Assembly: GCA_014526335.1 (NCBI GenBank)
Contig: JACTAT010000021.1
Span: 3,667,437-3,731,436, forward strand
Source: Chrysaora quinquecirrha
Lineage: Eukaryota; Cnidaria; Scyphozoa; Semaeostomeae; Pelagiidae
Reading direction: 5' to 3'
Length of the DNA stretch: 64,000 nucleotides
A program made the position numbers and the translations under genes. The notes beneath the pieces are model-generated. The model was given only the letters and a program-made list of their open reading frames with translations, ran no database searches and had not been told where the DNA came from. Of this stretch, positions 1-64,000 are shown piece by piece (within the stretch, counting starts at the first letter, position 1; every line of letters begins with the position of its first letter).

Positions 1-898
1 CACGAGTCCTAGTTATCCCGAATGCGACCGACCTACAAACCGCTACGAGTCTACTGCAAAGCTACAGTCAGGGACAAAAATTAGTGAACTTTTGCTAGAA
101 ATTACCCGCCGCCCCTCGATCAATGTTGGTCAACAGTTAACAGCTGCAGTGAAAAGTAGTTCGACAAACCAGTCACTGTTTTATTACAAAAACAGATACT
201 AAATTGACTTCCTGGGAGGGGGGGGGGAGGACGGATTTGGGCAGGTTTATGGAGTCAATGCGAGTCCAAATTGAACTAAACTATTGTTCTTGTTGTCCAG
301 CAATTCAGTTCAATAGTAACAACTACAACTGGTATAATTCTTGTGAAAGAAAAAGATTTCCTGGGACTTTTCCAGGCGCTTCTATGACATAGTAGGATTC
401 TTCGAGGAGTTCCAATCCCATCCTTTTGGTTCTCGCCAGACCTTTCAAATGGAAAAAGGGCATGCATGTAAGAGCAGATGGACAATTTTTGTGGGTAGTT
501 TGACTATTTCAGAACCCTTTTAAAAGCCCAGACTGCATTAAAAGATGCCTGAAAATAGTAGATATCCTTATCTTGGATATTTGAAGGTGCTGTGGCATCG
601 TGGCCAAATCCGGCTGGCTCGTGGTGTTAGACGCTCAGCGAGATCGGGACTCAAACCTCAGCTACGTCAGCGTTACAGCCAGGGTAGAGGTCTCAATAAG
701 TTAACCTGCTACCTAGATCTTAGCGACTGGCGCTAAATATACTATTTCAACACATTTGTTGCAGAATACTGCAGCTAGCTATAAACTTGTCTGGTGGTAC
801 AACCTGTGGGCCTACATCGGCTGTGAAAACAAGGACAGCTGCAAAGCTTCCCGAATCCTTGACAAAGAAGATTGCTTGCTGCTTGCTTGCTTGCTTGC

Positions 899-1024
899 CG
901 AAGGGGCATCTCACTCTGAAAAAAGAGAACGAGATTCCCGCTAAAACAAAAGGATTTCCATGGGATTTCCATGAAAACAATACGATCTCCAGGAAAATCG
1001 CCCCAAAGGAATGAAATGCCCCCA
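899..1024. mobile_element. CGAGGGGC-type MITE, diverged
   Basis: It starts CGAAGGGGCATCTCACTC and ends ATGAAATGCCCCCATG. The inside carries the family words AACGAGATT, AAAACAAAAGGATTTCC and GGGATTTCC, which recur at 2156, 3271, 9700, 10675 and 39095. No open frame is present. Confidence 0.6.
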
Positions 1025-1054
1025 TGATTACTTGTTAATGAGGCTCTACAGATA

Positions 1055-1445
1055 CACTTTTTTTAATAAGCAACTGCTCAATAAGCAACTAGGGCTGAAC
1101 TGACCTTAACATTAAGCAACTTGAGGGCTCAATTGAATTACTGTAAGCCGCTAAGATCAAGAAGTAAAACAACCAAGCTTATTCTCTTTCTTGTGTTAGG
1201 AAATTGTTCTTCGTTCTTATGTTTTGCATGTTGAAGTTCGTTAGCTAGCGTTTTTCCACTTACTGTCTCCCAAAAGTCATGTTGTAGGCCTAACAGAGAC
1301 GATTTTGACCCGCGAACTCTGGGGTGGTTAGTAGGTAAAAAAAAATGTTAAGCAACGTTTAAGCAACTTTGAGGGCTGAAATGTCTAAAATTTTAAGCAA
1401 CTTTGAGGGCTGGACGAAAGTCAAGTTGCTTATTAAAAAAAAGTG
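1055..1445. mobile_element. AAGCAACT-class MITE with TA target, full length
   Basis: The outer ends are TA-CACTTTTTTTAATAAGCAAC and GTTGCTTATTAAAAAA..GTG-TA, 391 bp in total. The word AAGCAACT or a near match occurs at both ends and several times inside. At the right end 1395-1402 pairs with 1424-1431 across a 21-nt loop containing GAGGGCTGGAC. No open frame of note. Confidence 0.8.
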
Positions 1446-1449
1446 TAGG

Positions 1450-2105
1450 CCTACCCGCTTAAGAGAGGGTGACCCAATGCAGCAAAGTTTTGCACCAAAG
1501 GGAGTCCAAAGCCATAAATCCAGCGCAAGTACACGAATACTAATCCCCAACACCTTGATCCGTTATTTTTACCAGAATAATATGGACCTCCTATGAGTAA
1601 TACGCTACGCATTAATACGTTATTCGTAAACACGTTATGTATTACCACCATAATGCGATCATCTACAGCAATGTTTTTGTGTGTGCAAATCCCAAAATCA
1701 GGTTTTGGTGTTAGCTGCTTTTCATAGCAATAAAACCATTACTTAAATTGCCATAGAGCAATTTCATTGATCAAAATGTTATCTTTGCATTTTAACATAA
1801 ACAGGATATGAAATACCGTTCTCGCTTAAACCTAATTAAAAGACCCGAAGACCTTATCGTCTGTATTTTTATCTAAACACAATTTCCAAGTTTCTCCTAC
1901 AGCGGCTTGGCAAATACGAAAAGTCAAGAATTTGTGCTGAATTATCAAGCAAATGCTTTGGAGGAATCTTAGTATAGAAAAATATAATTACAAGGGAACC
2001 CCAGGAGAAACGTTAAGCGTGGCTAGATACAGTACTAATGAAGCGCCCGGAAGCTTATCTAAAAACCCGTCTCAAAGACAAGGAACTATTTTGAATTCAT
2101 GAATA
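1450..2105. other. Non-coding, no feature recognised
   Basis: AT-rich DNA with stops in all frames. I see no repeat shared with the rest of the window and no exon signal. Confidence 0.5.
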
Positions 2106-2480
2106 CACTAGGAGAGATGTCGCGCGCAACATTGATTTCGACTTGTCTCTCAGGGCGAGGGGCAATTCACTCCTCAAAAAGGTATACGGGATTTTTATGA
2201 AAACAAAAGGATTTCCAAGGGATTTCTGTGAAAGCAATAGGTTTTCTAGCAAAGGTGTACGAGATTTCAAGGAGTGAATCGCCCCTCGTCCCAGGGTGGC
2301 TTGGCTAAACATGCGAGTGACAAATGAGCAACATGTCCGCCGAGTCGTAGAGACAAGAAATGTTTCTGTTGTCGTCCAGAAACATCTCCGTGTCTCTCAC
2401 TACAAATTTTGTCGTGCGCTACAAAACTTTCGAGGTGGCTAAACTGGGAGACATCGAGGGGGCATGTCGTGCGGGGCAAG
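2105..2480 (-). mobile_element. GGCTAAACTAGGAG family element, interrupted copy
   Basis: Minus-orientation relative of 15663-15940 and 52768-53088. Shared blocks include ACTAGGAGA..ATGTCGCGCGCAAC, GAAACATCTCCGTGTCTC, CAACATGTCC and GGTGGCTAAACTGGGAGAC. It is interrupted at 2156-2288 by a CGAGGGGC MITE and loses its outer end near 2475. Confidence 0.75.
2156..2288. mobile_element. CGAGGGGC MITE with probable 8-bp target duplication
   Basis: 133 bp. The ends CGAGGGGCAATTCACTCCT and AGGAGTGAATCGCCCCTCG are near-perfect inverted repeats. The flanks TCTCAGGG (2148-2155) and TCCCAGGG (2289-2296) match at 7 of 8 bases. The comparable uninterrupted elements have one copy of this site, so this reads as a target duplication. 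Eight bases would fit hAT-type insertion (inference). Confidence 0.8.
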
Positions 2481-3270
2481 CGATATATCTCCAAGTTGCC
2501 TCAATAATTTGGGCAAACATCTTTTAAAACACTTCGACCACTCACAAAGAATTGGGACCATGTCACCTCTTTTTCTAAAGGAAAGTATTATATTCGGGGA
2601 AAGAGTTTACATAAAAGTTAGTCACAAATATAGAAGAATATACATTGGTGTAAGAGAGCTCTACTTGAAAAGAAATAATAAAATACTTAATTGAAAAGTG
2701 TTTAGAAAAGGACATTTTTGAAAATTTTCCCCCATTATTCCTTGGGCAAGGTTGAAATCTTTGCTGCTGACCAAAGAGTTGCTGACCCATCTGCTTCCTA
2801 TACCTTGTTGCCCTGTGGGTTTGAGCGGGAAGACTTTTTGTTTTTAAATGGCGGACAGCTTCGATGGAAAACGAAGTAAAATTACTGCAATGAAGCTGTG
2901 TTATAATGTTTCAAAGAATGCACAATAAGCTTGAATCTACATACAAAACGTATGCAAAGTTGATTTCATCAACTGCTGACAGAGATCGCCCATTGACAGC
3001 TTTGCCAGTCTTGCTGGACAGGGTCAAATCGAAAGCAAAATGAATGGCCTAAAAAGTTCAAGACAGGCCTAGGCATAAAAATGGTTGGAAAGACTGAGTA
3101 AGTAGGATTTCTGCTTGAACTGGAATAATGGAGATCCTTTTATGATTCTTTTCAATACCTGCTTACTGAAATTTAACTGGAGAAATTTCTCTCTCCAAAT
3201 CAAATCGGTCGGGTCGTAATGTCGTCCAAAATGAAAGATAATGTGTTTTTTTGCAAGCTTTTATAAGCCG
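2480..3270. other. Non-coding, no feature recognised
   Basis: No repeat family, exon pattern or RNA gene was recognised here. Confidence 0.5.
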
Positions 3271-3393
3271 AGGGGCAATTCAGTCTTCTAAAAGATGAAC
3301 GAGATTTTTATGGAAGCGAAAGGATTTCACAGGGATTTCGCTAAAACAATAGGTTTTATTTAGAGAAATAAGAATTCTACCGAATCGCCCTAT
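3271..3393. mobile_element. CGAGGGGC MITE, right end decayed
   Basis: It begins GCCGAGGGGCAATTCAGTC, has the internal words ACGAGATTTTTATGGAAGCG and GGATTT, and ends in GAATCGCCCTATATAG, a decayed version of the family terminus. Confidence 0.6.
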
Positions 3394-3509
3394 ATAGCTG
3401 GTGTGGACCTGCACCTTGTGCCCCAGACTGATGTTCTGGAATGAATACCGTGGCTGGGTAGGTACTCATTTAACCAACTTCGGAAGGATGGACAGCTGGA
3501 GCTTAAGGC

Positions 3510-3813
3510 GTTTTAAGGAACTGTCGAGGCTCAGATGAAAAACTGAGAACATTTTTTTTCAAGAGCAAGTCGATTTGTACAACAAAATTAAGATAATAGC
3601 AATATATTTCTCATTGTTCTTCCCAATAAGACTCCATGTTGTACATTTAAAGCTAGAAAATGAAGCAAGTTCATATGAATTTGCTGTAAAGATGAGTATT
3701 CAAACATACCTCGTCATGACAAGGAACAGTATAAGGAACTTCAGCCTCATTTTGCTGAAAAATTAAGGAACTCCAGCCTCAACTCAGACCAAAGGTTTCT
3801 TATAAAAAACGTG
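3510..3813 (-). mobile_element. AAGGAACT-class MITE, left end truncated
   Basis: Reverse-orientation relative of 31400, 41624 and 47825. It shares AAGGAACTGTCGAGGCTC, AAGGAACTTCAGCCTCA and AAGGAACTCCAGCCTCAACT. The right end is TTCTTATAAAAAACGTG-TA. The left terminus is missing. Confidence 0.75.
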
Positions 3814-4196
3814 TAATGTTCGTAGCGCTGGCTATCTGGCTGACGTCTTTTGAAATTGATCCAGCTTTTAAGTTTACTTTTCTAATATCTAAAATTCCTA
3901 TGCCTTTTTATGCTATGTATATATGCTATGTACATTAGAATCTAATCCCTTATCTATATTTAACAGCGTAAAAATGTCACCCAAAATGGCCAAAAATGTA
4001 AATGATTCCTAAGTTTACTTAGGTTTGCCAAGATATATAAAAGATATAAAATATATAAAGATATATAGCCAAGAAAAAATATTCCAGCATGTCTTGAATT
4101 TTTTCGTATCGCTCGATATCGTCGCCGTTCTCTAACTACTAGGGTTTTTAGGGGGCTTCATGCTCCTCCGTTCCCTTGAGAAGATCCTCTTGTTCC

Positions 4197-4295
4197 CTGG
4201 AGTATATAGCCTGCGCCAACAATCGAACACTTTCAAGAGTGCCAAGAAAGTCTACACTCTTGAAAGTTTCTGAGTCTGCGCGCAGGCTAGATATG
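4197..4295. repeat. Short palindromic TAGCCTGCGC element
   Basis: About 95 bp between TATAGCCTGCGC and GCGCAGGCTAGATA, which are inverted. Inside lies a second inverted pair, CACTTTCAAGAGTG and CACTCTTGAAAG. This is a MITE-like hairpin. The family is not recognised further. Confidence 0.55.
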
Positions 4296-4399
4296 ATAGG
4301 TTGCTCAGAAACACTCTTGAGCATGGACCTTTTCGACCAATGGCTGCGATTATTGAAAGTTTCACAATTTTGAAATAGCTACAGCCCTTATAAAATTGG

Positions 4400-6240
4400 G
4401 AACTTTGAACGCTCATAAAACCCATAATACGGGTGCTAGGATAAAAAACTAAGTTGTAGATGCTGTATACGATTTAGTATTGAAAACTCGTTATCTCTTG
4501 AAGTTTTGAAAAATTTCTATCTTGGCTGCCTTTCGTCGAAAAGGTCTATTAGGCCATCCAATTTCAATTTGTCCATAATGGTTGTTGCTGTTGCTAAAGG
4601 CTGCCGCTGCTGCTTGCGAAGACTGGGACTTGTGTGATGTGATGAGTCTAAAAGGTTCCTTATAAAAAACATGTAAGCTCAAGTCATTCTAATCTAACAT
4701 GGGCGACATTCCAGTTCTCGTTTGGGCTGCATTCCAGTTTCCATACTAAATTAAGAGTGAATGTGGTGTTAGTTGTATCTTGTTACAGACTCGGGGATTA
4801 GCACATAGAACATAAAAGAAGTAACCAAAGAATGACATTCTTTAATTTAAAATAAGAATCGAGGAAGCTCTGGTTTGCTACTCACTTCCTAAGAACTGAG
4901 TTCCAGTGCGATACACAGTTATATGAAATATCATTCAACCACACTGTTTATATATCTTTACCTGACGAATGTATCTATTCCTTGCAGCATATTACGAAGC
5001 ATAGAAGTCTAGTGTATGGTATACTTTCCTTCGCTGTCAAACACTCAGAAGTAAGTACGTTTTTACTAGGCCTATTTTCTGTTACATTTGCCTAAGGGTG
5101 TTTCTACTGGAGGTTTTTAGCATATCTTCAAATACTGTATAGACAGACACTTTCTGCTGTAACTAGCTACACGCCGAGGGGCAAAACCACTCATGCATCG
5201 CACAACTTCTCGCAAATTCCACTGTTAAAGCCAAGCCAGGCACTGGAAACACTGGCAGTACTAAAATTCAGTGGAACGGAGAGAGGGGCAGACAGGGCGA
5301 TGTGCGATTCCAGAGGGCCTGCGGTTATTAGTATTACTATGACAGTCTTCAGTTCATTAACGTTGCTTTGAGCCAGGTAAGTTTTATTGGAAAAAGGCCG
5401 TTTCGACTACAAAACGGGCGTTGTTTTCCAAGTTAGTTTCAGTCGAGATTTTTGGACTTCTTGTTCACATATATGGAAAGCTAGAAGCCTTGCAACTCAT
5501 ATATACCGAAATTTAGGCAATTATTGTCATGCGTGTTTGGTGAAGGGGTGACGAGACTTTGAGACACAAGAATAGGGAGTAAGAATAGAAAAGAATAAGA
5601 ATAGAGTAACTCACTTTTCTATTCTGTAGAGAAGGGTTCGCTTTAAATTAAAGTTTGGGATACGAAGAGCTGATCCTTTTGTTTACCCCGCAATTCTGCA
5701 TTTCACATGCCAGTTTTTCGGGTTCGAACCACGCACAGACCTTTTCCGCAAACTGCATCGATGCCCAGCAAAATAAGTATAGGTACCAAGCTTTGATATT
5801 GCTTTATTTTGTCATCAGTTTCAACACTTTGTTAATATCCATCACAATTAATATCCTTATCATCTATTTCCTTATTTTTTAATAAGCAGATTTGTTACTC
5901 TTTATTTTGAAAATTAAACCGGTACCTTTTCGTGAAATAATGTTTTGTGAACTTTTTGTTGATTATTGATGTTAGCATTGGCTTAGGAAAGCCCTTCATA
6001 AACGCAAGTAGCGCGCCGCCTTTATTGAGAAGTATCTATTAATTAAAGCCGAGAAAATCTATAATCTAAATCGCTTTCCACTACATTATTAACTTTTGTT
6101 ATAAATATCCACAGTATGCAACTGGTGCGTTAGCGTGCAAAAGCAGTCACCTTGGACTGTTCAGAGTGCTGTTATCTCAGCTTCCTTGGAAACTTATTTT
6201 CTCGAGTTCCAGGCTTCACTACCTCTGCTTCACTCAGCTA
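4400..6240. other. Mostly unique non-coding DNA
   Basis: The only repeat signals are a stray AAGGAACC-class MITE end (GGTTCCTTATAAAAAACATG at about 4652-4672) and a CGAGGGGC-like start near 5173. No exon is supported. Confidence 0.45.
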
Positions 6241-6244
6241 GCTT

Positions 6245-6325
6245 TTGCTATTGTTGGTGTCGTTATTGTTGCTGTTGTTGGTGTTGTTGTTGTTGCGTTT
6301 ATTGTTGTTGTTGTGGTGGTTGTTG
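6245..6325. repeat. Impure (TTG)n microsatellite
   Basis: A run of TTG/TGT triplets with interruptions. The Cys-rich frame across it is an artefact of the triplet repeat. Confidence 0.8.
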
Positions 6326-6329
6326 CAGT

Positions 6330-7290
6330 TTAAATGGAGCAGTTCAAACTGGTTGGAGCCTGTTTTCACTATAGCAATTTGTCTTGTTAGTTGCTTCTAG
6401 CGAGCTCTTGTGTAAAAAATCAATTCAAGGCAAGGGCTACTGTTCATGTTAATACTTCTTTTCTTATTTGCGATATTTCGATGGCAAAATCGTCTCCCTT
6501 TTATACATATGTTCGCATTTCTATATTTTCTTGCTTCCATATTTTTGTGCGCATAAGCTGATTATCTTTTTATTTTACTTCTTTCTAATTATCTGCATTG
6601 AGAAACAATTTCTGTCATTTCCAACTGTTTTCAGGCTGAGCGAAACCAATCCAAATCTCTTCGAAATCCCAAGAAATCGAAGAGATTTGCTCAAGAAACA
6701 ACAGAAACAGTTTGTTGAAGACCCTATATAACAAGAAGGTCCGGGTTGCAATCGCAATCTAGCATCCCTGCAAGTCCGCCCCTGAAACTGGTTCAACGAC
6801 TCGAGTCAAGGGTTGCAAGTATTGCAGTCTTCAGCTTGCTTAATTTGTGTAATTTGTCTCTAGCGACTCTTCGAGTTGCAACACTTTGCCCTGTCCACAT
6901 TATATTGTCAAATATCTACTTCGTGTTATATTTCCTAATTGATGGGAAGACCTAGCTCATCCCATACTTTAAAAAGATGGGACACAGCATTTAATTTTCT
7001 CACTGCCTAGTGGTTTTAGTGGAAATGAAAATCTAAGTAATCCAGGCTAAGTGCTTTTTTCTGTCAAAAACGTTATTTTGATGGACACAGAGTCGATTCG
7101 GAATTCCTTGATATCATTCTGGAATCCTCCAACTATTGTGTGATTGCAATAATTGGATTGGATTAATACAAAAAGTATTAGTGTCCCTGATTAAGACTGC
7201 TCTGTCTGCTAAGAGAATGCCCGACATCTCAACTGTACGCTGATCCCAAGGATTAAGCCAACGCTTTGAATTCAAGAACATTTTTGTGCA
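6330..7290. other. Non-coding, no feature recognised
   Basis: AT-rich and stop-rich. No shared repeat or splice-bounded frame was recognised. Confidence 0.45.
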
Positions 7291-8085
7291 TTGTGCTTCA
7301 ACAGCATTGAACGGGATTCATCAACATTGTACAGGATTCATCAGCATTCATCAGCATTGCACGGGGTTCATCAGCATTGTACTGGTTTGATTGGCATTGA
7401 ACAGGTTTCATCAGGTTTCTTCAGGGTTCAACAGCATTAGGATTTATCCATATCGTACGGAATTTGTCCGTACTGTACGTGTTACATCAGAATTTTTCGG
7501 GATTCATGGGTTTCATTGCATTGTATGGGTTTCGTCATAACTGAAGTGGATTCAACAGCATGAGGATTCATCCACATCGTACGGAATTCGTCCGTACTGT
7601 ACGTGTTGCATCAGAATTTTTCGGGATTCATGGGTTTCATTGCATTGTATGGGTTTCTTCATAACTGAAGTGGATTCAACAGCATTGTACAGGATTCATC
7701 GGCATTGTAGCTATGTGTTGCATCAGTATCTTACGGGATTTTTTTTAGCATTGCACGGGTTTCACCAGAATTTTACATCATTCATCCGCATTGTATTGGT
7801 TGCATCAGCATTGTTTGTGTTTCATCAGACTTTTAGGGGATCCTTCCGCATTGTATTGTACGAATTTCTTCAGTATCTCAGCCGTATTTCTTCAGTTTCA
7901 TTGGCATTGTATAGGTTTCATCTACATTGCACGGGGTCTATCAGCACGGTACGGGTTTCGTCAGCATTGTACATTGTACGTAGCTATTTCATCAGTATTT
8001 TAGGGGTTTTATCAGCATTGCACGGCTTTCATGAGCATTGTACGGGATTCTTGAGCACTGCACGGGTTTCATAGGCATTATTCAC
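7290..8085. repeat. Minisatellite of ~21-24 bp units with higher-order duplication
   Basis: About 35 degenerate copies of a unit like TTCATCAGCATTGTACGGG. Between about 7439 and 7686 a ~124-bp block containing ATCGTACGGAAT and TTTTTCGGGATTCATGGG occurs twice in tandem, so the array also grows by higher-order units. The long frame across it is a repeat shadow. Confidence 0.9.
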
Positions 8086-9690
8086 ATTTAGAAAGCTTTG
8101 CGTTGGTTTAAAAAATTGCGGACGTTGCGCTCTTGTGTTGGTAGGTTTCGTATGCTTTGTAAGTGATTCAAGCCGGATATGAATTGTTTATTTTTTAAGG
8201 TTAAGTCAAGTAGATCTTATACTCGATTCTAAGATTTCCTATTTCGGGGCATTTCCTGATTTCAGGCTGTTTTTTGTCTGAAACACATGGGAGGGAAGTT
8301 GTTGAAAGCCTTCCTCCCCTATAAATCATACATGAACATCGATAGCTTCAGAATCTTGTATTTTCTCTATTTCTGATCCATCAGTTTATTACCACTGGTT
8401 TTCGGCAAAACATATTCAACCTCGACCCTTAAATTTTCCACTGAACTGAAACTTTTCACTTTTGAAATATGCAAAATGTACTTACTAATTCCTTTTGTCC
8501 TTGATCCTAGCTAAGATATATTCAGATCCAGTGTGTATTTGAGTACCAGTGCGCAACTATCATAGCAAGCTGTTTTTGTTGCCGTTTAAGAAGTACAAAA
8601 AATAATTTGTTACTAAAGAAACAAGAACTCTAATAAATTTGCATTTGTAAGTTGTTTATTCAAAGTTGACTTTTGCTGTAGCTGCATATCTCATGTCTCC
8701 CATAAAAAGTAGTGTAGCTAGAGGGCCAGCACTGGAGAGGGGGAAAAGGATCTGTGAAAAAATATGGGCGTGGCGTTGAGTGAAAATACCCAAGATATTG
8801 CCTAAGGCATATTGTCGTTAGATTGGTTGGGGCTTTATGCAAAACCCGTATTGCTGAAGACTAGGAAAGGGACTAAGCGTCCTCTCTTGGGTAAACACCT
8901 GGCTTGCTTGGCGCGCTTTGTTAAATTTACTGTATTGGAGGGCGGCGTTTGTTTGAGGCTAGGCGTTTATTAGTGGAAATACAGGACTGTAATACTTAAA
9001 AAAACCTAAACGCCACACCTTTGGTGATTTATACGAGTTTTTAAATATCTAATGAATAAATGAGTCAGTATAACATTGTTTCGTCACTGTTTTCTTAATT
9101 CGACTATGTTGCTACCTACGGCTAATTTGTAGCAAAGTAGAAACCAAGCTGTTATCAACACAGAAGTAGAGTGCTTTTCATTTGAGTACAGTAGCTATGA
9201 CTTAGCTACAAACCGATTAAACCGACTGTAAACAGCAAGAAATAACAAAGAAAATCGTCGTACTCTTTGTTCAATTTTCATCTATCTCTTTTCCAAGGGG
9301 TCAATGCTGATCTGCAGATTACTATTTTACGCAACGGGAAATTTGAAAAGAAACAGCGATCTTTAGAAATTCTCTATTCGGATCGCTCGAGATTGTTCAC
9401 ATATCTTAGAAATTAGAGACGTTAGAAATATGTTCTTTTGTATTTGAGTGCATGAGACTGCTGGTTTGATGACTTCTCTGCTCTGGGTATCTTTGGAACT
9501 TCTCTCAATATCTTGCCTTTTCAATACCTGGATTTATTCATCTACTTTTGGAAGCGAAGGTAAAACTGAGTAATTGAAAAGTCATATAAGTACACCTAAA
9601 CATAGTGATAGGACTACATGTAAGCATTGGATACACTGGCGATTCTACGCCACTCTCGTTGCTCGTCTCGTAGGATGAGAAACAGGAGAG
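8085..9690. other. Non-coding with one repeat fragment
   Basis: GGGTAAACACC (about 8890) and GGCGTTTATTAGTGGAAATAC (about 8964-8984) resemble the element at 53797-53893. Nothing else is recognised. Confidence 0.4.
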
Positions 9691-9691
9691 T

Positions 9692-9828
9692 GCTAAGCTC
9701 CAGGGGCTCTTTACTCTTTGAAAAGGCGTGCGAGGCATATTAAAACAACAGGATTTTCAAAGGATGTCCTTGAAAATAATAGGACTTCCAACAGAGATGC
9801 AGGAGATTTCCAAGGGGTGAATTACCCC
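9692..9828. mobile_element. CGAGGGGC MITE, diverged
   Basis: The right end GGGGTGAATTACCCCTCG is clear. The internal AACAACAGGATTTTCAAAGG and GCAGGAGATTTCC match the family. The left end (CAGGGGCTCTTTACTC) is weak. Confidence 0.5.
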
Positions 9829-9829
9829 T

Positions 9830-10674
9830 CGATTAAGCTAGCCTGCTAGCCTCACCTCACAGACTGTCTACCCATTCTGACGGCGTGTTAGACGTCGGCA
9901 ATTGCAAACGAGGACCATGCATATACAGTAATATAGAACCTAGGCGAAATTGCAGAAAATGGACACAAAAAATAAACGATAGTTTTATTTAATTGCAGAA
10001 TCAGAATTTCACCATGTTAGAACGGTAATATTGACACCATTTCTTCCACCAGATAGCTGGATTGAACATTCATAGGTGCATGAGGGTGCATGACAGGCAT
10101 TTCATAAAATATTCCAAGGTTGCTATCACCTATTGCACCTAAGATTGCATCACAAAGTTTTGGAGTTTTCCATTAGGTCAGGAAAACCCCCTTTATTGTT
10201 CTTGCGTTTATGTTATTAGCTTTAATCTCTTGCATGTACCTGGTCCTCTCGTAAAATTTAGTCATATTCCCTGACCCTATCTCTCTGTTTAATTTTCAAA
10301 TATCGATCGAAGTAACCTAGAAGGTCTTTTTGAAATCATTGGGGCCCTTACAGAAAACCCGCAACAGCATGTATAGCAACGGAGTAACTCCTTACTCTGT
10401 AGCTCAGTAGTCAGCATATCCAATCTTCGTCGATCTCTGACATGTCTTGCACTTGCAGATATCCTCATGATTTATATCTTTTTCAAGCAAAGTAGTGCTT
10501 TGCTTGGTAATTTTACATTGAGAATTTCAGGGAGCAGCATACGAAATTTCATGGGATGTTTTGCCCCTTTTAAGTCTTCCAGCTTGCAGCGTTTCTCAGA
10601 TACCCAGCTTTTTATAGTATCTCTCTGAAGACAGGACAATTTTCTCCTACTATGGAGGCACCCAGTGGCCAAAA
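9830..10674. other. Non-coding, no feature recognised
   Basis: No repeat copy, RNA gene or exon could be supported. Confidence 0.45.
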
Positions 10675-10803
10675 CGAAGGGCAGTTCACTCCTTGGAATC
10701 TTCCCTCAGCTGAGATCTCTCTTACTTTTGTAGGACACTTGCAAGTATTATTTTGTTTTAATAGGAATCTCGTACGCTTTCTCGAGGAGTGAAATGCCCC
10801 TCG
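10675..10803. mobile_element. CGAGGGGC MITE
   Basis: 129 bp from CGAAGGGCAGTTCACTCC to GGAGTGAAATGCCCCTCG, with the subterminal GGAATCTCGTACGC shared with the copy at 39095. Flanking octamers match only weakly. Confidence 0.65.
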
Positions 10804-11800
10804 TGCCAGAGTAAGTCAACCCAGAGCACCCTCCCCCTCCGTAAATATTCCGCATTCAGTGGTGTGTTTCCCTGGAAGTCCAATCTACTCAGTTTTGGAA
10901 TGGAATGCTTTTTGTCTGGACTTGCCTTACAAAGTTACCCTGAGATAAAATCTCATTCTACTCTTTCATGCTTTTGATTTACCGCTTACGTATTCCATTA
11001 ACGTGAATTTTTCCTTTTTGTCTTCAGACCTTTGAACAGCTGACGTTTGGCTCCAAAGTTTCCAAAGGGTGTCACATACAGGACAATGAAAGGTACTTTT
11101 GTTGTTTTCTTTGATTTTTTGGATGACATCCACCTACCACCATATGATCCATGTACGAGGGACCGAGGGAGGCAAAAGGCACTCAACAGGGAACCATGAG
11201 GTTGATGGTTGATGGTTTTTGGTTGATGGTTTTTTCGTCGGATTTTTTCGGAATTCCCTTGATGATAAAACTGTACGAAAATGGTCAAAAATCTTTCCCT
11301 TGCTGAATTCAAATCCTTTTGTTCCCAGGGGGGTGATTCTGAGAAATGTTGGGGGCACCCCCAGTATCTATCTTTTCCTGCTGCTTTGACCTCCAATACC
11401 CCAACGTCACAAAACGAATAAATCATAAACATCAGATTGGTTATCGTTCAAAGGAAAAAATATCGTTTATAACCTACATCTTGATGACGTCATATTGACG
11501 TCATAATCATTGCATCATAATGAGGTTACCTACATTGGTAAAGAAATCTTCACGTTCTCTATCCTGACGTCTGCATGCTACGCAGCAATATATGCGAAAT
11601 TGCTGTTGAAATCTGCTTGTGCACTGCATAGTAGTACTGTTGCTTTCTGTTCCAAGCCTTTTGAACTCGCAGTAAATGTACGTTTGAATATTGAGTTGAA
11701 GTGAAAAGGTGGGCGGACGTAATAGTGAATATAGAGTGGTAATAGTGAATGGGAGCCTGTAAATAATGGTGTTTACTAAGCTATAAATGAGCTATCACAG
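10804..11800. other. Non-coding; short GGTTGATGGTT tandem
   Basis: At 11200-11235 the unit GGTTGATGGTT repeats about three times. The frames over this area show no conserved domain or splice structure. Confidence 0.4.
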
Positions 11801-11839
11801 GATTGTTAAAACTAGAAGTTTGGTAGCTACCACCATATG

Positions 11840-11940
11840 ATCAATGTATCTCTGTTTACACCCGAACCTGGGATCTTTAAGATTAAGAGCCAATCCGTTA
11901 CCTACTGCATCGCTGCATTAGCAGATTTTCCACAATCAAG
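11840..11940 (-). repeat. tRNA-like (Lys-like) SINE head or tRNA relic, minus strand
   Basis: Read on the minus strand it contains GATGCAGTAGGTAACGGATT, GGCTCTTAATCTTAAAGATC and CCAGGTTCGGGTG. The second and third pieces resemble the anticodon arm and B box (GGTTCRANYCC) of a tRNA-Lys-type sequence. An acceptor-stem cloverleaf is not complete, so a SINE or tRNA relic is more likely than a working tRNA gene. Confidence 0.4.
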
Positions 11941-12309
11941 GGAATCAAGGGCCGTGCTGGGTGCAAATATCCCAAGGACCCGGCTAGCAGCTGAAGGTGA
12001 AGGTTAAATGGTGTATTTAGCACCATATGCTAGGATCTCAGAAGTAGGTAAACTAGTGAGATCTTGTCCTAGTTGTGACGCCACCGTGGCTTGGGCTCGA
12101 ACCAAGACCTCGTGGAGGTCTTGATACCATGAGACAGCTGTGTGACACCAGGAAACAACAGTGATTGACTAATTATTACTAATGATGGTAGTGGTTGGTG
12201 ACAGAAATTAACCGATCTCGCACTGATGGCTGGCTATGATCCACTAGACCAAACCTGCTACAATCTAACCTAATAAGACTAACAAGAAGCAGCCTACAAC
12301 GTACTCTTT

Positions 12310-12620
12310 GGTGCCTAATCACTGGGGGGGGAGGTCGGAATAAGCAGAGGGGTTCAAACAGCATCAAGAATCTATTGGTGGGGGGTCATAATAAACGGGG
12401 GGCTGGAATTCATTTGACAAATTTTGTCAGCAAACTGCCGAAACGATGTGCGAACGGGCCTTGGTACCTGTAATCTTAGGTAATCCATCATTTTAACAAA
12501 CGGCGGCGGTCCTATTTTGAGCGGGGGGCTGGGACTTTTCAAAAAAATTATTAGCGGGAGGGAGACGGCAGTTAGGCATCTAGGAGTAGGAGGCATTAAT
12601 GCAGCAGAAACATATGGGCC
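12310..12620. repeat. G-rich GGGGGGCTGG repeat pair
   Basis: GGGGGGCTGGAATTCATTTG and GGGGGGCTGGGACTTTTC lie about 130 bp apart in DNA that is otherwise unremarkable. Possibly a decayed element. Confidence 0.25.
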
Positions 12621-13334
12621 TACGCAGAGATTTTTTCTCTTATTGCATGGACGTGTAGGGCTGGGTCAGATAATGTTGACCTCTCTGTTGCCTTATTTAT
12701 CACAATTAATTTGATTAAGTGTGATTCAAACAGACAAATAATACGACTTAATGAAGAGTCTTAATTTTGCTTACTCGCTAAATAGCGTTAATTTTAATCT
12801 GATAATTAGAATATGTATAATTGTAATCAAGCGGGTATTTTAAGTCAAAATCTTTAAAAATCGGCCACGTAACTCGATTATTCTTGTAGATCTTGGATTA
12901 GCATCATCTTTAGCTGTTTTTTGCGAATTTTAAATATGCCAGCACGCCATGTTTTTAAGATGTTTTGCAAAAATGCGTATTAAGTTCAGTTATTTGTGTC
13001 ATTATGAGGTATTGAGATGTGTAGGCTTAATTCCACAGAAAGACCAAAGTACTACACAAGGCACATTTTAACATACAATCTTTTTTATACAAACTTGCTA
13101 AAAACGCGGTTTCTTAGTAACAAATGCGCTTGCTCCTTTTGCAACGAATATTGATCTTATGCAACGTCAGGAGTTGCTTCATGTTAGTGTAACTTAGTGT
13201 CACTATCACTATTGTCAAAACTAACATTGCATAAATCATAGAATAGAATAAAATGGACAAGAAACTCGTTTATAAGAAACTCAGTACTGGGATCAATGTT
13301 GGTTTGAATGATAAGAATGTGGTTGTTCATTACA

Positions 13335-13712
13335 ATGGACGGATACCATGAGTTGAGTGGAGGGATACCATCAGTACAGTAGTGGGATACCATCAGTACA
13401 GTGGTGGATGTTCCTTACAATGGAAGGATACCATGAGTTGCCTGGAGGGATATCATCAGTACAGTGTGGGGATACCATCAGTACAGTAGTGGGATACCAT
13501 CAGTACAGTGGTGGATGTTCATTACAATGGAAGGATACCATGAGTACAGTGGAGGGATACCATCAGTACAGTAGTGGAATGGGCGTTCAGTAAATGGAGG
13601 GATACCATAAGTTGCGTTGGAAGTAGAAGCTTGCCAGTGTTTAGTACGGTAACTCGAGGGGATACTGTACCTTGAGTACAGTGGTGGGTGGATGTTCAGT
13701 ACAGTGGAGAGG
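13335..13712. repeat. GTACAGTGG minisatellite, left part
   Basis: Degenerate tandem units around GGGATACCATCAGTACAGTG and GGTGGATGTTCATTACAATG. The same units continue at 14588-14745 after an inserted element, and a related array lies at 30168-30325. Confidence 0.85.
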
Positions 13713-14587
13713 TCCCCCAAGGGGGGTGCAATATCACGCGATCACGCGAAATTTTTCGACGATGCACGCACGATAAAACTTCATTTTCACGTGCATAAAA
13801 CTTTAGGCATTGCTGCCCGAAATTTTGAGCAGGATCAATATTCAAGATGCTTAACTTCATATATCTAAAGGATTGGCTTTGAAAAATTCTTTCCACGACG
13901 AGTTTGTAACAGGGAACACACAAAATTAAGATTTTAGGGGACTTAATTAATTCATCATACGAGAGAATGACAGAAATATAGTTAGCTGACAATCTTTGAT
14001 GGATAAAAGGGCGTTTCTGCATTCAAGCAACCTCTCAATTACACTCATCTTTTTTATAAGAAATCCATTTATAAGCAACTCAGTACTGAGATCAATATTG
14101 GTTAAGAAACTTTCAGTACTCGACCAAAAATGGTAAGAAACTCGCAGGTCTCAAGAATCTTTAGAATTAGAAATAAAGCATCGCGAAAACAAACTTCTGT
14201 TGTACCATAAGTGTCTATTTTGACAGAAAAAACAGCTGATGTAAACGTGAATTGTATTGCTTCTTCTATTTGCAGAATTTAAGTGTCAATTGCCCGTTTC
14301 GGCACTTAAAAATTTTGATTCTAAGAAACTGCTAAGAAACTTTCAGTACCAAATTTGTCCCAAAACTAAGAAACTTTGAGTACTGACCAAAAATCTTAGT
14401 TTCTTATAAAAAAAAAGAGTGTATGTCGCCAATACTGAAAATCACGAAGTCACAAGCCATACCAAGCATTTCACGCGACACGCAGGAGTTTAGATTCACG
14501 CATTCACGCGCAAAAGTATCTCGTTTCACGAAATGGCGCATGAAAAATGGTTCAATAACGCATCACGCAGAACCGCTTTGGGGGGCC
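13713..14587. mobile_element. CCCCCAAG..CTTTGGGGGG TIR element inserted in the GTACAGTGG array
   Basis: It begins CCCCCAAGGGGGGTGCAATA and ends CGCTTTGGGGGG. Both ends carry subterminal CACGCG runs (TCACGCGATCACGCG; CATTCACGCGC). It splits the minisatellite cleanly. An AAGAAACT MITE sits inside it at 14042-14421. Excluding that, it is about 495 bp. No transposase is seen. Confidence 0.65.
14042..14421. mobile_element. AAGAAACT-class MITE, full length
   Basis: 380 bp, TA-CACTCATCTTTTTTATAAG to CTTATAAAAAAAAAGAGTG-TA. The word AAGAAACT is repeated inside. At the right end 14368-14375 pairs with 14398-14405 over a 22-nt loop containing TTGAGTACTGACC. Related copies lie at 35342 and 51201. Confidence 0.85.
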
Positions 14588-14745
14588 TCAGTGGAGGGAT
14601 AGATACCACGAGTTGCGTGTGCAGTAGGGTGATACCATCTGTACAGTGGTGCATGTTAATTACAGTGTTAAGTACCACCATTGCAGTGGTGGATGCTCAG
14701 TACAGTGGAGGCCTGGAGGGATACCATGAGTTGGGTGGAGAGGGC
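14588..14745. repeat. GTACAGTGG minisatellite, right part
   Basis: Continuation of the array at 13335, with GTACAGTGGTGCATG, GATGCTCAGTACAGTGGAGG and GGATACCATGAGTTG. Confidence 0.8.
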
Positions 14746-15294
14746 ATCTCATGAGCGGTGGCATAGAACAGTTTATTCTTTGCTTTTAACACACTATCAT
14801 ATGGGATAATGCTAAGTTTTGTTGATAGAATTGCATTCTTGCTTGAAATCAATTGACACGAATTACAAAGTTCATACAAATTGACAGATTGGAGTGAGCT
14901 TTTGCGAAAGAATCTTAAGAGCCAACGCACGCGACATGAACCTCTGATCGGATTTTCTCAGGCCTAAAGGTGTGAACTAAGGTGAAAAGACAGTAGCATC
15001 TGTCGATTCCATGTGTGAATTTATTGCTTTTTGGACGAGTGGGTACGAATAGCTTGTGGGAATAGTACCATCCTAGCAGGGCCGTCGAGAGACAGTAAGC
15101 CTCGGGATAATGTAATCGTACCGGGCCTTTAAGAGGTTTAAAAGGGGGAAGCATTTAGGGAATTTCAATTTTTGCGGATCCCTCACTGCCTGGGCCCCGG
15201 TCCTCGGCCCTCGCTGGACCCCCCTCTGGATGGTACTGCAGCATCCTAGGTAGCCTAATCAAAGCCTAATTAACGTGCAATAGTGCGAAGGGTA
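14746..15294. other. Non-coding, no feature recognised
   Basis: No shared repeat or exon signal. Confidence 0.4.
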
Positions 15295-15440
15295 CACGTT
15301 TTTTTTATATAAGAACACTGAAATTGAAGAAAGCCATGCAATGTTCTTAATTTTTCCGATTTGAAGGCTCAAAATGTTCTTAACATGTTCTTAATTTTCT
15401 TGCTTTTTAAAAAGCTGTTGTTTTCAAATTGGGGGGTAAT
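15295..15440 (-). mobile_element. AAGAACAT-class MITE, half copy
   Basis: TA-CACGTTTTTTTTATATAAG, then AATGTTCTTAA, AAAATGTTCTTAACATGTTC and TTTTTAAAAAGCTGTTG. This is the reverse complement of the right half of the copy at 58681-59023. The other half is missing. Confidence 0.75.
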
Positions 15441-15662
15441 ATAGAAAAACAAACGAAAAATATTACGAGGCGGACTAAAATAGTTAAATAAGCCAATCAG
15501 AATGCGACATTTCAAATGCTACTCCCTGATTGGTAAACAGAAGAAGTTGAGGTGGCAGGCAAGTTTTTTCATATAAATTTCACGAGTCTCAGTTTGAGCG
15601 ATCTCACTGTGGTGTTAGCGCCGGTTTCAGGAGCGATAACTCGGACTCAGGTAATAAGTCTA

Positions 15663-15940
15663 AAGGCCTGGCTAAACTAGAAGACATTTCACGCGCAACA
15701 TTGATGTCCCCTCGGTGTCTCCCAGTTTAGCCACCTCGGAAACTTTGTAGCGCGCGACAAAATTTGTAGCAAGAAACACGCAAATGTTTCTGGGAGACCG
15801 CAGAAACATTTCTTGTCTCCGCGACATGCAAATGACTCGGGGGACATGTTGCTAGCTTGTCACTCGCATGTTTAGCCACCCCGGGAGACACGCCGAATGC
15901 AGTTTCGCGCGCGACAAGTCTCCTAGTTTAGCCATAGCTT
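15663..15940 (+). mobile_element. GGCTAAACTAGGAG family element
   Basis: The left end AAGGCCTGGCTAAACTAGAA and the right end CTCCTAGTTTAGCCATAGC are inverted repeats. Inside it repeats its own palindromic words: GTGTCTCCCAGTTTAGCC, GAAACATTTCTTGTCTC and TGTTTAGCCACC. Same family as 2105-2480 and 52768-53088. Confidence 0.75.
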
Positions 15941-15959
15941 AATGAAGGGTTCGAAGTAA

Positions 15960-16215
15960 CATGGAGGGCTGCCACGAGGGCTGCCAAAAGTGACAAAGAG
16001 GGTTTTTCTCTGTAGTAATTGACTTCGCAAGGACAGCAATCTGAAGTGTGAAGGAATGCCATGAGTTGAGTGGAAGGCTGTCTTTCAGTACATGATGTTG
16101 TGGTCTATCATGAATAACTTGGAGGGCTTATAAATAGTAACTTGGAGCGCTATATGTGGATGGCTGTATATGAGTTACGTTGAGGGCTATCATGAGTAAC
16201 GTGGAGGGTATTTTC
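15960..16215. repeat. Degenerate GAGTAACNTGGAGGGCTAT tandem
   Basis: Several loose copies of GAGTAACTTGGAGGGCT and ATGAGTAACGTGGAGGG. Confidence 0.6.
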
Positions 16216-17940
16216 TTCCATACATAAGAGGTTTTATGTAGTGTATTATTTTTTGGCACGGTGGACCAGCTGCATTTAAACATCTTAGTCTGTGTGTCTG
16301 TCTGCCAGCTATAGCTTGCTTAAGCACTCCTGTAAGTTGTCCGTGAAATTCACGTGAAAACGAGGAGAATCACATGTTTTGATGAAATTTTTAATATCCA
16401 TGTCGCAGGAAATAGAGAAATTGAGCTACACATGTGAATATTTCATGTTTGCTTTCATTTTATTGTTGTCTGAATGCGTTGGTCTATTAAATAGGCGATA
16501 CACAAACATTTATGCAACAGAGAAATTCCTCTGCAAATAGAACAGACATTTAATAAAGTTTCTGGTAGAATTTGGATTTCGGGCTTATGTCGAACAGCTA
16601 TGAAGATTTCTGCTGTCATGTCTGCCTGCCTAACAAGGGGGCTATCTTGCGTAGGCCTAAATTAACAGCTGCCATTATGGATCCTTGAAAAAAGGCGCAT
16701 TCCAACCACTATCGAAACATTGAAGATTCTGCCACACAAGGCCCATCCGGCCATCATGCCTAGGCCTAAATTTAAACCTACCAGTATGAATCCTCGAAAT
16801 GTAGCCACAGAATAGAAAGTACTACTCTCTATTCTGTCTTATAACCAAAATATAAAACGGTCAAAATTGTTTTTGGCAAGCAAATTTCAAATGTTTGGCA
16901 AACTTTATTTGATTTGCTTGCCCAGGGCCTAAGGTTCGATATGTTGGACATCAAATTTCTCCTTTGCCTAGCATCGTCTTGTAAGTTAGAACGAGTGACA
17001 AAAGAGAGACGTTAGATTCCTGCACTCTTTCTTTCGAATTCAACTAGGCCATGCATGGATTTGAACCCTTGACCATGGAACCGGACTTGGGCTCGAACCT
17101 TTGACCAGTCTCATTTAAAATGAGAATCAGTTACAAAAAATCTTAGTTTTTTTAGTTTCTAGAAGTATGTAGTTGTTTGCCTATTTTCTGGCCATAAGTA
17201 ACCTTGCTGAAATGACGAAAGTTATAAAGACGTATAAAATTCTAAATAGTAAGCGTTGAAACATGTTTATGAAGTTAATTTGCAAAAAGTATCCAGAATT
17301 AGGCCCCGACCATTTAATCAGAGCAAATCGCATTTTTCCCAGCGCAAAAGATCCTCATTAGCAGCAATTTTCCAGACAAAATCGTATAAATCTCCTTATA
17401 ACAACCTTCAGATCAAGCTGTGCATTACTCAGTTGCTTCATCACATCAAAACGGCCAGCTTATCTGGCAATATAATTTAGTACACCCTGGCCTGGCTACT
17501 TCCGGGGACGTCGAGGTGACCCGTTGGCATTTCTTACTGTTCATTATCGCTATTTAATCCGTGCAAACTGACCTTTAAAAGGCAGAAAACATCAGCAGGG
17601 ATTACTCAAAGTTTCATGATTAAACATTGCAGAAAATTGCTTGAAACACATCACGATGCAAAGATACCTAAACCAGTGGCAACCTAGTGCTTTCCAGGCA
17701 AGAAATATTTCGGAATTTTTTCAGACAGCCATCAGGACGCTTTGTTGAAGAGGCACTGTGATATTCCGTCTTGCAGACAAGAAATTGATTCATTTTTTAC
17801 AACGCTAAAATCATCAAATTTCATGTTAGCTTGGTAAGTCGTGCACACCATACATTTCCCTCCCAAATTCTACACTTCCTTCTAACGTTTTCAACCAGTG
17901 CTTTAACGTTTTAAGTTATACTAGCCCATGCCCGTCTCTG
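16216..17940. other. Non-coding, no gene recognised
   Basis: Two tRNA-B-box-like phrases (GATTTGAACCCTTGACC at 17059 and GGGCTCGAACCTTTGACC at 17088) lie close together, perhaps from a SINE relic. Nothing else is recognised. Confidence 0.4.
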
Positions 17941-17944
17941 ACCA

Positions 17945-18015
17945 CCGCCTCATAGAACCTCCGCCTCAAGAACCTCTGCCTCAAGAACCACTGCCATAAG
18001 AACCTCCGCCTCAAT
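17945..18015. repeat. 15-bp tandem AAGAACCTCYGCCTC
   Basis: Four to five copies of a 15-bp unit such as AAGAACCTCTGCCTC. It starts the pyrimidine-rich region that leads into the larger minisatellite. Confidence 0.7.
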
Positions 18016-18149
18016 GAACTCTGCTTCTCCACTTAGCTCATAGTTTCTAAATTTGAGTATTTTCCTTGGTCCTAGTCCAGGGTCCCTTTTCCTAGTGCCA
18101 ATCACAGTTTTGTTCCTCTGTTTTAGTCCAAGGTCCTTAGTCCACAATG

Positions 18150-19300
18150 ATGTCCCTAAGTTTCAAATTAGTTAGTGTACAGCAGTTCTGTTTATCTATG
18201 GTCTGTTCCTTAAATAGTCCTGAAATAATTGATGGTCTTCCGTCCCATTCCTTGGTCCGGTTCCTCAGTCTTGATATTGTTCAGATTTTCTATCCCATTC
18301 CTTGGTCCTGTTCCTCAGACTTATTATTGTTCAGATTCCTAAGTCCCGGAATTATTCATGGTCTTCAGTCCCGTTCCTTTATCCAGTTCCTTAGTCCTAA
18401 AATTACTCATGGTCTTCAGTCCCATTCTTAAGGCCTGTTCCTCAGTCCTGAAATTACTCATGGTCTTTAGCCCAATTCTTTAGTCCTGTTCCTCAGTCCT
18501 GAATTTCTCATGGTCTTCAGTCCCATTCCTTAGTCCTCTTCCTCAATCCTGACGTTACTCGTGGTCTTCCGTTCCACTCCTTAGTCCTCTTCCTCAGTCC
18601 TGATATTACTCATGGTCTTTAGTCCCATTCCTTAGTCCTCTTCCTTAATCCTGATGTTACTCGCGGTCTTCAGTCCCATTCCTTAGTCCGGTTCATCAGT
18701 CCTGAAATTACTCGTGGTCTTCAGTCCCATTCCTTAGTCCTCTTTCTCAATTCTGACGTTACTCGTGGTCTTCAGTCCCATTCGTTAGTCCTGTTCCTTA
18801 ATCCTGAAATTACTCGTGGTCTTCAGTTCCATTCCTTAGCCCTCTTCCTTAATCCTGAAATTACTCGTGGTCTTCAGTCCCATTCCTTAGTCCTCTTCCT
18901 TAATCCTGAAATTACTCGTGGTCTTCCGTTCCACTCCTTAGTCCTGTTCCTGAGTCCTGAAATTACTCGTGGTCTTCAGTCCTATTCCTTAGTCCTGTTC
19001 CTCAGTCCTGAAATTACTCATGGTCTTAGGTCCCATTCCTTAGTCCTGTTCCTCAGTCCCGAAATTACTCATGGTCTTCAGTCCCATTCCTTAGTCCTGT
19101 TCCTCAGTCCTGAAATTACTCATGGTCTTAGGTCCCATTCTTATGTCCTGTTCCTCAGTCCTGAAATTACTCCTGGTCTTCAGTCCCACTCCTTCTGCCT
19201 GTTCCTCAGTCCTGAAATTACTCGGTCTTAAGTCCCATTTCTTAGCCCTGTTCCCCAGTCCTGAAATTATTCACAGTATTCAGCCCTCTTCTTAATTCTG
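18150..19300. repeat. ~50-bp minisatellite (TTAGTCCTGTTCCTCAGTCC)
   Basis: More than twenty units of the form CCTTAGTCCTGTTCCTCAG / TCCTGAAATTACTCATGG / TCTTCAGTCCCATT, about 48-51 bp each, degrading at both edges. It is pyrimidine-rich on the + strand. The 94-residue frame at its start is a shadow of the array. Confidence 0.95.
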
Positions 19301-19309
19301 TTCCTCGGC

Positions 19310-21200
19310 GTGCTTCTAAGCCCGTTGGTTAGTCCATTTTTTCGTTTCGTGGAAAGTTTTAGCTTTCTAGGCGTCCTTGTTTCCTTCCCTCTGAAATGAT
19401 CCTCGATAAAAAGCGTAGCAATAAAATAGATTGAACGCATTCTCTGTCTGATCATGGAGATTTAGTCCCGTGTCAGGAACCCGGGTTTACTGCAAGATAC
19501 TGTTTGTCTTTTGGTAGTTTAGTAGCCCTGTTTCTCTTTTAGTAGTTTGATAGTCCTGTTTTATACTGCATAGTCAGATACTGTTATCCAGCCAGCTTAG
19601 ACTTCAGGATGGCATTTGATTTTGTTGTCTTTCAAATGCACCCTTCACAAAAGTTTTCAAAAGGGTTTTTGTTTTGCTTTAAATGAAACGCAATTCTGAA
19701 TAAGCTTTTGAAATCAGGTAATGGCATTTTGTTTCAATTGAAAGGGGTAAAAGCATTAACACAATGCGATTCAAGCCGGTTGACTGCATTTTCCTGTAAA
19801 CATCAATCTAAAACCTTTTTAGATCGAGAAAAGTTGTTATTTCGCAGTAAATAATCCAGGTATACATGAAATTTAGTAGATATATTCAGTCAGCTTCGTT
19901 ACTTGTAGTCATCGTTATGAAGTAAGAAGAATTTAACATATAGTAAGCAAGCTATCTACGTCTGGGATGTAGACAAAAGATTCTAATGGGGCAAGACAAT
20001 GCCTTGTGACAAAGGAGGGGGCTTTTCCCCCGTTTACCCAAGAAACGGTAGCAGTTACGAAAGATATGGCAAGCGATGGCTCAACTTCAGAATAGGTTGC
20101 AGAGAAGGGTGCAGGTTTTAGAAGCGTAACATAAACAGCCAGGGAGGAGATGCTCTGACAAAATTGTTGCCTTGACTACTACAAAATTAGTATATAAGAT
20201 GAGATTTTAATTCTAATTGGTGGGCTAATTTATCAAAGTTTAAGTGATATATAAATTTTTATAATACGTAAGTCCTCATACGACAAACCAACGTTTATGT
20301 ATATTTTAGATCGTATTTTATTTTTGACAATTACTCTTGTCAAACAAGAACAGTTTTGACTGTTTGTCATTCTAATTTCGTAAAACAAACTCAACGATCG
20401 ATGGCCCATCCAAGTCCAAGGCACTCAGATTTCTCGAGATTTATTAAATAATAAGCAAAATCAAGAGCTTTTTTCTTAACAGTGGAAAATTTCTAAGTGG
20501 CTAACAAAATGTTTGCAGTCCAAATTTTTAGAATCGTCTCCTTCCTTCCTTTTGTTTCTTGAAAATTTGCTATTAACTTTTAATTTTGTGGAACTTTCTC
20601 TAAAATCTTTCCCTTTTCTAGCATTTCTAAACCAAGCAAAGTGTTCTGAACAAGCATAGTTTTTTAGTGCTTCCAGTTTTTACCCCAGGAAGATTTTATC
20701 TTTTTGGTAGGTAGCAATTATCAGATTGATGGTTATTTCGCTTATCGATAAGAGTTTTCGATCAAAGCAAAAGGAATCCTAGGCACTATACTGGGATATT
20801 TAGGAAAACAACATGATTTTAAAACGTTAGGTGAAGGTTTCTAGAGAGTGACGCAAGTTTTTCAGAGCCCCAAAATCCCAGCCATCAGAAAACCATGACT
20901 CATGTACATGTGAATTCTGCAATTTCCTGAAATACGAAATTTTACATTAACGTTGCAACATTTGTTTTCCTTCAAAACATAAGCAGTAATAACAAACAAC
21001 GATGTAGGTAAATAGACATAGCAAGCTGCTCTTAATCAGACTCCAACCGAATATCGCTTCAGTTTCGATGAAGTCATGTTGAGGGATAACGAAATTAGCT
21101 CTGTTTTTACGTGTCTTTTCAGATGAAAAGTTAGATTCCATGCATTTTGAATTAGTTAGCTTATCCTCATCATATTCATCATCTGATCATGGTGATGATC
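19310..21200. other. Non-coding, no feature recognised
   Basis: AT-rich DNA, stop-rich in all frames, with no copy of the window's repeat families. Confidence 0.45.
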
Positions 21201-21204
21201 ATCA

Positions 21205-21317
21205 TAATCATGATCATCTTCATCATCATCATTATTATCATCATCTTCATCTTCATCATCATCATCGTCTTCGTAAGCGTCATCATCATTATAATCATCA
21301 TAATCATCATCATCATT

Positions 21318-21355
<38 letters not shown>

Positions 21356-21660
21356 TATCATCATTATCATCATCATCATCAACATTATCATCCTCATCTT
21401 CATCATCCTCATCAACATCATCATCATCACCATATCATCGTAACCATAATCATCACAATCATCATCATCATCATCATCATCTTCATCATCATCATGGTCT
21501 TCGTAAGCATCATCGTCATCATTATAATCATCATAATCATAATAATAATAATCATCATCATCATCATCACTATCATCATCAACATTATCATCCTTATCTT
21601 CATCATCCTCATCAACATCATCATCATCACCATATCATCCTCACCATAATCATCACAATC
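21205..21660. repeat. (ATC)n array with internal duplication
   Basis: A degenerate ATC/CAT triplet array. A block of about 200 bp (TCATGGTCTTCGTAAGCATC; ATCATCACCATATCATC) appears twice, so the array was partly duplicated as a unit. His-, Ile- and Met-rich frames here are artefacts. Confidence 0.95.
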
Positions 21661-21750
21661 ATCACAAGTCATCACTCGATCGTAATCAGTCAATGGTACA
21701 TAATCCAAATCATGATGATTGTCATTTTCATAGTGATTATTGACATTATA

Positions 21751-21887
21751 CACACTTTTTTTTTGTAAGAATACAGTCTATAAGAATATTCAGTCTCAAA
21801 ATTGCCAAAGAACAATGGAAATTTAAGAATAACAATGGAAAGCTCGAGCCTCAGCAAAATTAGGATATTCTTATAAAAAAAAGTGTG
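21751..21887. mobile_element. AAGAATAT-class MITE, internally deleted (137 bp)
   Basis: TA-CACTTTTTTTTTGTAAG...CTTATAAAAAAAAGTGTG-TA with AAGAATATTCAG, AAGAATAAC and GAGCCTCAGC. Both ends are present, but the body is about 230 bp shorter than in sister copies. Confidence 0.8.
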
Positions 21888-22621
21888 TAGCCGTTGTTTT
21901 TACTTGCATGATCTGAAAAGTACAATCTGAACGCAAAGTACAAAAGTACAACCTTGTCTGCGCTTAGCTTCGAACTCACTACAGTAGTCATTCATCAATG
22001 ACAGATATGTTTAAGGATAGTTTCATTTAAGATCTCATCTCAGAATAATGTTAGCTTAAAAAAGATTACCATTTAATATGTAGATGATGGATGGTTGTTT
22101 TAAGCCTCAGGACATCATAAAAAGCACTTGAAAACGAGCAATGATTAGGCCCCAAAGACTCTTTGAGAATAAGCTGTTTTCGGAATGGCATGCTTGATGA
22201 CGTATGTGCAGGGGTACCCTGAAACTCCAAACCCAAAATTCTATTTTTTTGTGGAAAATACTACAGTATTATATGGTGACGCGAGTGATGGTCGTAGTAA
22301 TGGTGATATTGATTTCCTTGTCACACAAATTCCGGTCAGCAAAATATACCATATTTCAAATTTTTCCATTAAAGTGCTTTCCTTTTGCTGTTTACAATTC
22401 AGCATGTTCTTGGAATTTGATTTTATTGATGTTGTTAGAGGATCATATGTTAAGGGATGTTTATAGTGATCTGACGTAAATTGACAGTTGTTTGACAGAG
22501 ACGTACAGAGTGTTGTGGACCTCCAATCCATCTAAAGATCTGGTTTTAAAGGAAGATGTCGTAGTTAAAGTGGTAGTAGAACAAAGCTAGCTTGCATTTT
22601 GGAGGCCTTAAATAAATCTTA

Positions 22622-23001
22622 CACGCATTTTTTTTTATAAGGAAGTTCGGCTCAGGGTCAGTACTGAAAATTCCTTAACTGATGGTGAAAATTGAGTACT
22701 CAATAATCCTTAGCAATTCCTTAACTTCTTACTTTGTGATTCGTAAAAACAACCAATGGTCAAAGAAATATAGGTCATAAAGGTTTCAGAAGACAAGTAG
22801 AAATGAATACTGATTGAAAACCATTGGCGATAAGTATTGCTTGCTCTGTTAATTCAAAACTTCATTTTTTTATCGAAATGTTAAGTTAAAGAAAAAGTCA
22901 GATTCCTTAGTAGTATCCGGTCCAGTACTAAAAATTCCTTAACTTTTGCCAGCCCGAGTACTACCTTCCTTATAAAGCACTCCCTTATAAAAAAATGCGT
23001 G
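22622..23001. mobile_element. AAGGAATT-class MITE, full length
   Basis: 380 bp, TA-CACGCATTTTTTTTTATAAG to CTTATAAAAAAATGCGTG-TA. The internal words are AAGGAAGT and AATTCCTTAACT, next to CAGTACTG. Confidence 0.8.
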
Positions 23002-23014
23002 TATTGGGCCATTT

Positions 23015-23280
23015 TTGATGAAAACGATGGTTTATGATTACGATGATTATGTTTTGGTTATGATGACAACATTGGCAAGGTGCAGGAAGGGATCCGTGTA
23101 TGGTGATGGCGAAAAGATTTTTGATGGTGATTGTTTATGATTATGATGATTATGTTTTGGTTATGATGATAATGTTGGCAAGGTTCAACAATGGGTTGAT
23201 TTATGATGATGAGAAGTTTCTGATGATGGTGATTGTCTATGATTATGATGATAATGATTTGGTGGCAAGGTGCCAGTACT
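23015..23280. repeat. ~110-bp tandem repeat within ATG-rich DNA
   Basis: Three units, each with GATGGTGATTGTTTATGATT or a near match, then ATGATGATTATGTTTTGG and TTGGCAAGGT. Confidence 0.75.
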
Positions 23281-23529
23281 TAACCAGGTTGCGAATGACA
23301 CCTGGACACCCTCTATTTTCACAGGAACTGCTTACTACAGAACACAATGTATCTTTATACAGGCTACACACAAAACATGGAAGTACGTTGACAACATTGC
23401 ATAGACATAAATATATAATTATTGGTTCAGATAAAATAAAGGCATTTAATTTGGTATTTTGCACTAATAATAGTCAACACCTCTATTAATATATCCGTGA
23501 AATTATTAGCAATCTGTGGGGGAGCTTCC

Positions 23530-24010
23530 AAAATATCATCATCATAATCACCATCATCGTGATCATAATCACCATCGTCGTGATCATCATCGCCTGATCA
23601 AGATCGCTATGATCATCATGATCATGATTGCCATGATCAACATCGCTATGATCACCATCATCATGATCATGATTGCCATGATCAACATCGCTATGATCAT
23701 CATCATCATGATCATCATAGCCCTGATCATCGTCTTCACGAACATAGTCGCCATGATCACCATTGCCAAATCATATTCACGGTCGTCCTCATAATCTTCT
23801 ACAAGTCAGGATCATCATGATCATTTTCATCATCAGCTTCATCATCATCATCAACATTATGATTCTAATCTCAGTTGTGATCACGATCACAACCCTTCTC
23901 GTCATAATCATCATCAGGTCTTTTATCATGATAATCATCATGTTCATAATCTTCTTCTCGATCATATGATCATCATGATCTGCATCTTTGCCATCATTAT
24001 TCTCCTCATT
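23530..24010. repeat. GATCAT/ATC array
   Basis: Mixed ATC triplets and GATCAT hexamers (CATGATCATGATTGCC, GATCAACATCGCTATG). The 100-residue frames here are triplet artefacts. Confidence 0.9.
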
Positions 24011-24440
24011 GTCATGGCCATTAGCATGCTCATCTCTAAACTGCATGTTAAAGAAGACGGTAATACAGTAAAAAGTCTCACATTTGTCCAAAGAGAGGTT
24101 GGGGGGGGGGGGAACTTGGCCCCTAAATTTTGCCTCGGAAAATTCATGCCAATGTCCCTAAATATTAGTCTACGTCTACCAGTAACCCAAATTTTGACGC
24201 GAATCCTTTTAAAGCCCCGAATTTTGTGTCCGAAAGAGACCTGCTACAAATACTAGAATATTTGCCCACAAATTTAAACCATTTTTTGCCCCAATTTATA
24301 CATCTCGCCTTAGAAGACCTCCCCACATTTTGCCTCTGAAATTCGACCCAAGCCGCGAATTTCGCCTCTGAATTTGAGGCCAGGCCCGAGCTCCTCTGAC
24401 TTTAAATGTGGCAGTGCCAGGAGATGTTCTTCCTTCTCGC
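24010..24440. other. Non-coding; repeated TTTTGCCTCNGAA phrases
   Basis: Short related phrases such as AATTTTGCCTCGGAAAAT, ATTTTGCCTCTGAAATTC and AATTTCGCCTCTGAATTT suggest a degenerate tandem. There is also a G10 run at 24102. Confidence 0.4.
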
Positions 24441-24449
24441 CTTCCTTCC

Positions 24450-24650
24450 GCACGCTAGCGATTTATACACACTTCTGTGGTGGATACGCACTACTGTGAT
24501 GGTAGTGGTTTTTGCGCGTTGTGGTGGTAAGCACTACTGTGGTGGGTTATTATGCTTGATGTGGTGGGTTATTATGTTTGTTGTGGTGGGGTTTTTTTGC
24601 GTACTGTTGTGGATAAGCACTACTTTGGTGGGTTATTATGCTTGATCGGA
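24450..24650. mobile_element. CACGCTAGCG hairpin family, diverged copy
   Basis: It begins GCACGCTAGCGATTTATA and continues with GTGGTGGATACGCACTACTG and GTGGTGGGTTATTATGC units. The right inverted terminus is not found. Confidence 0.65.
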
Positions 24651-25099
24651 ACTCGGAGAAAACAACAACAAGAGGAAGAAGGGTGCTCTCGTGACTTGAA
24701 AAGTGTTTTGATCAACACGGAAAGAAAGGCGACACGGGCCTTATCGCCAAAGAATCCAGTCAAATCCTTTTAAACTTTTTCACAAAATGTCAGTAATAAA
24801 TCATTTAATTTTAAGTTGATAGTTTTTACACCATTCCATTTCGCTTATTACAGGAAATGAACCAGCTGTTTCAATCCAGACTTCTGTTGTGCATTGTTCA
24901 GTCATATTTCCTTAAACAAAAAGGGCCCATTCACTCGGGATTGTTATTGTTGTTGTTGTTGTTACTTTATTTGAGTAGGCTGTTGTTTCTAGCCTTTTCA
25001 GCTAATTTAGGCCTACTATGCATGCCGCATCCAGGCATGGGACCCCTAGTTTAACGTCCCTTCCCAAGGACGGCAGAGTGAGTTGTTTAGTCACCCATC

Positions 25100-25460
25100 T
25101 GGAAAGTCACCCATCCAGCCATCCAGGGATCGGATCTAAATGGATCCGCACTCAAACTGGTGCGGATAGGCCTTGCGTTGACACGGAACCTAGTGGATCT
25201 ATGCCCGTTTGGGCCTTCTATCCGTACCCGTTTGGGATCGCTTTTGAAAGTGGTCCCGCCCCGTTTACAAGGGACCGGATCCAAATCGATCTAGACTCAA
25301 ATTGGTTCGGTTAGACATTGTATTTCCCTTGGACCTGTTGGACCCGAGCTTACTTGGTTCTGCTATCCGTACCCGCTTTCAAGTAGTCCCATTTGGATCC
25401 GATCCCAAAAAGGTGTCGTGTAAACTGCAAGGATCGGATTGGATCCAAACGGGTACGGGT
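25100..25460. repeat. GGATCGGATCC-rich dispersed element
   Basis: Inverted and direct phrases TACCCGTTTGGGATC, GGATCCAAACGGGTACGGGT and CGGATCCAAATCGATCTA. A related phrase, GAACGGATCCAATTGGAT, occurs near 61323. Ends undefined. Confidence 0.5.
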
Positions 25461-25689
25461 AGGAATTGACGCTGAAGAAATGCTTATTCGGGGTCGTTTG
25501 GACATTACAGACTGAACTCAGCTTTTTTATCTTCGCTGTTCGTTTCAAAAAAGACAAACGTCTGTGCTTATGTAACCGATCTTCTTTGTGTTCGTGGCAG
25601 TTTTCCTTAAATCGATGTTTCACTGTAGCATTATGTTATTCATTGGTCGCCCTGTGCTGATCGTTAAACGAGGCAAAAATTTTGAAAGC

Positions 25690-26086
25690 TAATAACCGCA
25701 AGATACCCCTCCGCATTACTCCGAATCCACCACATTACTGCAACATAGCCCTCCACATTACTTCACATCCATCACACTACTTCAAGATTGCCCTCGTCAC
25801 TACTACACATCCTCCACGTTACTGCACGCAACATAGCCCTCCACATTACTCCGCATCCACAACATTAGCCATCGACATTAATCCGCATCCATCACATTAC
25901 TGATGATATCCCTTCCCTGTCACTTATGATAGCCGTACACATTGCTGCAACATGGCCCTCCACATCACTGAAAGATAGCCTTCCACATTACTGCACATCA
26001 TCCACATTACTTCAAGATAGCCCTCCACATTACTGCAACATAGCCCTCCACATTACTCCGCATCCACAACATTAGCCCCACGCTAG
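25690..26086. repeat. ACATTACTGCA minisatellite, left part
   Basis: About 23-bp units such as CCCTCCACATTACTGCAACA and its TAG extension. It is interrupted at 26087 by a CACGCTAGCG element. Confidence 0.9.
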
Positions 26087-26377
26087 CGAATCTATAATCA
26101 CTACTGTGGTGGATAATCACTACTGTGGTGGTACTATTTGCATACTGTGGTGGCAGTTTTGGCGTACTGTGGTGGATAATCACTACTTGTGGTGGTTTAC
26201 TATGCTTGCGGTGGTGGCAGTTTTGGCGTACTGTGGTGGATAATCATTACTTGTGGTGGTTTAGTATGCTTGCGGTGGTGGCAGTTTTGGCGTACTGTGG
26301 TGGATAATCACTACTTGTGGTGGTTTACTATGCTTGCGGTGGTGGCAGTTTTGGAGTACTGTGGTGGATAATCACTA
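26087..26377. mobile_element. CACGCTAGCG hairpin family, one-armed copy
   Basis: It starts CACGCTAGCGAATCTATAAT and then carries four to five copies of a ~64-bp unit (GTGGTGGATAATCACTACTT, GTGGTTTACTATGCTTGCGG, CAGTTTTGGCGTACT). The opposite terminus seen at 40255 is absent. It sits inside the ACATTACTGCA array. Confidence 0.8.
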
Positions 26378-27010
26378 CTGCACATCATCCACATTACTTC
26401 AAAATAGCCCTCCACATTACTGCAAGATAGCCCGTCACATTACTGCACACCCTCGACGTTACTTAAAGATAGCCCTCCACCTTACTGCACAATACTGCAA
26501 GATAGCCCCCCACATTACTGCACATCCTCCACATTACTTCAAGATAGCCCTCCACATTACTTCGCATCTTCCACTAACTGATGATAGCCCTTTACGTCAC
26601 TGAAAGATTGTCCTTCACATTACTCCGCTCTGCATCCACCACATAACTGATGATAGCGCTCCACACCACTGCAAGATACCTAGCCCTGTACATTCCTGCT
26701 GATGATGCCCCTTCACATTACTGAAGATGCCCCTCCCCTTTACTGCACTTCCGCAACAATACTGCGCAGGTCATTCCCTAGGATGATGTGATAATGAAGT
26801 ACTTTTACCCTCCACATTACTGAAGATGCCCCTCCCCTGTTCTGCACTTCCTCAACAATACTGCGCAGGTCATTCCCTAGGGTGATGTGATAATGAAGTA
26901 CTTTTACCCTCCAAATTACTGCAAAATTCCCTCCACATTACTGAAGATGCCCCTCTCCTTTACTGCACTTCCTCAACAATACTGCGCAGACATTCCCAAG
27001 GGTAATGTGA
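26378..27010. repeat. ACATTACTGCA minisatellite, right part, with ~105-bp higher-order units
   Basis: The 23-bp array continues. From about 26720 to 27010 a ~105-bp unit with TGCCCCTCCCC, CAACAATACTGCGCAGGTCA and GTGATAATGAAGTACTTTTA is repeated three times. Confidence 0.9.
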
Positions 27011-27499
27011 TAGTGAAATACGACGAGCTGCTCAACGAAGGCTTGGTTTTGCTCCCCCCCCTGTCCCCTTATCTACACAACTTAGAAAAGTCGAGAGATT
27101 TAACAACAATTTCTCGGCCTAGTCAAAAAATCCTACTGCCTAGCTTTTTAATTATCCATGTGAGAATTCGTGCTGTATCTTAAATACAAAATAAACGTAA
27201 AACAGAGATGCGAATTCTAGGGCTCATCTTTATTCGTTTTCTTTCATCATGAAAGCAAACAAATCATAAAGTTTGGAAAATCAATTGGCAAAACCCTTTT
27301 CAGAGATTAGCATCTTCCTTCATCGGCTAACTTCATATGATTTATAAAACGCACTAATTCCCGCGCTCGAGTCAGGGCTTTAATTCGGCCTCGTTTCACA
27401 ATAGCGCACATCAAAGAGAGGATCACGAGCTCAGTCGAGTCAATAACAAACAGTCTGTGTGTCTGTGAATGTCTGAAGCAGATCATTCTGTGTTAGACT

Positions 27500-27690
27500 T
27501 ACTACACGAGTCCTTGTTATCGATTAGACTCTCTACACGAATCTCTAGTTTACGCCCGCCTACTTTGATTTGTCACTCCAACAGACTGAGCAGTTGTAAA
27601 GAACAACAGACTGAACGATTGTAAAGAACAACGACAACAACATCGAGTGAAGTAGTGAGACTTATTTAGTGAGTCTATTCATGGATGCCA
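27500..27690. repeat. Dispersed CTACACGAGTCCTTGTTATC repeat
   Basis: Related phrases occur at 1-20, 280-335 (reverse), 40990-41060, 49811 and 60750: ACGAGTC.TAGTTATCGCTAT, TTGAATTGAATTGCTGGAC and CAACAACAAC. It is an old dispersed family without visible ends. Confidence 0.5.
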
Positions 27691-27869
27691 CCACCTTAAG
27701 TTGTTGTTGTTGTAAAGAGGCCGCTCAGTTGTAGTTTCCATACATACGCATATTATTGCACAGTTGCAGCTGAGCAGAAACATGTTGAATTCGTTGAATA
27801 CTTGTAGCTAAGGAAATTATTCCCAGAATTACCTTCGAAAATCCTTAATAACAAAATGTACTGAAAGGA

Positions 27870-27926
27870 ATGGTGATGATGATGGTGCTGATGATGATGA
27901 TGATGGTGATCATAATAATGATGATA

Positions 27927-27970
<44 letters not shown>

Positions 27971-28004
27971 GATGAAGTTGTTGAGGATGATGATAATGAT
28001 GATA

Positions 28005-28057
<53 letters not shown>

Positions 28058-28082
28058 GATGAAGTTGTTGAGGATGATGATA

Positions 28083-28181
<99 letters not shown>

Positions 28182-28190
28182 ATGATGATT

Positions 28191-28226
<36 letters not shown>

Positions 28227-28235
28227 GTGATGATG
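27870..28235. repeat. (ATG)n array with GAAGATGAAGTTGTTGAGG islands
   Basis: A nearly pure ATG triplet run. The block GAAGATGAAGTTGTTGAGG occurs twice about 100 bp apart. The Met-rich frame is an artefact. Confidence 0.95.
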
Positions 28236-28239
28236 ACGA

Positions 28240-28728
28240 TGACGATGACACTGTCAGTCTGTCAGTGCGGCTGCCATCTTCTGCAGAATCCTCTATTGCT
28301 GAATGTGGCTTTGGTGAAAAAATTCTAATTGCCCAATGCTAAATTAGATGCCACTGATTTAAAATACCTCTGATCAGCCAACACCCATCCGCATTGCCAC
28401 CACTGAAAAAGACGCAAGATATTACCGTCTTTCATCGCTTTCTAAACCACTGTTTGTTGCAATTATGGCGGCCAATTTAAAACCGTTAAACCGCCTTTTT
28501 ATTTTGAATACTTGACGTTACAATCTGTTACAAACACTTTGTATTTTGCTGCCTCCCTGGAATATAGTTGCACCGCAAACCACACCTATCATACCACAAG
28601 AAATGTGTTTTGAAATGCAGTCTAGGCCAAAGACCACCGTCAGATAGTTTCAAATTGAGCGTCGCACCAAGTTCTTTCTTTGAAGCCACAGTCTTGTTAT
28701 TGCAACTTGACTCAGCCTGGCTTAAAAT
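28240..28728. other. Non-coding, no feature recognised
   Basis: No shared repeat or splice-bounded frame. Confidence 0.4.
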
Positions 28729-29486
28729 ATCTAGGGCCCTAGCCAAATGAACTAAACATTTTTCACTGAACATTTGCTGAACATTTTCAGCCTCTTTTTC
28801 ATACAGTCATTTTGGCGCGAAACTCGAGATTTTTATTGAAATCATTGAGAAAGTTGCCGCAAATTATTGAAGTGTACACGCTTTTTTTATAAGGAACCTA
28901 CCTCATAGCCTAGTTCTTAAAGTTCCTTATTTTTGGGCCTCTTTTGAGGCAGTTGTAGTTCAAAAAGTTACTTAGAAGTTCCTTGATTTCAACTGCACAT
29001 ACAGTGGTCTTAACAATAAAAGAGAGACATCTGCATGTGAACAAAGCTCGAGACTACTCAAAGAAACATTGGATGCATGCTTAACGTACAATTTATGTGA
29101 TTTTCGACTGCAAATGAATAGAACGGGTTTTTTAATTCTTGATTGTTTGCAGTGATAAAAATATTCAACAATGAAAAGCTCCTTAGTGATTTTCTCTGTA
29201 GTAGTATAAGTTCTTAAAATTTTCGGGCCTTCTACATGTAGGTTCCTTATAAAAAAGAAAGCGTGTACATCGGATAAATGTTTAGTATTTGTTCTGTTTC
29301 GTGACAAAATGAACTGAACACACTAATGAACAATTTTGGCCGCGGAACATCTTCTACTCCGACCAAACAATCACTGAACAATGTTCAGTGACTGAAGAAG
29401 GAGGCCAAATGAACTGGATTTTTCACTGAACTTATATTTTGGACTATGCTCAATGAAATGTTCAATTCATTTATCCATGGCCTAAG
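28729..29486 (-). mobile_element. CTGAACATTTTC family element, interrupted copy
   Basis: Reverse relative of 55734-56077. Shared words are CACTGAACATTTGCTGAAC, TTCAGCCTCTTTTTCAT, AACTCGAG/ATTTTGGCG and TTTATCCATGGCCTAAG. An AAGGAACC MITE interrupts it at 28877-29265. Confidence 0.75.
28877..29265. mobile_element. AAGGAACC-class MITE, full length, nested
   Basis: 389 bp, TA-CACGCTTTTTTTATAAGGA to TTCCTTATAAAAAAGAAAGC, then GTG-TA. It is near-identical in layout, but inverted, to 37852-38250 (ACATGTAGGTTCCTTATAAA; TTCGACTGCAAATGAATAGA). It sits at a TA in the host element. Confidence 0.85.
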
Positions 29487-29814
29487 ATTTCAGCGCTCAG
29501 AGTTACTTATGAGTTTCTTAAGTCTTTGCACTTCCTCCAAAATTCACCATTGACAACTTAATTTTAAATTTGGCGCCAATTTAACGAGGTCGTATGTTTA
29601 ATCAGCCAGAACCTTTAGCAACAACAACAACCTTGTATTAGGTGCGGTGCGCTCGAATGACATTGTCCGTTCAAGTGTTAGGGTTGCAAGGGTGGTTGGG
29701 ACATGAAGGATTCAACTCAACAGCTAAGTCACTAAACTTTTTTTTCAATAAGCCACTTGACTTTGTGAATTCGTGCAAGAATTCCTGGCAACACGCTCTT
29801 TGCGACTGATAAAG

Positions 29815-30172
29815 TTTCAAAGGTAAAGGTAAAGGTCATGGCTTTTATATAGCGCCGTTATCTATCACTGGACATATTCAGCAGCGCTTTACAACTATTT
29901 ACCCCTTAACTAAGGCCATTTTGTCTTTTTCGGTTTTTTCGCTGTACTTCCTGAAGAGTATACAGTATATCGACTCACATGCAGCCATAAATCCGGCGCT
30001 ACGAAGGTTTTCAGGCAGTCATCACTAAGGCATGCTTGTACCTTGGCGCGGTGTCACAGAGAGGAAGGTATTTACACCTTGTAAATTTGTGCTCCCTAGC
30101 ATGGATTGAACCACAGACCTTGAGTCCAAATGGCACAAGTGCTTACCACTATGCTACGCTGCTCTACAAGGA
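29815..30172 (-). mobile_element. tRNA-derived SINE, minus strand
   Basis: Read on the minus strand, a tRNA-like head near 30172-30100 has GTAGCATAGTGGTAAGCAC (A-box-like) and GTGGTTCAATCC (B-box-like). A body follows with AAAGCGCTGCTGAATATG and ACGGCGCTATATAAAAGCC, ending in a (CCTTTA)n-type tail (seen on + as AAAGGTAAAGGTAAAGG at 29820). The length of ~350 bp, split promoter and tandem tail fit a SINE. Confidence 0.75.
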
Positions 30173-30325
30173 TATCATCAGTACAGTGGAGGATATTCAG
30201 TACTGTAGAGGGATATAATCAGTACAGTACAGTCAGTACTGAAACCCTCCACCGTACTGATGATATCCCTCCACAGTGCTGAATATCCTCCACTGCACTG
30301 CACACCCTCCACTGTACTGCACATA
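30168..30325. repeat. GTACAGTGGAGG array with inverted arms
   Basis: ATCATCAGTACAGTGGAGG and GTACTGATGATATCCCTCC face each other, so the short array is partly palindromic. Units match 13335-14745. Confidence 0.75.
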
Positions 30326-30769
30326 CATTACCCAGGGTGCTTATACATAGTTAGTTAGGCACACACACAACACTTGCTGTCTTCGCAAGGTATTGGTTTC
30401 TGTGCTAAGCACAGGGGGTCCACTGAATAGCCCAGGGCTAATCTAAGCAGTGCGACCGCTGTCCTTCTTCTCTATCTGACCACACCTCGCGATGATTCGA
30501 ACCAAAAAATGGCAGAACTCTAATTGTTTTGCCCAAAATTGCGGGAAAGTCTAATTCTAGACCAACAAAATCGCTTTCAGGCAAAAATTCTAGACCCAAA
30601 ATGGCTTTCAAGGACAAATTCAGACCCAGAAACGCCGTCCGCATACCCCTGTGTCAAAATGTGGTTACTATCCCCTCCCCCGGTCAGTAAAGGCACATTT
30701 CTCGATTGTATGAGTTGCCAATTCTTAAATTTTGGGCTGAGATTTTGTTAAACGTTTTTGTTGAGATAG

Positions 30770-31317
30770 ATTTCTTTATAGTTACATTATACCCCAAGCT
30801 TACCATTGCAAGCTTGTCAGTTACTGTATATTGAAAAGCAAGAAAAGAGCCAAGATAGGAATTTTTAGGGGGTACCAGTTATGCTGTGAGATGCTATATA
30901 CACACTTTTTTTATAAGAATACCTTATTTTTTGCCGAGCCTCGATTATTCTTAAGCTTATTCGATTTTGAGCCTGAAAATATTCTTAAATTATTCTTAAT
31001 CATCAATGTTGTGAATTGGCCTGAAGATCAAGAGAAATAAGTCAAATCTTTGGTCATTTGTTATTTTATATTCAAAACTGCATTTCAAAACAAATACAGT
31101 AGCCTGACAATCACACTTTTTGTACAGTGTAAAAAACGCAGAGAAATAAAAATGATCCTCGTCAAGCTTGAGCCTCAGATTATTCTTAAATAATTCTTAA
31201 ATTTCAGCAATTTTGAGCCTGAATATTCTTATAGGCTGTATTCTTATAAAAAAAGTGTGTAAGCAACTTTGAGGGCTGGGCCAAAAGTTCAGTTGCTTAT
31301 TGAAGAAAAAAAATGTG
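30770..31317. mobile_element. AAGCAACT-class MITE interrupted by an AAGAATAT MITE
   Basis: The left part holds GAAAAGAGCCAAGATAGGAA and TAGGGGGTACCAGTTATG, the reverse complement of the interior of 50584-50829. The right part (31260-31317) is AAGCAACTTTGAGGGCTGGG to GTTGCTTATTGAAG..GTG. Between them sits 30901-31259. Confidence 0.75.
30901..31259. mobile_element. AAGAATAT-class MITE, full length, nested
   Basis: 359 bp, TA-CACACTTTTTTTATAAG to CTTATAAAAAAAGTGTG-TA. The words AAGAATAC, TTATTCTTAAG and GAGCCTGAATATTCTTATA recur as in 46679-47051. Confidence 0.85.
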
Positions 31318-31399
31318 TATTCTCGATTGTAAAAGTTGCCCTTTCCTAACTTCCACTGCAGTTTTACTTTTAAGTCAGATTTCGATGACGAATCGGATG

Positions 31400-31764
31400 C
31401 ACGTTTTTTTTATAAGGAACCTTAACTCTGAGTTGAGGCTGGAGTTCCTTAATTTTTCAACAAATTGAGGCTGAAGTTCGTTATGCTGTTCCTTGTCGTG
31501 AGATATGTTTGAATACTAATTTTCACAGCAAATTCATATAAACTTGCTTCATTTTCTAACTTTAAATATAAATAGAGTCTTTAAGAACGATGGGAAATAC
31601 ATTGTTATTCTGCTATTTTTTTGCACAAATCGTCTTGTTCCTGAAAAAAATTATCCTTAGTTTTTCATCCGAGCCTCGGCAGTTCCTTAAAGTTCCTTAA
31701 TTTTTTGGGAATTTTCAGCCTCGAGTTCCTTATAGAGGTATTCCTTATACATAAAAAGACGTGT
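31400..31764. mobile_element. AAGGAACC-class MITE (GAGTTGAGGCTGGAG subtype)
   Basis: 365 bp, CACGTTTTTTTTATAAGGAA to ATAAAAAGACGTG-TA. At the left end 31414-31420 pairs with 31444-31450 over a 23-nt loop containing GAGTTGAGGCTGGA. Sister copies lie at 3510, 41624 and 47825. Confidence 0.85.
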
Positions 31765-31769
31765 ACAGA

Positions 31770-32335
31770 AAAATTTCAAATTCAATTTCCCCCAACTTCA
31801 AAGAGCAACTGTTCTTCTCTGTATAACAGTGAAAAACAATCAATGTAATCTCTTTTTCAAACTTATGAGTTTTATTCCAGATAAAACAATGTTTTACTGA
31901 TTTAATAACTCGGTCATGTCGCAACATTTATTAAACACACGCTTAATTGGATTAAAAATTGAGGTTTCTTACGAAGCAAGTTAAGCCGTACGAAGAATAA
32001 TTAAGGCCTTGAATAACGATAAAAACTTATTACAAACCATATTTCTTTTCTTTCTTTTATCAAAGTTTCTGACAATCGTCTATTCATACTTTGAACGACA
32101 TTCTTAAATAAGTTTCCATAGTTTAACTATGTATGAGGGTCATATAGATGTCGATAGAACACTGAACGCGCATGTCGTGTTCGCGAAGTTTTCCACGAGA
32201 CAAGTGTGTAGATTTTTGGCGCGAAAATAAGCAGATTTTTGGCGCCAAACTAAACGAAGATTTTTGGCGCGAAAATAAACTTTTTTCTGGGGCGGAAATT
32301 GATGAGTTTAGATGCGAATGCGAGTAGTGTATTTA
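31770..32335. other. Non-coding; TTTTTGGCGCGAAAATAA tandem
   Basis: Around 32213-32285 the phrase ATTTTTGGCGCGAAAATAA repeats three times with small changes. Nothing else is recognised. Confidence 0.45.
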
Positions 32336-32337
32336 AT

Positions 32338-32690
32338 GGACGGGGGGATTCTTGGCTAAATTTTTAGTAGGAGGTCTGCTGCGAGCATATTCAAAGTGGT
32401 AGCTACCGTAGGCTGGACTAATTTCTAACGAGAATGGCACCTTTGGCTATCAACAGAAATGAGTAGGATGAAGTTTGTACCAAAGCTGAAACCATGACAG
32501 TTCCCCACACCAACAATGTCACAAATGATACCCTTCGGCAGATCGAAAGTGCAAAAAAGTATACCCTTGGTTAGACTTAAAGTCTGAACAGGACACCCTT
32601 GAGCGTGGCACATCCCAAGGTCCCTTTTCTGTGGAAGAGCCCCCGTGAAGTAACGACTTTTAGAGAGAAAGCGAGGAGAGGAAATTATTC
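32338..32690. mobile_element. GGATTCTTGGCTAAATTTT / CCCTTGG-CTAGAC family element
   Basis: Shares GGATTCTTGGCTAAATTTTT, GAGCATATTCAAAGTGGTA, GGCTGGACTAATTTCTAAC and ACATCCCAAGGTCCCTTTTC with 47710-48496. Internally it repeats TACCCTTGG-type phrases. Ends uncertain. Confidence 0.6.
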
Positions 32691-32699
32691 TATCAGCAT

Positions 32700-33385
32700 C
32701 GTAAGCAGGGGCATTGGGCACTCGTTGTCACCTTGTCATCCTCAAATCATCTCCATAATCAGTTGCGAATCACTGAATCATCATCAATCATAATCGTCAT
32801 CTTTAAAAAAATGTGCTTCGTCTGTAGAAAGTATTGCCACATTTCACTGTTTTTACACTCATTGAAATTGCAAGTGTTTCTCAAGAGGAAAGATAATTCT
32901 TTAATCCAAAGATGTTTATGTAATTGATACAAATGCATTGAAATACCACATAATAATGGGCAATACCTCAGAAATGCATACTTAACACTTAATTCTTCCG
33001 CATCTAATCCCAGCAAAAGACGTGATTTTTATCAATTAGATTTAAGATACATATATTTTTGTTATATATTATATCATTCTTGTAATTAAATTTCCTTCAT
33101 TGCACATTTTAGTAATCAAGTTAGCTTAGCCATTTAACCTTTTCATTCCATATGGAAATTCACCATTGATAGCTTTTTTGATTCGCTGGACTGCAAATAC
33201 ATGCATACGGTTTGACGTGCAAAGTTAGAATTTTGAAGACTGTAATATATTTACATTCATAGTAGATATTGTATAATACTTGTAATTAAATTTCCTTCAC
33301 TGGAAAATTCTTATTTTCAGTTTGTTGAGCCATTTAACCTTCAATTCTCATTACGTTGATGGCCGATTTTCTTATATTGACACTA
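32700..33385. other. Non-coding, no feature recognised
   Basis: Two similar AT-rich blocks (TTGTAATTAAATTTCCTTCA at 33080 and 33280, each followed by GCCATTTAACCTT) form a loose ~200-bp direct repeat. Confidence 0.45.
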
Positions 33386-33389
33386 GCAT

Positions 33390-33655
33390 CATCATCATGA
33401 CATTATGATCGTCATTATCACCAACGCTGTTCATCATTATCATTATCATTATTGTCATCATCATCCCCATCATTTTGATCACCATCATCATCACTATCAT
33501 CCTCATCATTATCATCATTATCATCATCATCATCTTCATCTTCATCATATCATCATCTTAATCAGGATAATCATAGTCATAATCGTCGTCTTCTTCTTCT
33601 TCATCATTATCATCGTCGTCATCATCATCACCATCATCAACCATCATCATAAGAT
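33390..33655. repeat. (ATC)n array
   Basis: Degenerate ATC/TCATTA triplets. The His-rich frame is an artefact. Confidence 0.9.
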
Positions 33656-33925
33656 CATACAGATTTATGTATAGGCAGTAGCATTCAGATAGCGGTAACA
33701 GTAAAAGAACCAAGATCTTTTACCCGAATTACACGATAATCAACCTGAGGACCAATCCTTAGCCCCCCCCCCCTTAGCCCGTAGACATTGCTAACATTCA
33801 TTCCATGTCGTGAACAACGTTTAAATTGTTGCAACATCGTGAGCAAACATCCTCTTCTAAAATTAAACAATATTTGCAATTTCTTCCACATCTAAGGTCT
33901 CTAAGCAGATTTAATAAAACGAATA

Positions 33926-34205
33926 CACTTTTTTAAACAAGCAACCGCTCAATAAGCAACTAGGGCTGAATTGACCTTAACATTAAGCAACTTGAGGGCT
34001 CAATTGACTTACTGAAAGCAACTAAGAAGTCAAACAACCAAGCTTATATGCCTTCTCGTTATTAGGAAATTGTTTTGTTCTTATGTTTTGCATGTTGAAG
34101 CTCTTTAGATAACGTTTTCCAACATACTGTCTCCCAAAAGACAAGTTGTAGGCCTAACAGATGACGGTTTTGACCCGCCAAATCAAGGGTGGTTGTTCGG
34201 TACAA
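33926..34205. mobile_element. AAGCAACT-class MITE, right end missing
   Basis: TA-CACTTTTTTAAACAAGCAAC, then the same interior as 1055-1445 (AACTAGGGCTGAA; ATTAAGCAACTTGAGGGCTC; TGTAGGCCTAACAGA). It stops after GGGTGGTTGTTCGGTAC, where the 1055 copy continues. Confidence 0.8.
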
Positions 34206-34249
34206 ATAATTTCTTCTTGCTATCCAAACATAAAGAAACTAATTTTTCC

Positions 34250-34615
34250 AAGTAAGAATATTGTTTATTAGAATATTCAGGCTCAGAATCATCCTATTTT
34301 TAAGAATATTGTAAGAATATTGCTCAGCCTCAGGTCCCATATTTGTGTCTCATTTTTCAGCAGATGCCTGTTTTGCAATGTAAGAACGAAACTTCATGAT
34401 TGTTAACAACATTCTTATTGTTATAATAGTTCAATTTTTCTTACGCTCTACCATTTCCTCGTAATGAGATAACTTTTCTTTAAACTATGTTCCCCTGAAA
34501 CCATATCAGGTTTGAAAAATAAGAATACTTTAAGAATATATTCAGGCTCAAAACGAACATTTCTTAAGAATATCGAGGCTGGACAAAATTTATAGTATTC
34601 TTATAAAAAAGAGTG
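34250..34615 (-). mobile_element. AAGAATAT-class MITE, left terminus lost
   Basis: Inverted near-copy of 46679-47051 (ACTATGTTCCCCTGAAACCA; CTTCATGATTGTTAAC). At the right end 34566-34573 pairs with 34595-34602 over a 21-nt loop, then CTTATAAAAAAGAGTG-TA. Confidence 0.85.
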
Positions 34616-34617
34616 TA

Positions 34618-35339
34618 GGCCCTTTGCACACTAGACCTAAAATTCTGCCAAAATTCTACCAAACAGTGGGGCGCATTTGCTAATTATTCAGTTCCGACCA
34701 TAAATTCCTGATGCCCTGAAATAGTCTCTATCAATCATTTCGACTTCTGATGACAGATTTGATAGGGTTCACCGTAACGTCTGAGAAGAATTCTTTCTTT
34801 CTTTCACCCTCAATGCACCATCAACTTGAATTATATTTATTTTGAAATGGCCTATTTTCGACATTTAGTGAATGACATGAATTAAATTTAAGAATCTGAG
34901 TTCTCCGACTTTAGCTCTTCAGAATATTGTTGAATAAAGAACCTTAATGCCGCTTGTTGCATTTGTAAAAGTGAAAAGTTCTAACATATGCAGATAATAC
35001 CAAGATCATTCTTTGCATTCTGCCCTGGCCGCTTTGCTCCAGCAAATAGAAAACGATCATAAAAAAGCATGAAAAACTCTTCATCCGACATCTTGTTTCG
35101 AGAACGAGTGAAAAAAGCAAGAAAATGTCGCTTCAGGTCAAGAAATTAATCCGTGATGACATTTGGCAGAAATAAGGGCAGCTCGGGAGCTGCCCATATT
35201 TAATTAGTCGGCCTGTTTCATCCTTACTAGAATTTATGGATAGTAGAAAATGCAAAAAAGTCCTTGCACACTAGGAAAAAAGGTGTTAATTTGTTAATCC
35301 TTACTAAAATTTGGAAAAGTACTCTAGTGTGCAAAGGCC
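34618..35339. mobile_element. CTTTGCACACTAG TIR element
   Basis: GGCCCTTTGCACACTAG at the left and CTAGTGTGCAAAGGCC at the right, ~720 bp apart, with a third CCTTGCACACTAGG at 35262. It is wedged exactly between two AAG-word MITEs. No open frame is convincing. Confidence 0.65.
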
Positions 35340-35341
35340 CT

Positions 35342-35462
35342 GCACTTGAAAATTTTGATTCTAAGAAACTGCTAAGAAACTTTCAGTACCAAATTTGTCC
35401 CAAAACTAAGTAACTTTGAGTACTGACCAAAAATCTTAGTTTCTTATAAAAAATGAGTGTAT
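35342..35462. mobile_element. AAGAAACT-class MITE, right half only
   Basis: Matches the last ~120 bp of 14042-14421 (AAAATTTTGATTCTAAGAAA; TTTCAGTACCAAATTTGTCC) and ends CTTATAAAAAATGAGTG-TA. One stem word has changed to AAGTAACT. Confidence 0.8.
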
Positions 35463-35610
35463 GTTGCAAGATAGATGGCACAGATAAAACCGTTTGAATC
35501 GTATGTAAATTAACTCTCCAATATCAAATATTTTAATCACAAATTCATCAAATATGAAAAGTTGTTACATTAATTGAATCCTAGTAAGAAATCGCTCAAT
35601 TTGCAGTCAT

Positions 35611-35829
35611 TTATTTGGTTGATTCACCCGTTAGAATTACTGTTAGGTATTTACAATATTGGCCCTTTTGCACTTTGAGATCAGACAGTGAGTACGGATG
35701 ATGTGATGAAATTAAGATCATGTGTTTGGAAGAATCAGCCTTATCCTGAATCTTAGTTTGGTGGGATCTGGTCTTGACTAATGACACAAGCGCAAACACA
35801 TACGCAAGCACAAGGACCTTATGAGCCAT
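35611..35829 (-). CDS. Possible small secreted peptide or first exon, minus strand (doubtful)
   Basis: On the minus strand an ATG near 35829 in the context TCAATGG opens MAHKVLVLAYVFALVSLVKT, a typical signal-peptide shape. About 52 further polar residues, including SSKHMILISSHHPYSLS, follow before a stop at about 35611. A GTAAAT that could act as a splice donor lies inside the frame. I recognise no family. A longer in-frame start adds ten residues (MLLLELSSSS). With no homologue, no repeated structure and no neighbouring exon, this may be chance. Confidence 0.15.
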   Translation of the reverse strand: MAHKVLVLAYVFALVSLVKTRSHQTKIQDKADSSKHMILISSHHPYSLSDLKVQKGQYCKYLTVILTGESTK

Positions 35830-36479
35830 TGAGGACGAGCTCAGCTCCAGCAAAAGCACAAGAATATCAAAACTTTCCGTTCTTCTTGTGTCTGTGTGTG
35901 TTTGTGTTGCAGTTTTCGAAAGTTACTACAACGTAGCAAAAACAACTTTGTTTCAAGTGTTGCATGTTTCAAGTTTTATGTTTGTTTTGAACCCGTCCAC
36001 CAGGGCTGTGGACGATGCGGGTCGCTCACATCGTCTGCGAAATCAATGTGGCCCACGGCTACCGCTCACGACCCGGCCTGTGGGCAGCACAGCGCCCTCT
36101 AGTAGGACGGAAAGCATACTGTTCTTTGCTTTATTGAGGTGGTCCTCAATAGCGCATATCCTTGCGCTTGTGTCGATTGTGAGGGCCAACCTTTGATACC
36201 CGGTTGGTTTGAAGGTTTTAGACCAATGAACCTTTGGCTACTAGAGCTTTTGGTTTTAGGCTTTTTGGCAGTAAGGGATTCTTATGTAAGTTCCGCTTAT
36301 TAACAAGCAGCAAAAGGGCAATCCCCCCAATTCTAAGGGATTGTCAACTCCCGTTTCAAAATTCGGTTTTTGAAAGGAGTCATTTTAGCCTGAAAACCAT
36401 AGTGTATCATTCTTCATTTTCTCCCCCGTCCTTTGACACTTTAACCTTGAATGTAAGTGCTTTCTGATACCACAATTTG

Positions 36480-37105
36480 ACACTTTGAACCGGGGGTTTA
36501 GCAGTTTAGTCTCACGATGATGGTCAACCACTAGCGGTCATGTTCGTAATATGTAACTGTCCTTTCTGATAGCAATTATTAACCCTTTGCAAGCGGGGGG
36601 TTTAGCAGTCTAGTTTCACAATGTTGGTTATGGTTGACTACAATTGATCAGTCCTGCTATCTTGTTGTCCGGTATATTGTGTAGCAGTCCTTTCTGTTAC
36701 CACCAATAAACCCTAAGCAAACCGGGGGTGTAGCAGTTTCGTTGAACTACAATGATGGTCAACCGCGGTCGGACTTTTTATCGTGCACGTAGTTTACAAG
36801 AGTCCTTGTGATGGCAAAAATCAACCCTGTGGCAACCGGGGGTCTAGCAGTCTACAATCATGGACAAAATATGTCCAGGGCCCCTGTTCTGTATGTAGTA
36901 TATTACGGTCCTTTCGGATAGGAAACAATCAGTCCTAAGGCCTTGTGGAGGGGTCCAAATATCCCCCGAATATCCTAGTCGTTATATATAAAAGTCTTTT
37001 ATAAACCGTTTCCAAACCGTGGGTTTGGCAGTCTTGTTTCGCAATGATGGTCTTCTGCGGATCTGCGGTCGGTCTTTTTGTCCTGTGCGTAGTACATTAG
37101 TGGCA
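36480..37105. repeat. ~120-bp degenerate tandem, five units, upstream of ADAMTS exon 1
   Basis: Each unit starts ACCGGGGGTTTAGCAGT or a near match (36489, 36595, 36720, 36834, 37015), followed by CAATGATGGTCAACC and, near its end, GTCCTTTCTGATA. Units are 105-180 bp. The array ends about 370 bp before the first coding exon. Confidence 0.8.
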
Positions 37106-37479
37106 GTTACGTCGACTGTTCAGCGAGTACTGTATTCGTTACATTCTACTGCACACAACAGTGCGATTGACGGCAGCTAACGAAGCGTTAAAGGTCACAT
37201 CAAGACAGGCCCGTAGACAGTAAATATTGAAAGTTTTATAAGTCCTCTTTAATCAGAAGCGTACGTTTTTCAGAGGAGCTACATTGAGACAAGAGCAAGC
37301 CAATCTATATTCCGGTAGCGCTGTTGTTGGTTTGTTTATTTAGGCATGTGTATGCCTCTTTTCATGCAATGTATACATGTTTATGTTTAGCTTATCTGTG
37401 AGTTAAATTGTCATTGATTTCATCGTGTGCAAGGTTCCTAAATTTCTCACTTTACGTTTTTCTTCAGATCGATGGTAAA

Positions 37480-37588
37480 ATGAAGAAACATTTCATATCA
37501 CTGGTTTTGTGTCTTTCAAATATATTATCAACAATTTTTCTGGCTGAATGCAAACCTTCGGACTTCAGGTTTCTGGATAAAAAGCAAG
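37480..37588 (+). CDS. ADAMTS: ADAMTS exon 1: start codon and signal peptide
   Basis: 36 codons plus one base. The peptide begins [20 protein letters not shown], a short basic n-region followed by a hydrophobic core, with small residues and a Cys near residues 22-24 where signal peptidase could cut. The donor is CAAG/GTCAGT and the exon ends in phase 1, matching exon 2. A pyrimidine-rich acceptor (TTTTTCTTCAG ending at 37467) lies 12 bases before the ATG. The ATG exon therefore probably starts at 37468 and is preceded by a non-coding 5' exon that I cannot place. The link to exon 2 over 11.8 kb is inferred from phase and from the lack of any other gene between them. Confidence 0.72.
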
Positions 37589-40500
37589 GTCAGTGGCATG
37601 ATTTATCTTTTTCTATAATCTCTGTAATTTTTAGTTCTGTCATTTTTGTGTAAAATTGAGTCACTGTTAGCTAAACCGCAGCAAAAACCAAGGTTTTTTT
37701 GGTTCAAAATAGAACCTCAATATTCACGAAAGTCGTTTATTTTCGGCCATATTTCTAGATGTCTGCCAGATGCACGATTAAGCAAGGTAAAGAAAGCGAA
37801 ACGTTGTTCGTAACAATATTGGATCTTTACAGAAATTTCACTTATGTTCTACACGCTTTTTTTATAAGGAACCACTTTATAAGGAACCTACATGTAGAAG
37901 GCCCGAAAATTTAAATAACTTTTACTACTAAAGAGAAAATCATTAAGGAACTTTTCATTGTTGAATATTTTTATCACTGCAAACAATCAAGAATTAGAAA
38001 GCCCGTTCCATTCATTTGCAGTCGAAAATCACATAAATTGTACTTTGCGCGTGTATCAAATGTTTCCGTGAGTAGTTTCGAGCTTTGCTTACATGCAAAT
38101 GTCTCTGTACTGTTGTCATTAAACTGTATGTACAGTTAAAATTAAGGAACTCTTAGGAACTTTTGGAACTAGAATCGTCTCAAAAGAGGTAAAAAAATAA
38201 GGAACTTTAAGAACTAGGCCTTGAGCTAGGTTCTTTATAAAAAAAAGCGTTTATAACCGAAATAAAGACGTTAAATTCCACTTTCAATTCACGTTTGCTG
38301 TGTTGGTATTTTTTTGTTTTGATATTAACTTTCTCGTTGCCTGCCGAAAAGTAAGCTCAAAAACGACCGATTGATACAAAATATATACCCCAATATATGA
38401 GGGAATTTATAGTGAAAATAGATTCAGATTCCGACTTAACTTAGAATGCCCTACTTTTTCATATACATTCAGCTTATTTGACGTTTGAAATTTCAAGGGC
38501 GTTTTGTATAAAATTGTACCCAGATTCAACGAAAACTATATTCGAACCGCAGTAAAAACCAAGACTTTTTTGATCGCAATGAATTCTTGTAACCCATATG
38601 TCTTAACAGATAGTATATCAATCTCAAGGAACGACTACTATCTTAGAAGTAATATAAGATATCGACAAAGGTTTCTTTAGGTTTTTGATGTTTAGGTTCG
38701 TTTGGTTACGTGATTTTTGATGATACAATAATTGGTTGCCTTATTTCTGGAGGCTTATATGTGAACGTCATTTGCGCTATGTTTGAATCAAAGGAAACTT
38801 GTCTTCCCCTGTCTTCCCCACGAAGATGTATACAATACAAGGTTTTTTTAATAGCAGAGGATTTTCTAGGATTTGAAAGGGGTTGTGTGCAAAACTTTTT
38901 GACTTCGAGCGAACTTTTGCTCGTTTCCAAATGAAATATGCTCCTGGACTAATCGAGGAGCTGCTCATGTCTCCGGAAAGGGGTACGGGGATCCGTTGAG
39001 AACAAAAGGATTTTTCGGGATTTGAAAGGGATTTTCCATCCAGCTTAAGGACCTCAACAAACTTGTACTTAAGGTTACAGATATGATTCCAACCCGAGGG
39101 GCAATTCACTTCTTGGAATCTCACACACCCTTATCTTGGATCCCTATAGTTTTCATAGAAATCCCTTGGAAATCCTTTTGTTAACCGGGAATCTCGTACG
39201 CCTTTTCCAGGGGTAAATGCCCCTCGATCCCGCACATTGCTCAATCTCTATTCTGTATTAAGTTCTTGATACTTAACTTGCTATAATTTTCCCCTCGAGG
39301 GAGACCCAAAGGTCAGAAACGGGGACCAATCTCGTAAACCCCCTTTTTAAAAATCCTGTTTTCCTCCGTTCTGAATCTCTTCGGAGTTTTTCAATTTTTG
39401 ACGGAAATCTTGCACTTATTATAAGATTGAAACGCCCCTTGGTCAGAATTTTCTCAGTTGAACCTAGTGCAGCGAACCCCTGAAAGAGCTTCTCTGTATA
39501 GAACCGTATGTCTGGCCCATTACACTTTTTGTTTCAATAAGCAACTGGACTTTGGTCCATCGATCAAGAGTTGCTTAACATATCCACGCTAGCGAATCTA
39601 TAATCACTACTGTGGTGGATAATCACTACTGTGGTGGTACTATTTGCATACTGTGGTGGCAGTTTTGGCGTACTGTGGTGGATAAATACTACTTGTGGTG
39701 GTTTACCATGCTTGCGGTGGTGGCAGTTTTGGCGTACTGTGGTGGATAATCACTACTTGTGGTGGTTTACTATGCTTGCGGTGGTGGCAGTTTTGGAGTA
39801 CTGTGGTGGATAATCACTACTGTGGTGGTATTATTTGCGTACTGTGGTGGTAGGTTTTGCGTACTGTGGTGGATAATCACTACTTGGGGTGGGTTATAAT
39901 GCTTTATGTGGTGAATACGAAATCATAGCAAAACTCTATAGATCAAGCAAGAAAAAACCACAAAATCCACCACAGTACGCCAAAACTGCCACCACCGCAA
40001 GCATAGTAAACCACCACAAGTAGTGATTATCCACCACAGTACGCCAAAACTGCCACCACCGCAAGCATAGTAAACCACCACAAGTGATGATTATCCACCA
40101 CAGTACGCCAAAACTGCCACCACCGCAGGCATAGTAAACCACCACAAGTAGTGATTATCCACCACAGTACGCCAAAACTGCCACCACAGTATGCAAATAG
40201 TACCACCACAGTAGTGATTATCCACCACAGTAGTGATTATAGATTCGGTAGCGTGATATCTAGTATTTCAGCCCTCACAGAATGACTGGTACCCCCTAAG
40301 CTTCTTATTTTGGCTCTTTTCTGATTTTTCAATGTAGTTGACAAGTTTGCAAGGATGTACAGTATAAAGAAAGCTACAGTATTTCACCAAAAACTTTTGC
40401 AATATCTCAGCCCTAGTTGCTTATGGACCAGTTGCTTATTAAAAAACAGTGTATAGAATGTTAGGCCCGTTAAATGACGAAATTTTTGGTTCCTTTACGA

Positions 40501-42388
40501 GATACTGTAGGTTTCAACTGACCTGCCATAAAAAAGTAATTTTCCAAGCAATTCTGAATTCAGAATTCAGTGAAATCATTAGCATTAACAGTTTCCTTTT
40601 GATATTCAGTCACTGTTGGGATATTCATAGCAAAGGCATAGATCTCGTAATCTGCTATTAGCCAGTAAAACACTTCAGATATTGAAACTGAACTACGGAT
40701 TATCGAATTTTCTTCATAACTCTGAATAACTTTCTCATTACAATCCGCTAAGGTTTGACTTGCGTTATCCTATCAACATAACTTTGTATTTAACTACATA
40801 TATACGAAGTTTAATCATCTCTTCTAAACCTAAAACTGAGAAGTTTCGGGATTCCAATCCTTTTCTCGTTTTGTTTCAATTATTCGTGAATTTTAAAACA
40901 AAATTTGCTGCACTTTCCCTCTTGAAGCGACCGCAAGCTCGGTCGTTGTAAGCGAAGACACCCTCAGAATGTCCACCATCTTCCAGACTGTTTGACTTAG
41001 ACTTACTACATGAGTCGTAGTTATTGCTATTGAATTGAATTGCTGGACGCTCAAACTAACGACTCATTCCCTTTCGTTTGGCGATAGTGGTTTGAAATTT
41101 GCTGCCTCGTTTCCATTATTCTATTCGGCTAAAGATGTCGCGACCCCCCGACAGAAATGTCTCTCGTCTCAGATCTCACTTTTGAAACAAGTCCCTGACT
41201 GAAGCAAACAACAACAACATCAATTCAATTCAATATGAGCGAAAGTTAGGGACTTGGGAAGTAAGTCTTTGTTTGACTGGCATGAACATGACGTTTTCTT
41301 TTATTGCGGCATGATAAACCAAGAATATTTGTAATTTGAAATGTAATTTGCCGGAAATTAGGTTGAAATTTTGTTTTAGCCCTTAATATAATTTCCAGGT
41401 AGTGAGTTTGATTGACTGTAATCGATTGTATGGATTTGCTAACAAGTAAACTTTAGTTGCATCAGCAAGGCAATATATGAGAATTTCGGTTTATATGATG
41501 CTTTATTGCAAAGCGCATATTACTTGGAATGCTAATGCAATAGAAGGGTGTCTGTTAATGTTTGGAATATATGTTTCTGGTGCTGCATGATTGATACCTC
41601 TTCGATTAAGGTTTCGCTCAATACACGTTTTTTTTATAAGGAACCTTTGGTCTGAGTTGAGGCTGGAGTTCCTTAATTTTTCAACAAAATGAGGCTGAAA
41701 GTTCCTTATACTGTTCCTTGTCCTGGGACATGTATAAAATACTAATTTTTACAGCGAATCCATATAAACTATTCTTCATTTCTAACTTTAAGTATAAATG
41801 GAGCCTTTTGGGGAAGAACGATGGGAAATATATTGTACTTCTGTTCCTTTTCCGTACAAACCGTCTTGTTCTTTAAAAAAGAGTTTCTTAGTTTTTCATC
41901 CGAGCCTCGACAGTTCCTTAAAGTTCCTTAATTTTTTGGGAATTTTCAGCCTCAAGTTCCTTATAAAGGTGTTCCTTATAAAAAAAAACGTGTATAGTTG
42001 TATTTTGATTATGATCATCATGATAGTGGTCATCGTCATGGTCATTATCATCTTCATCATTATTAACATTATCCTGATCTTCATCGTCTTCGTCGTTATC
42101 ATGTTCACTGTCGTCATAATTATCGTCATTATCATCATCATACTCACCATCATCACCATCATTATCGTCATGATCATCGTCATCATCATCTTGATTATTA
42201 TTATCATTGTCATTATTATATCTTCATTGTCATGATAATCATCATCATCATCACCATCATAATCATCATTGACATTCTCCTTCTCATCATCATGATCATG
42301 ATCATGATCATGATCGACATCATCAACCTTATTATCATCATAATCATTATCATCATCATCAATGTCATCATCAACATTATCATCAACG

Positions 42389-42431
<43 letters not shown>

Positions 42432-45400
42432 AATCAACTATCGTCATCGAAGTCGACAATCATTATCATGATCTTAAACATCTCTTAGATGTTAACATCA
42501 AGCAACACGCCAACAGGAAGTTTTAGATAAAACCTGTTGAAGTTGAAGTTGAAGAACTTCGTTCCTCCTTCACAAGCTTACCTAATGTCAAAATCACGAG
42601 ATCATTCTTATCTCTGTTACAATCTATGTGGCTATGCCTTAGCTGCATGCACTATTGCTTTGCAGTGTCCCTTGTATGTTGCTTGATTTGCGTGCGAATA
42701 ATCTCTTGCGATCACGCACTTCCTACCACCTTTTATCTTTTACAATTAGTTATCTGAAATAAACTTTTACATCAGATAAGAGCAAATTTCGAATGCCGTA
42801 GTTTTGAGATTCATTGAAAACGTAAAATGAAATAAATAACCACAAGATAAGGCATGTGTAAGCGTATTTCGATTTTGCATCGCAATGGGTCAGAATGTAA
42901 CCAATTTGCCAAGCTTTCCTGTTTGATTAGCCTCCTTTTCGCAATGTGATAGGGAGTTTTCTTTTCACATCAACAACAGCAACACGTTTTTGAGAGGCCA
43001 ACGGCTAGACTCATTGCATAAGTTCCACTTGTTCTTAGCAACTACGGCTCGTGGGATAAGTCTGGCCAACCGCTACATTAAATTAGGGCTGCACTTCCTG
43101 CAAGGAATGTTTTTGTGACGTGTTTTGTAAGCAATGTTTTGTGACGTGGCCTAACGGTCAAACATTGTTTGTAAAGCAAGTCTCAAATGTCGGACCAGCA
43201 AGATTTGATCGTCTGGTTTGGGCCTAAGTATCGTTTGTTCATAAAACTTCTGCTTTAATTTCAGCTTCTCTTTCAGATTGGTTCATTTCGAGCCGCATCT
43301 GGGTAAAAATTTCGCCTTAGTTCATTGTTTTGGTCTGTTCCTGACGTTCATACTCTGAGGAGTGTCAGATGAAAAAAATCTTATGCCCGAAAATGTTTCC
43401 AATTTTGAAATTTTGTACTACTCAAAAACTAAACTTCAGCTATTCAATTTCAAACCATGAGCCTTTATTGGCCTTCATTTATTAGCGAAACCAGTATTCA
43501 AATCATACACCAGCGATTTCCACTTGATTTTCCGTAATAAATAGATTCTTTCGTATTAATTAGGCTCAACTCTTCTGAATAATACACAACCTACGCAAGC
43601 AGTGGTTTCCTTCATCCGAAGTTAGAACAGTCGGATGAAGTCAAATGAAATTACGGTTTCTGCAGCTAATTGCAATCGGAATTACTTCTTTAAGCCTAGA
43701 AACAAAAGTTCTTTTATTTATATTTCCTTAGTAACAAACATGGTACCGAACGATGCTTTCAAACTGACACGTTACGATTTGCCTTCTTGTAAGCCAGGTT
43801 GAATTTTCACCGATCAGATCAATTAGATTTTTTTGGATTGGCCAATCAGAATGCAGCCTTTTCATAACGGGTATCATTTAAGCTGGTTTGACTTGCAGTG
43901 TGCATGCGGTATTAGACCAGTCTTATGTCGACATTTCGCACAGTCAGAACACGTTGCCGACATGCTAATCGGCGATTTTTTCGAACTAATTTATCGCAAC
44001 TGAGCCTGAAATAGGGGGCTGGGCTGCTGTTTCCTTCTCCCCCCCCCTCATGATGCTGGTTTTTGAAAAACTATCCTTTGATTAAAGAGACCTGCGGATG
44101 ACTCACGGTATATAAATGAAATTCAAGTAAACGGAAAGTTTACTAGTGAACGTTGCTGTAGTTTTTCTGCCATTCGTTTCATTTTTTTCATTTTTTCATA
44201 TTTATACACGAGACGTGTTTCAGCATTATAGCATATAACAAAATTTAAAACCTACTGACAATATTGTTTAGAAAATAATTAACCTAAGTTGCTGCTCTAC
44301 TAACGGATCGTGTTTGGGTCCTGTGTAAGTTTTAAGAAATACTCTCTAAACCCTGTTTTAAAACGAGCGATTGATTATTTTTCTCTAATGTTGTCAGGGA
44401 TAGCATACCAGTTTTTAACCTAAGAGAAATGGCAATTTCGCTTTGCATGTTCTAACCTAACTTTGGGAATTTTGTAATCTCCGGGATTTCTGGTTCTATA
44501 CTCTGAAATCATGGATCTTTCAGTGAACTTATGGCAAAGGCTTTCGGGACCGAGGTCATGCAAGACTTTATATGTGATCACGCCTGACTCGTGTGTTTTT
44601 CAAGAAATCACAGTTTCCAAGCAGCCAGTTCGGATTGTTCATTGCCAAATCCCATTTAAGACTGAGATATGATTCATTTTTTAAGGTTTTCCCATTTGAA
44701 AGGACATTGATAATGAGCTTTGCATATGATAGTAGTTTATTCACAGTATCTGTTATACACGTATGAATAAACATGCAAATGCATCCTTGAATTTCGACAA
44801 GAGTATTCCAGGAAAATCTCCTGCTAATATGATCATTTGCCTGTTTTGACCTGAGCTTGGATCATCACCTTAGCTTTAAGCCCCAATTGTTTTTCTTCTA
44901 ACCTATAAACAAAAAGTTTTCTTGATATTTCAAAAATCGGATAAGACTGGGTTTCTCTCTACCGAACCAGTAATTTTCTGGATTCTGTAAATACTCAAGG
45001 TTCAAAGAGGTGTGTTTTGCTGTCCTCTATTCCAGTGCCCCAGTTTCTAATAACTCCCCTCTCTCCTACCTGTCACCTTCTCCATGAAGCTTTACACCCT
45101 TCTCACATTTAATCTTTCAAGTGACCCAACCCCCTCTTTCTAATAATCAACCCACTCTAATATCCCTGCCTCTCCAAAGAACCCTTCTTTCCAATACGAC
45201 TTCCCACTCACTCAACAATCGTTGCCTTACAATCCTTTATCGCCAGGAAAGTCTCCTACCATGCCTTCCAAAGCTATAATCCCCCTTCTGTCCTTCTCAG
45301 ACAATCCTCTCGCCATTTCATAATCAACCATTTCAACTGCTCCTCCATATTCTCCATCTGTCATCATCCCCTAACCGTCTCATAAACGATCCCTTCAAGC

Positions 45401-48400
45401 GACCCTAACTGTCAAGTCATCCTCTCAATAGTTCCCCCTATTCACGTCCCCCTTTCCTTCTCAGATATTCCTCTCATTCTTTCACAATTGACACCTTCAA
45501 GAGGCCCTTGTTTTCCAGAAATCTCTCACTCCAATAATCCTTCCTTGATTACGTTCCTCTGTCGCTTTTTCAAATACTTAACCCTCTCACTCTAGTATCC
45601 TCTCGTAGGCAAGCGTTTGTTGTAATAACCATTTGACTCTACTAATCCTCGCCTTCAGCGTCCCCCCTTCTCCAATTATCCTCTCGCTCTATCCCAATCC
45701 TTTCCCTATTGTAATGTCCATGTATGCATTGAGATATACTCATGTCTATACCTCGCCTGTATCTTCCATCTTACCATATCTTCCAATACTGGTCCCCCCC
45801 GCCCAGATTCATTTAGGTTTCTGGTAATTTTCTTCCCTTGTAACTAAACCGAATTTTCCCCATTAATTTCAATGAAAGACAGTTCTAGCATTTGCAAAGG
45901 CTACAAGTATATTATTGGAACTGTCTCTATGTTTTGTTCTTTGAGGCCTGAAAATATATTCAAGTCCGTGTTTCAAAAAGCTCAGCTTGTTAATCTGTTT
46001 GGAGTTGGCTTTTTTAGAATATACTTTTTAGATATATTGTCTTTTTTAGATATTGCCCCCTTTTTCGTAAACGGCAGCAGCAACCGTATTGAAACGTTTT
46101 TCTCATGAAAGTTCCGTAAACACTGTGAAGGAGCATGGTCAATGGAAGGAGTGAACGGTCCCGCACCCGTTGCTTTGATTTGAAGTGCACTATTTTTCTA
46201 AATTGCGAGAAACATATTTGGACATAATTGTAATCTTTTCGAAAGAAAGCTCGAAAAAACGCGAAGAAACTGTTCAAACTAGCTATTACTTCAAAAGCCC
46301 TATTGTAATTTTTGACTACAACACCTTTCTACTGAGTTAAATGGATTGTTTAAAGTGGACCATATTGGCTCGATTTTTCCATTTTCGTTAGATTTGGATA
46401 AATTTATTTAAATACTTAATTTCGCCCTGAAATACATTTAATGGAATTTTGACAGTCAAATTTTGTATCAAATTTTCGCGTTTCCTGGTGACTTTTGAAA
46501 CTTTTCATGATTAATGTCTGTGTTTTCTCTAAATTTCCTTCCTTTCTAATCAACGAAGCAGTTGAATAATTTCATTTTTATTGACTGCTTCTTAATGCAT
46601 TTTCCTCATTTTTGGTTTTTAAAGATTCTTTCCAATTTCGCATCGGAAACCAAATTCGACGCCATTTAGAATTACGTACACTCTTTTTTTTTATAAGAAT
46701 ACTATAAATTTTGCCCAGCCTCAATATTCTTAAGAAATTTTCGTTTTGAGCCTGAAGACATTCTTAAAGTATTCTTATTTTTTCAAACATGATATGGTTT
46801 CAGGGGAACATAGTTAAAAAAAAATTACGAGCGTAAATGGCGGAGCGAAAGAAAAATTCAACTATTATAACAATAAGAATGTTTTTTAACAATCATGAAG
46901 TTTCGTTTTAACATTGCAAAACATGAAACTGCTGAAAAATGAGGCACAAATATGCGAGCTGAGGCTGAGCATATTCTTACAATATTCTTAAAAATTGGAT
47001 GATTCTGAGCCTCAATATTCTTATAAACTTTATTCTTATAAAAAAAGAGTGTAACATGCTTCGACGTTCGTTAGCAACACCGTGTCAACGTCCGTTAGCA
47101 ACACCGTGAAACGATTATACTTGATTTTTCAATAGACCTTTTCAAAGAGGCCTGGGTCGGGCGCGATATTTTTTCTGGAAAATGGTAGATATTTCCGAAT
47201 ATTTCCAGTAAGGGAATCCTCTCCGCGTGCAACAACTGGAATTACGATCGTTTAAAGAGATGCTGTGCATCAAATTTTGCTTCAAATTCACCTTAAATTG
47301 AAATAAAAATGAAAGAAAGGCTTCCAATCCCACCGTATCTGCACAAGGAGACATTTAGTGACATATTTTCCTGTTTTTGAGTTTCTTGTATCTTGTTTCC
47401 TGAATTTAAACAACTTTGAGGATTTAAACGTCCCACAGGGATACAAGCTACTGAGGTTCCACAAGTTCATTCATAGTCTAAATTTGAGTTTTAGTTTGTT
47501 TTACATTATTTCTTTTCGATTAAGTTAATCATGATTACCTCTCGCCTAAATCTTTTTGAATCTTCTGCAAACTTAACTCTGATTACAATACTCATCATTT
47601 TAAGCCTAGCGCGTTAAGGCTTTGTCGTGAGCCTTAAGACTTAGATGACTCATCATTATCTTATTAAGACCTACAGTTAAGCTTTAACCTCAAAATAAAA
47701 TCTAACGAAGGATCGGCGCACGGGGGGTTCTTGGCCAAATTTTGAGTAGGGGTGTGTCGCCAACATATTCAAAATGGTACCGTTGGCTAGACTGATTTTT
47801 CCGAGAAACTTGTACCCTTGGCTACACGTTTTTTTATAAGGAAAATTTGGTCTGAGTTGAGGCTGGAGTTCCTTAAATTTTAAACAAAATGAGGCTGAAA
47901 GTTCCTTACATATACTGTTCCTTGTCGTGGGATATGTATAAATATTCATTTCTAACTTTAAGTATAGATGGAGCCTTTTGGGGAAGAACGATGAGAAATA
48001 TATTGTACTTCTCTTCCCGTTTTCGTACAAATCGTCTTGTTCCTTAAAAAAGAGTTTCTTAGTTTTTCATCCGAGCCTCGACAGTTCCTTAAAGTTCCTT
48101 AATTTTTTGGGAATTTTCAGCCTCGAGTTCCTTATAAAGGTGTTCCTTATAAAAAAAACGTGTAGACTAATTTCTACCAAAATGATATCCTTGGCTACTA
48201 ATACGCTTGAAATTGTTGGCCCTATAAGTCGGAAATTTTGTAGATCTACTTGTTTCTTTTATTCGTTTCTCTAAAAATGGATCACTTTCCAAGGCTAAAA
48301 AGCCGAAATCATGACAATTCTCCATATCAATATTGCTAAATTTGGTACCGCTGGCTTGAGCAGAGTTGTTTAATACTATACCCTTGGCTAGACCAAAATT

Positions 48401-51400
48401 GCCAAAAAGTAAACCCATGGCTAGACTAAAAAGCCGTAAAATTATACCCTCTAGCGCGGAACATCCCTAGGTACCTTTACTATGGAAGAACCCTCCCCCC
48501 GGGGATCGGCGAGATCTATCTCTTTTTTTACGAGGTTTCTTTTCTAATTATTTATCCGGTTTGCTGATGTGTGATTACTCAGTTCTTTTCTTCACCCTAG
48601 AATAAATATTCGTAACTTATCCGCTATTTTTTTTAATCCAATCTGAAGAGAATCGTTCTTCTTCAATATTATGGAAACAGTATTAGATTAATTGGTGATA
48701 CATGGAGTCGTCGGTTTTTTTTTGCTCTGAATCGGCCTTTCAATTTCCTTTCCTCTTCTCATAATAACCCTAATTTAGGCCCAGACAGCTTTGCCAAATC
48801 CCGATTGGTAAGCTTTCAACAAGGAAGAAATGTAGGCTTAGGGATACAGAGGACGCGCGAATTGTATGATCAAGGATGAAGGGTGCTTTGCCTTTGCTTT
48901 CCTCTTCCTTTTCTCATTATCATCCTTTGATAGGGCCAGACAAAGTTTCATCTAACTAAGTGTCAAGCCTTCCACGGGGAAAAAGGTTGAAAAAGGGATT
49001 AAACAGTACATTGTAGTCCAAAGAGGAGGGAACTCTGTCTCCTTCGTGTGCTCAATAATCGTCGAAGTTTAGTTTTTTTCCCTTTGTAATAAAAACCCTA
49101 ATTTAGGCCCACTGCTGTTTTGCGTCACGAGCGGTTAGCGTCCCAGTTCACTGAACCATTCGAGTCTCACGGAATAAGGGTGAGATTTCCTACGAATCGA
49201 AATCGTAATTCGGTTGACCTGAGGCACCTGCCATACGCGAGCCATACGTTCAGGCCTACCGGAGCCGGGAGCTAATGTGACTGTTGTTCCCTCGCTTTTC
49301 AAGAGAACGACAGAACAGTGAACATTTGATTTCGCATAACACCTAAACTCGTCCCCAGCGTTCAAAGGACCGTTTAAGTAAACGTGTTTAGCAATACATT
49401 TATCTTTTATTGCAGCCTTGTTTGCTGAACAAGATCTGGACGACTATGACATCATATACCCCTCACTTGTATCAGAATCAGGCGATTTCATTTCTCATGG
49501 AGTACACGAACAACACGTCAACCGAATACGACGCTCATTGGATAAAACAGACCAATCAAATACGAGTACACAGCAGCCATTGTTTTATAAATTGAAATTG
49601 AACTCAACTGAAATTCACCTCAACTTAACTATAAATGAAAATCTTGTTTCGGCTGGGTTTGTTATTGAAAGAGAAAGCGGAGCAATCGTACATCACTCGA
49701 CATCATGTTTATATCAAGGCCATATTGCGGGGCAGGAAAATTCTATTGTTGCAATCAGTAATTGCGAAGGATTGGTAAGTGTCTATATCTATTCAGAGTC
49801 GCTTTGAGTTCTTGACATGAGTCCTAGTTATAACTACAACCTTCTATAGTTTGTTGTTGTTGCTGTTGTTGTTGTTGTTGTTGTTGTTGTTTTTGTAGTT
49901 GTTGTTTTTGTTTTTGTTTTTGTAGTTGTTGTTGTTGTTGTTTTTGTAGTTGTTGTTGTTGTGGATCAACTCTTCATCACTAAAAATACTGTTTATATCA
50001 AGGCCACATTGTGCGGCAGGCGAATTCTTAAAAGGACTGGCAATGTTCCCTGTTCATAGTCTTTTAGTTTCTCCAGGCTTCCGACACCTTAGCTAGCTGG
50101 GTGAGATTACGACGCCACAGCGCCTTCACATATCAGTATTCGGCAGACCATTCATCGCAGTAACTGCCTTACTGTGCTTGAATTAGCTGTTGCTGTTGTT
50201 GTTTTTGTTGTTGTTGTTTTGATCATCTCAAACTGAAACTCGTGAACTACAGTTTTTATAAATAAACAACTGGACTTTTGGTCCAGCCCTCAAAGTTGCT
50301 TAAGATATCTGGTATTTCAGCCCTCACAAAATGACTTGTTCCCCCTAAAAATTCTTATTTTGGGTCTTTTCTTGCTTTTCGATGTAATTGACAAGTTTGC
50401 AACGATGTTATTTACAAGGGAAGCTTTCTTACCCAAAACGTTTAGCGAAATGCCAGGCCTAGTTGCTTATTGACCAGTTGCTTATTACAAAAAAGGTGTA
50501 GGCCAGTTGCACACCAAATTTCGCCGCGTCTAGTCAGATAGATTGGATAGAACAACATCATACTAAGTAAAATTTCTCTAGTACACTTTTTTTTCAATAG
50601 CAACTTGACTTTGGTCCAGCCCTCAAGACTTAACATATCTAGGATTTCAGCCGTCACAGAATGCCTGGTACCCCCTAAAACCTCTTATTTTGGCTCTTTT
50701 CTGGCTTCTCAATGTAACTGACAAGTTTGCAAGGATGTACAGTATAAAGAAAGCTATTTTACCAGAAATTTTAGCACAATCTCAGACCTGGTTGCTTATT
50801 GAACAGTTGCTTATTAAAAAAAAAGAGTGTAGCGGAGGTTCTTAAATTTTGGCCGTCTCAGTCATAAGCAGTTTCTTTTGAGTAAATTAGATGGAGAGAT
50901 TATGGATTTTAAAGGGTGTATCTCACAGCCATTGGCTTTGAAAGTATTTAGTAGGTTTAACATTTAATCTCTCAAAACACACAGGGAAAAGCTGGAATTT
51001 CAATCATCATCAAGAACGGGTTGTTTCACATAGGCATTGAATACTTTAAACTAACATATTCATTGATCCCACGATACTTCGTCTTAAGTATCCAAAACAA
51101 CGAGGATGTGCCATGAGAAAGTTGTGTTTCTAAGCGGATTAACAGAGCTGGATCAACCCTCAACCAATAACATATGTTTTAAGGCCATGAGAAGACGCTA
51201 CACGTAATTTTTTTATAAGAAACTCTTTATAAGAAACCCAGAATCTCGAATGGCGAAAAATTTAAGAAACTCCAGTACTGGAATATTTTTGTGTAGGAAA
51301 CTTTTCACCTCAGACAGCGAAAAATTTTCTTTGAATTCCCATTTTTCGTCTGCGATAAAGCATTTCTGCGACAAGCAGGCAAACAGGAAACCCATATGCG

Positions 51401-54400
51401 TTCAAATACGATCGATAAATGGGTTTGGAACATCGTTCAGATAGAATAACTATGTTGCAAATAAAGATATTCAAGAAACTCGTAAGAAATTTTCAGTACT
51501 CAAAATTTTAAGAAGGTTATAGTACTGGATCAATTTTTTAGTTTCTTATAAAAAAATACGTGTATACGTACACGCCTTTCTTAAAAACTATGGCATTTTA
51601 CGGCCTATGGGGTGTTTCTTATTTTGTCTTTTTCATTTGTTGTATTTTCACCGGGTTTCATGTATCAAAATGTTTTCTTTTAGCAAGGTATGGTATTGAC
51701 CGATTTCGGTGAGGATTACATGATAGAACCGGTGCTCGGTTACAAACAGTCCGGAAAGAAAGCCAATCCGCATTTGGTATACAGGGCTGATCATGTGAGA
51801 AAAGCAAGAAGTGTTGGGTCTAGAAAAGACCAGTTGACATGTGGTATTTCAGGTAATAAGTCTATTGATAGCCTTAGCCATTCCCAATAATTCAAAAATA
51901 TTAGTTTGATATCCTTACGTAATCTAATCATGTTCAGTTTTTTAGCCTCCCCCAAACTGAGATCTTTTCCGACGGTCGTGATTTGGGGGCCCCCTGAGCT
52001 CTCCCTAAGCCCCCTCTCGAAATCACTTAAAGTTGCTGCTGCTAGAAGTCGACTAATTGATGTACTTGTATCGTATTGCTGGAAAAGGGGGAAATTAGAA
52101 GGCCCCTGGAAAGCTCTGGGAAACGCACGCGTTGAAAAAAATTTTCAATTTCCCCTGGGAATCAGCCACAAAAGTGCTCCAGTTAAAATAATGACTTTGT
52201 ATGAAAAGCTTTCGAGTAATTTGATTGGCAGGCGCCCTCGGACGCCGCGGAAAAGTTGAAGTCGATCCGACTTTCAAAACGCGCGTAGCGGAGCGTCCAG
52301 AGGCCGCTGCTGTTACAAAAAACATTAAAAATACAATGGCCGCTCCGCTGCGCCCTAAAAAATCAGCTTAGTGGAAAACCAGCTTTAATGCGCCATTGAA
52401 GACGATGATTTAACTCCAAATTTGCATAGCAACTAACTGTGACCCATAACCAAACCTATATTAGCAAAAATCAGGAATATGAATGATGTTTGATTTTGAA
52501 AACAGTATATCACTGTTCTACTTTGACTTATTTTTAATAATTCAACAGATAGTTGAAGGAAATCCTCAGCGTGTGCTAAGAATACGATTAGTCGTCTTTA
52601 TCCAAACATTTAAACTTGTTTCCTGGCTAATTTCGACCAGTAAAATAGATTACGCAATCTCACAGTCAAGTCTTCTTGTTGAATCAGTAATGACACAGTC
52701 AGAGAACTTTCTAACTGGGTTTCTTTGTCGATTTTGTTTGAGTATTTGGAAACAATGCTTCACTGTAAAGGCCTGGCTAAACTAGGAGGCGCGACACTGA
52801 CGTCCCCTCGGTGTCTCCCAGTTTAGCCACCTCGGAAAAATTGTAGGGTGCGAAAAAATTAATAGCAAGAGACACGCAAATGTTTCTGGGAGACAACAGA
52901 AACATTTCTTGTCACAGCGACATGCAAATGACTCGAGGGACATGTTGCTCGCTTGTCACTCGCATGATTAGCCACCCTGGGAGACATACCGAATACAGTG
53001 TCGCGCGCAACAAGTCTAGCCATAGCGTAAAGACACCGAGGGGACATCAATGTCGCATGCGACATGTCTCCTAGTTTAGCCAGGCCTTAAGAGACTGCTT
53101 CGGGATTAAATGCAAAACGCTTTGACGCTTCCGTTTGGCACAAACTAGCTTTCAAGAAATTCGATCTTCGTTGAACTACTTAGGTTCTCCAATAGTTCTA
53201 CACGCTTTTATTTTATGACAATCCTACAATCATGGACAAAATATGTTGAGACAAATACCCACTCATATTGAAGTGGGGTCTGTGTTTGCCCCCCCTCTCC
53301 CATTCAATGTTGATCACTTGTTCATGAATTTCCATGACACGATGTTCCCGCATGATGAATCGCTTACTTCGAATGTGAATGAAACAAAATATCCAACATT
53401 GAAGTGGGGGAGGGGTGTTAGGTGGGGCAATAAGGGAAATGAACGTACTTTTTCTGAATTTTCTCAATAATTTTGTCCATGATTGCTGCTCAAGGTCTGG
53501 TGCTAAAAATCCCCTATTTTTGAGCTGCTCTTTATTCAATTACAGTTCAAAAAATTCCTTAATAGTTCTTAAATCTTAACTGGATGTTTTAGTGTCATGC
53601 CTGTTTTAGAGATGCACTTGTATGTGAGCGAAGCTGAAACTATTCAACGAAACATCTCATAAACACAAGGAATCTTGTTCTCGTTTAAAATCCAACATCA
53701 AGCTCTGGTCAGCCTACCATTTCGGCAGATGTGTTTTGAAGCTTTTTTGCTAGATCTACCTTTTCAGATTTGAGTCTGTCAAAACAAGAATTTTCCGTAA
53801 ATGCCCTAATAAACGCCCAATGCGCTTATTTAATTTTGAGGTTTCAGGGGGGGGCGTTTATTAGAGACGGGCGTTTAATAGAGCATTTACGATACCGAAA
53901 ATACGCCCTTAGCAACTTTGACAGATGTCAAGGCACAAGTCATGGCTCTCCTAGCTGTAGCTAATAGACACCCATAGCTACTGTTGTTAGAATTTATACG
54001 GATTGAAGCTTACACCTCTTTCGTAAAGATATAGGATTTTTGCTAATTTAGATTTTGTCTGTCTTTTAGAAAACGGAAGAACGTTACGAGAAAAAGAGAT
54101 ACTGGGAGATCGAGAGAACTTGAGCGAGCCCTAAGGAGAGCATCGAGAAGACAACGTCGCTCTATTTCAAAGGAGCGATTCGTAGAGACTTTGGTTGTTG
54201 TGGATAAAACAATGCTGTCGTTTTATCATGGACAAAATCTCGAGCAGTATGTCCTAACCGTTATGAATATGGTAGGTAGTGTTTCTGATACTTGACCATT
54301 TTAAAAAGGCCTGGTTCGGCGCGACATTTTTCTGGAAAATGGCGGACATTTTGAGTACGGGAATAACTACGGAAAGTGAGTACGGGAAGTACGGGAATAG

Positions 54401-57400
54401 CTACTACCTGCGTGCAGCGACCTCGATTGCAGTAACTTCAGAAGAGGTAGGGAAGCAAAGTCTGTTTCAAATTCACGTTTTGTTGGAGTGAAAGTGAAAG
54501 AAAGGGTTCAAATCCCAGCTTATCTGCTCAAGAAACATTTCATCAAATATTTTCCTTTTTGTGAGTTACTAACATCTTGTTCTCAGGTTTCTGCAGATAT
54601 TCCCAACTTTTATTGTCGCAGATTCCATGTCTCTCTTTTTCTTCCGTTATTCTTGAATTTGAAACAAAATTTGCTGCACTACCTCTCTTTAAGCGACCGC
54701 AATCCTGGGCGATATATATGGAGAGAATTCCATGCAATCCCGGTCGCTGTATGTAGAGAGGATTCCCCGCAATCCTGGTCGCTGTATGCGGAGAGGATTC
54801 CCTTTTGCAAGTTGTCTGCCATTTTCCAGAAAAACGTCGCGCCGACCCAGACCTCTATGAAAAGGCTTATTGACTATTTTTAGTATATCGGCAGATTTAG
54901 CGATAAAGAAAGAATTGGTTTTCTCACTTGGACCGGCTGAAACTCTTTCGCCACAATTCAGTTTTTCACCACGCTGTATCCTGTTAGCTGATTGGTGAAC
55001 GAACACAATGGCAATTCAATTTCACACTGCTAATTGATGCATTTCGATTCACCTTTTGGTATTCCGTCTGTCGTAGTCAGTTTTGTCAGCTTTTTTCTCT
55101 CTTTGTATTCTGATGAGTGTCTGACGCTTTTTATTGTAATTTTTAACTTAGGTAAAACTCGAAGGCTAGTAATAATTTCGTTTCTTCTCTAGGTCGCTGC
55201 GCTGTATCATGATGCCTCCGTAGGGGCTGCAATAAATATCGTTGTCGTACGTTTATTCATTCTGGATACAGAACCGGTAAGCACTATATGATGATACTGT
55301 TTTGTATTCGTAGTTGAGTGGTCATCATCTTTCTGACCATCAGAGACTCAGTAAAAAGGGAGGAAAGCTTTAGGCCAAAACGTGTCTCCAGTTTCACTGA
55401 ACTCTTATCATAGAGTCGATGTTTAAGCTCCTTGTGTGCACATTTCAAATAAATATTTGCAATTACGTATGAAAAATTATGTTTCACTTTACACATTTCC
55501 TTTTTTTCTTTACCAGAGTTGACCATAAATTTCGACTTTTTTATCGCTCTTTTTTATTAGGAAGACCTAAGCATCACCCATCATGCAGATAATACATTAG
55601 CAAGCTTCTGTGATTGGTCGAATAAAATAAATCCACGCAGTGAATATCATCCTCAGCATCACGATGTTGCTGTTTTGTTAACAAGGTACTGTTCAAAAAT
55701 CAAGTTACATAATCGTATCTAGGTTTAGAGACTGCTTAGGCCCTGGACAAATTAACTGAAAATTTCACTGAACATCGTCCAGAATTGAAGTTCAGTGAAA
55801 AATCCAGTTCATCTGGCCACATTGTTCAGTCACAGTGAATGTTTGATCGAAGTAAAAATGTTTCGTGAACAAAATTTGTTCAGTGGTATGTTCAGTTCAT
55901 TTGGCCACTCAATTAAACGGAACATTCATCCGATATACGCATGTGCTTGGCAGAAACTTTGTCAATTCAATTACAAAATTTCGAATTTAGCGCCAAAATA
56001 ACTACAGGAAAAAGAGGCTGAATATGTTCAGCAAATTTTCAGTGAAATATTCAGTTCATTTGCCTATGGCCTAAAGCAAAGTTTTCCCTATGCTGTCTAT
56101 GGGAGAATTTACTTGTAGTAAAATTCGATTTCCAAAGTTCCTGTGTACTGTGACGTCTCTTAATTCTCTATTTCTAGATTAGATATTTGTCTTGGTATGA
56201 ACAAGCCGTGTGGAACATTAGGTTCGTTGATTTGAAAATTTACAGTTTCTATTCTTTGTATCGTTGGCATATAGAATACAAACACCAATGAACAAGGAAC
56301 AACAGTGAACAGAACCCCAGACATTTCTCAGTTTTATTGCAGAGTGAGGCACGCTTTACTGAAACGACTGCAATTCTGGTCTTTTCAGGTGGAGAGGATT
56401 CCTTACTCAATATATCTACCATTTTCCAGAAAAGGTCGCGCCGACCCAGACCTCTTTGAAAAGGTCTATTGTCTGCTCTTGCTAGTTGGAGATACTTCTT
56501 GTGGTGCGAAGGGACAATTTATATCTCATTCATGACTTGTATTGAGAGTAAAGAAGAACGACATATGCTGCAAGAAATAAGGAACTTTCATATTTCGGGA
56601 TGAGTAATCGCCTGTTCTTTCAATAGAGCTTTTGAAAGAGGTCGGCGCGACATTTTTCTGGACGATGGGGGATACCTTAATCTATATTTACGTTAAAGCT
56701 TTCCCCTTGATCCCTTGTGCTCCAGTTTCTTTGTTTTTCGCTGTTTGAATCAATGCCTCTTGCTGCTCGTTTTAACTTGTGCATTGCTTATCTACAGGTC
56801 TTGCTCAGGTCAATGGGATGTGTTCAAAAGAAAGAAGCTGTAATATTAATGAAGATACTGGTCTCTCTGTTGCGTATACAGTGGCCCATGAACTCGGACA
56901 CAAGTACGTGTACTTAAGCTCTAATGCTATCAAGCATGCCATACCCTTTTATATTTAATATCATTAGTAGCAGAAAGCGCAGCGTAGCTAATACATTTTT
57001 AAGGCTTGAAAATAACAGCCCAAGACGAAAACGGGGCTCCCAGAAAGAAGACCCTAATAACGTTTTCTTTTGCTGCGCTTTGCCATCTTATTCCAAAAGA
57101 ATTGTATTTGAAGTAATCCCCCTTTATCAGCTAGTTTTAAGCGTGTCAATATTCAAGAAGAAACTCTTCCTTCTTTCAAGAATTTTTTCTTTGATTTCGA
57201 AGCATCTCGCTAAGTTATATCTTTAATCTTTCTCGAATCAATGCATCCTAATAGCTGTATTCAATACAGTTGTTTCTACGCTACTTCTTCGACTTAAAAG
57301 TTTTTTAGATTCAGCATGGTTGATAATACTTTGTGACCCTATTCGCCAAGCTTGCTCACAAATATTGCATCATATCTTCAACGTTTGCATTAACACTTAA

Positions 57401-60400
57401 ACTGTTTAAATTTTTCGCGTTTGAACTGTAGTTGAAATTAGTTTTTTGTGGCTCAGACAAGAGCCATTATAGCACGAGCCCTATGGGGAGAACCCATCTA
57501 CTGTAACTGCTGTCTGACTACTGTAACTTAATAATTCGGTGTTTATAACGTTCATTTTTGGCATTCTAGTTTTGGCATGGAACACGATGGCCTAAGCAAT
57601 CCTTGTAAATACGCAATGAATGATGACAGATATATCATGTCACCATCTCAATCATTGTCAAATCATCCTTACATGTGGTCATCTTGCAGTAGAGCTTATA
57701 TAAGGAAATTCTTATTGTAAGTATATAATATAAATGCTTTGTCAAAATCTGCCTTTGCTTCTGTAGCTACCACTCAGCTGCCTTTTAACTTGAGCCTGCA
57801 AAGCAGGTAGCCATTGATACCAAATCAGCCTTGGCAAGACAATATTCTTCCTTCCAAGAATTCATCCGTGGCCCTGAAATCACGTGAACTCCACTGTGGA
57901 GGAGCATCGGGCCTGTCTCATTTTCTGCACAGAGATTCGAAAGTTGAAAAGCAGTTGAAAAGAAATTCTTGACTTTCGCTATCATTAGAGTCCGGGGAAG
58001 TTAGCAGGTTAGCTTCCCATGGCATCCCAAATGCCAGCTGGTGGGGGCTTTACCCAAACTGCTTTTGGCAGCCGCTAATTACCTAGCATGGATATTGAAC
58101 ATAGAGTATAAAAGATACTATTAAATTTGATTTCGAAAAACCATATTTTTAAACGTTTAATTTGATTTATCTTTTTCGCGAAAACCAAGGAATTCATATA
58201 ACCTTAACACAAAGTAGTTTTTACTTTAATCAAATAATAATATAAAAAAGAATAGTGCTCTATAAAATTATGTCCTTTTGTCGTTGTTCAAAGTTAATTT
58301 AAAAATTAGAAACCTTCATCCCAAATTGTTTCACTGTATGGATAGTGAATCAGTGCTAACAATATAATTTTTTTATTGGCTTGTGGTGTCGGGAAAATTT
58401 TTGAGAATTTTACGTAAACTAATAAAGGTCCACGAATAGAATATTTTAAGCTCGTCATTCTAGCTTAATCTAGTTGTGGGTATGGAAAACTGGAATTTTG
58501 AAATTTGGGGTGTTTAAATACAGAATTTTGGTCTTTAATTGGCTACAGTGGATTCTTGGTCATGGAACCCTGATATTTTGGTATTTGTAGTCGATTTTGT
58601 ATAAAAATTTCACAAGACATTTCCTATCATTTTTGTGACAAATTCAATCAGAAAAACTATTTAAAAACCTCTTGGTTTTCGCGTTTTTTATAAGAACAAA
58701 GTTGATAAGAACATAAGACTTCAGGGGCTGGAAAGGTAAGAACATGCTAAGAACATTGCAAGGCTTTGTGAAGCTAGAAACAAATTAGAATTTACATTCT
58801 TAAATGGCGCTAGAAAACAGGTGAACTATCAATCATTGTGAATATATGTGACATTATTACATGTGCGTCCCTTTTCGTAGCAATTATCACCCAATTTGAA
58901 AAACAACAGCTTTTTAAAAAGCAAGAAAATTAAGAACATGTTAAGAACATTTTGAGCCTTCAAATCGGAAAAATTTAGAACATTGCATGGCTTTCTTCAA
59001 TTTCAGTGTTCTTATAAAAAGTGTATGTTTGAGTGGCGTAAAATTCCTGCAATATCTCTCTGGTCTTTGTCCTTGGAGAGGATTCCCTTACTCAAGACGG
59101 CTACCATTTTCCAGAAAAATGTCGCACCCAACCCAGGTCTCTTTGAAAAGGTCTATTATTGATGCAGGTTCCTTGCCTCTCTGTTTTTCAATCTCGTGAA
59201 TTTGAAGAAAAATTGCTCGCTACCTCTTCTAAAACGACCGAAATCCTGTTCGTTGTACACAGAATAGTTCCCTTTACTCTAAATTTCCGCCATGAAATAT
59301 GTTGCTTGCTTCCCTTACTCCATATGCCCGCTATGCAAAATCTCGATGGTATCATGAGGTCTCAGCTAGTGGTTTTTATACATTCATCGATGTACTTTCT
59401 CTTGTAGCAAAGGCTTCGGTTGGTGTTTGGACGATGAGCCCAGCAATCACAAATACGAGTTCTCTTCTGTTTTGCCTGGTGTTATATACGACCTTGATCA
59501 GCAATGCAAAATGAGACATGGTCGACAATCTGGTGTTTGCCACGTGCAATGGGTCAGTAGATTTGTATTTTCTTGTAATGCTTTGCTGTTCCTCGAAAGG
59601 ACTTTAGCTCCACCGTCGCTTCGTTGTTTTCAAAGTGTTACTGCAATATCAGTTACGAGGACTTTTCGCAACATTTCGAATCACTTTTGGAAATCTATGG
59701 AAATCACAAGTTTATGCCGTTGTACATTTTTTCTTCCTGGGGCATTTTTCAGCATGTCCATTTCATACTGAATTCGTCAACTTGTTCATTTCATGCTGTT
59801 GTCTTCTGCATGTTAATTTCGTACTGTATTTGTCAGAAATTCATTTCATGCTTTATTCATTAGCATGTTCATTTCATGTTGTATTCGTCAGCTTGTTCAT
59901 TTCATATTGTATCCGTCAGCATGCTCATTTCTTTCGGTTTGCGTCAGCATGTCCATTTTATGCTGTATTCATCAGCATGTTCATTTCATGTTGTACTCGT
60001 CAGCATATTCATTTCATACTTTATTTGTCAGCACAGTATTCTTAAGCATGTTTATTCCATGCAGTATTCGTCAACATATTCATGACGTACTGTATTGGCA
60101 AATTACGTTAATCCAAACATACATGCTTATAAAAACTCACTGTGAAAAGTTTTTTAAAGGGCATTTATCTTCGAAGTTTTTTGAATTTTCTATTCTCACG
60201 AATCTAATATTTCAGATTCAAGATGGCGACCCATGCTCAAGACTTTGGTGTCGGTTTGAATATCAATCTACAACAACTTGTGTCATGAGAAATAAACCCG
60301 CAGCTGATGGCACCTATTGTAAGCACGGACACGTGAGTAGATTAACTGTTTAATTTTTAGACGCCCTTGGCCATTAAAGCAGCCACTATCATAGCCCATT

Positions 60401-63400
60401 ATGCAAATAGTGAACGCAGCTTATTCAATATAAACTGTATAAATCTTATGCCTTTTTCAAATAAAACTACTTTCTATGCAAATAAATTTAGCTATACTTT
60501 CATGCACCTTGGGCCTCTAGACATACCCCTTTTTAGTTTGGGTGTTTAGAAGCAGTCATGGACATAATAGTTTTAGGGTATTTGATGTCTGGAGCTTTTT
60601 AGCAGAAAAAGTTTGACTTTTGATGTTTCGCCCGGTTTTTTCGCAATAATTGTTTTTACGGCAAGAGATTTGTCGCAGAAGAGAAATACAATTTTTAGCT
60701 GGCAATGCAAGGTTTGAAAAAGTGATGAATTGGGTACGCTGTAGACTGATTACCTGATTCGTAGTTATCGCTATTGAAATAAATTCTAGGGCGCTAAAAC
60801 TACAAATACAGTTTAAGCGACCTCGGTTGGGTATTAGTCTGGGCCTGATGAGCGACAACTGGGGCTCAAGTCATAAGTCTAGGTACGTTGGTCAACTTGC
60901 AACTAGTTTCTCCCTGGGGAAACCCGATTTTCCCTCATAGAAAGCCTTGAGGCCCCGGTCATTTACCTTTCAAAATCTTATTTACTTTTCAGTGGTGCTA
61001 TCGTGGTAAATGTATTAAGAAGCAGGCTCTCCCACAAGCTGTGGATGGTGGCTGGGGACCTTGGAGTCAATGGTCTTCTTGTTCTCGCACGTGTGGTGGT
61101 GGAGTGAGATTTCGAGAGCGACACTGTGACAACCCAGCGTAAGTTCTTACAGTTCTTGTCAGTCACTGTCTTTGTCGATTTGTTATCCCAGGGGCAAAGT
61201 AGTGAACCCTTGATTTGGTTGTAGAAGTGAGCGAACTATCATTTTTCTTCGACGCGTTGTTTTGATGCCAGCCAACTCTCATAAAGGGTATAAACACAAA
61301 GGCTCGGGCCAAGTCTACACGAGAACGGATCCAATTGGATTTGTACCCGAAAAATTGTTCACATTGGTTTCCCGTTTGCACTAGACTGAGGTGGAGACGC
61401 GCTGCTATCTGAGTTCACTTAGGGTAGCACTTCAGTGTATGTCTTGATTGCTTCCAATGCTTTCCTAGAATATATAGCTTTAGAATTGACTACATGGAAC
61501 GATATAGTATACAAAGTGTCGCACTTATTTTGTGTAGGCCTATGCCTATACTTTGTAGAAGGCTCCTGTCTTCTTGTCATCCGTTGTTTAAGCAGTCGAG
61601 CCTTGATGGGTTGGCAAAGTTATCAAACTTTGCCGTCGTCTACAAATTAAGGGATTTTATGAAAATGAAATAGTATTTATTAAAAGTAAAAAAGTTCCAG
61701 AAAAGGAATGCTTATTGCAGTTTAGGACCTGGCCTAATGACAAAACATTTTTCGTCAAACTTTGGGAATTTGCTTATTAAACAATGTTTGAATGCTTGTC
61801 CACGTCACAGAACAATGCTTGACTTACACAAATGTTCGACAAGCATTGTTAGCGACATGGCCAAACAGTAAAACATTTTTCTTGAAATCAAATTTCATAT
61901 GTTTGACAAACAATGTTTGATCGTTTGATGGAATAGGAAGATTTGATCTCGTACGTTTAAGTTGATCGTGACCACAATGAATAATTTCTGCTCGAATCTT
62001 GGCAAGAGTAGAGGAAATTACTTGATTAAATACCTCCTAGAGCAGATAAAGTGACTCTTGAAACCTTTCTTGCACTTTATTTTTCATTTTACGTGAATTT
62101 GAAGCAAAATTTGCTGCAACATCTCGCCCGAAATGACTGCAACTCTGGTCGTTGCACGTAGAGAGGATTCCCTTACTCAATGTATCTACCATTTTTCAGA
62201 AAAATGGTGCATCTGCCCAGACCTCTTTGAATGGTCTATTTTACGCAGATTTTCGTAAATTCTTTGCCAGATATAGATTTTGATCCAAATTATTTTTATA
62301 GTCCGCGAAATGGTGGCAAATACTGTCTTGGAATATACAAGAAGTACAACATGTGTAACAAGAAGGTGAATGTTAAAATAGTTATTGCCGTTTACTTTTA
62401 CGTGGATTTGTATTGGGTTTCGGATGGAGAATTGGTTTAAAAATTCATGAAATATCAGCCTTAGTATAACGGGAGACCTTGTACATAGATTTTTTTTATT
62501 TTTTAGACATGCCCTGCCAAGTCAATTGGATTCAGAGACTTGCAATGTCGCTATTACGCCATGCATGTTATACCAAACTACATCGACTCAAGAACAAGAG
62601 TAGAATCTGTTTATCTACCACGTAAGTCTCTATTTTAAATTGACTGTGCTTAGATCTTGCTCCTATGAATGATCTGAGTTGTTTCAGAGATATCATAATA
62701 CAGGGTGTTCCAAGAAAAAGGAACCGGATAAAGAAACCTCGTGCTGAATCCAAAATTAAATTTTTGAGCATGAAGTTTGGTACTCATGTTTTTGAAGGAA
62801 TAAGAATTATGCTGACATCAATTTATAATGCTTTAATTCATGGATAACAATAGGAAGAAACAAACTTTGGACAGAATTTTTTTAGTCAACACACAGAACA
62901 GTCAAATATGTACTTCTTCGAAAAAGCACAACTCTCCATCAACAATTTTGAAAACAATTTTGGCCGTCTAAATCAATTATTTTTCAGACCCTTGGCCTGA
63001 AATAACTAATGGTTGTAAAGTTATATAATACCCTTGCTGTAACTTATCCCAGCAACAGAAAATCCTCAATTGCATGAAATGTGCATACAGTTTGTGCAAG
63101 TGCTTTATTTATCAATATTCATTACAGCGTATTTTCGGGAAGATGAAATATAAAAACTTCTCCTTTTACTCACAAGAGTGTATATACACAGGAAGTATTA
63201 TGGCAAAATTTTATTGGCCTTGAAGCTTTTGTTCGCAAATGAAAACAAATTTCTAAAGAGGGTTCCTTTTTTCGGAACACCCTGTAATTATTGCAAGGAG
63301 CTACAGTGCGAGCACAGACCCTTTTACGCAGGTCCACGTTGGTTACTCTAGGCATCGATATTTCATACCCCTTCCTCTCAGAAGTAGCTACCTCCTTGTT

Positions 63401-63670
63401 CTTCGAATGCAAATGCGGTATGATTCTATACCAGATTCATTTGCATTCTTGTGAAGGTATCGTATTTTTAATAATTAGCCATTAATGTTTGAACAGAAGA
63501 ATTTAATCATCAGTCATTCAAAAAATTATTTCTCCAATTTAGACAAACCATGCGAGTTGCACTGTCGAAACCGGGGGTATTTCCATTCAATCAAAGTTTC
63601 AGAAGAAGTTATCGATGGAACCCCCTGTAGAGAAGGCAGCAACGATGTCTGTATCAGTGGAAAATGCGAG
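37480..63670 (+). CDS. ADAMTS: ADAMTS-family secreted metalloprotease gene (15 visible coding exons, 3' end outside window)
   Basis: Join of 37480-37588, 49416-49774, 51684-51852, 54070-54271, 55193-55276, 55561-55685, 56178-56221, 56798-56903, 57570-57716, 59408-59552, 60216-60332, 60993-61138, 62302-62365, 62507-62621 and 63543-63670, about 686 codons. Seen: signal peptide, propeptide, furin site RRQRR, reprolysin-type zinc site HELGHN-FGMEHD, Met-turn in IMSPS, disintegrin-like region, TSP1 repeat with [14 protein letters not shown], and the beginning of the Cys-rich domain. All borders have AG/GT signals and agreeing phases except exon 3 to exon 4. Known for the family: these enzymes are secreted, activated by furin-like proteases and cut extracellular-matrix proteins. 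By memory the catalytic domain most resembles vertebrate ADAMTS7/12 and 16/18, and the TSP1 end ADAMTS6/10; the orthology group is not settled. The spacer and any further TSP1 repeats lie beyond the window. Confidence 0.93.
37852..38250 (-). mobile_element. AAGGAACC-class MITE in ADAMTS intron 1
   Basis: TA-CACGCTTTTTTTATAAGGA, AAGGAACCTACATGTAGAAG, TTAAGGAACTCTTAGGAACT and a decayed right end CTTTATAAAAAAAAGCGTTT. Inverted sister of 28877-29265. Confidence 0.85.
38260..39090. other. ADAMTS intron 1, no feature recognised
   Basis: A CGAGGAGCTGCTCATG..AACAAAAGGATTTTTCGGG stretch near 38953-39030 resembles a decayed CGAGGGGC MITE. No exon is seen. Confidence 0.4.
39095..39217. mobile_element. 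CGAGGGGC MITE
   Basis: 123 bp, CGAGGGGCAATTCACTTCTT to CAGGGGTAAATGCCCCTCG, with GGAATCTCGTACGCC inside. Confidence 0.75.
39523..40451. mobile_element. AAGCAACT-class MITE interrupted by a 671-bp hairpin element
   Basis: TA-CACTTTTTGTTTCAATAAG and GTTGCTTATTAAAAAACAGTG-TA frame an interior matching 50584-50829 (GACTGGTACCCCCTAA; TTATTTTGGCTCTTTTCTG). The interior is split at AACATATC. Confidence 0.8.
39585..40255. mobile_element. CACGCTAGCG long hairpin element with 5-bp target duplication
   Basis: 671 bp. CACGCTAGCGAATCTATAAT at the left faces ATTATAGATTCGGTAGCGTG at the right. Both arms hold ~64-bp tandem units (GATAATCACTACTTGTGGTG; CAGTTTTGGCGTACTGTGG) in opposite orientation around a loop near 39850-39955. 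ATATC is present on both sides (39580-39584 and 40256-40260) but once in related empty sites. Trp/Gly-rich frames across it are artefacts. Confidence 0.88.
40460..41620. other. ADAMTS intron 1, mostly unique
   Basis: 40900-41240 carries the dispersed ACATGAGTCGTAGTTATTGC / TTGAATTGAATTGCTGGAC repeat and the AAATTTGCTGCACTTTCCCT phrase of the GACCTTTTCAAAGAGG family. No exon is seen. Confidence 0.45.
41624..41992. mobile_element. AAGGAACC-class MITE (GAGTTGAGGCTGGAG subtype), full length
   Basis: 369 bp, TA-CACGTTTTTTTTATAAGGA to TTCCTTATAAAAAAAAACGTG-TA, close to 31400 and 47825 throughout. Confidence 0.88.
42000..42470. repeat. (ATC)n array next to a MITE
   Basis: A degenerate ATC triplet array with a (GATCAT)n patch, starting within ten bases of the MITE end. 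Asp-, Ile- and Met-rich frames are artefacts. Confidence 0.92.
42480..45000. other. ADAMTS intron 1, no feature recognised
   Basis: About 2.5 kb of AT-rich DNA without a shared repeat or an exon-like frame. The phrase ACGTGTTTTGTAAGCAATGT near 43118-43137 and TTTTGTGACGTGGCC (43138) recall a CAATGTTTG-rich stretch at 61780-61930. Confidence 0.4.
45020..45800. repeat. Pyrimidine-rich strand, degenerate CCCTCTCA/CTAATAATCC array
   Basis: The + strand is strongly C/T-rich for ~780 bp, with recurring phrases such as CCTCTCTCCTACC, CTAATAATCAACCC, CCTCTCATTC and ACTCTAATATCC. It reads like an old minisatellite of ~30-60 bp units. Confidence 0.55.
46679..47051. mobile_element. AAGAATAT-class MITE, full length
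   Basis: 373 bp, TA-CACTCTTTTTTTTTATAAG to CTTATAAAAAAAGAGTG-TA. It is an inverted near-copy of 34250-34615. Confidence 0.88.
47132..47365. mobile_element. GACCTTTTCAAAGAGG family, left part
   Basis: AATAGACCTTTTCAAAGAGG, CCTGGGTCGGGCGCGATATT, TCTGGAAAATGG and an AAATTTTGCTTCAAATTCAC interior. The second terminus is missing. Relatives lie at 54292, 56350, 56620, 59040 and 62100. Confidence 0.7.
47710..48496. mobile_element. GGATTCTTGGCTAAATTTT family element, interrupted by a MITE
   Basis: Relative of 32338-32690: GGGTTCTTGGCCAAATTTTG, AACATATTCAAAATGGTACC and GACTAATTTCTACC. It contains many CCCTTGGCTAGAC phrases and the 47825-48162 MITE. Confidence 0.7.
47825..48162. mobile_element. AAGGAACC-class MITE, nested at a TA
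   Basis: 338 bp. The host reads ...CCCTTGGCTA before and TAGACTAATTTC after, while uninterrupted host phrases read TTGGCTAGAC. This shows a TA duplication directly. Confidence 0.9.
48720..49130. repeat. ~180-bp diverged tandem, about 2.5 units
   Basis: TTTCCTTTCCTCTTCTCATA + CCCTAATTTAGGCCCAGAC (48740), then TTTCCTCTTCCTTTTCTCAT + GGGCCAGACAAAG (48896), then CCCTAATTTAGGCCCAC (49092). It lies just before ADAMTS exon 2. Confidence 0.6.
49416..49774 (+). CDS. ADAMTS: ADAMTS exon 2: propeptide, N-terminal part
   Basis: 359 nt, entering in phase 1 and leaving in phase 0, between TTTTATTGCAG and TTG/GTAAGT. It encodes [18 protein letters not shown] and continues to [20 protein letters not shown] followed by ISNCEGL. 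The pattern of a Cys, then YQGHI, then S.VA.S.C.GL is the standard reprolysin/ADAMTS propeptide core. Three N-glycosylation sequons (NTS, NST, NLT) are visible. This is the largest coding exon in the window. Confidence 0.92.
49850..49975. repeat. (TTG)n microsatellite in ADAMTS intron 2
   Basis: TTG triplets with TTTTTG and TAG interruptions. A shorter run is at 50185-50220. Confidence 0.9.
50255..50498. mobile_element. AAGCAACT-class MITE, short form
   Basis: CAACTGGACTTTTGGTCCAG, CCCTCAAAGTTGCTTAAGAT, TTGTTCCCCCTAAAAATTC and CAGTTGCTTATTACAAAAAA, ending GTG-TA. Same subtype as 50584 and the host at 39523. Left end decayed. Confidence 0.8.
50584..50829. mobile_element. AAGCAACT-class MITE, short form (246 bp)
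   Basis: TA-CACTTTTTTTTCAATAG to GTTGCTTATTAAAAAAAAAG, then AGTG-TA. Direct neighbour of 50255-50498 in the same orientation. Confidence 0.85.
51201..51562. mobile_element. AAGAAACT-class MITE in ADAMTS intron 2
   Basis: 362 bp, TA-CACGTAATTTTTTTATAAG to CTTATAAAAAAATACGTG-TA, with AAGAAACTCTTTATAAGAAA and AAGAAACTCCAGTACTGG. It ends about 120 bp before ADAMTS exon 3. Confidence 0.88.
51684..51852 (+). CDS. ADAMTS: ADAMTS exon 3: propeptide, middle part with probable cysteine switch
   Basis: 169 nt, phase 0 to phase 1, between GTTTTCTTTTAG and TTTCAG/GTAATA. It encodes [17 protein letters not shown], matching the family G.....G..YFIEP element, then [13 protein letters not shown] and finally QLTCGIS. 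The Cys in TCG sits where ADAMTS propeptides carry the Cys that holds the catalytic zinc in the zymogen (family knowledge). Phase 1 at the end does not fit the open frame of exon 4. Confidence 0.9.
51860..52765. other. ADAMTS intron 3, unique part
   Basis: I searched this stretch for the missing micro-exon between exons 3 and 4 and found no candidate with both good borders and the right phase. Confidence 0.4.
52768..53088. mobile_element. AAGGCCTGGCTAAACTAGGA element, complete TIRs
   Basis: 321 bp. AAGGCCTGGCTAAACTAGGA at the left faces TCCTAGTTTAGCCAGGCCTT at the right, at least 20 bp perfect. It is the best-preserved copy of the family at 2105 and 15663. Confidence 0.88.
53205..53720. mobile_element. 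AAGGAACC-class relative carrying an inserted CAATCATGG element
   Basis: TA-CACGCTTTTATTTTATGA at the left. After the insertion come CAATTACAGTTCAAAAAATT, CCTTAATAGTTCTTAAATCT and GTGAGCGAAGCTGAAACTAT, matching 28877-29265 (AGTTCAAAAAGTTACTTAGA; GTGAACAAAGCTCGAG). The right end is lost. Confidence 0.6.
53227..53485. mobile_element. CAATCATGGACAAAAT TIR MITE
   Basis: 259 bp. CAATCATGGACAAAATATGT at the left faces ATTTTGTCCATGATTG at the right. CATTGAAGTGGGGGAGGGG and the near-inverted CCCCCCTCTCCCATTCAATG form an inner inverted pair. Confidence 0.8.
53797..53893. mobile_element. CGTAAATGCCCTAATAAACG short MITE
   Basis: 97 bp. CGTAAATGCCCTAATAAACG and GGCGTTTAATAGAGCATTTA are inverted, with an inner GGGGGGGGCGTTTATTAG. 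Confidence 0.75.
54070..54271 (+). CDS. ADAMTS: ADAMTS exon 4: furin site and start of catalytic domain
   Basis: The acceptor is TCTGTCTTTTAG and the donor is ATG/GTAGGT. The open frame uses one leading base followed by 67 codons. It is rich in Arg/Lys and contains RRQRR at 54146-54160, directly before [16 protein letters not shown], the typical first residues of an ADAMTS protease domain, and then [16 protein letters not shown]. This is a clear furin/proprotein-convertase site. The entering phase (2) does not match exon 3 (phase 1), and the other two frames from this acceptor hit stops within 22 codons. One N-glycosylation sequon (NVT) lies before the cleavage site. Confidence 0.9.
54292..54873. 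mobile_element. GACCTTTTCAAAGAGG family, both ends present, ADAMTS intron 4
   Basis: AAGGCCTGGTTCGGCGCGAC + TTTTTCTGGAAAATGGCGGA at the left and CCATTTTCCAGAAAAACGTC + GCGCCGACCCAGACCTC at the right are long inverted repeats. Near the right end a ~42-bp unit (GAGAGAATTCC/GAGAGGATTCC..CAATCC.GGTCGCTGTAT) repeats about three times. Confidence 0.8.
55193..55276 (+). CDS. ADAMTS: ADAMTS exon 5: catalytic domain
   Basis: 84 nt, phase 0 at both ends, between TTTCTTCTCTAG and CCG/GTAAGC. It encodes [20 protein letters not shown] followed by LFILDTEP. This is the helix and beta-strand segment after the first protease strand in ADAMTS enzymes, which usually reads A.L..D.S.G..INI...R...L. The small exon and strict phases match the fragmented structure of this gene. 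Confidence 0.93.
55561..55685 (+). CDS. ADAMTS: ADAMTS exon 6: catalytic domain
   Basis: 125 nt, phase 0 to phase 2, between TTTTTTATTAG and ACAAG/GTACTG. It encodes [20 protein letters not shown], then [21 protein letters not shown]. The segments I.HHAD.TL..FC.W...IN and HHD.AVLLTR are typical of ADAMTS proteases, and the Cys is a conserved disulphide position in the family. Confidence 0.94.
55734..56077. mobile_element. CTGAACATTTTC family element, complete, ADAMTS intron 6
   Basis: 344 bp. GCTTAGGCCCTGGACAAATT and GCCTATGGCCTAAAGC are imperfect inverted ends with CAGTGAAAAATCCAGTTCAT, GTTCAGTTCATTTGGCCA and CAGTTCATTTGCC inside. Sister of 28729-29486. Confidence 0.8.
56178..56221 (+). CDS. 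ADAMTS: ADAMTS exon 7: catalytic domain, micro-exon of 44 nt
   Basis: 44 nt, phase 2 to phase 1, between TTCTCTATTTCTAG and G/GTTCGT. It encodes [16 protein letters not shown], the family segment .D.C...N.PC.TLG with two Cys. It is placed between exons 6 and 8 by phase and by the order of conserved family motifs. Confidence 0.92.
56305..56475. mobile_element. GACCTTTTCAAAGAGG family, right end
   Basis: GGAGAGGATTCCTTACTCAA, CCATTTTCCAGAAAAGGTCG and CAGACCTCTTTGAAAAGGTC, then TATTG. A left-type end (AATAGAGCTTTTGAAAGAGG) follows at 56624-56690. Confidence 0.7.
56798..56903 (+). CDS. ADAMTS: ADAMTS exon 8: first half of the zinc-binding site
   Basis: 106 nt, phase 1 to phase 2, between GCTTATCTACAG and CACAA/GTACGT. 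It encodes [20 protein letters not shown], then [21 protein letters not shown] (56887-56901) supplies two zinc-binding His and the catalytic Glu. The last codon, the Asn of HELGHN, is completed by the first base of exon 9. Confidence 0.96.
56920..57565. other. ADAMTS intron 8, no feature recognised
   Basis: AT-rich. The 100-residue frame at its start has no family resemblance and no coding-like borders. Confidence 0.45.
57570..57716 (+). CDS. ADAMTS: ADAMTS exon 9: second half of zinc site and Met-turn
   Basis: 147 nt, phase 2 at both ends, between GGCATTCTAG and TTATT/GTAAGT. It begins [19 protein letters not shown], giving the third zinc His (57583-57585) and the Asp typical of reprolysins. 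RYIMSPS follows, with the Met-turn Met at 57637, then [14 protein letters not shown], the last helix of the protease domain. All catalytic residues of HExxHxxGxxHD and the Met-turn are intact, so the enzyme is predicted to be active. Confidence 0.96.
57720..58680. other. ADAMTS intron 9, first part, no feature recognised
   Basis: AT-rich. No repeat family from this window is recognised. Confidence 0.4.
58681..59023. mobile_element. AAGAACAT-class MITE in ADAMTS intron 9
   Basis: GCGTTTTTTATAAGAACAAA to GTTCTTATAAAAAGTG-TA, with AAGAACATGCTAAGAACATT and AAGAACATGTTAAGAACATT inside. At the right end 58977-58982 pairs with 59007-59012 over a 24-nt loop. The CAC at the left has decayed. Half copy at 15295. 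Confidence 0.82.
59040..59160. mobile_element. GACCTTTTCAAAGAGG family, right end
   Basis: GGAGAGGATTCCCTTACTCA, CCATTTTCCAGAAAAATGTC and GGTCTCTTTGAAAAGGTCTA. It directly abuts the AAGAACAT MITE. Confidence 0.7.
59408..59552 (+). CDS. ADAMTS: ADAMTS exon 10: end of protease and start of disintegrin-like domain
   Basis: 145 nt, phase 2 to phase 0, between TTTCTCTTGTAG and CAATGG/GTCAGT. It encodes [20 protein letters not shown] and then [20 protein letters not shown], ending VCHVQW. The string G.CLDD.P followed by PGV.YD...QC....G is the family boundary between catalytic and disintegrin-like modules. The donor is less typical (GTCAGT), but both flanking exons agree with it in phase. Confidence 0.93.
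59740..60095. repeat. ~28-bp minisatellite in ADAMTS intron 10
   Basis: About twelve degenerate copies of TCATTTCATGCTGTATTCGT + CAGCATGT. The long frames rich in SACSFH-type words are repeat shadows. Confidence 0.9.
60216..60332 (+). CDS. ADAMTS: ADAMTS exon 11: disintegrin-like domain
   Basis: 117 nt, phase 0 at both ends, between AATATTTCAG and GGACAC/GTGAGT. It encodes [20 protein letters not shown], then [19 protein letters not shown]. The pattern C..LWC........C......AADGT.C is diagnostic of the ADAMTS disintegrin-like module. Confidence 0.94.
60993..61138 (+). CDS. ADAMTS: ADAMTS exon 12: end of disintegrin-like domain and TSP1 repeat
   Basis: 146 nt, phase 0 to phase 2, between TTTACTTTTCAG and CCCAGC/GTAAGT. 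It encodes [20 protein letters not shown], then [20 protein letters not shown], then RERHCDNPA. The WxxWxxC motif is a C-mannosylation signal, and CSRTCGGG is an O-fucosylation-type site in known TSP1 repeats. This is the central TSP1 repeat found in all ADAMTS proteins. Confidence 0.96.
61140..62300. other. ADAMTS intron 12
   Basis: The only recognised elements are a CAATGTTTG-rich stretch (61780-61930) and a GACCTTTTCAAAGAGG-family right end at about 62090-62240 (GAGAGGATTCCCTTACTCAA; CAGACCTCTTTGAATGGTC). Confidence 0.5.
62302..62365 (+). CDS. ADAMTS: ADAMTS exon 13: end of TSP1 repeat
   Basis: 64 nt, phase 2 to phase 0, between TATTTTTATAG and AAGAAG/GTGAAT. It encodes [20 protein letters not shown] and one more K. 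The string GGKYC.G....Y..C is the C-terminal part of the ADAMTS TSP1 repeat, and the closing Cys pair continues into exon 14. Confidence 0.95.
62507..62621 (+). CDS. ADAMTS: ADAMTS exon 14: start of cysteine-rich domain
   Basis: 115 nt, phase 0 to phase 1, between a T-rich tract ending TTTTTTAG and CCAC/GTAAGT. It encodes [20 protein letters not shown], then [18 protein letters not shown]. The pattern CP.....FR..QC follows the TSP1 repeat in ADAMTS proteins and starts the Cys-rich module. Confidence 0.94.
62701..63284. mobile_element. CAGGGTGTTCC TIR element with TA target, ADAMTS intron 14
   Basis: 584 bp. TA-CAGGGTGTTCCAAGAAAAAG at the left and CTTTTTTCGGAACACCCTG-TA at the right give inverted repeats of ~25 bp with few mismatches, extended by GGAACC/GGTTCC. 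The TA duplication and size point to a non-autonomous Tc1/mariner-type element. No transposase frame. Confidence 0.85.
63543..63670 (+). CDS. ADAMTS: ADAMTS exon 15: cysteine-rich domain
   Basis: 128 nt, entering in phase 1 and leaving in phase 0, between TCTCCAATTTAG and TGCGAG/GTAAAG. It encodes [20 protein letters not shown], then [20 protein letters not shown] and KCE. The motifs PCEL.C, VIDGTPC and DVCI.GKC are conserved in ADAMTS Cys-rich modules. This is the last coding exon in the window. The intron after it contains a GGTAT array. Confidence 0.95.
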
Positions 63671-63734
63671 GTAAAGTTTTTTAGTAAAGTTTTGTTCAAA
63701 ATACTTCATTCAGATACTGTAAAATACTAAAAAG

Positions 63735-64000
63735 CTGGTAAGGTATTGTATGGTATGGTAAGGTATTGTATGGTATGGTATGGTATGGTATGGTACCTTA
63801 TAGTATGGTGTGGTATGGTCTGGTATCAGGTTTCATTGTATGGTATTGTATTGTATGGTATGGTTGGTATGGTATGGTATGGTATGGTATGATCTGTTAT
63901 GATTTAACATAATATGGTATGGTAATGTATGTATAATGTAGTATGGTTTTAGGTATGGTGTGGTATGATATAAGTATGATATGATATGGTATGGTTTGGT
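63735..64000. repeat. (GGTAT)n satellite, runs off the window
   Basis: A pentanucleotide GGTAT array with interruptions, starting about 65 bp after the exon 15 donor and continuing to the edge. Confidence 0.95.

Follow-up and report, generated by a model that had tools for sequence, protein, structure and literature searches.

The window, i.e. the whole 64,000-nucleotide stretch of DNA analysed here, covers positions 3667437-3731436 of contig C157 in a genome of 328 Mb in 740 contigs. Open frames within it resemble, judging their translations by eye, ADAMTS-type exons and point to an animal, and a search against Rfam recovered nothing in the window at the gathering thresholds. Interspersed in this DNA are the members of a clan of short elements: blast searches with 36 paired elements, the window's own among these queries, recovered 25 merged places with clan copies or fragments, some of them short fragments only, that together account for 7,064 bases or 11.0% of the window (Table 1). 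The sequence-only reading had proposed about twenty elements with common ends that differ in one word; these are real, and the clan to which they belong extends across the genome.

The ends show a characteristic structure: TA-CAC, at most three more bases, a T run and (T/A)ATAAG (TA-CAC..T(n)ATAAG) are followed by a word that differs between families. This terminal word, TAAGnnnn, usually recurs another one to three times at fixed distances within the same end. Five of the six word classes, or dialects, that had been read from the window stand as read, while the sixth is AAGGAAG at the terminus and mostly AAGGAATT inside; an additional class, AAGAAAG, occurs on contig C1. A few bases after the first word lies a second short word that varies by dialect, namely AGGGCT with AAGCAAC, AGTACT with AAGGAAG, and AGAACT or AGTACT with AAGAAAC; in the AAGAATA and AAGAACA dialects no hexamer of this type dominates.

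Table 1. Clan elements and fragments in the window; L and R denote the two types of ends described in the text.
Positions	Strand	Element	Dialect	Ends and remarks
1053..1447	+	complete	AAGCAAC	L left, R right; TA both sides
3503..3815	+	truncated	related to AAGGAAC	R end at 3815; terminal word AAGAAACC, inner words GGAAC
14049..14423	+	element	AAGAAAC	R intact; L decayed, with words AAGAAAT, AAGCAAC, AAGAAAC
15293..15424	-	R-end fragment	AAGAACA	
21749..21889	+	141-bp short derivative	AAGAATA	L left; right end unclassified
22620..23003	-	complete	AAGGAAG/AAGGAAT	R left, L right
28875..29267	-	element	AAGGAAC	R left
30899..31261	-	complete	AAGAATA	R left, L right
31400..31765	-	element	AAGGAAC	R left
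33924..34209	+	fragment	AAGCAAC	L-type end left
34253..34617	+	element	AAGAATA	R end at 34617
35342..35461	+	R-end fragment	AAGAAAC	
37850..38253	+	element	AAGGAAC	L left
40256..40453	-	truncated	AAGCAAC	L right
41622..41994	-	complete	AAGGAAC	R left, L right
46677..47053	-	complete	AAGAATA	R left, L right
47823..48164	-	complete	AAGGAAC	R left, L right
50248..50500	-	short	AAGCAAC	L-type end right
50582..50831	-	short	AAGCAAC	L right
51199..51564	+	complete	AAGAAAC	L left; other end unclassified by the automatic rule
53489..53661	unassigned	fragment	related to AAGGAAC	found by blast
58678..59025	+	element	AAGAACA	L-type left; right end unclassified by the automatic rule (first inner word lacks TAAG)

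The abundance of these elements is evident both in the window, where TTTTTTATAAG with at most one mismatch has 35 matches against 5.93 expected (reached in none of 100 shuffles), and in the genome as a whole: a pattern for the left end has 7,976 exact matches in the 328 Mb against 3 for its reversed control and one for the right end 7,922 against 36, the counts for the two end patterns being lower bounds on the copy number. As the patterns capture 42/65 of the sampled L ends and 33/59 of the R ends, scaling the counts accordingly puts each kind of end, very roughly, at 12,000-14,000. For the analysis of the ends we used 168 candidates from the window and 50 loci (352,302 bases); the latter, L001-L050, were picked for holding CACTTTTTTATAAG, and dialect frequencies among them are accordingly biased. 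Of the 166 distinct ends, 16 were set aside for words at least two changes away from the six core words, and 26 of the other 150 for fitting neither type of end. A second sample, from contig C1, is free of selection for CACTTTTTTATAAG, yet restricted to exact matches to the patterns.

The 36 paired elements measure 243-414 bp, clan elements being mostly 330-415 bp, and are thus short; together with high copy number, terminal inverted repeats and a target duplication (see below) this is the constitution of MITEs. By their length of about 380 bp they would not accommodate a transposase gene; one open frame of 132 aa overlaps the element at L041:6570-6970. The best within-family identities of 96.3-97.5% over about 400 bp suggest that the clan moved fairly recently. 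Blast resolves the elements into 13 sequence clusters whose interiors, among the alignments listed, do not match one another. Taken alone, the unlike interiors would suit the notion that the dialects are unrelated MITE groups with A/T-rich ends that resemble each other by chance. Among the same alignments, however, those between clusters are confined to the terminal 117 bp at most, and these terminal stretches of about 100-117 bp do align between many clusters and share a common geometry. This and the excess of the end patterns over their reversed controls contradict chance resemblance, which we regard as having next to no probability.

The common geometry is asymmetric. In 36 elements of 230-420 bp, the L end repeats its word, oriented like the terminal one, mostly at +15, about 47, and about 58 or about 79, whereas the R end repeats it in inverted orientation at about 37, about 71 and about 82 (in some at 82 and 93). 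These offsets are largely common to different dialects, an exception being the L end of L042:4626-5016 with sites at 15, 40 and 51. Exact copies of an end's own 7-mer at 10-105 nt are direct 109 times and inverted once in 65 L ends, as against 0 direct and 112 inverted in 59 R ends; because the first inner site served to assign ends to L or R, its orientation follows from the sorting, while that of the further sites is independent. Allowing one mismatch, L ends have three inner own-word sites in 33 cases, two in 13, one in 18 and none in 1, and R ends three in 40, two in nine, one in seven and none in three; a word in the wrong orientation at these offsets was seen in just 1/65 L and 1/59 R ends. 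The word after the terminus does recur inside, as had been noted, but its internal arrangement is not alike at the two ends.

The words within an end are tightly coupled. We measured this with the invariant TAAG as the only anchor, comparing the next three nucleotides at each inner site with those of the terminal word in all 165 ends and without sorting into L and R. At the direct sites the three nucleotides equal the terminal word in 52/59 cases at +15 (shuffled mean 13.6), 29/36 at +47 (8.7) and 24/26 at +58 (13.5); at the inverted sites they do so in 46/58 at about 37 (11.1), 27/32 at about 71 (7.7), 35/39 at about 82 (8.1) and 12/16 at about 93 (5.3). None of 2,000 shuffles reached the observed agreement at any of the seven sites. 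When copies are collapsed to families, the agreement persists at the direct (16/22 at +15, 10/13 at +47, 6/6 at +58) and the inverted sites (16/23 at about 37, 8/11 at about 71, 13/16 at about 82, 6/9 at about 93), and the observed values were reached in 0/5,000 shuffles, except at +58 (88/5,000) and about 93 (8/5,000), these shuffles leaving some relatedness between copies in place. Matching by word class gives a comparable picture (61/65 against 13.5 expected at L +15; 48/59 against 11.7 at R about 37). On C1, where the pattern was searched with the first variable base left free, the same base recurs in 61 of 62 strings (shuffled mean 22.7), the 62 being drawn from at least 100 L strings and comprising 28 distinct ones, 27 of which agree.

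The inverted words of the R end can be drawn as stems, and the sequence-only reading had accordingly offered two interpretations: a selected structure or concerted change in repeated binding sites. Under the former, the inverted words would form a hairpin or cruciform, in DNA or RNA, that is itself selected, with compensatory changes keeping the stem. Four of the five word/partner pairs put forward for it are exact reverse complements, the fifth (34566-34573 with 34595-34602) pairing at 7/8 positions, and the loops do measure 21-24 nt as claimed; the complementary covariation at the inverted sites, e.g. that at about 37, agrees with it as well. Of 34 non-redundant R ends, ten were submitted to folding as single-stranded DNA. 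In seven of these the minimum-energy fold contains the word stem, and four fold better than shuffles (z -3.23 to -3.56), but the other six do not (z -0.58 to 0.45). Complementarity at both ends, as a structured end would call for along with a stable fold, is likewise lacking: the word can pair with its own reverse complement at the R end but not at the L end with its direct repeats, and close pairs with both ends classified have only one R end each. Above all, the direct sites are as tightly coupled as the inverted ones, and a stem therefore cannot explain the coupling. We thus reject hairpin selection as the main reading and consider it very improbable, whereas concerted change of repeated binding sites fits the joint change of words at same-orientation sites with largely fixed spacings. 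More generally, what looks like a covarying stem at a MITE end can be a binding-site array dependent on orientation. As a technical point, some inner words were displaced by one base when the 34 non-redundant R ends (of 59) were aligned with MAFFT, and anchoring by TAAG was used instead.

Concerted words might also come about through recent short duplication or homogenisation, by slippage or gene conversion, with no selection by a binding protein. The repeats inside one element are indeed alike, and two-copy tandem repeats of period 31 are present at 14080-14142 and 33954-34023. Yet recent duplication should not give rise to like offsets and orientations in clusters that otherwise differ, the combination of a constant TAAG with variable nnnn argues for constraint site by site, and we know of no gene conversion process confined to 8-nt words. 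We accordingly hold this origin to be quite unlikely. Some observations count against a strict concert of the words: six of ten scored AAGGAAC ends have at L +47 a word nearer to AAGAACA, and the AAGGAAG ends have GGAAG at the tip and mostly GGAAT inside. The eighth base of the terminal word is often unlike that of the internal copies, with C at the end and T inside. Such mixed copies (AAGGAAG/AAGGAAT; terminal C against internal T) are compatible with stepwise change of the word.

Elements combine one end of each type. Among the 36 paired same-word elements, 34 are L+R and two L+unclassified, with neither L+L nor R+R. When pairs at 150-450 bp are taken without a filter on the word, 40 result: 35 are L+R with the same word, two L+unclassified with the same word, one L+R with different words (L023, 185 bp) and two have an end with a changed word. 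Where both ends of a close pair are classified, the word is the same in 35/36 pairs. On C1, the first 3.1 Mb provide 185 exact-pattern ends, 100 L and 85 R (15 of at least 100 R places lie beyond 3.104 Mb and were left out), and all 51 convergent pairs at 100-450 bp there are L+R, though copies within a family are kin and the 51 pairs not as many independent events; divergent and tandem arrangements below 450 bp number six in all. Counting against a general rule, 83 of the 185 exact ends on C1 have no close partner, and the convergent unpaired ends at 450-12,000 bp (three L+R, two L+L, two R+R) show no excess of L+R.

The window and the 50 loci together hold 40 convergent pairs of 115-414 bp whose words are at most one base apart in seven; TA is found on both sides in 38 of them, and one has flanks that agree over 6 bp. 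Searches with joined flanks gave matches across the junction for seven elements. For L050:5298-5549, which is nested in another clan member, the uninserted homologues have a single TA, with at least six homologous places identical there, and for L037:9225-9632 (a neighbouring repeat) they likewise have one TA; TA is hence duplicated on insertion at these two sites. The homologues of L013:2040-2427 read TATA, with no net duplication, and for the remaining four elements gaps or mismatches coincide with the junction.

These features bear on the superfamily. The CAC..GTG termini and the asymmetric subterminal repeats in direct and inverted orientation are those of CACTA/EnSpm (CMC) elements, and the TA duplication, the L013 case aside, lies within the 2-5 bp range of CMCT, so that membership of the clan in CACTA is likely on the evidence of its sequences. 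Tc1/mariner (IS630) transposases have TA as their target, and with the same reservations the duplication is equally the one expected of that group. A variant in which anatomy and binding logic are the same, but the enzyme is a Tc1/mariner-like transposase with a bipartite DNA-binding domain, would accommodate the TA at the ends with the two empty sites, as well as the second short word that follows the first in several dialects. Long direct and inverted subterminal arrays and CA..TG termini are, on the other hand, published marks of CACTA/CMC elements (PMC12730594, PMC2613891), and we judge the variant unlikely.

Among the top-ranked part of the literature matches we found no description of this clan, in keeping with the earlier statement that no such described MITE group was known to its author; the principle, however, is published for soybean CACTA elements (PMC2613891). 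As set out in the relevant parts of that source, CACTA subterminal regions carry repeated short direct and inverted words inside short terminal repeats, to which TNPA binds, and in the soybean Tgmt* and Tgm1 the direct and inverted motifs are asymmetric and can be drawn as stem-loops (PMC2613891). The soybean motif of 17 bp comprises sub-motifs of 7 and 10 bp, with a GC-rich and an AT-rich part, and has diverged between two families within a genome; binding by a TNPA-like protein is presumed there, and the pace at which repeats and binding exon coevolve is raised (PMC2613891). The motifs of En-1 and Tgmt* have a TCTTA part in common (PMC2613891), which we find comparable to the invariant CTTA/TAAG of the clan. 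Tgmt* and Tgm1 are, nevertheless, large elements with 3-bp duplications and four left and 24 right border motifs (PMC2613891), whereas the clan, in an animal-like genome, consists of MITEs of about 380 bp whose target duplication is TA; most ends have two to four sites, and the layout is similar across at least six word classes.

Other parallels are partial. Most CMCT lineages have CA..TG termini and 2-5 bp duplications, and ESTA are EnSpm-like transposons with TA target duplications, so that the CAC..GTG termini and TA duplications of the clan fit CMCT including ESTA; as covered by that source, ESTA are coding elements described from fungi, whereas the clan is known here from non-autonomous copies (PMC12730594). 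The Jozin CACTA elements of Chenopodium carry a 12-bp subterminal motif 19-23 times in total at their two ends; like the clan's words the motif varies, being different between several of the species. Unlike the clan they are coding elements compared between plant species, and the source's passages on the motif describe no fixed geometry of few sites (PMC8978399). ISL2EU/PHIS elements resemble the clan in having a 2-bp target duplication in animals but differ in that it is AT within A|AT|T and in terminal inverted repeats that usually start with GG (PMC4482050).

The above observations lead us to propose that these are MITEs, most probably CACTA/EnSpm-like (CMC), with TA duplications and distinct L and R ends, whose words are binding sites that change in concert; we consider this reading the probable one. 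A transposase or TNPA-like partner from an autonomous relative would bind the words, with the asymmetric arrays setting the order of assembly and the geometry allowing the bound protein to unite one L with one R end, and cut-and-paste movement at TA would follow this L+R synapsis. As the preference of the protein drifts, elements with a new word would be moved; the family word would drift together with its protein, the sites of an element changing in concert while their spacing stays, and dialects with a constant layout would result. A stronger version is a tentative possibility that we rather doubt: an undescribed TA-targeting animal transposon lineage that requires L+R, with at least seven dialects of common architecture in one genome, each served by its own diverged binding protein. 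The words of different dialects, being only 1-3 bases apart, count against such orthogonal proteins. If true, the dialects would constitute a natural panel of at least seven orthogonal pairs of transposon end and protein, and the two-end rule would follow a logic like that of the RAG 12/23 rule.

Change of recognition in transposon families is hard to study, as several sites and the protein must shift and the steps in between seldom survive. The present genome contains thousands of copies, which fall into at least six word classes (with the seventh on C1) of largely constant layout, along with mixed or partly changed copies, such as AAGGAAG/AAGGAAT and the decayed L end of the element at 14049. 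The coevolution of site and protein is thus directly testable on these dialects and mixed copies, and a two-end rule of synapsis on the L+R composition of the elements.

Several candidates for an autonomous partner were considered, and among the open frames examined none was recognised as part of an autonomous copy with clan ends. A 469-aa open frame beside the L015 end matched nothing in Pfam above the cut-off, and its contig appears to carry a spliced gene with a 143-bp clan element adjoining an exon rather than a gene enclosed by clan ends. We read a 998-bp pair in L017 as two fragments. Among the 60 best open frames by length at the 70 unpaired ends, considering those without repeated interiors, no transposase was recognised by eye. 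Long convergent L/R candidates of 2,838 bp (2387517-2390354) and 7,113 bp (1011774-1018886) occur on C1, where L+L and R+R are equally frequent at that range. Transposase_21, a domain of CACTA-type transposases, is found at 15 places in the genome (C102:1308866, C208:38202, C424:2745325 and C348:207690 among them), 13 of the 15 over the cut-off, and in none of 14 control genomes, which speaks for the CACTA assignment; these are candidate partners only, with the place at C212:172981 not counted as such, given that its clan end, 3.2 kb off, faces away.

At 1868-2614 of the sampled locus L013, an element of the AAGAACA word class carries an element of the AAGGAAG class nested inside it, and comparison of the flanks identifies the nesting site as TATA, with no net duplication. 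Among the close convergent pairs of L ends (inner words oriented as the terminal word) and R ends (inner words inverted) in the sampled loci, differing words are found only in the 185-bp pair at L023 1332-1516, which combines AAGAAAC with AAGAATA and may be a chimera or two abutting fragments. The L end at window 14049-14110, with three different successive words (AAGAAAT, AAGCAAC and AAGAAAC), is a decayed or mixed-dialect copy. A further dialect absent from the sequence-only reading, AAGAAAG, occurs on contig C1 of the same genome, e.g. at 468713 and 478926, and accounts for 6 of the 62 L ends printed from the sample of that contig.

Matches to the CACTA-type Transposase_21 domain lie at 11 places in this animal-like genome besides the four tabulated; of the 15 in all, several fall within open frames of 799-914 aa. 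In locus L051, what looks like a splice site closes the first open frame, and a 143-bp clan element is nearby; a Pfam search with a 469-aa part of this frame returned no match over the cut-off.

Coordinates of repeats, open frames and transposase domains
Feature	Location	Remark
Long arrays of tandem repeats with units of 51 and 64 bp, and runs of trinucleotides	window 18336-19306, 39608-40232, 21163-21664, 27870-28248	
Open frame, 545 aa	L051 557-2191	strand opposite to next
Open frame, 468 aa	L051 2402-3805	strand opposite to previous
Transposase_21 (CACTA-type)	C102:1308866	profile search of genome
Transposase_21 (CACTA-type)	C208:38202	profile search of genome
Transposase_21 (CACTA-type)	C424:2745325	profile search of genome
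Transposase_21 (CACTA-type)	C348:207690	profile search of genome

Elsewhere in the window, frames at 49382-49804 and 60100-60350 appear to resemble ADAMTS exons. Between 39608-39904 and 39965-40232 the orientation of the 64-bp unit is reversed; 26102-26379 holds a unit similar to it.
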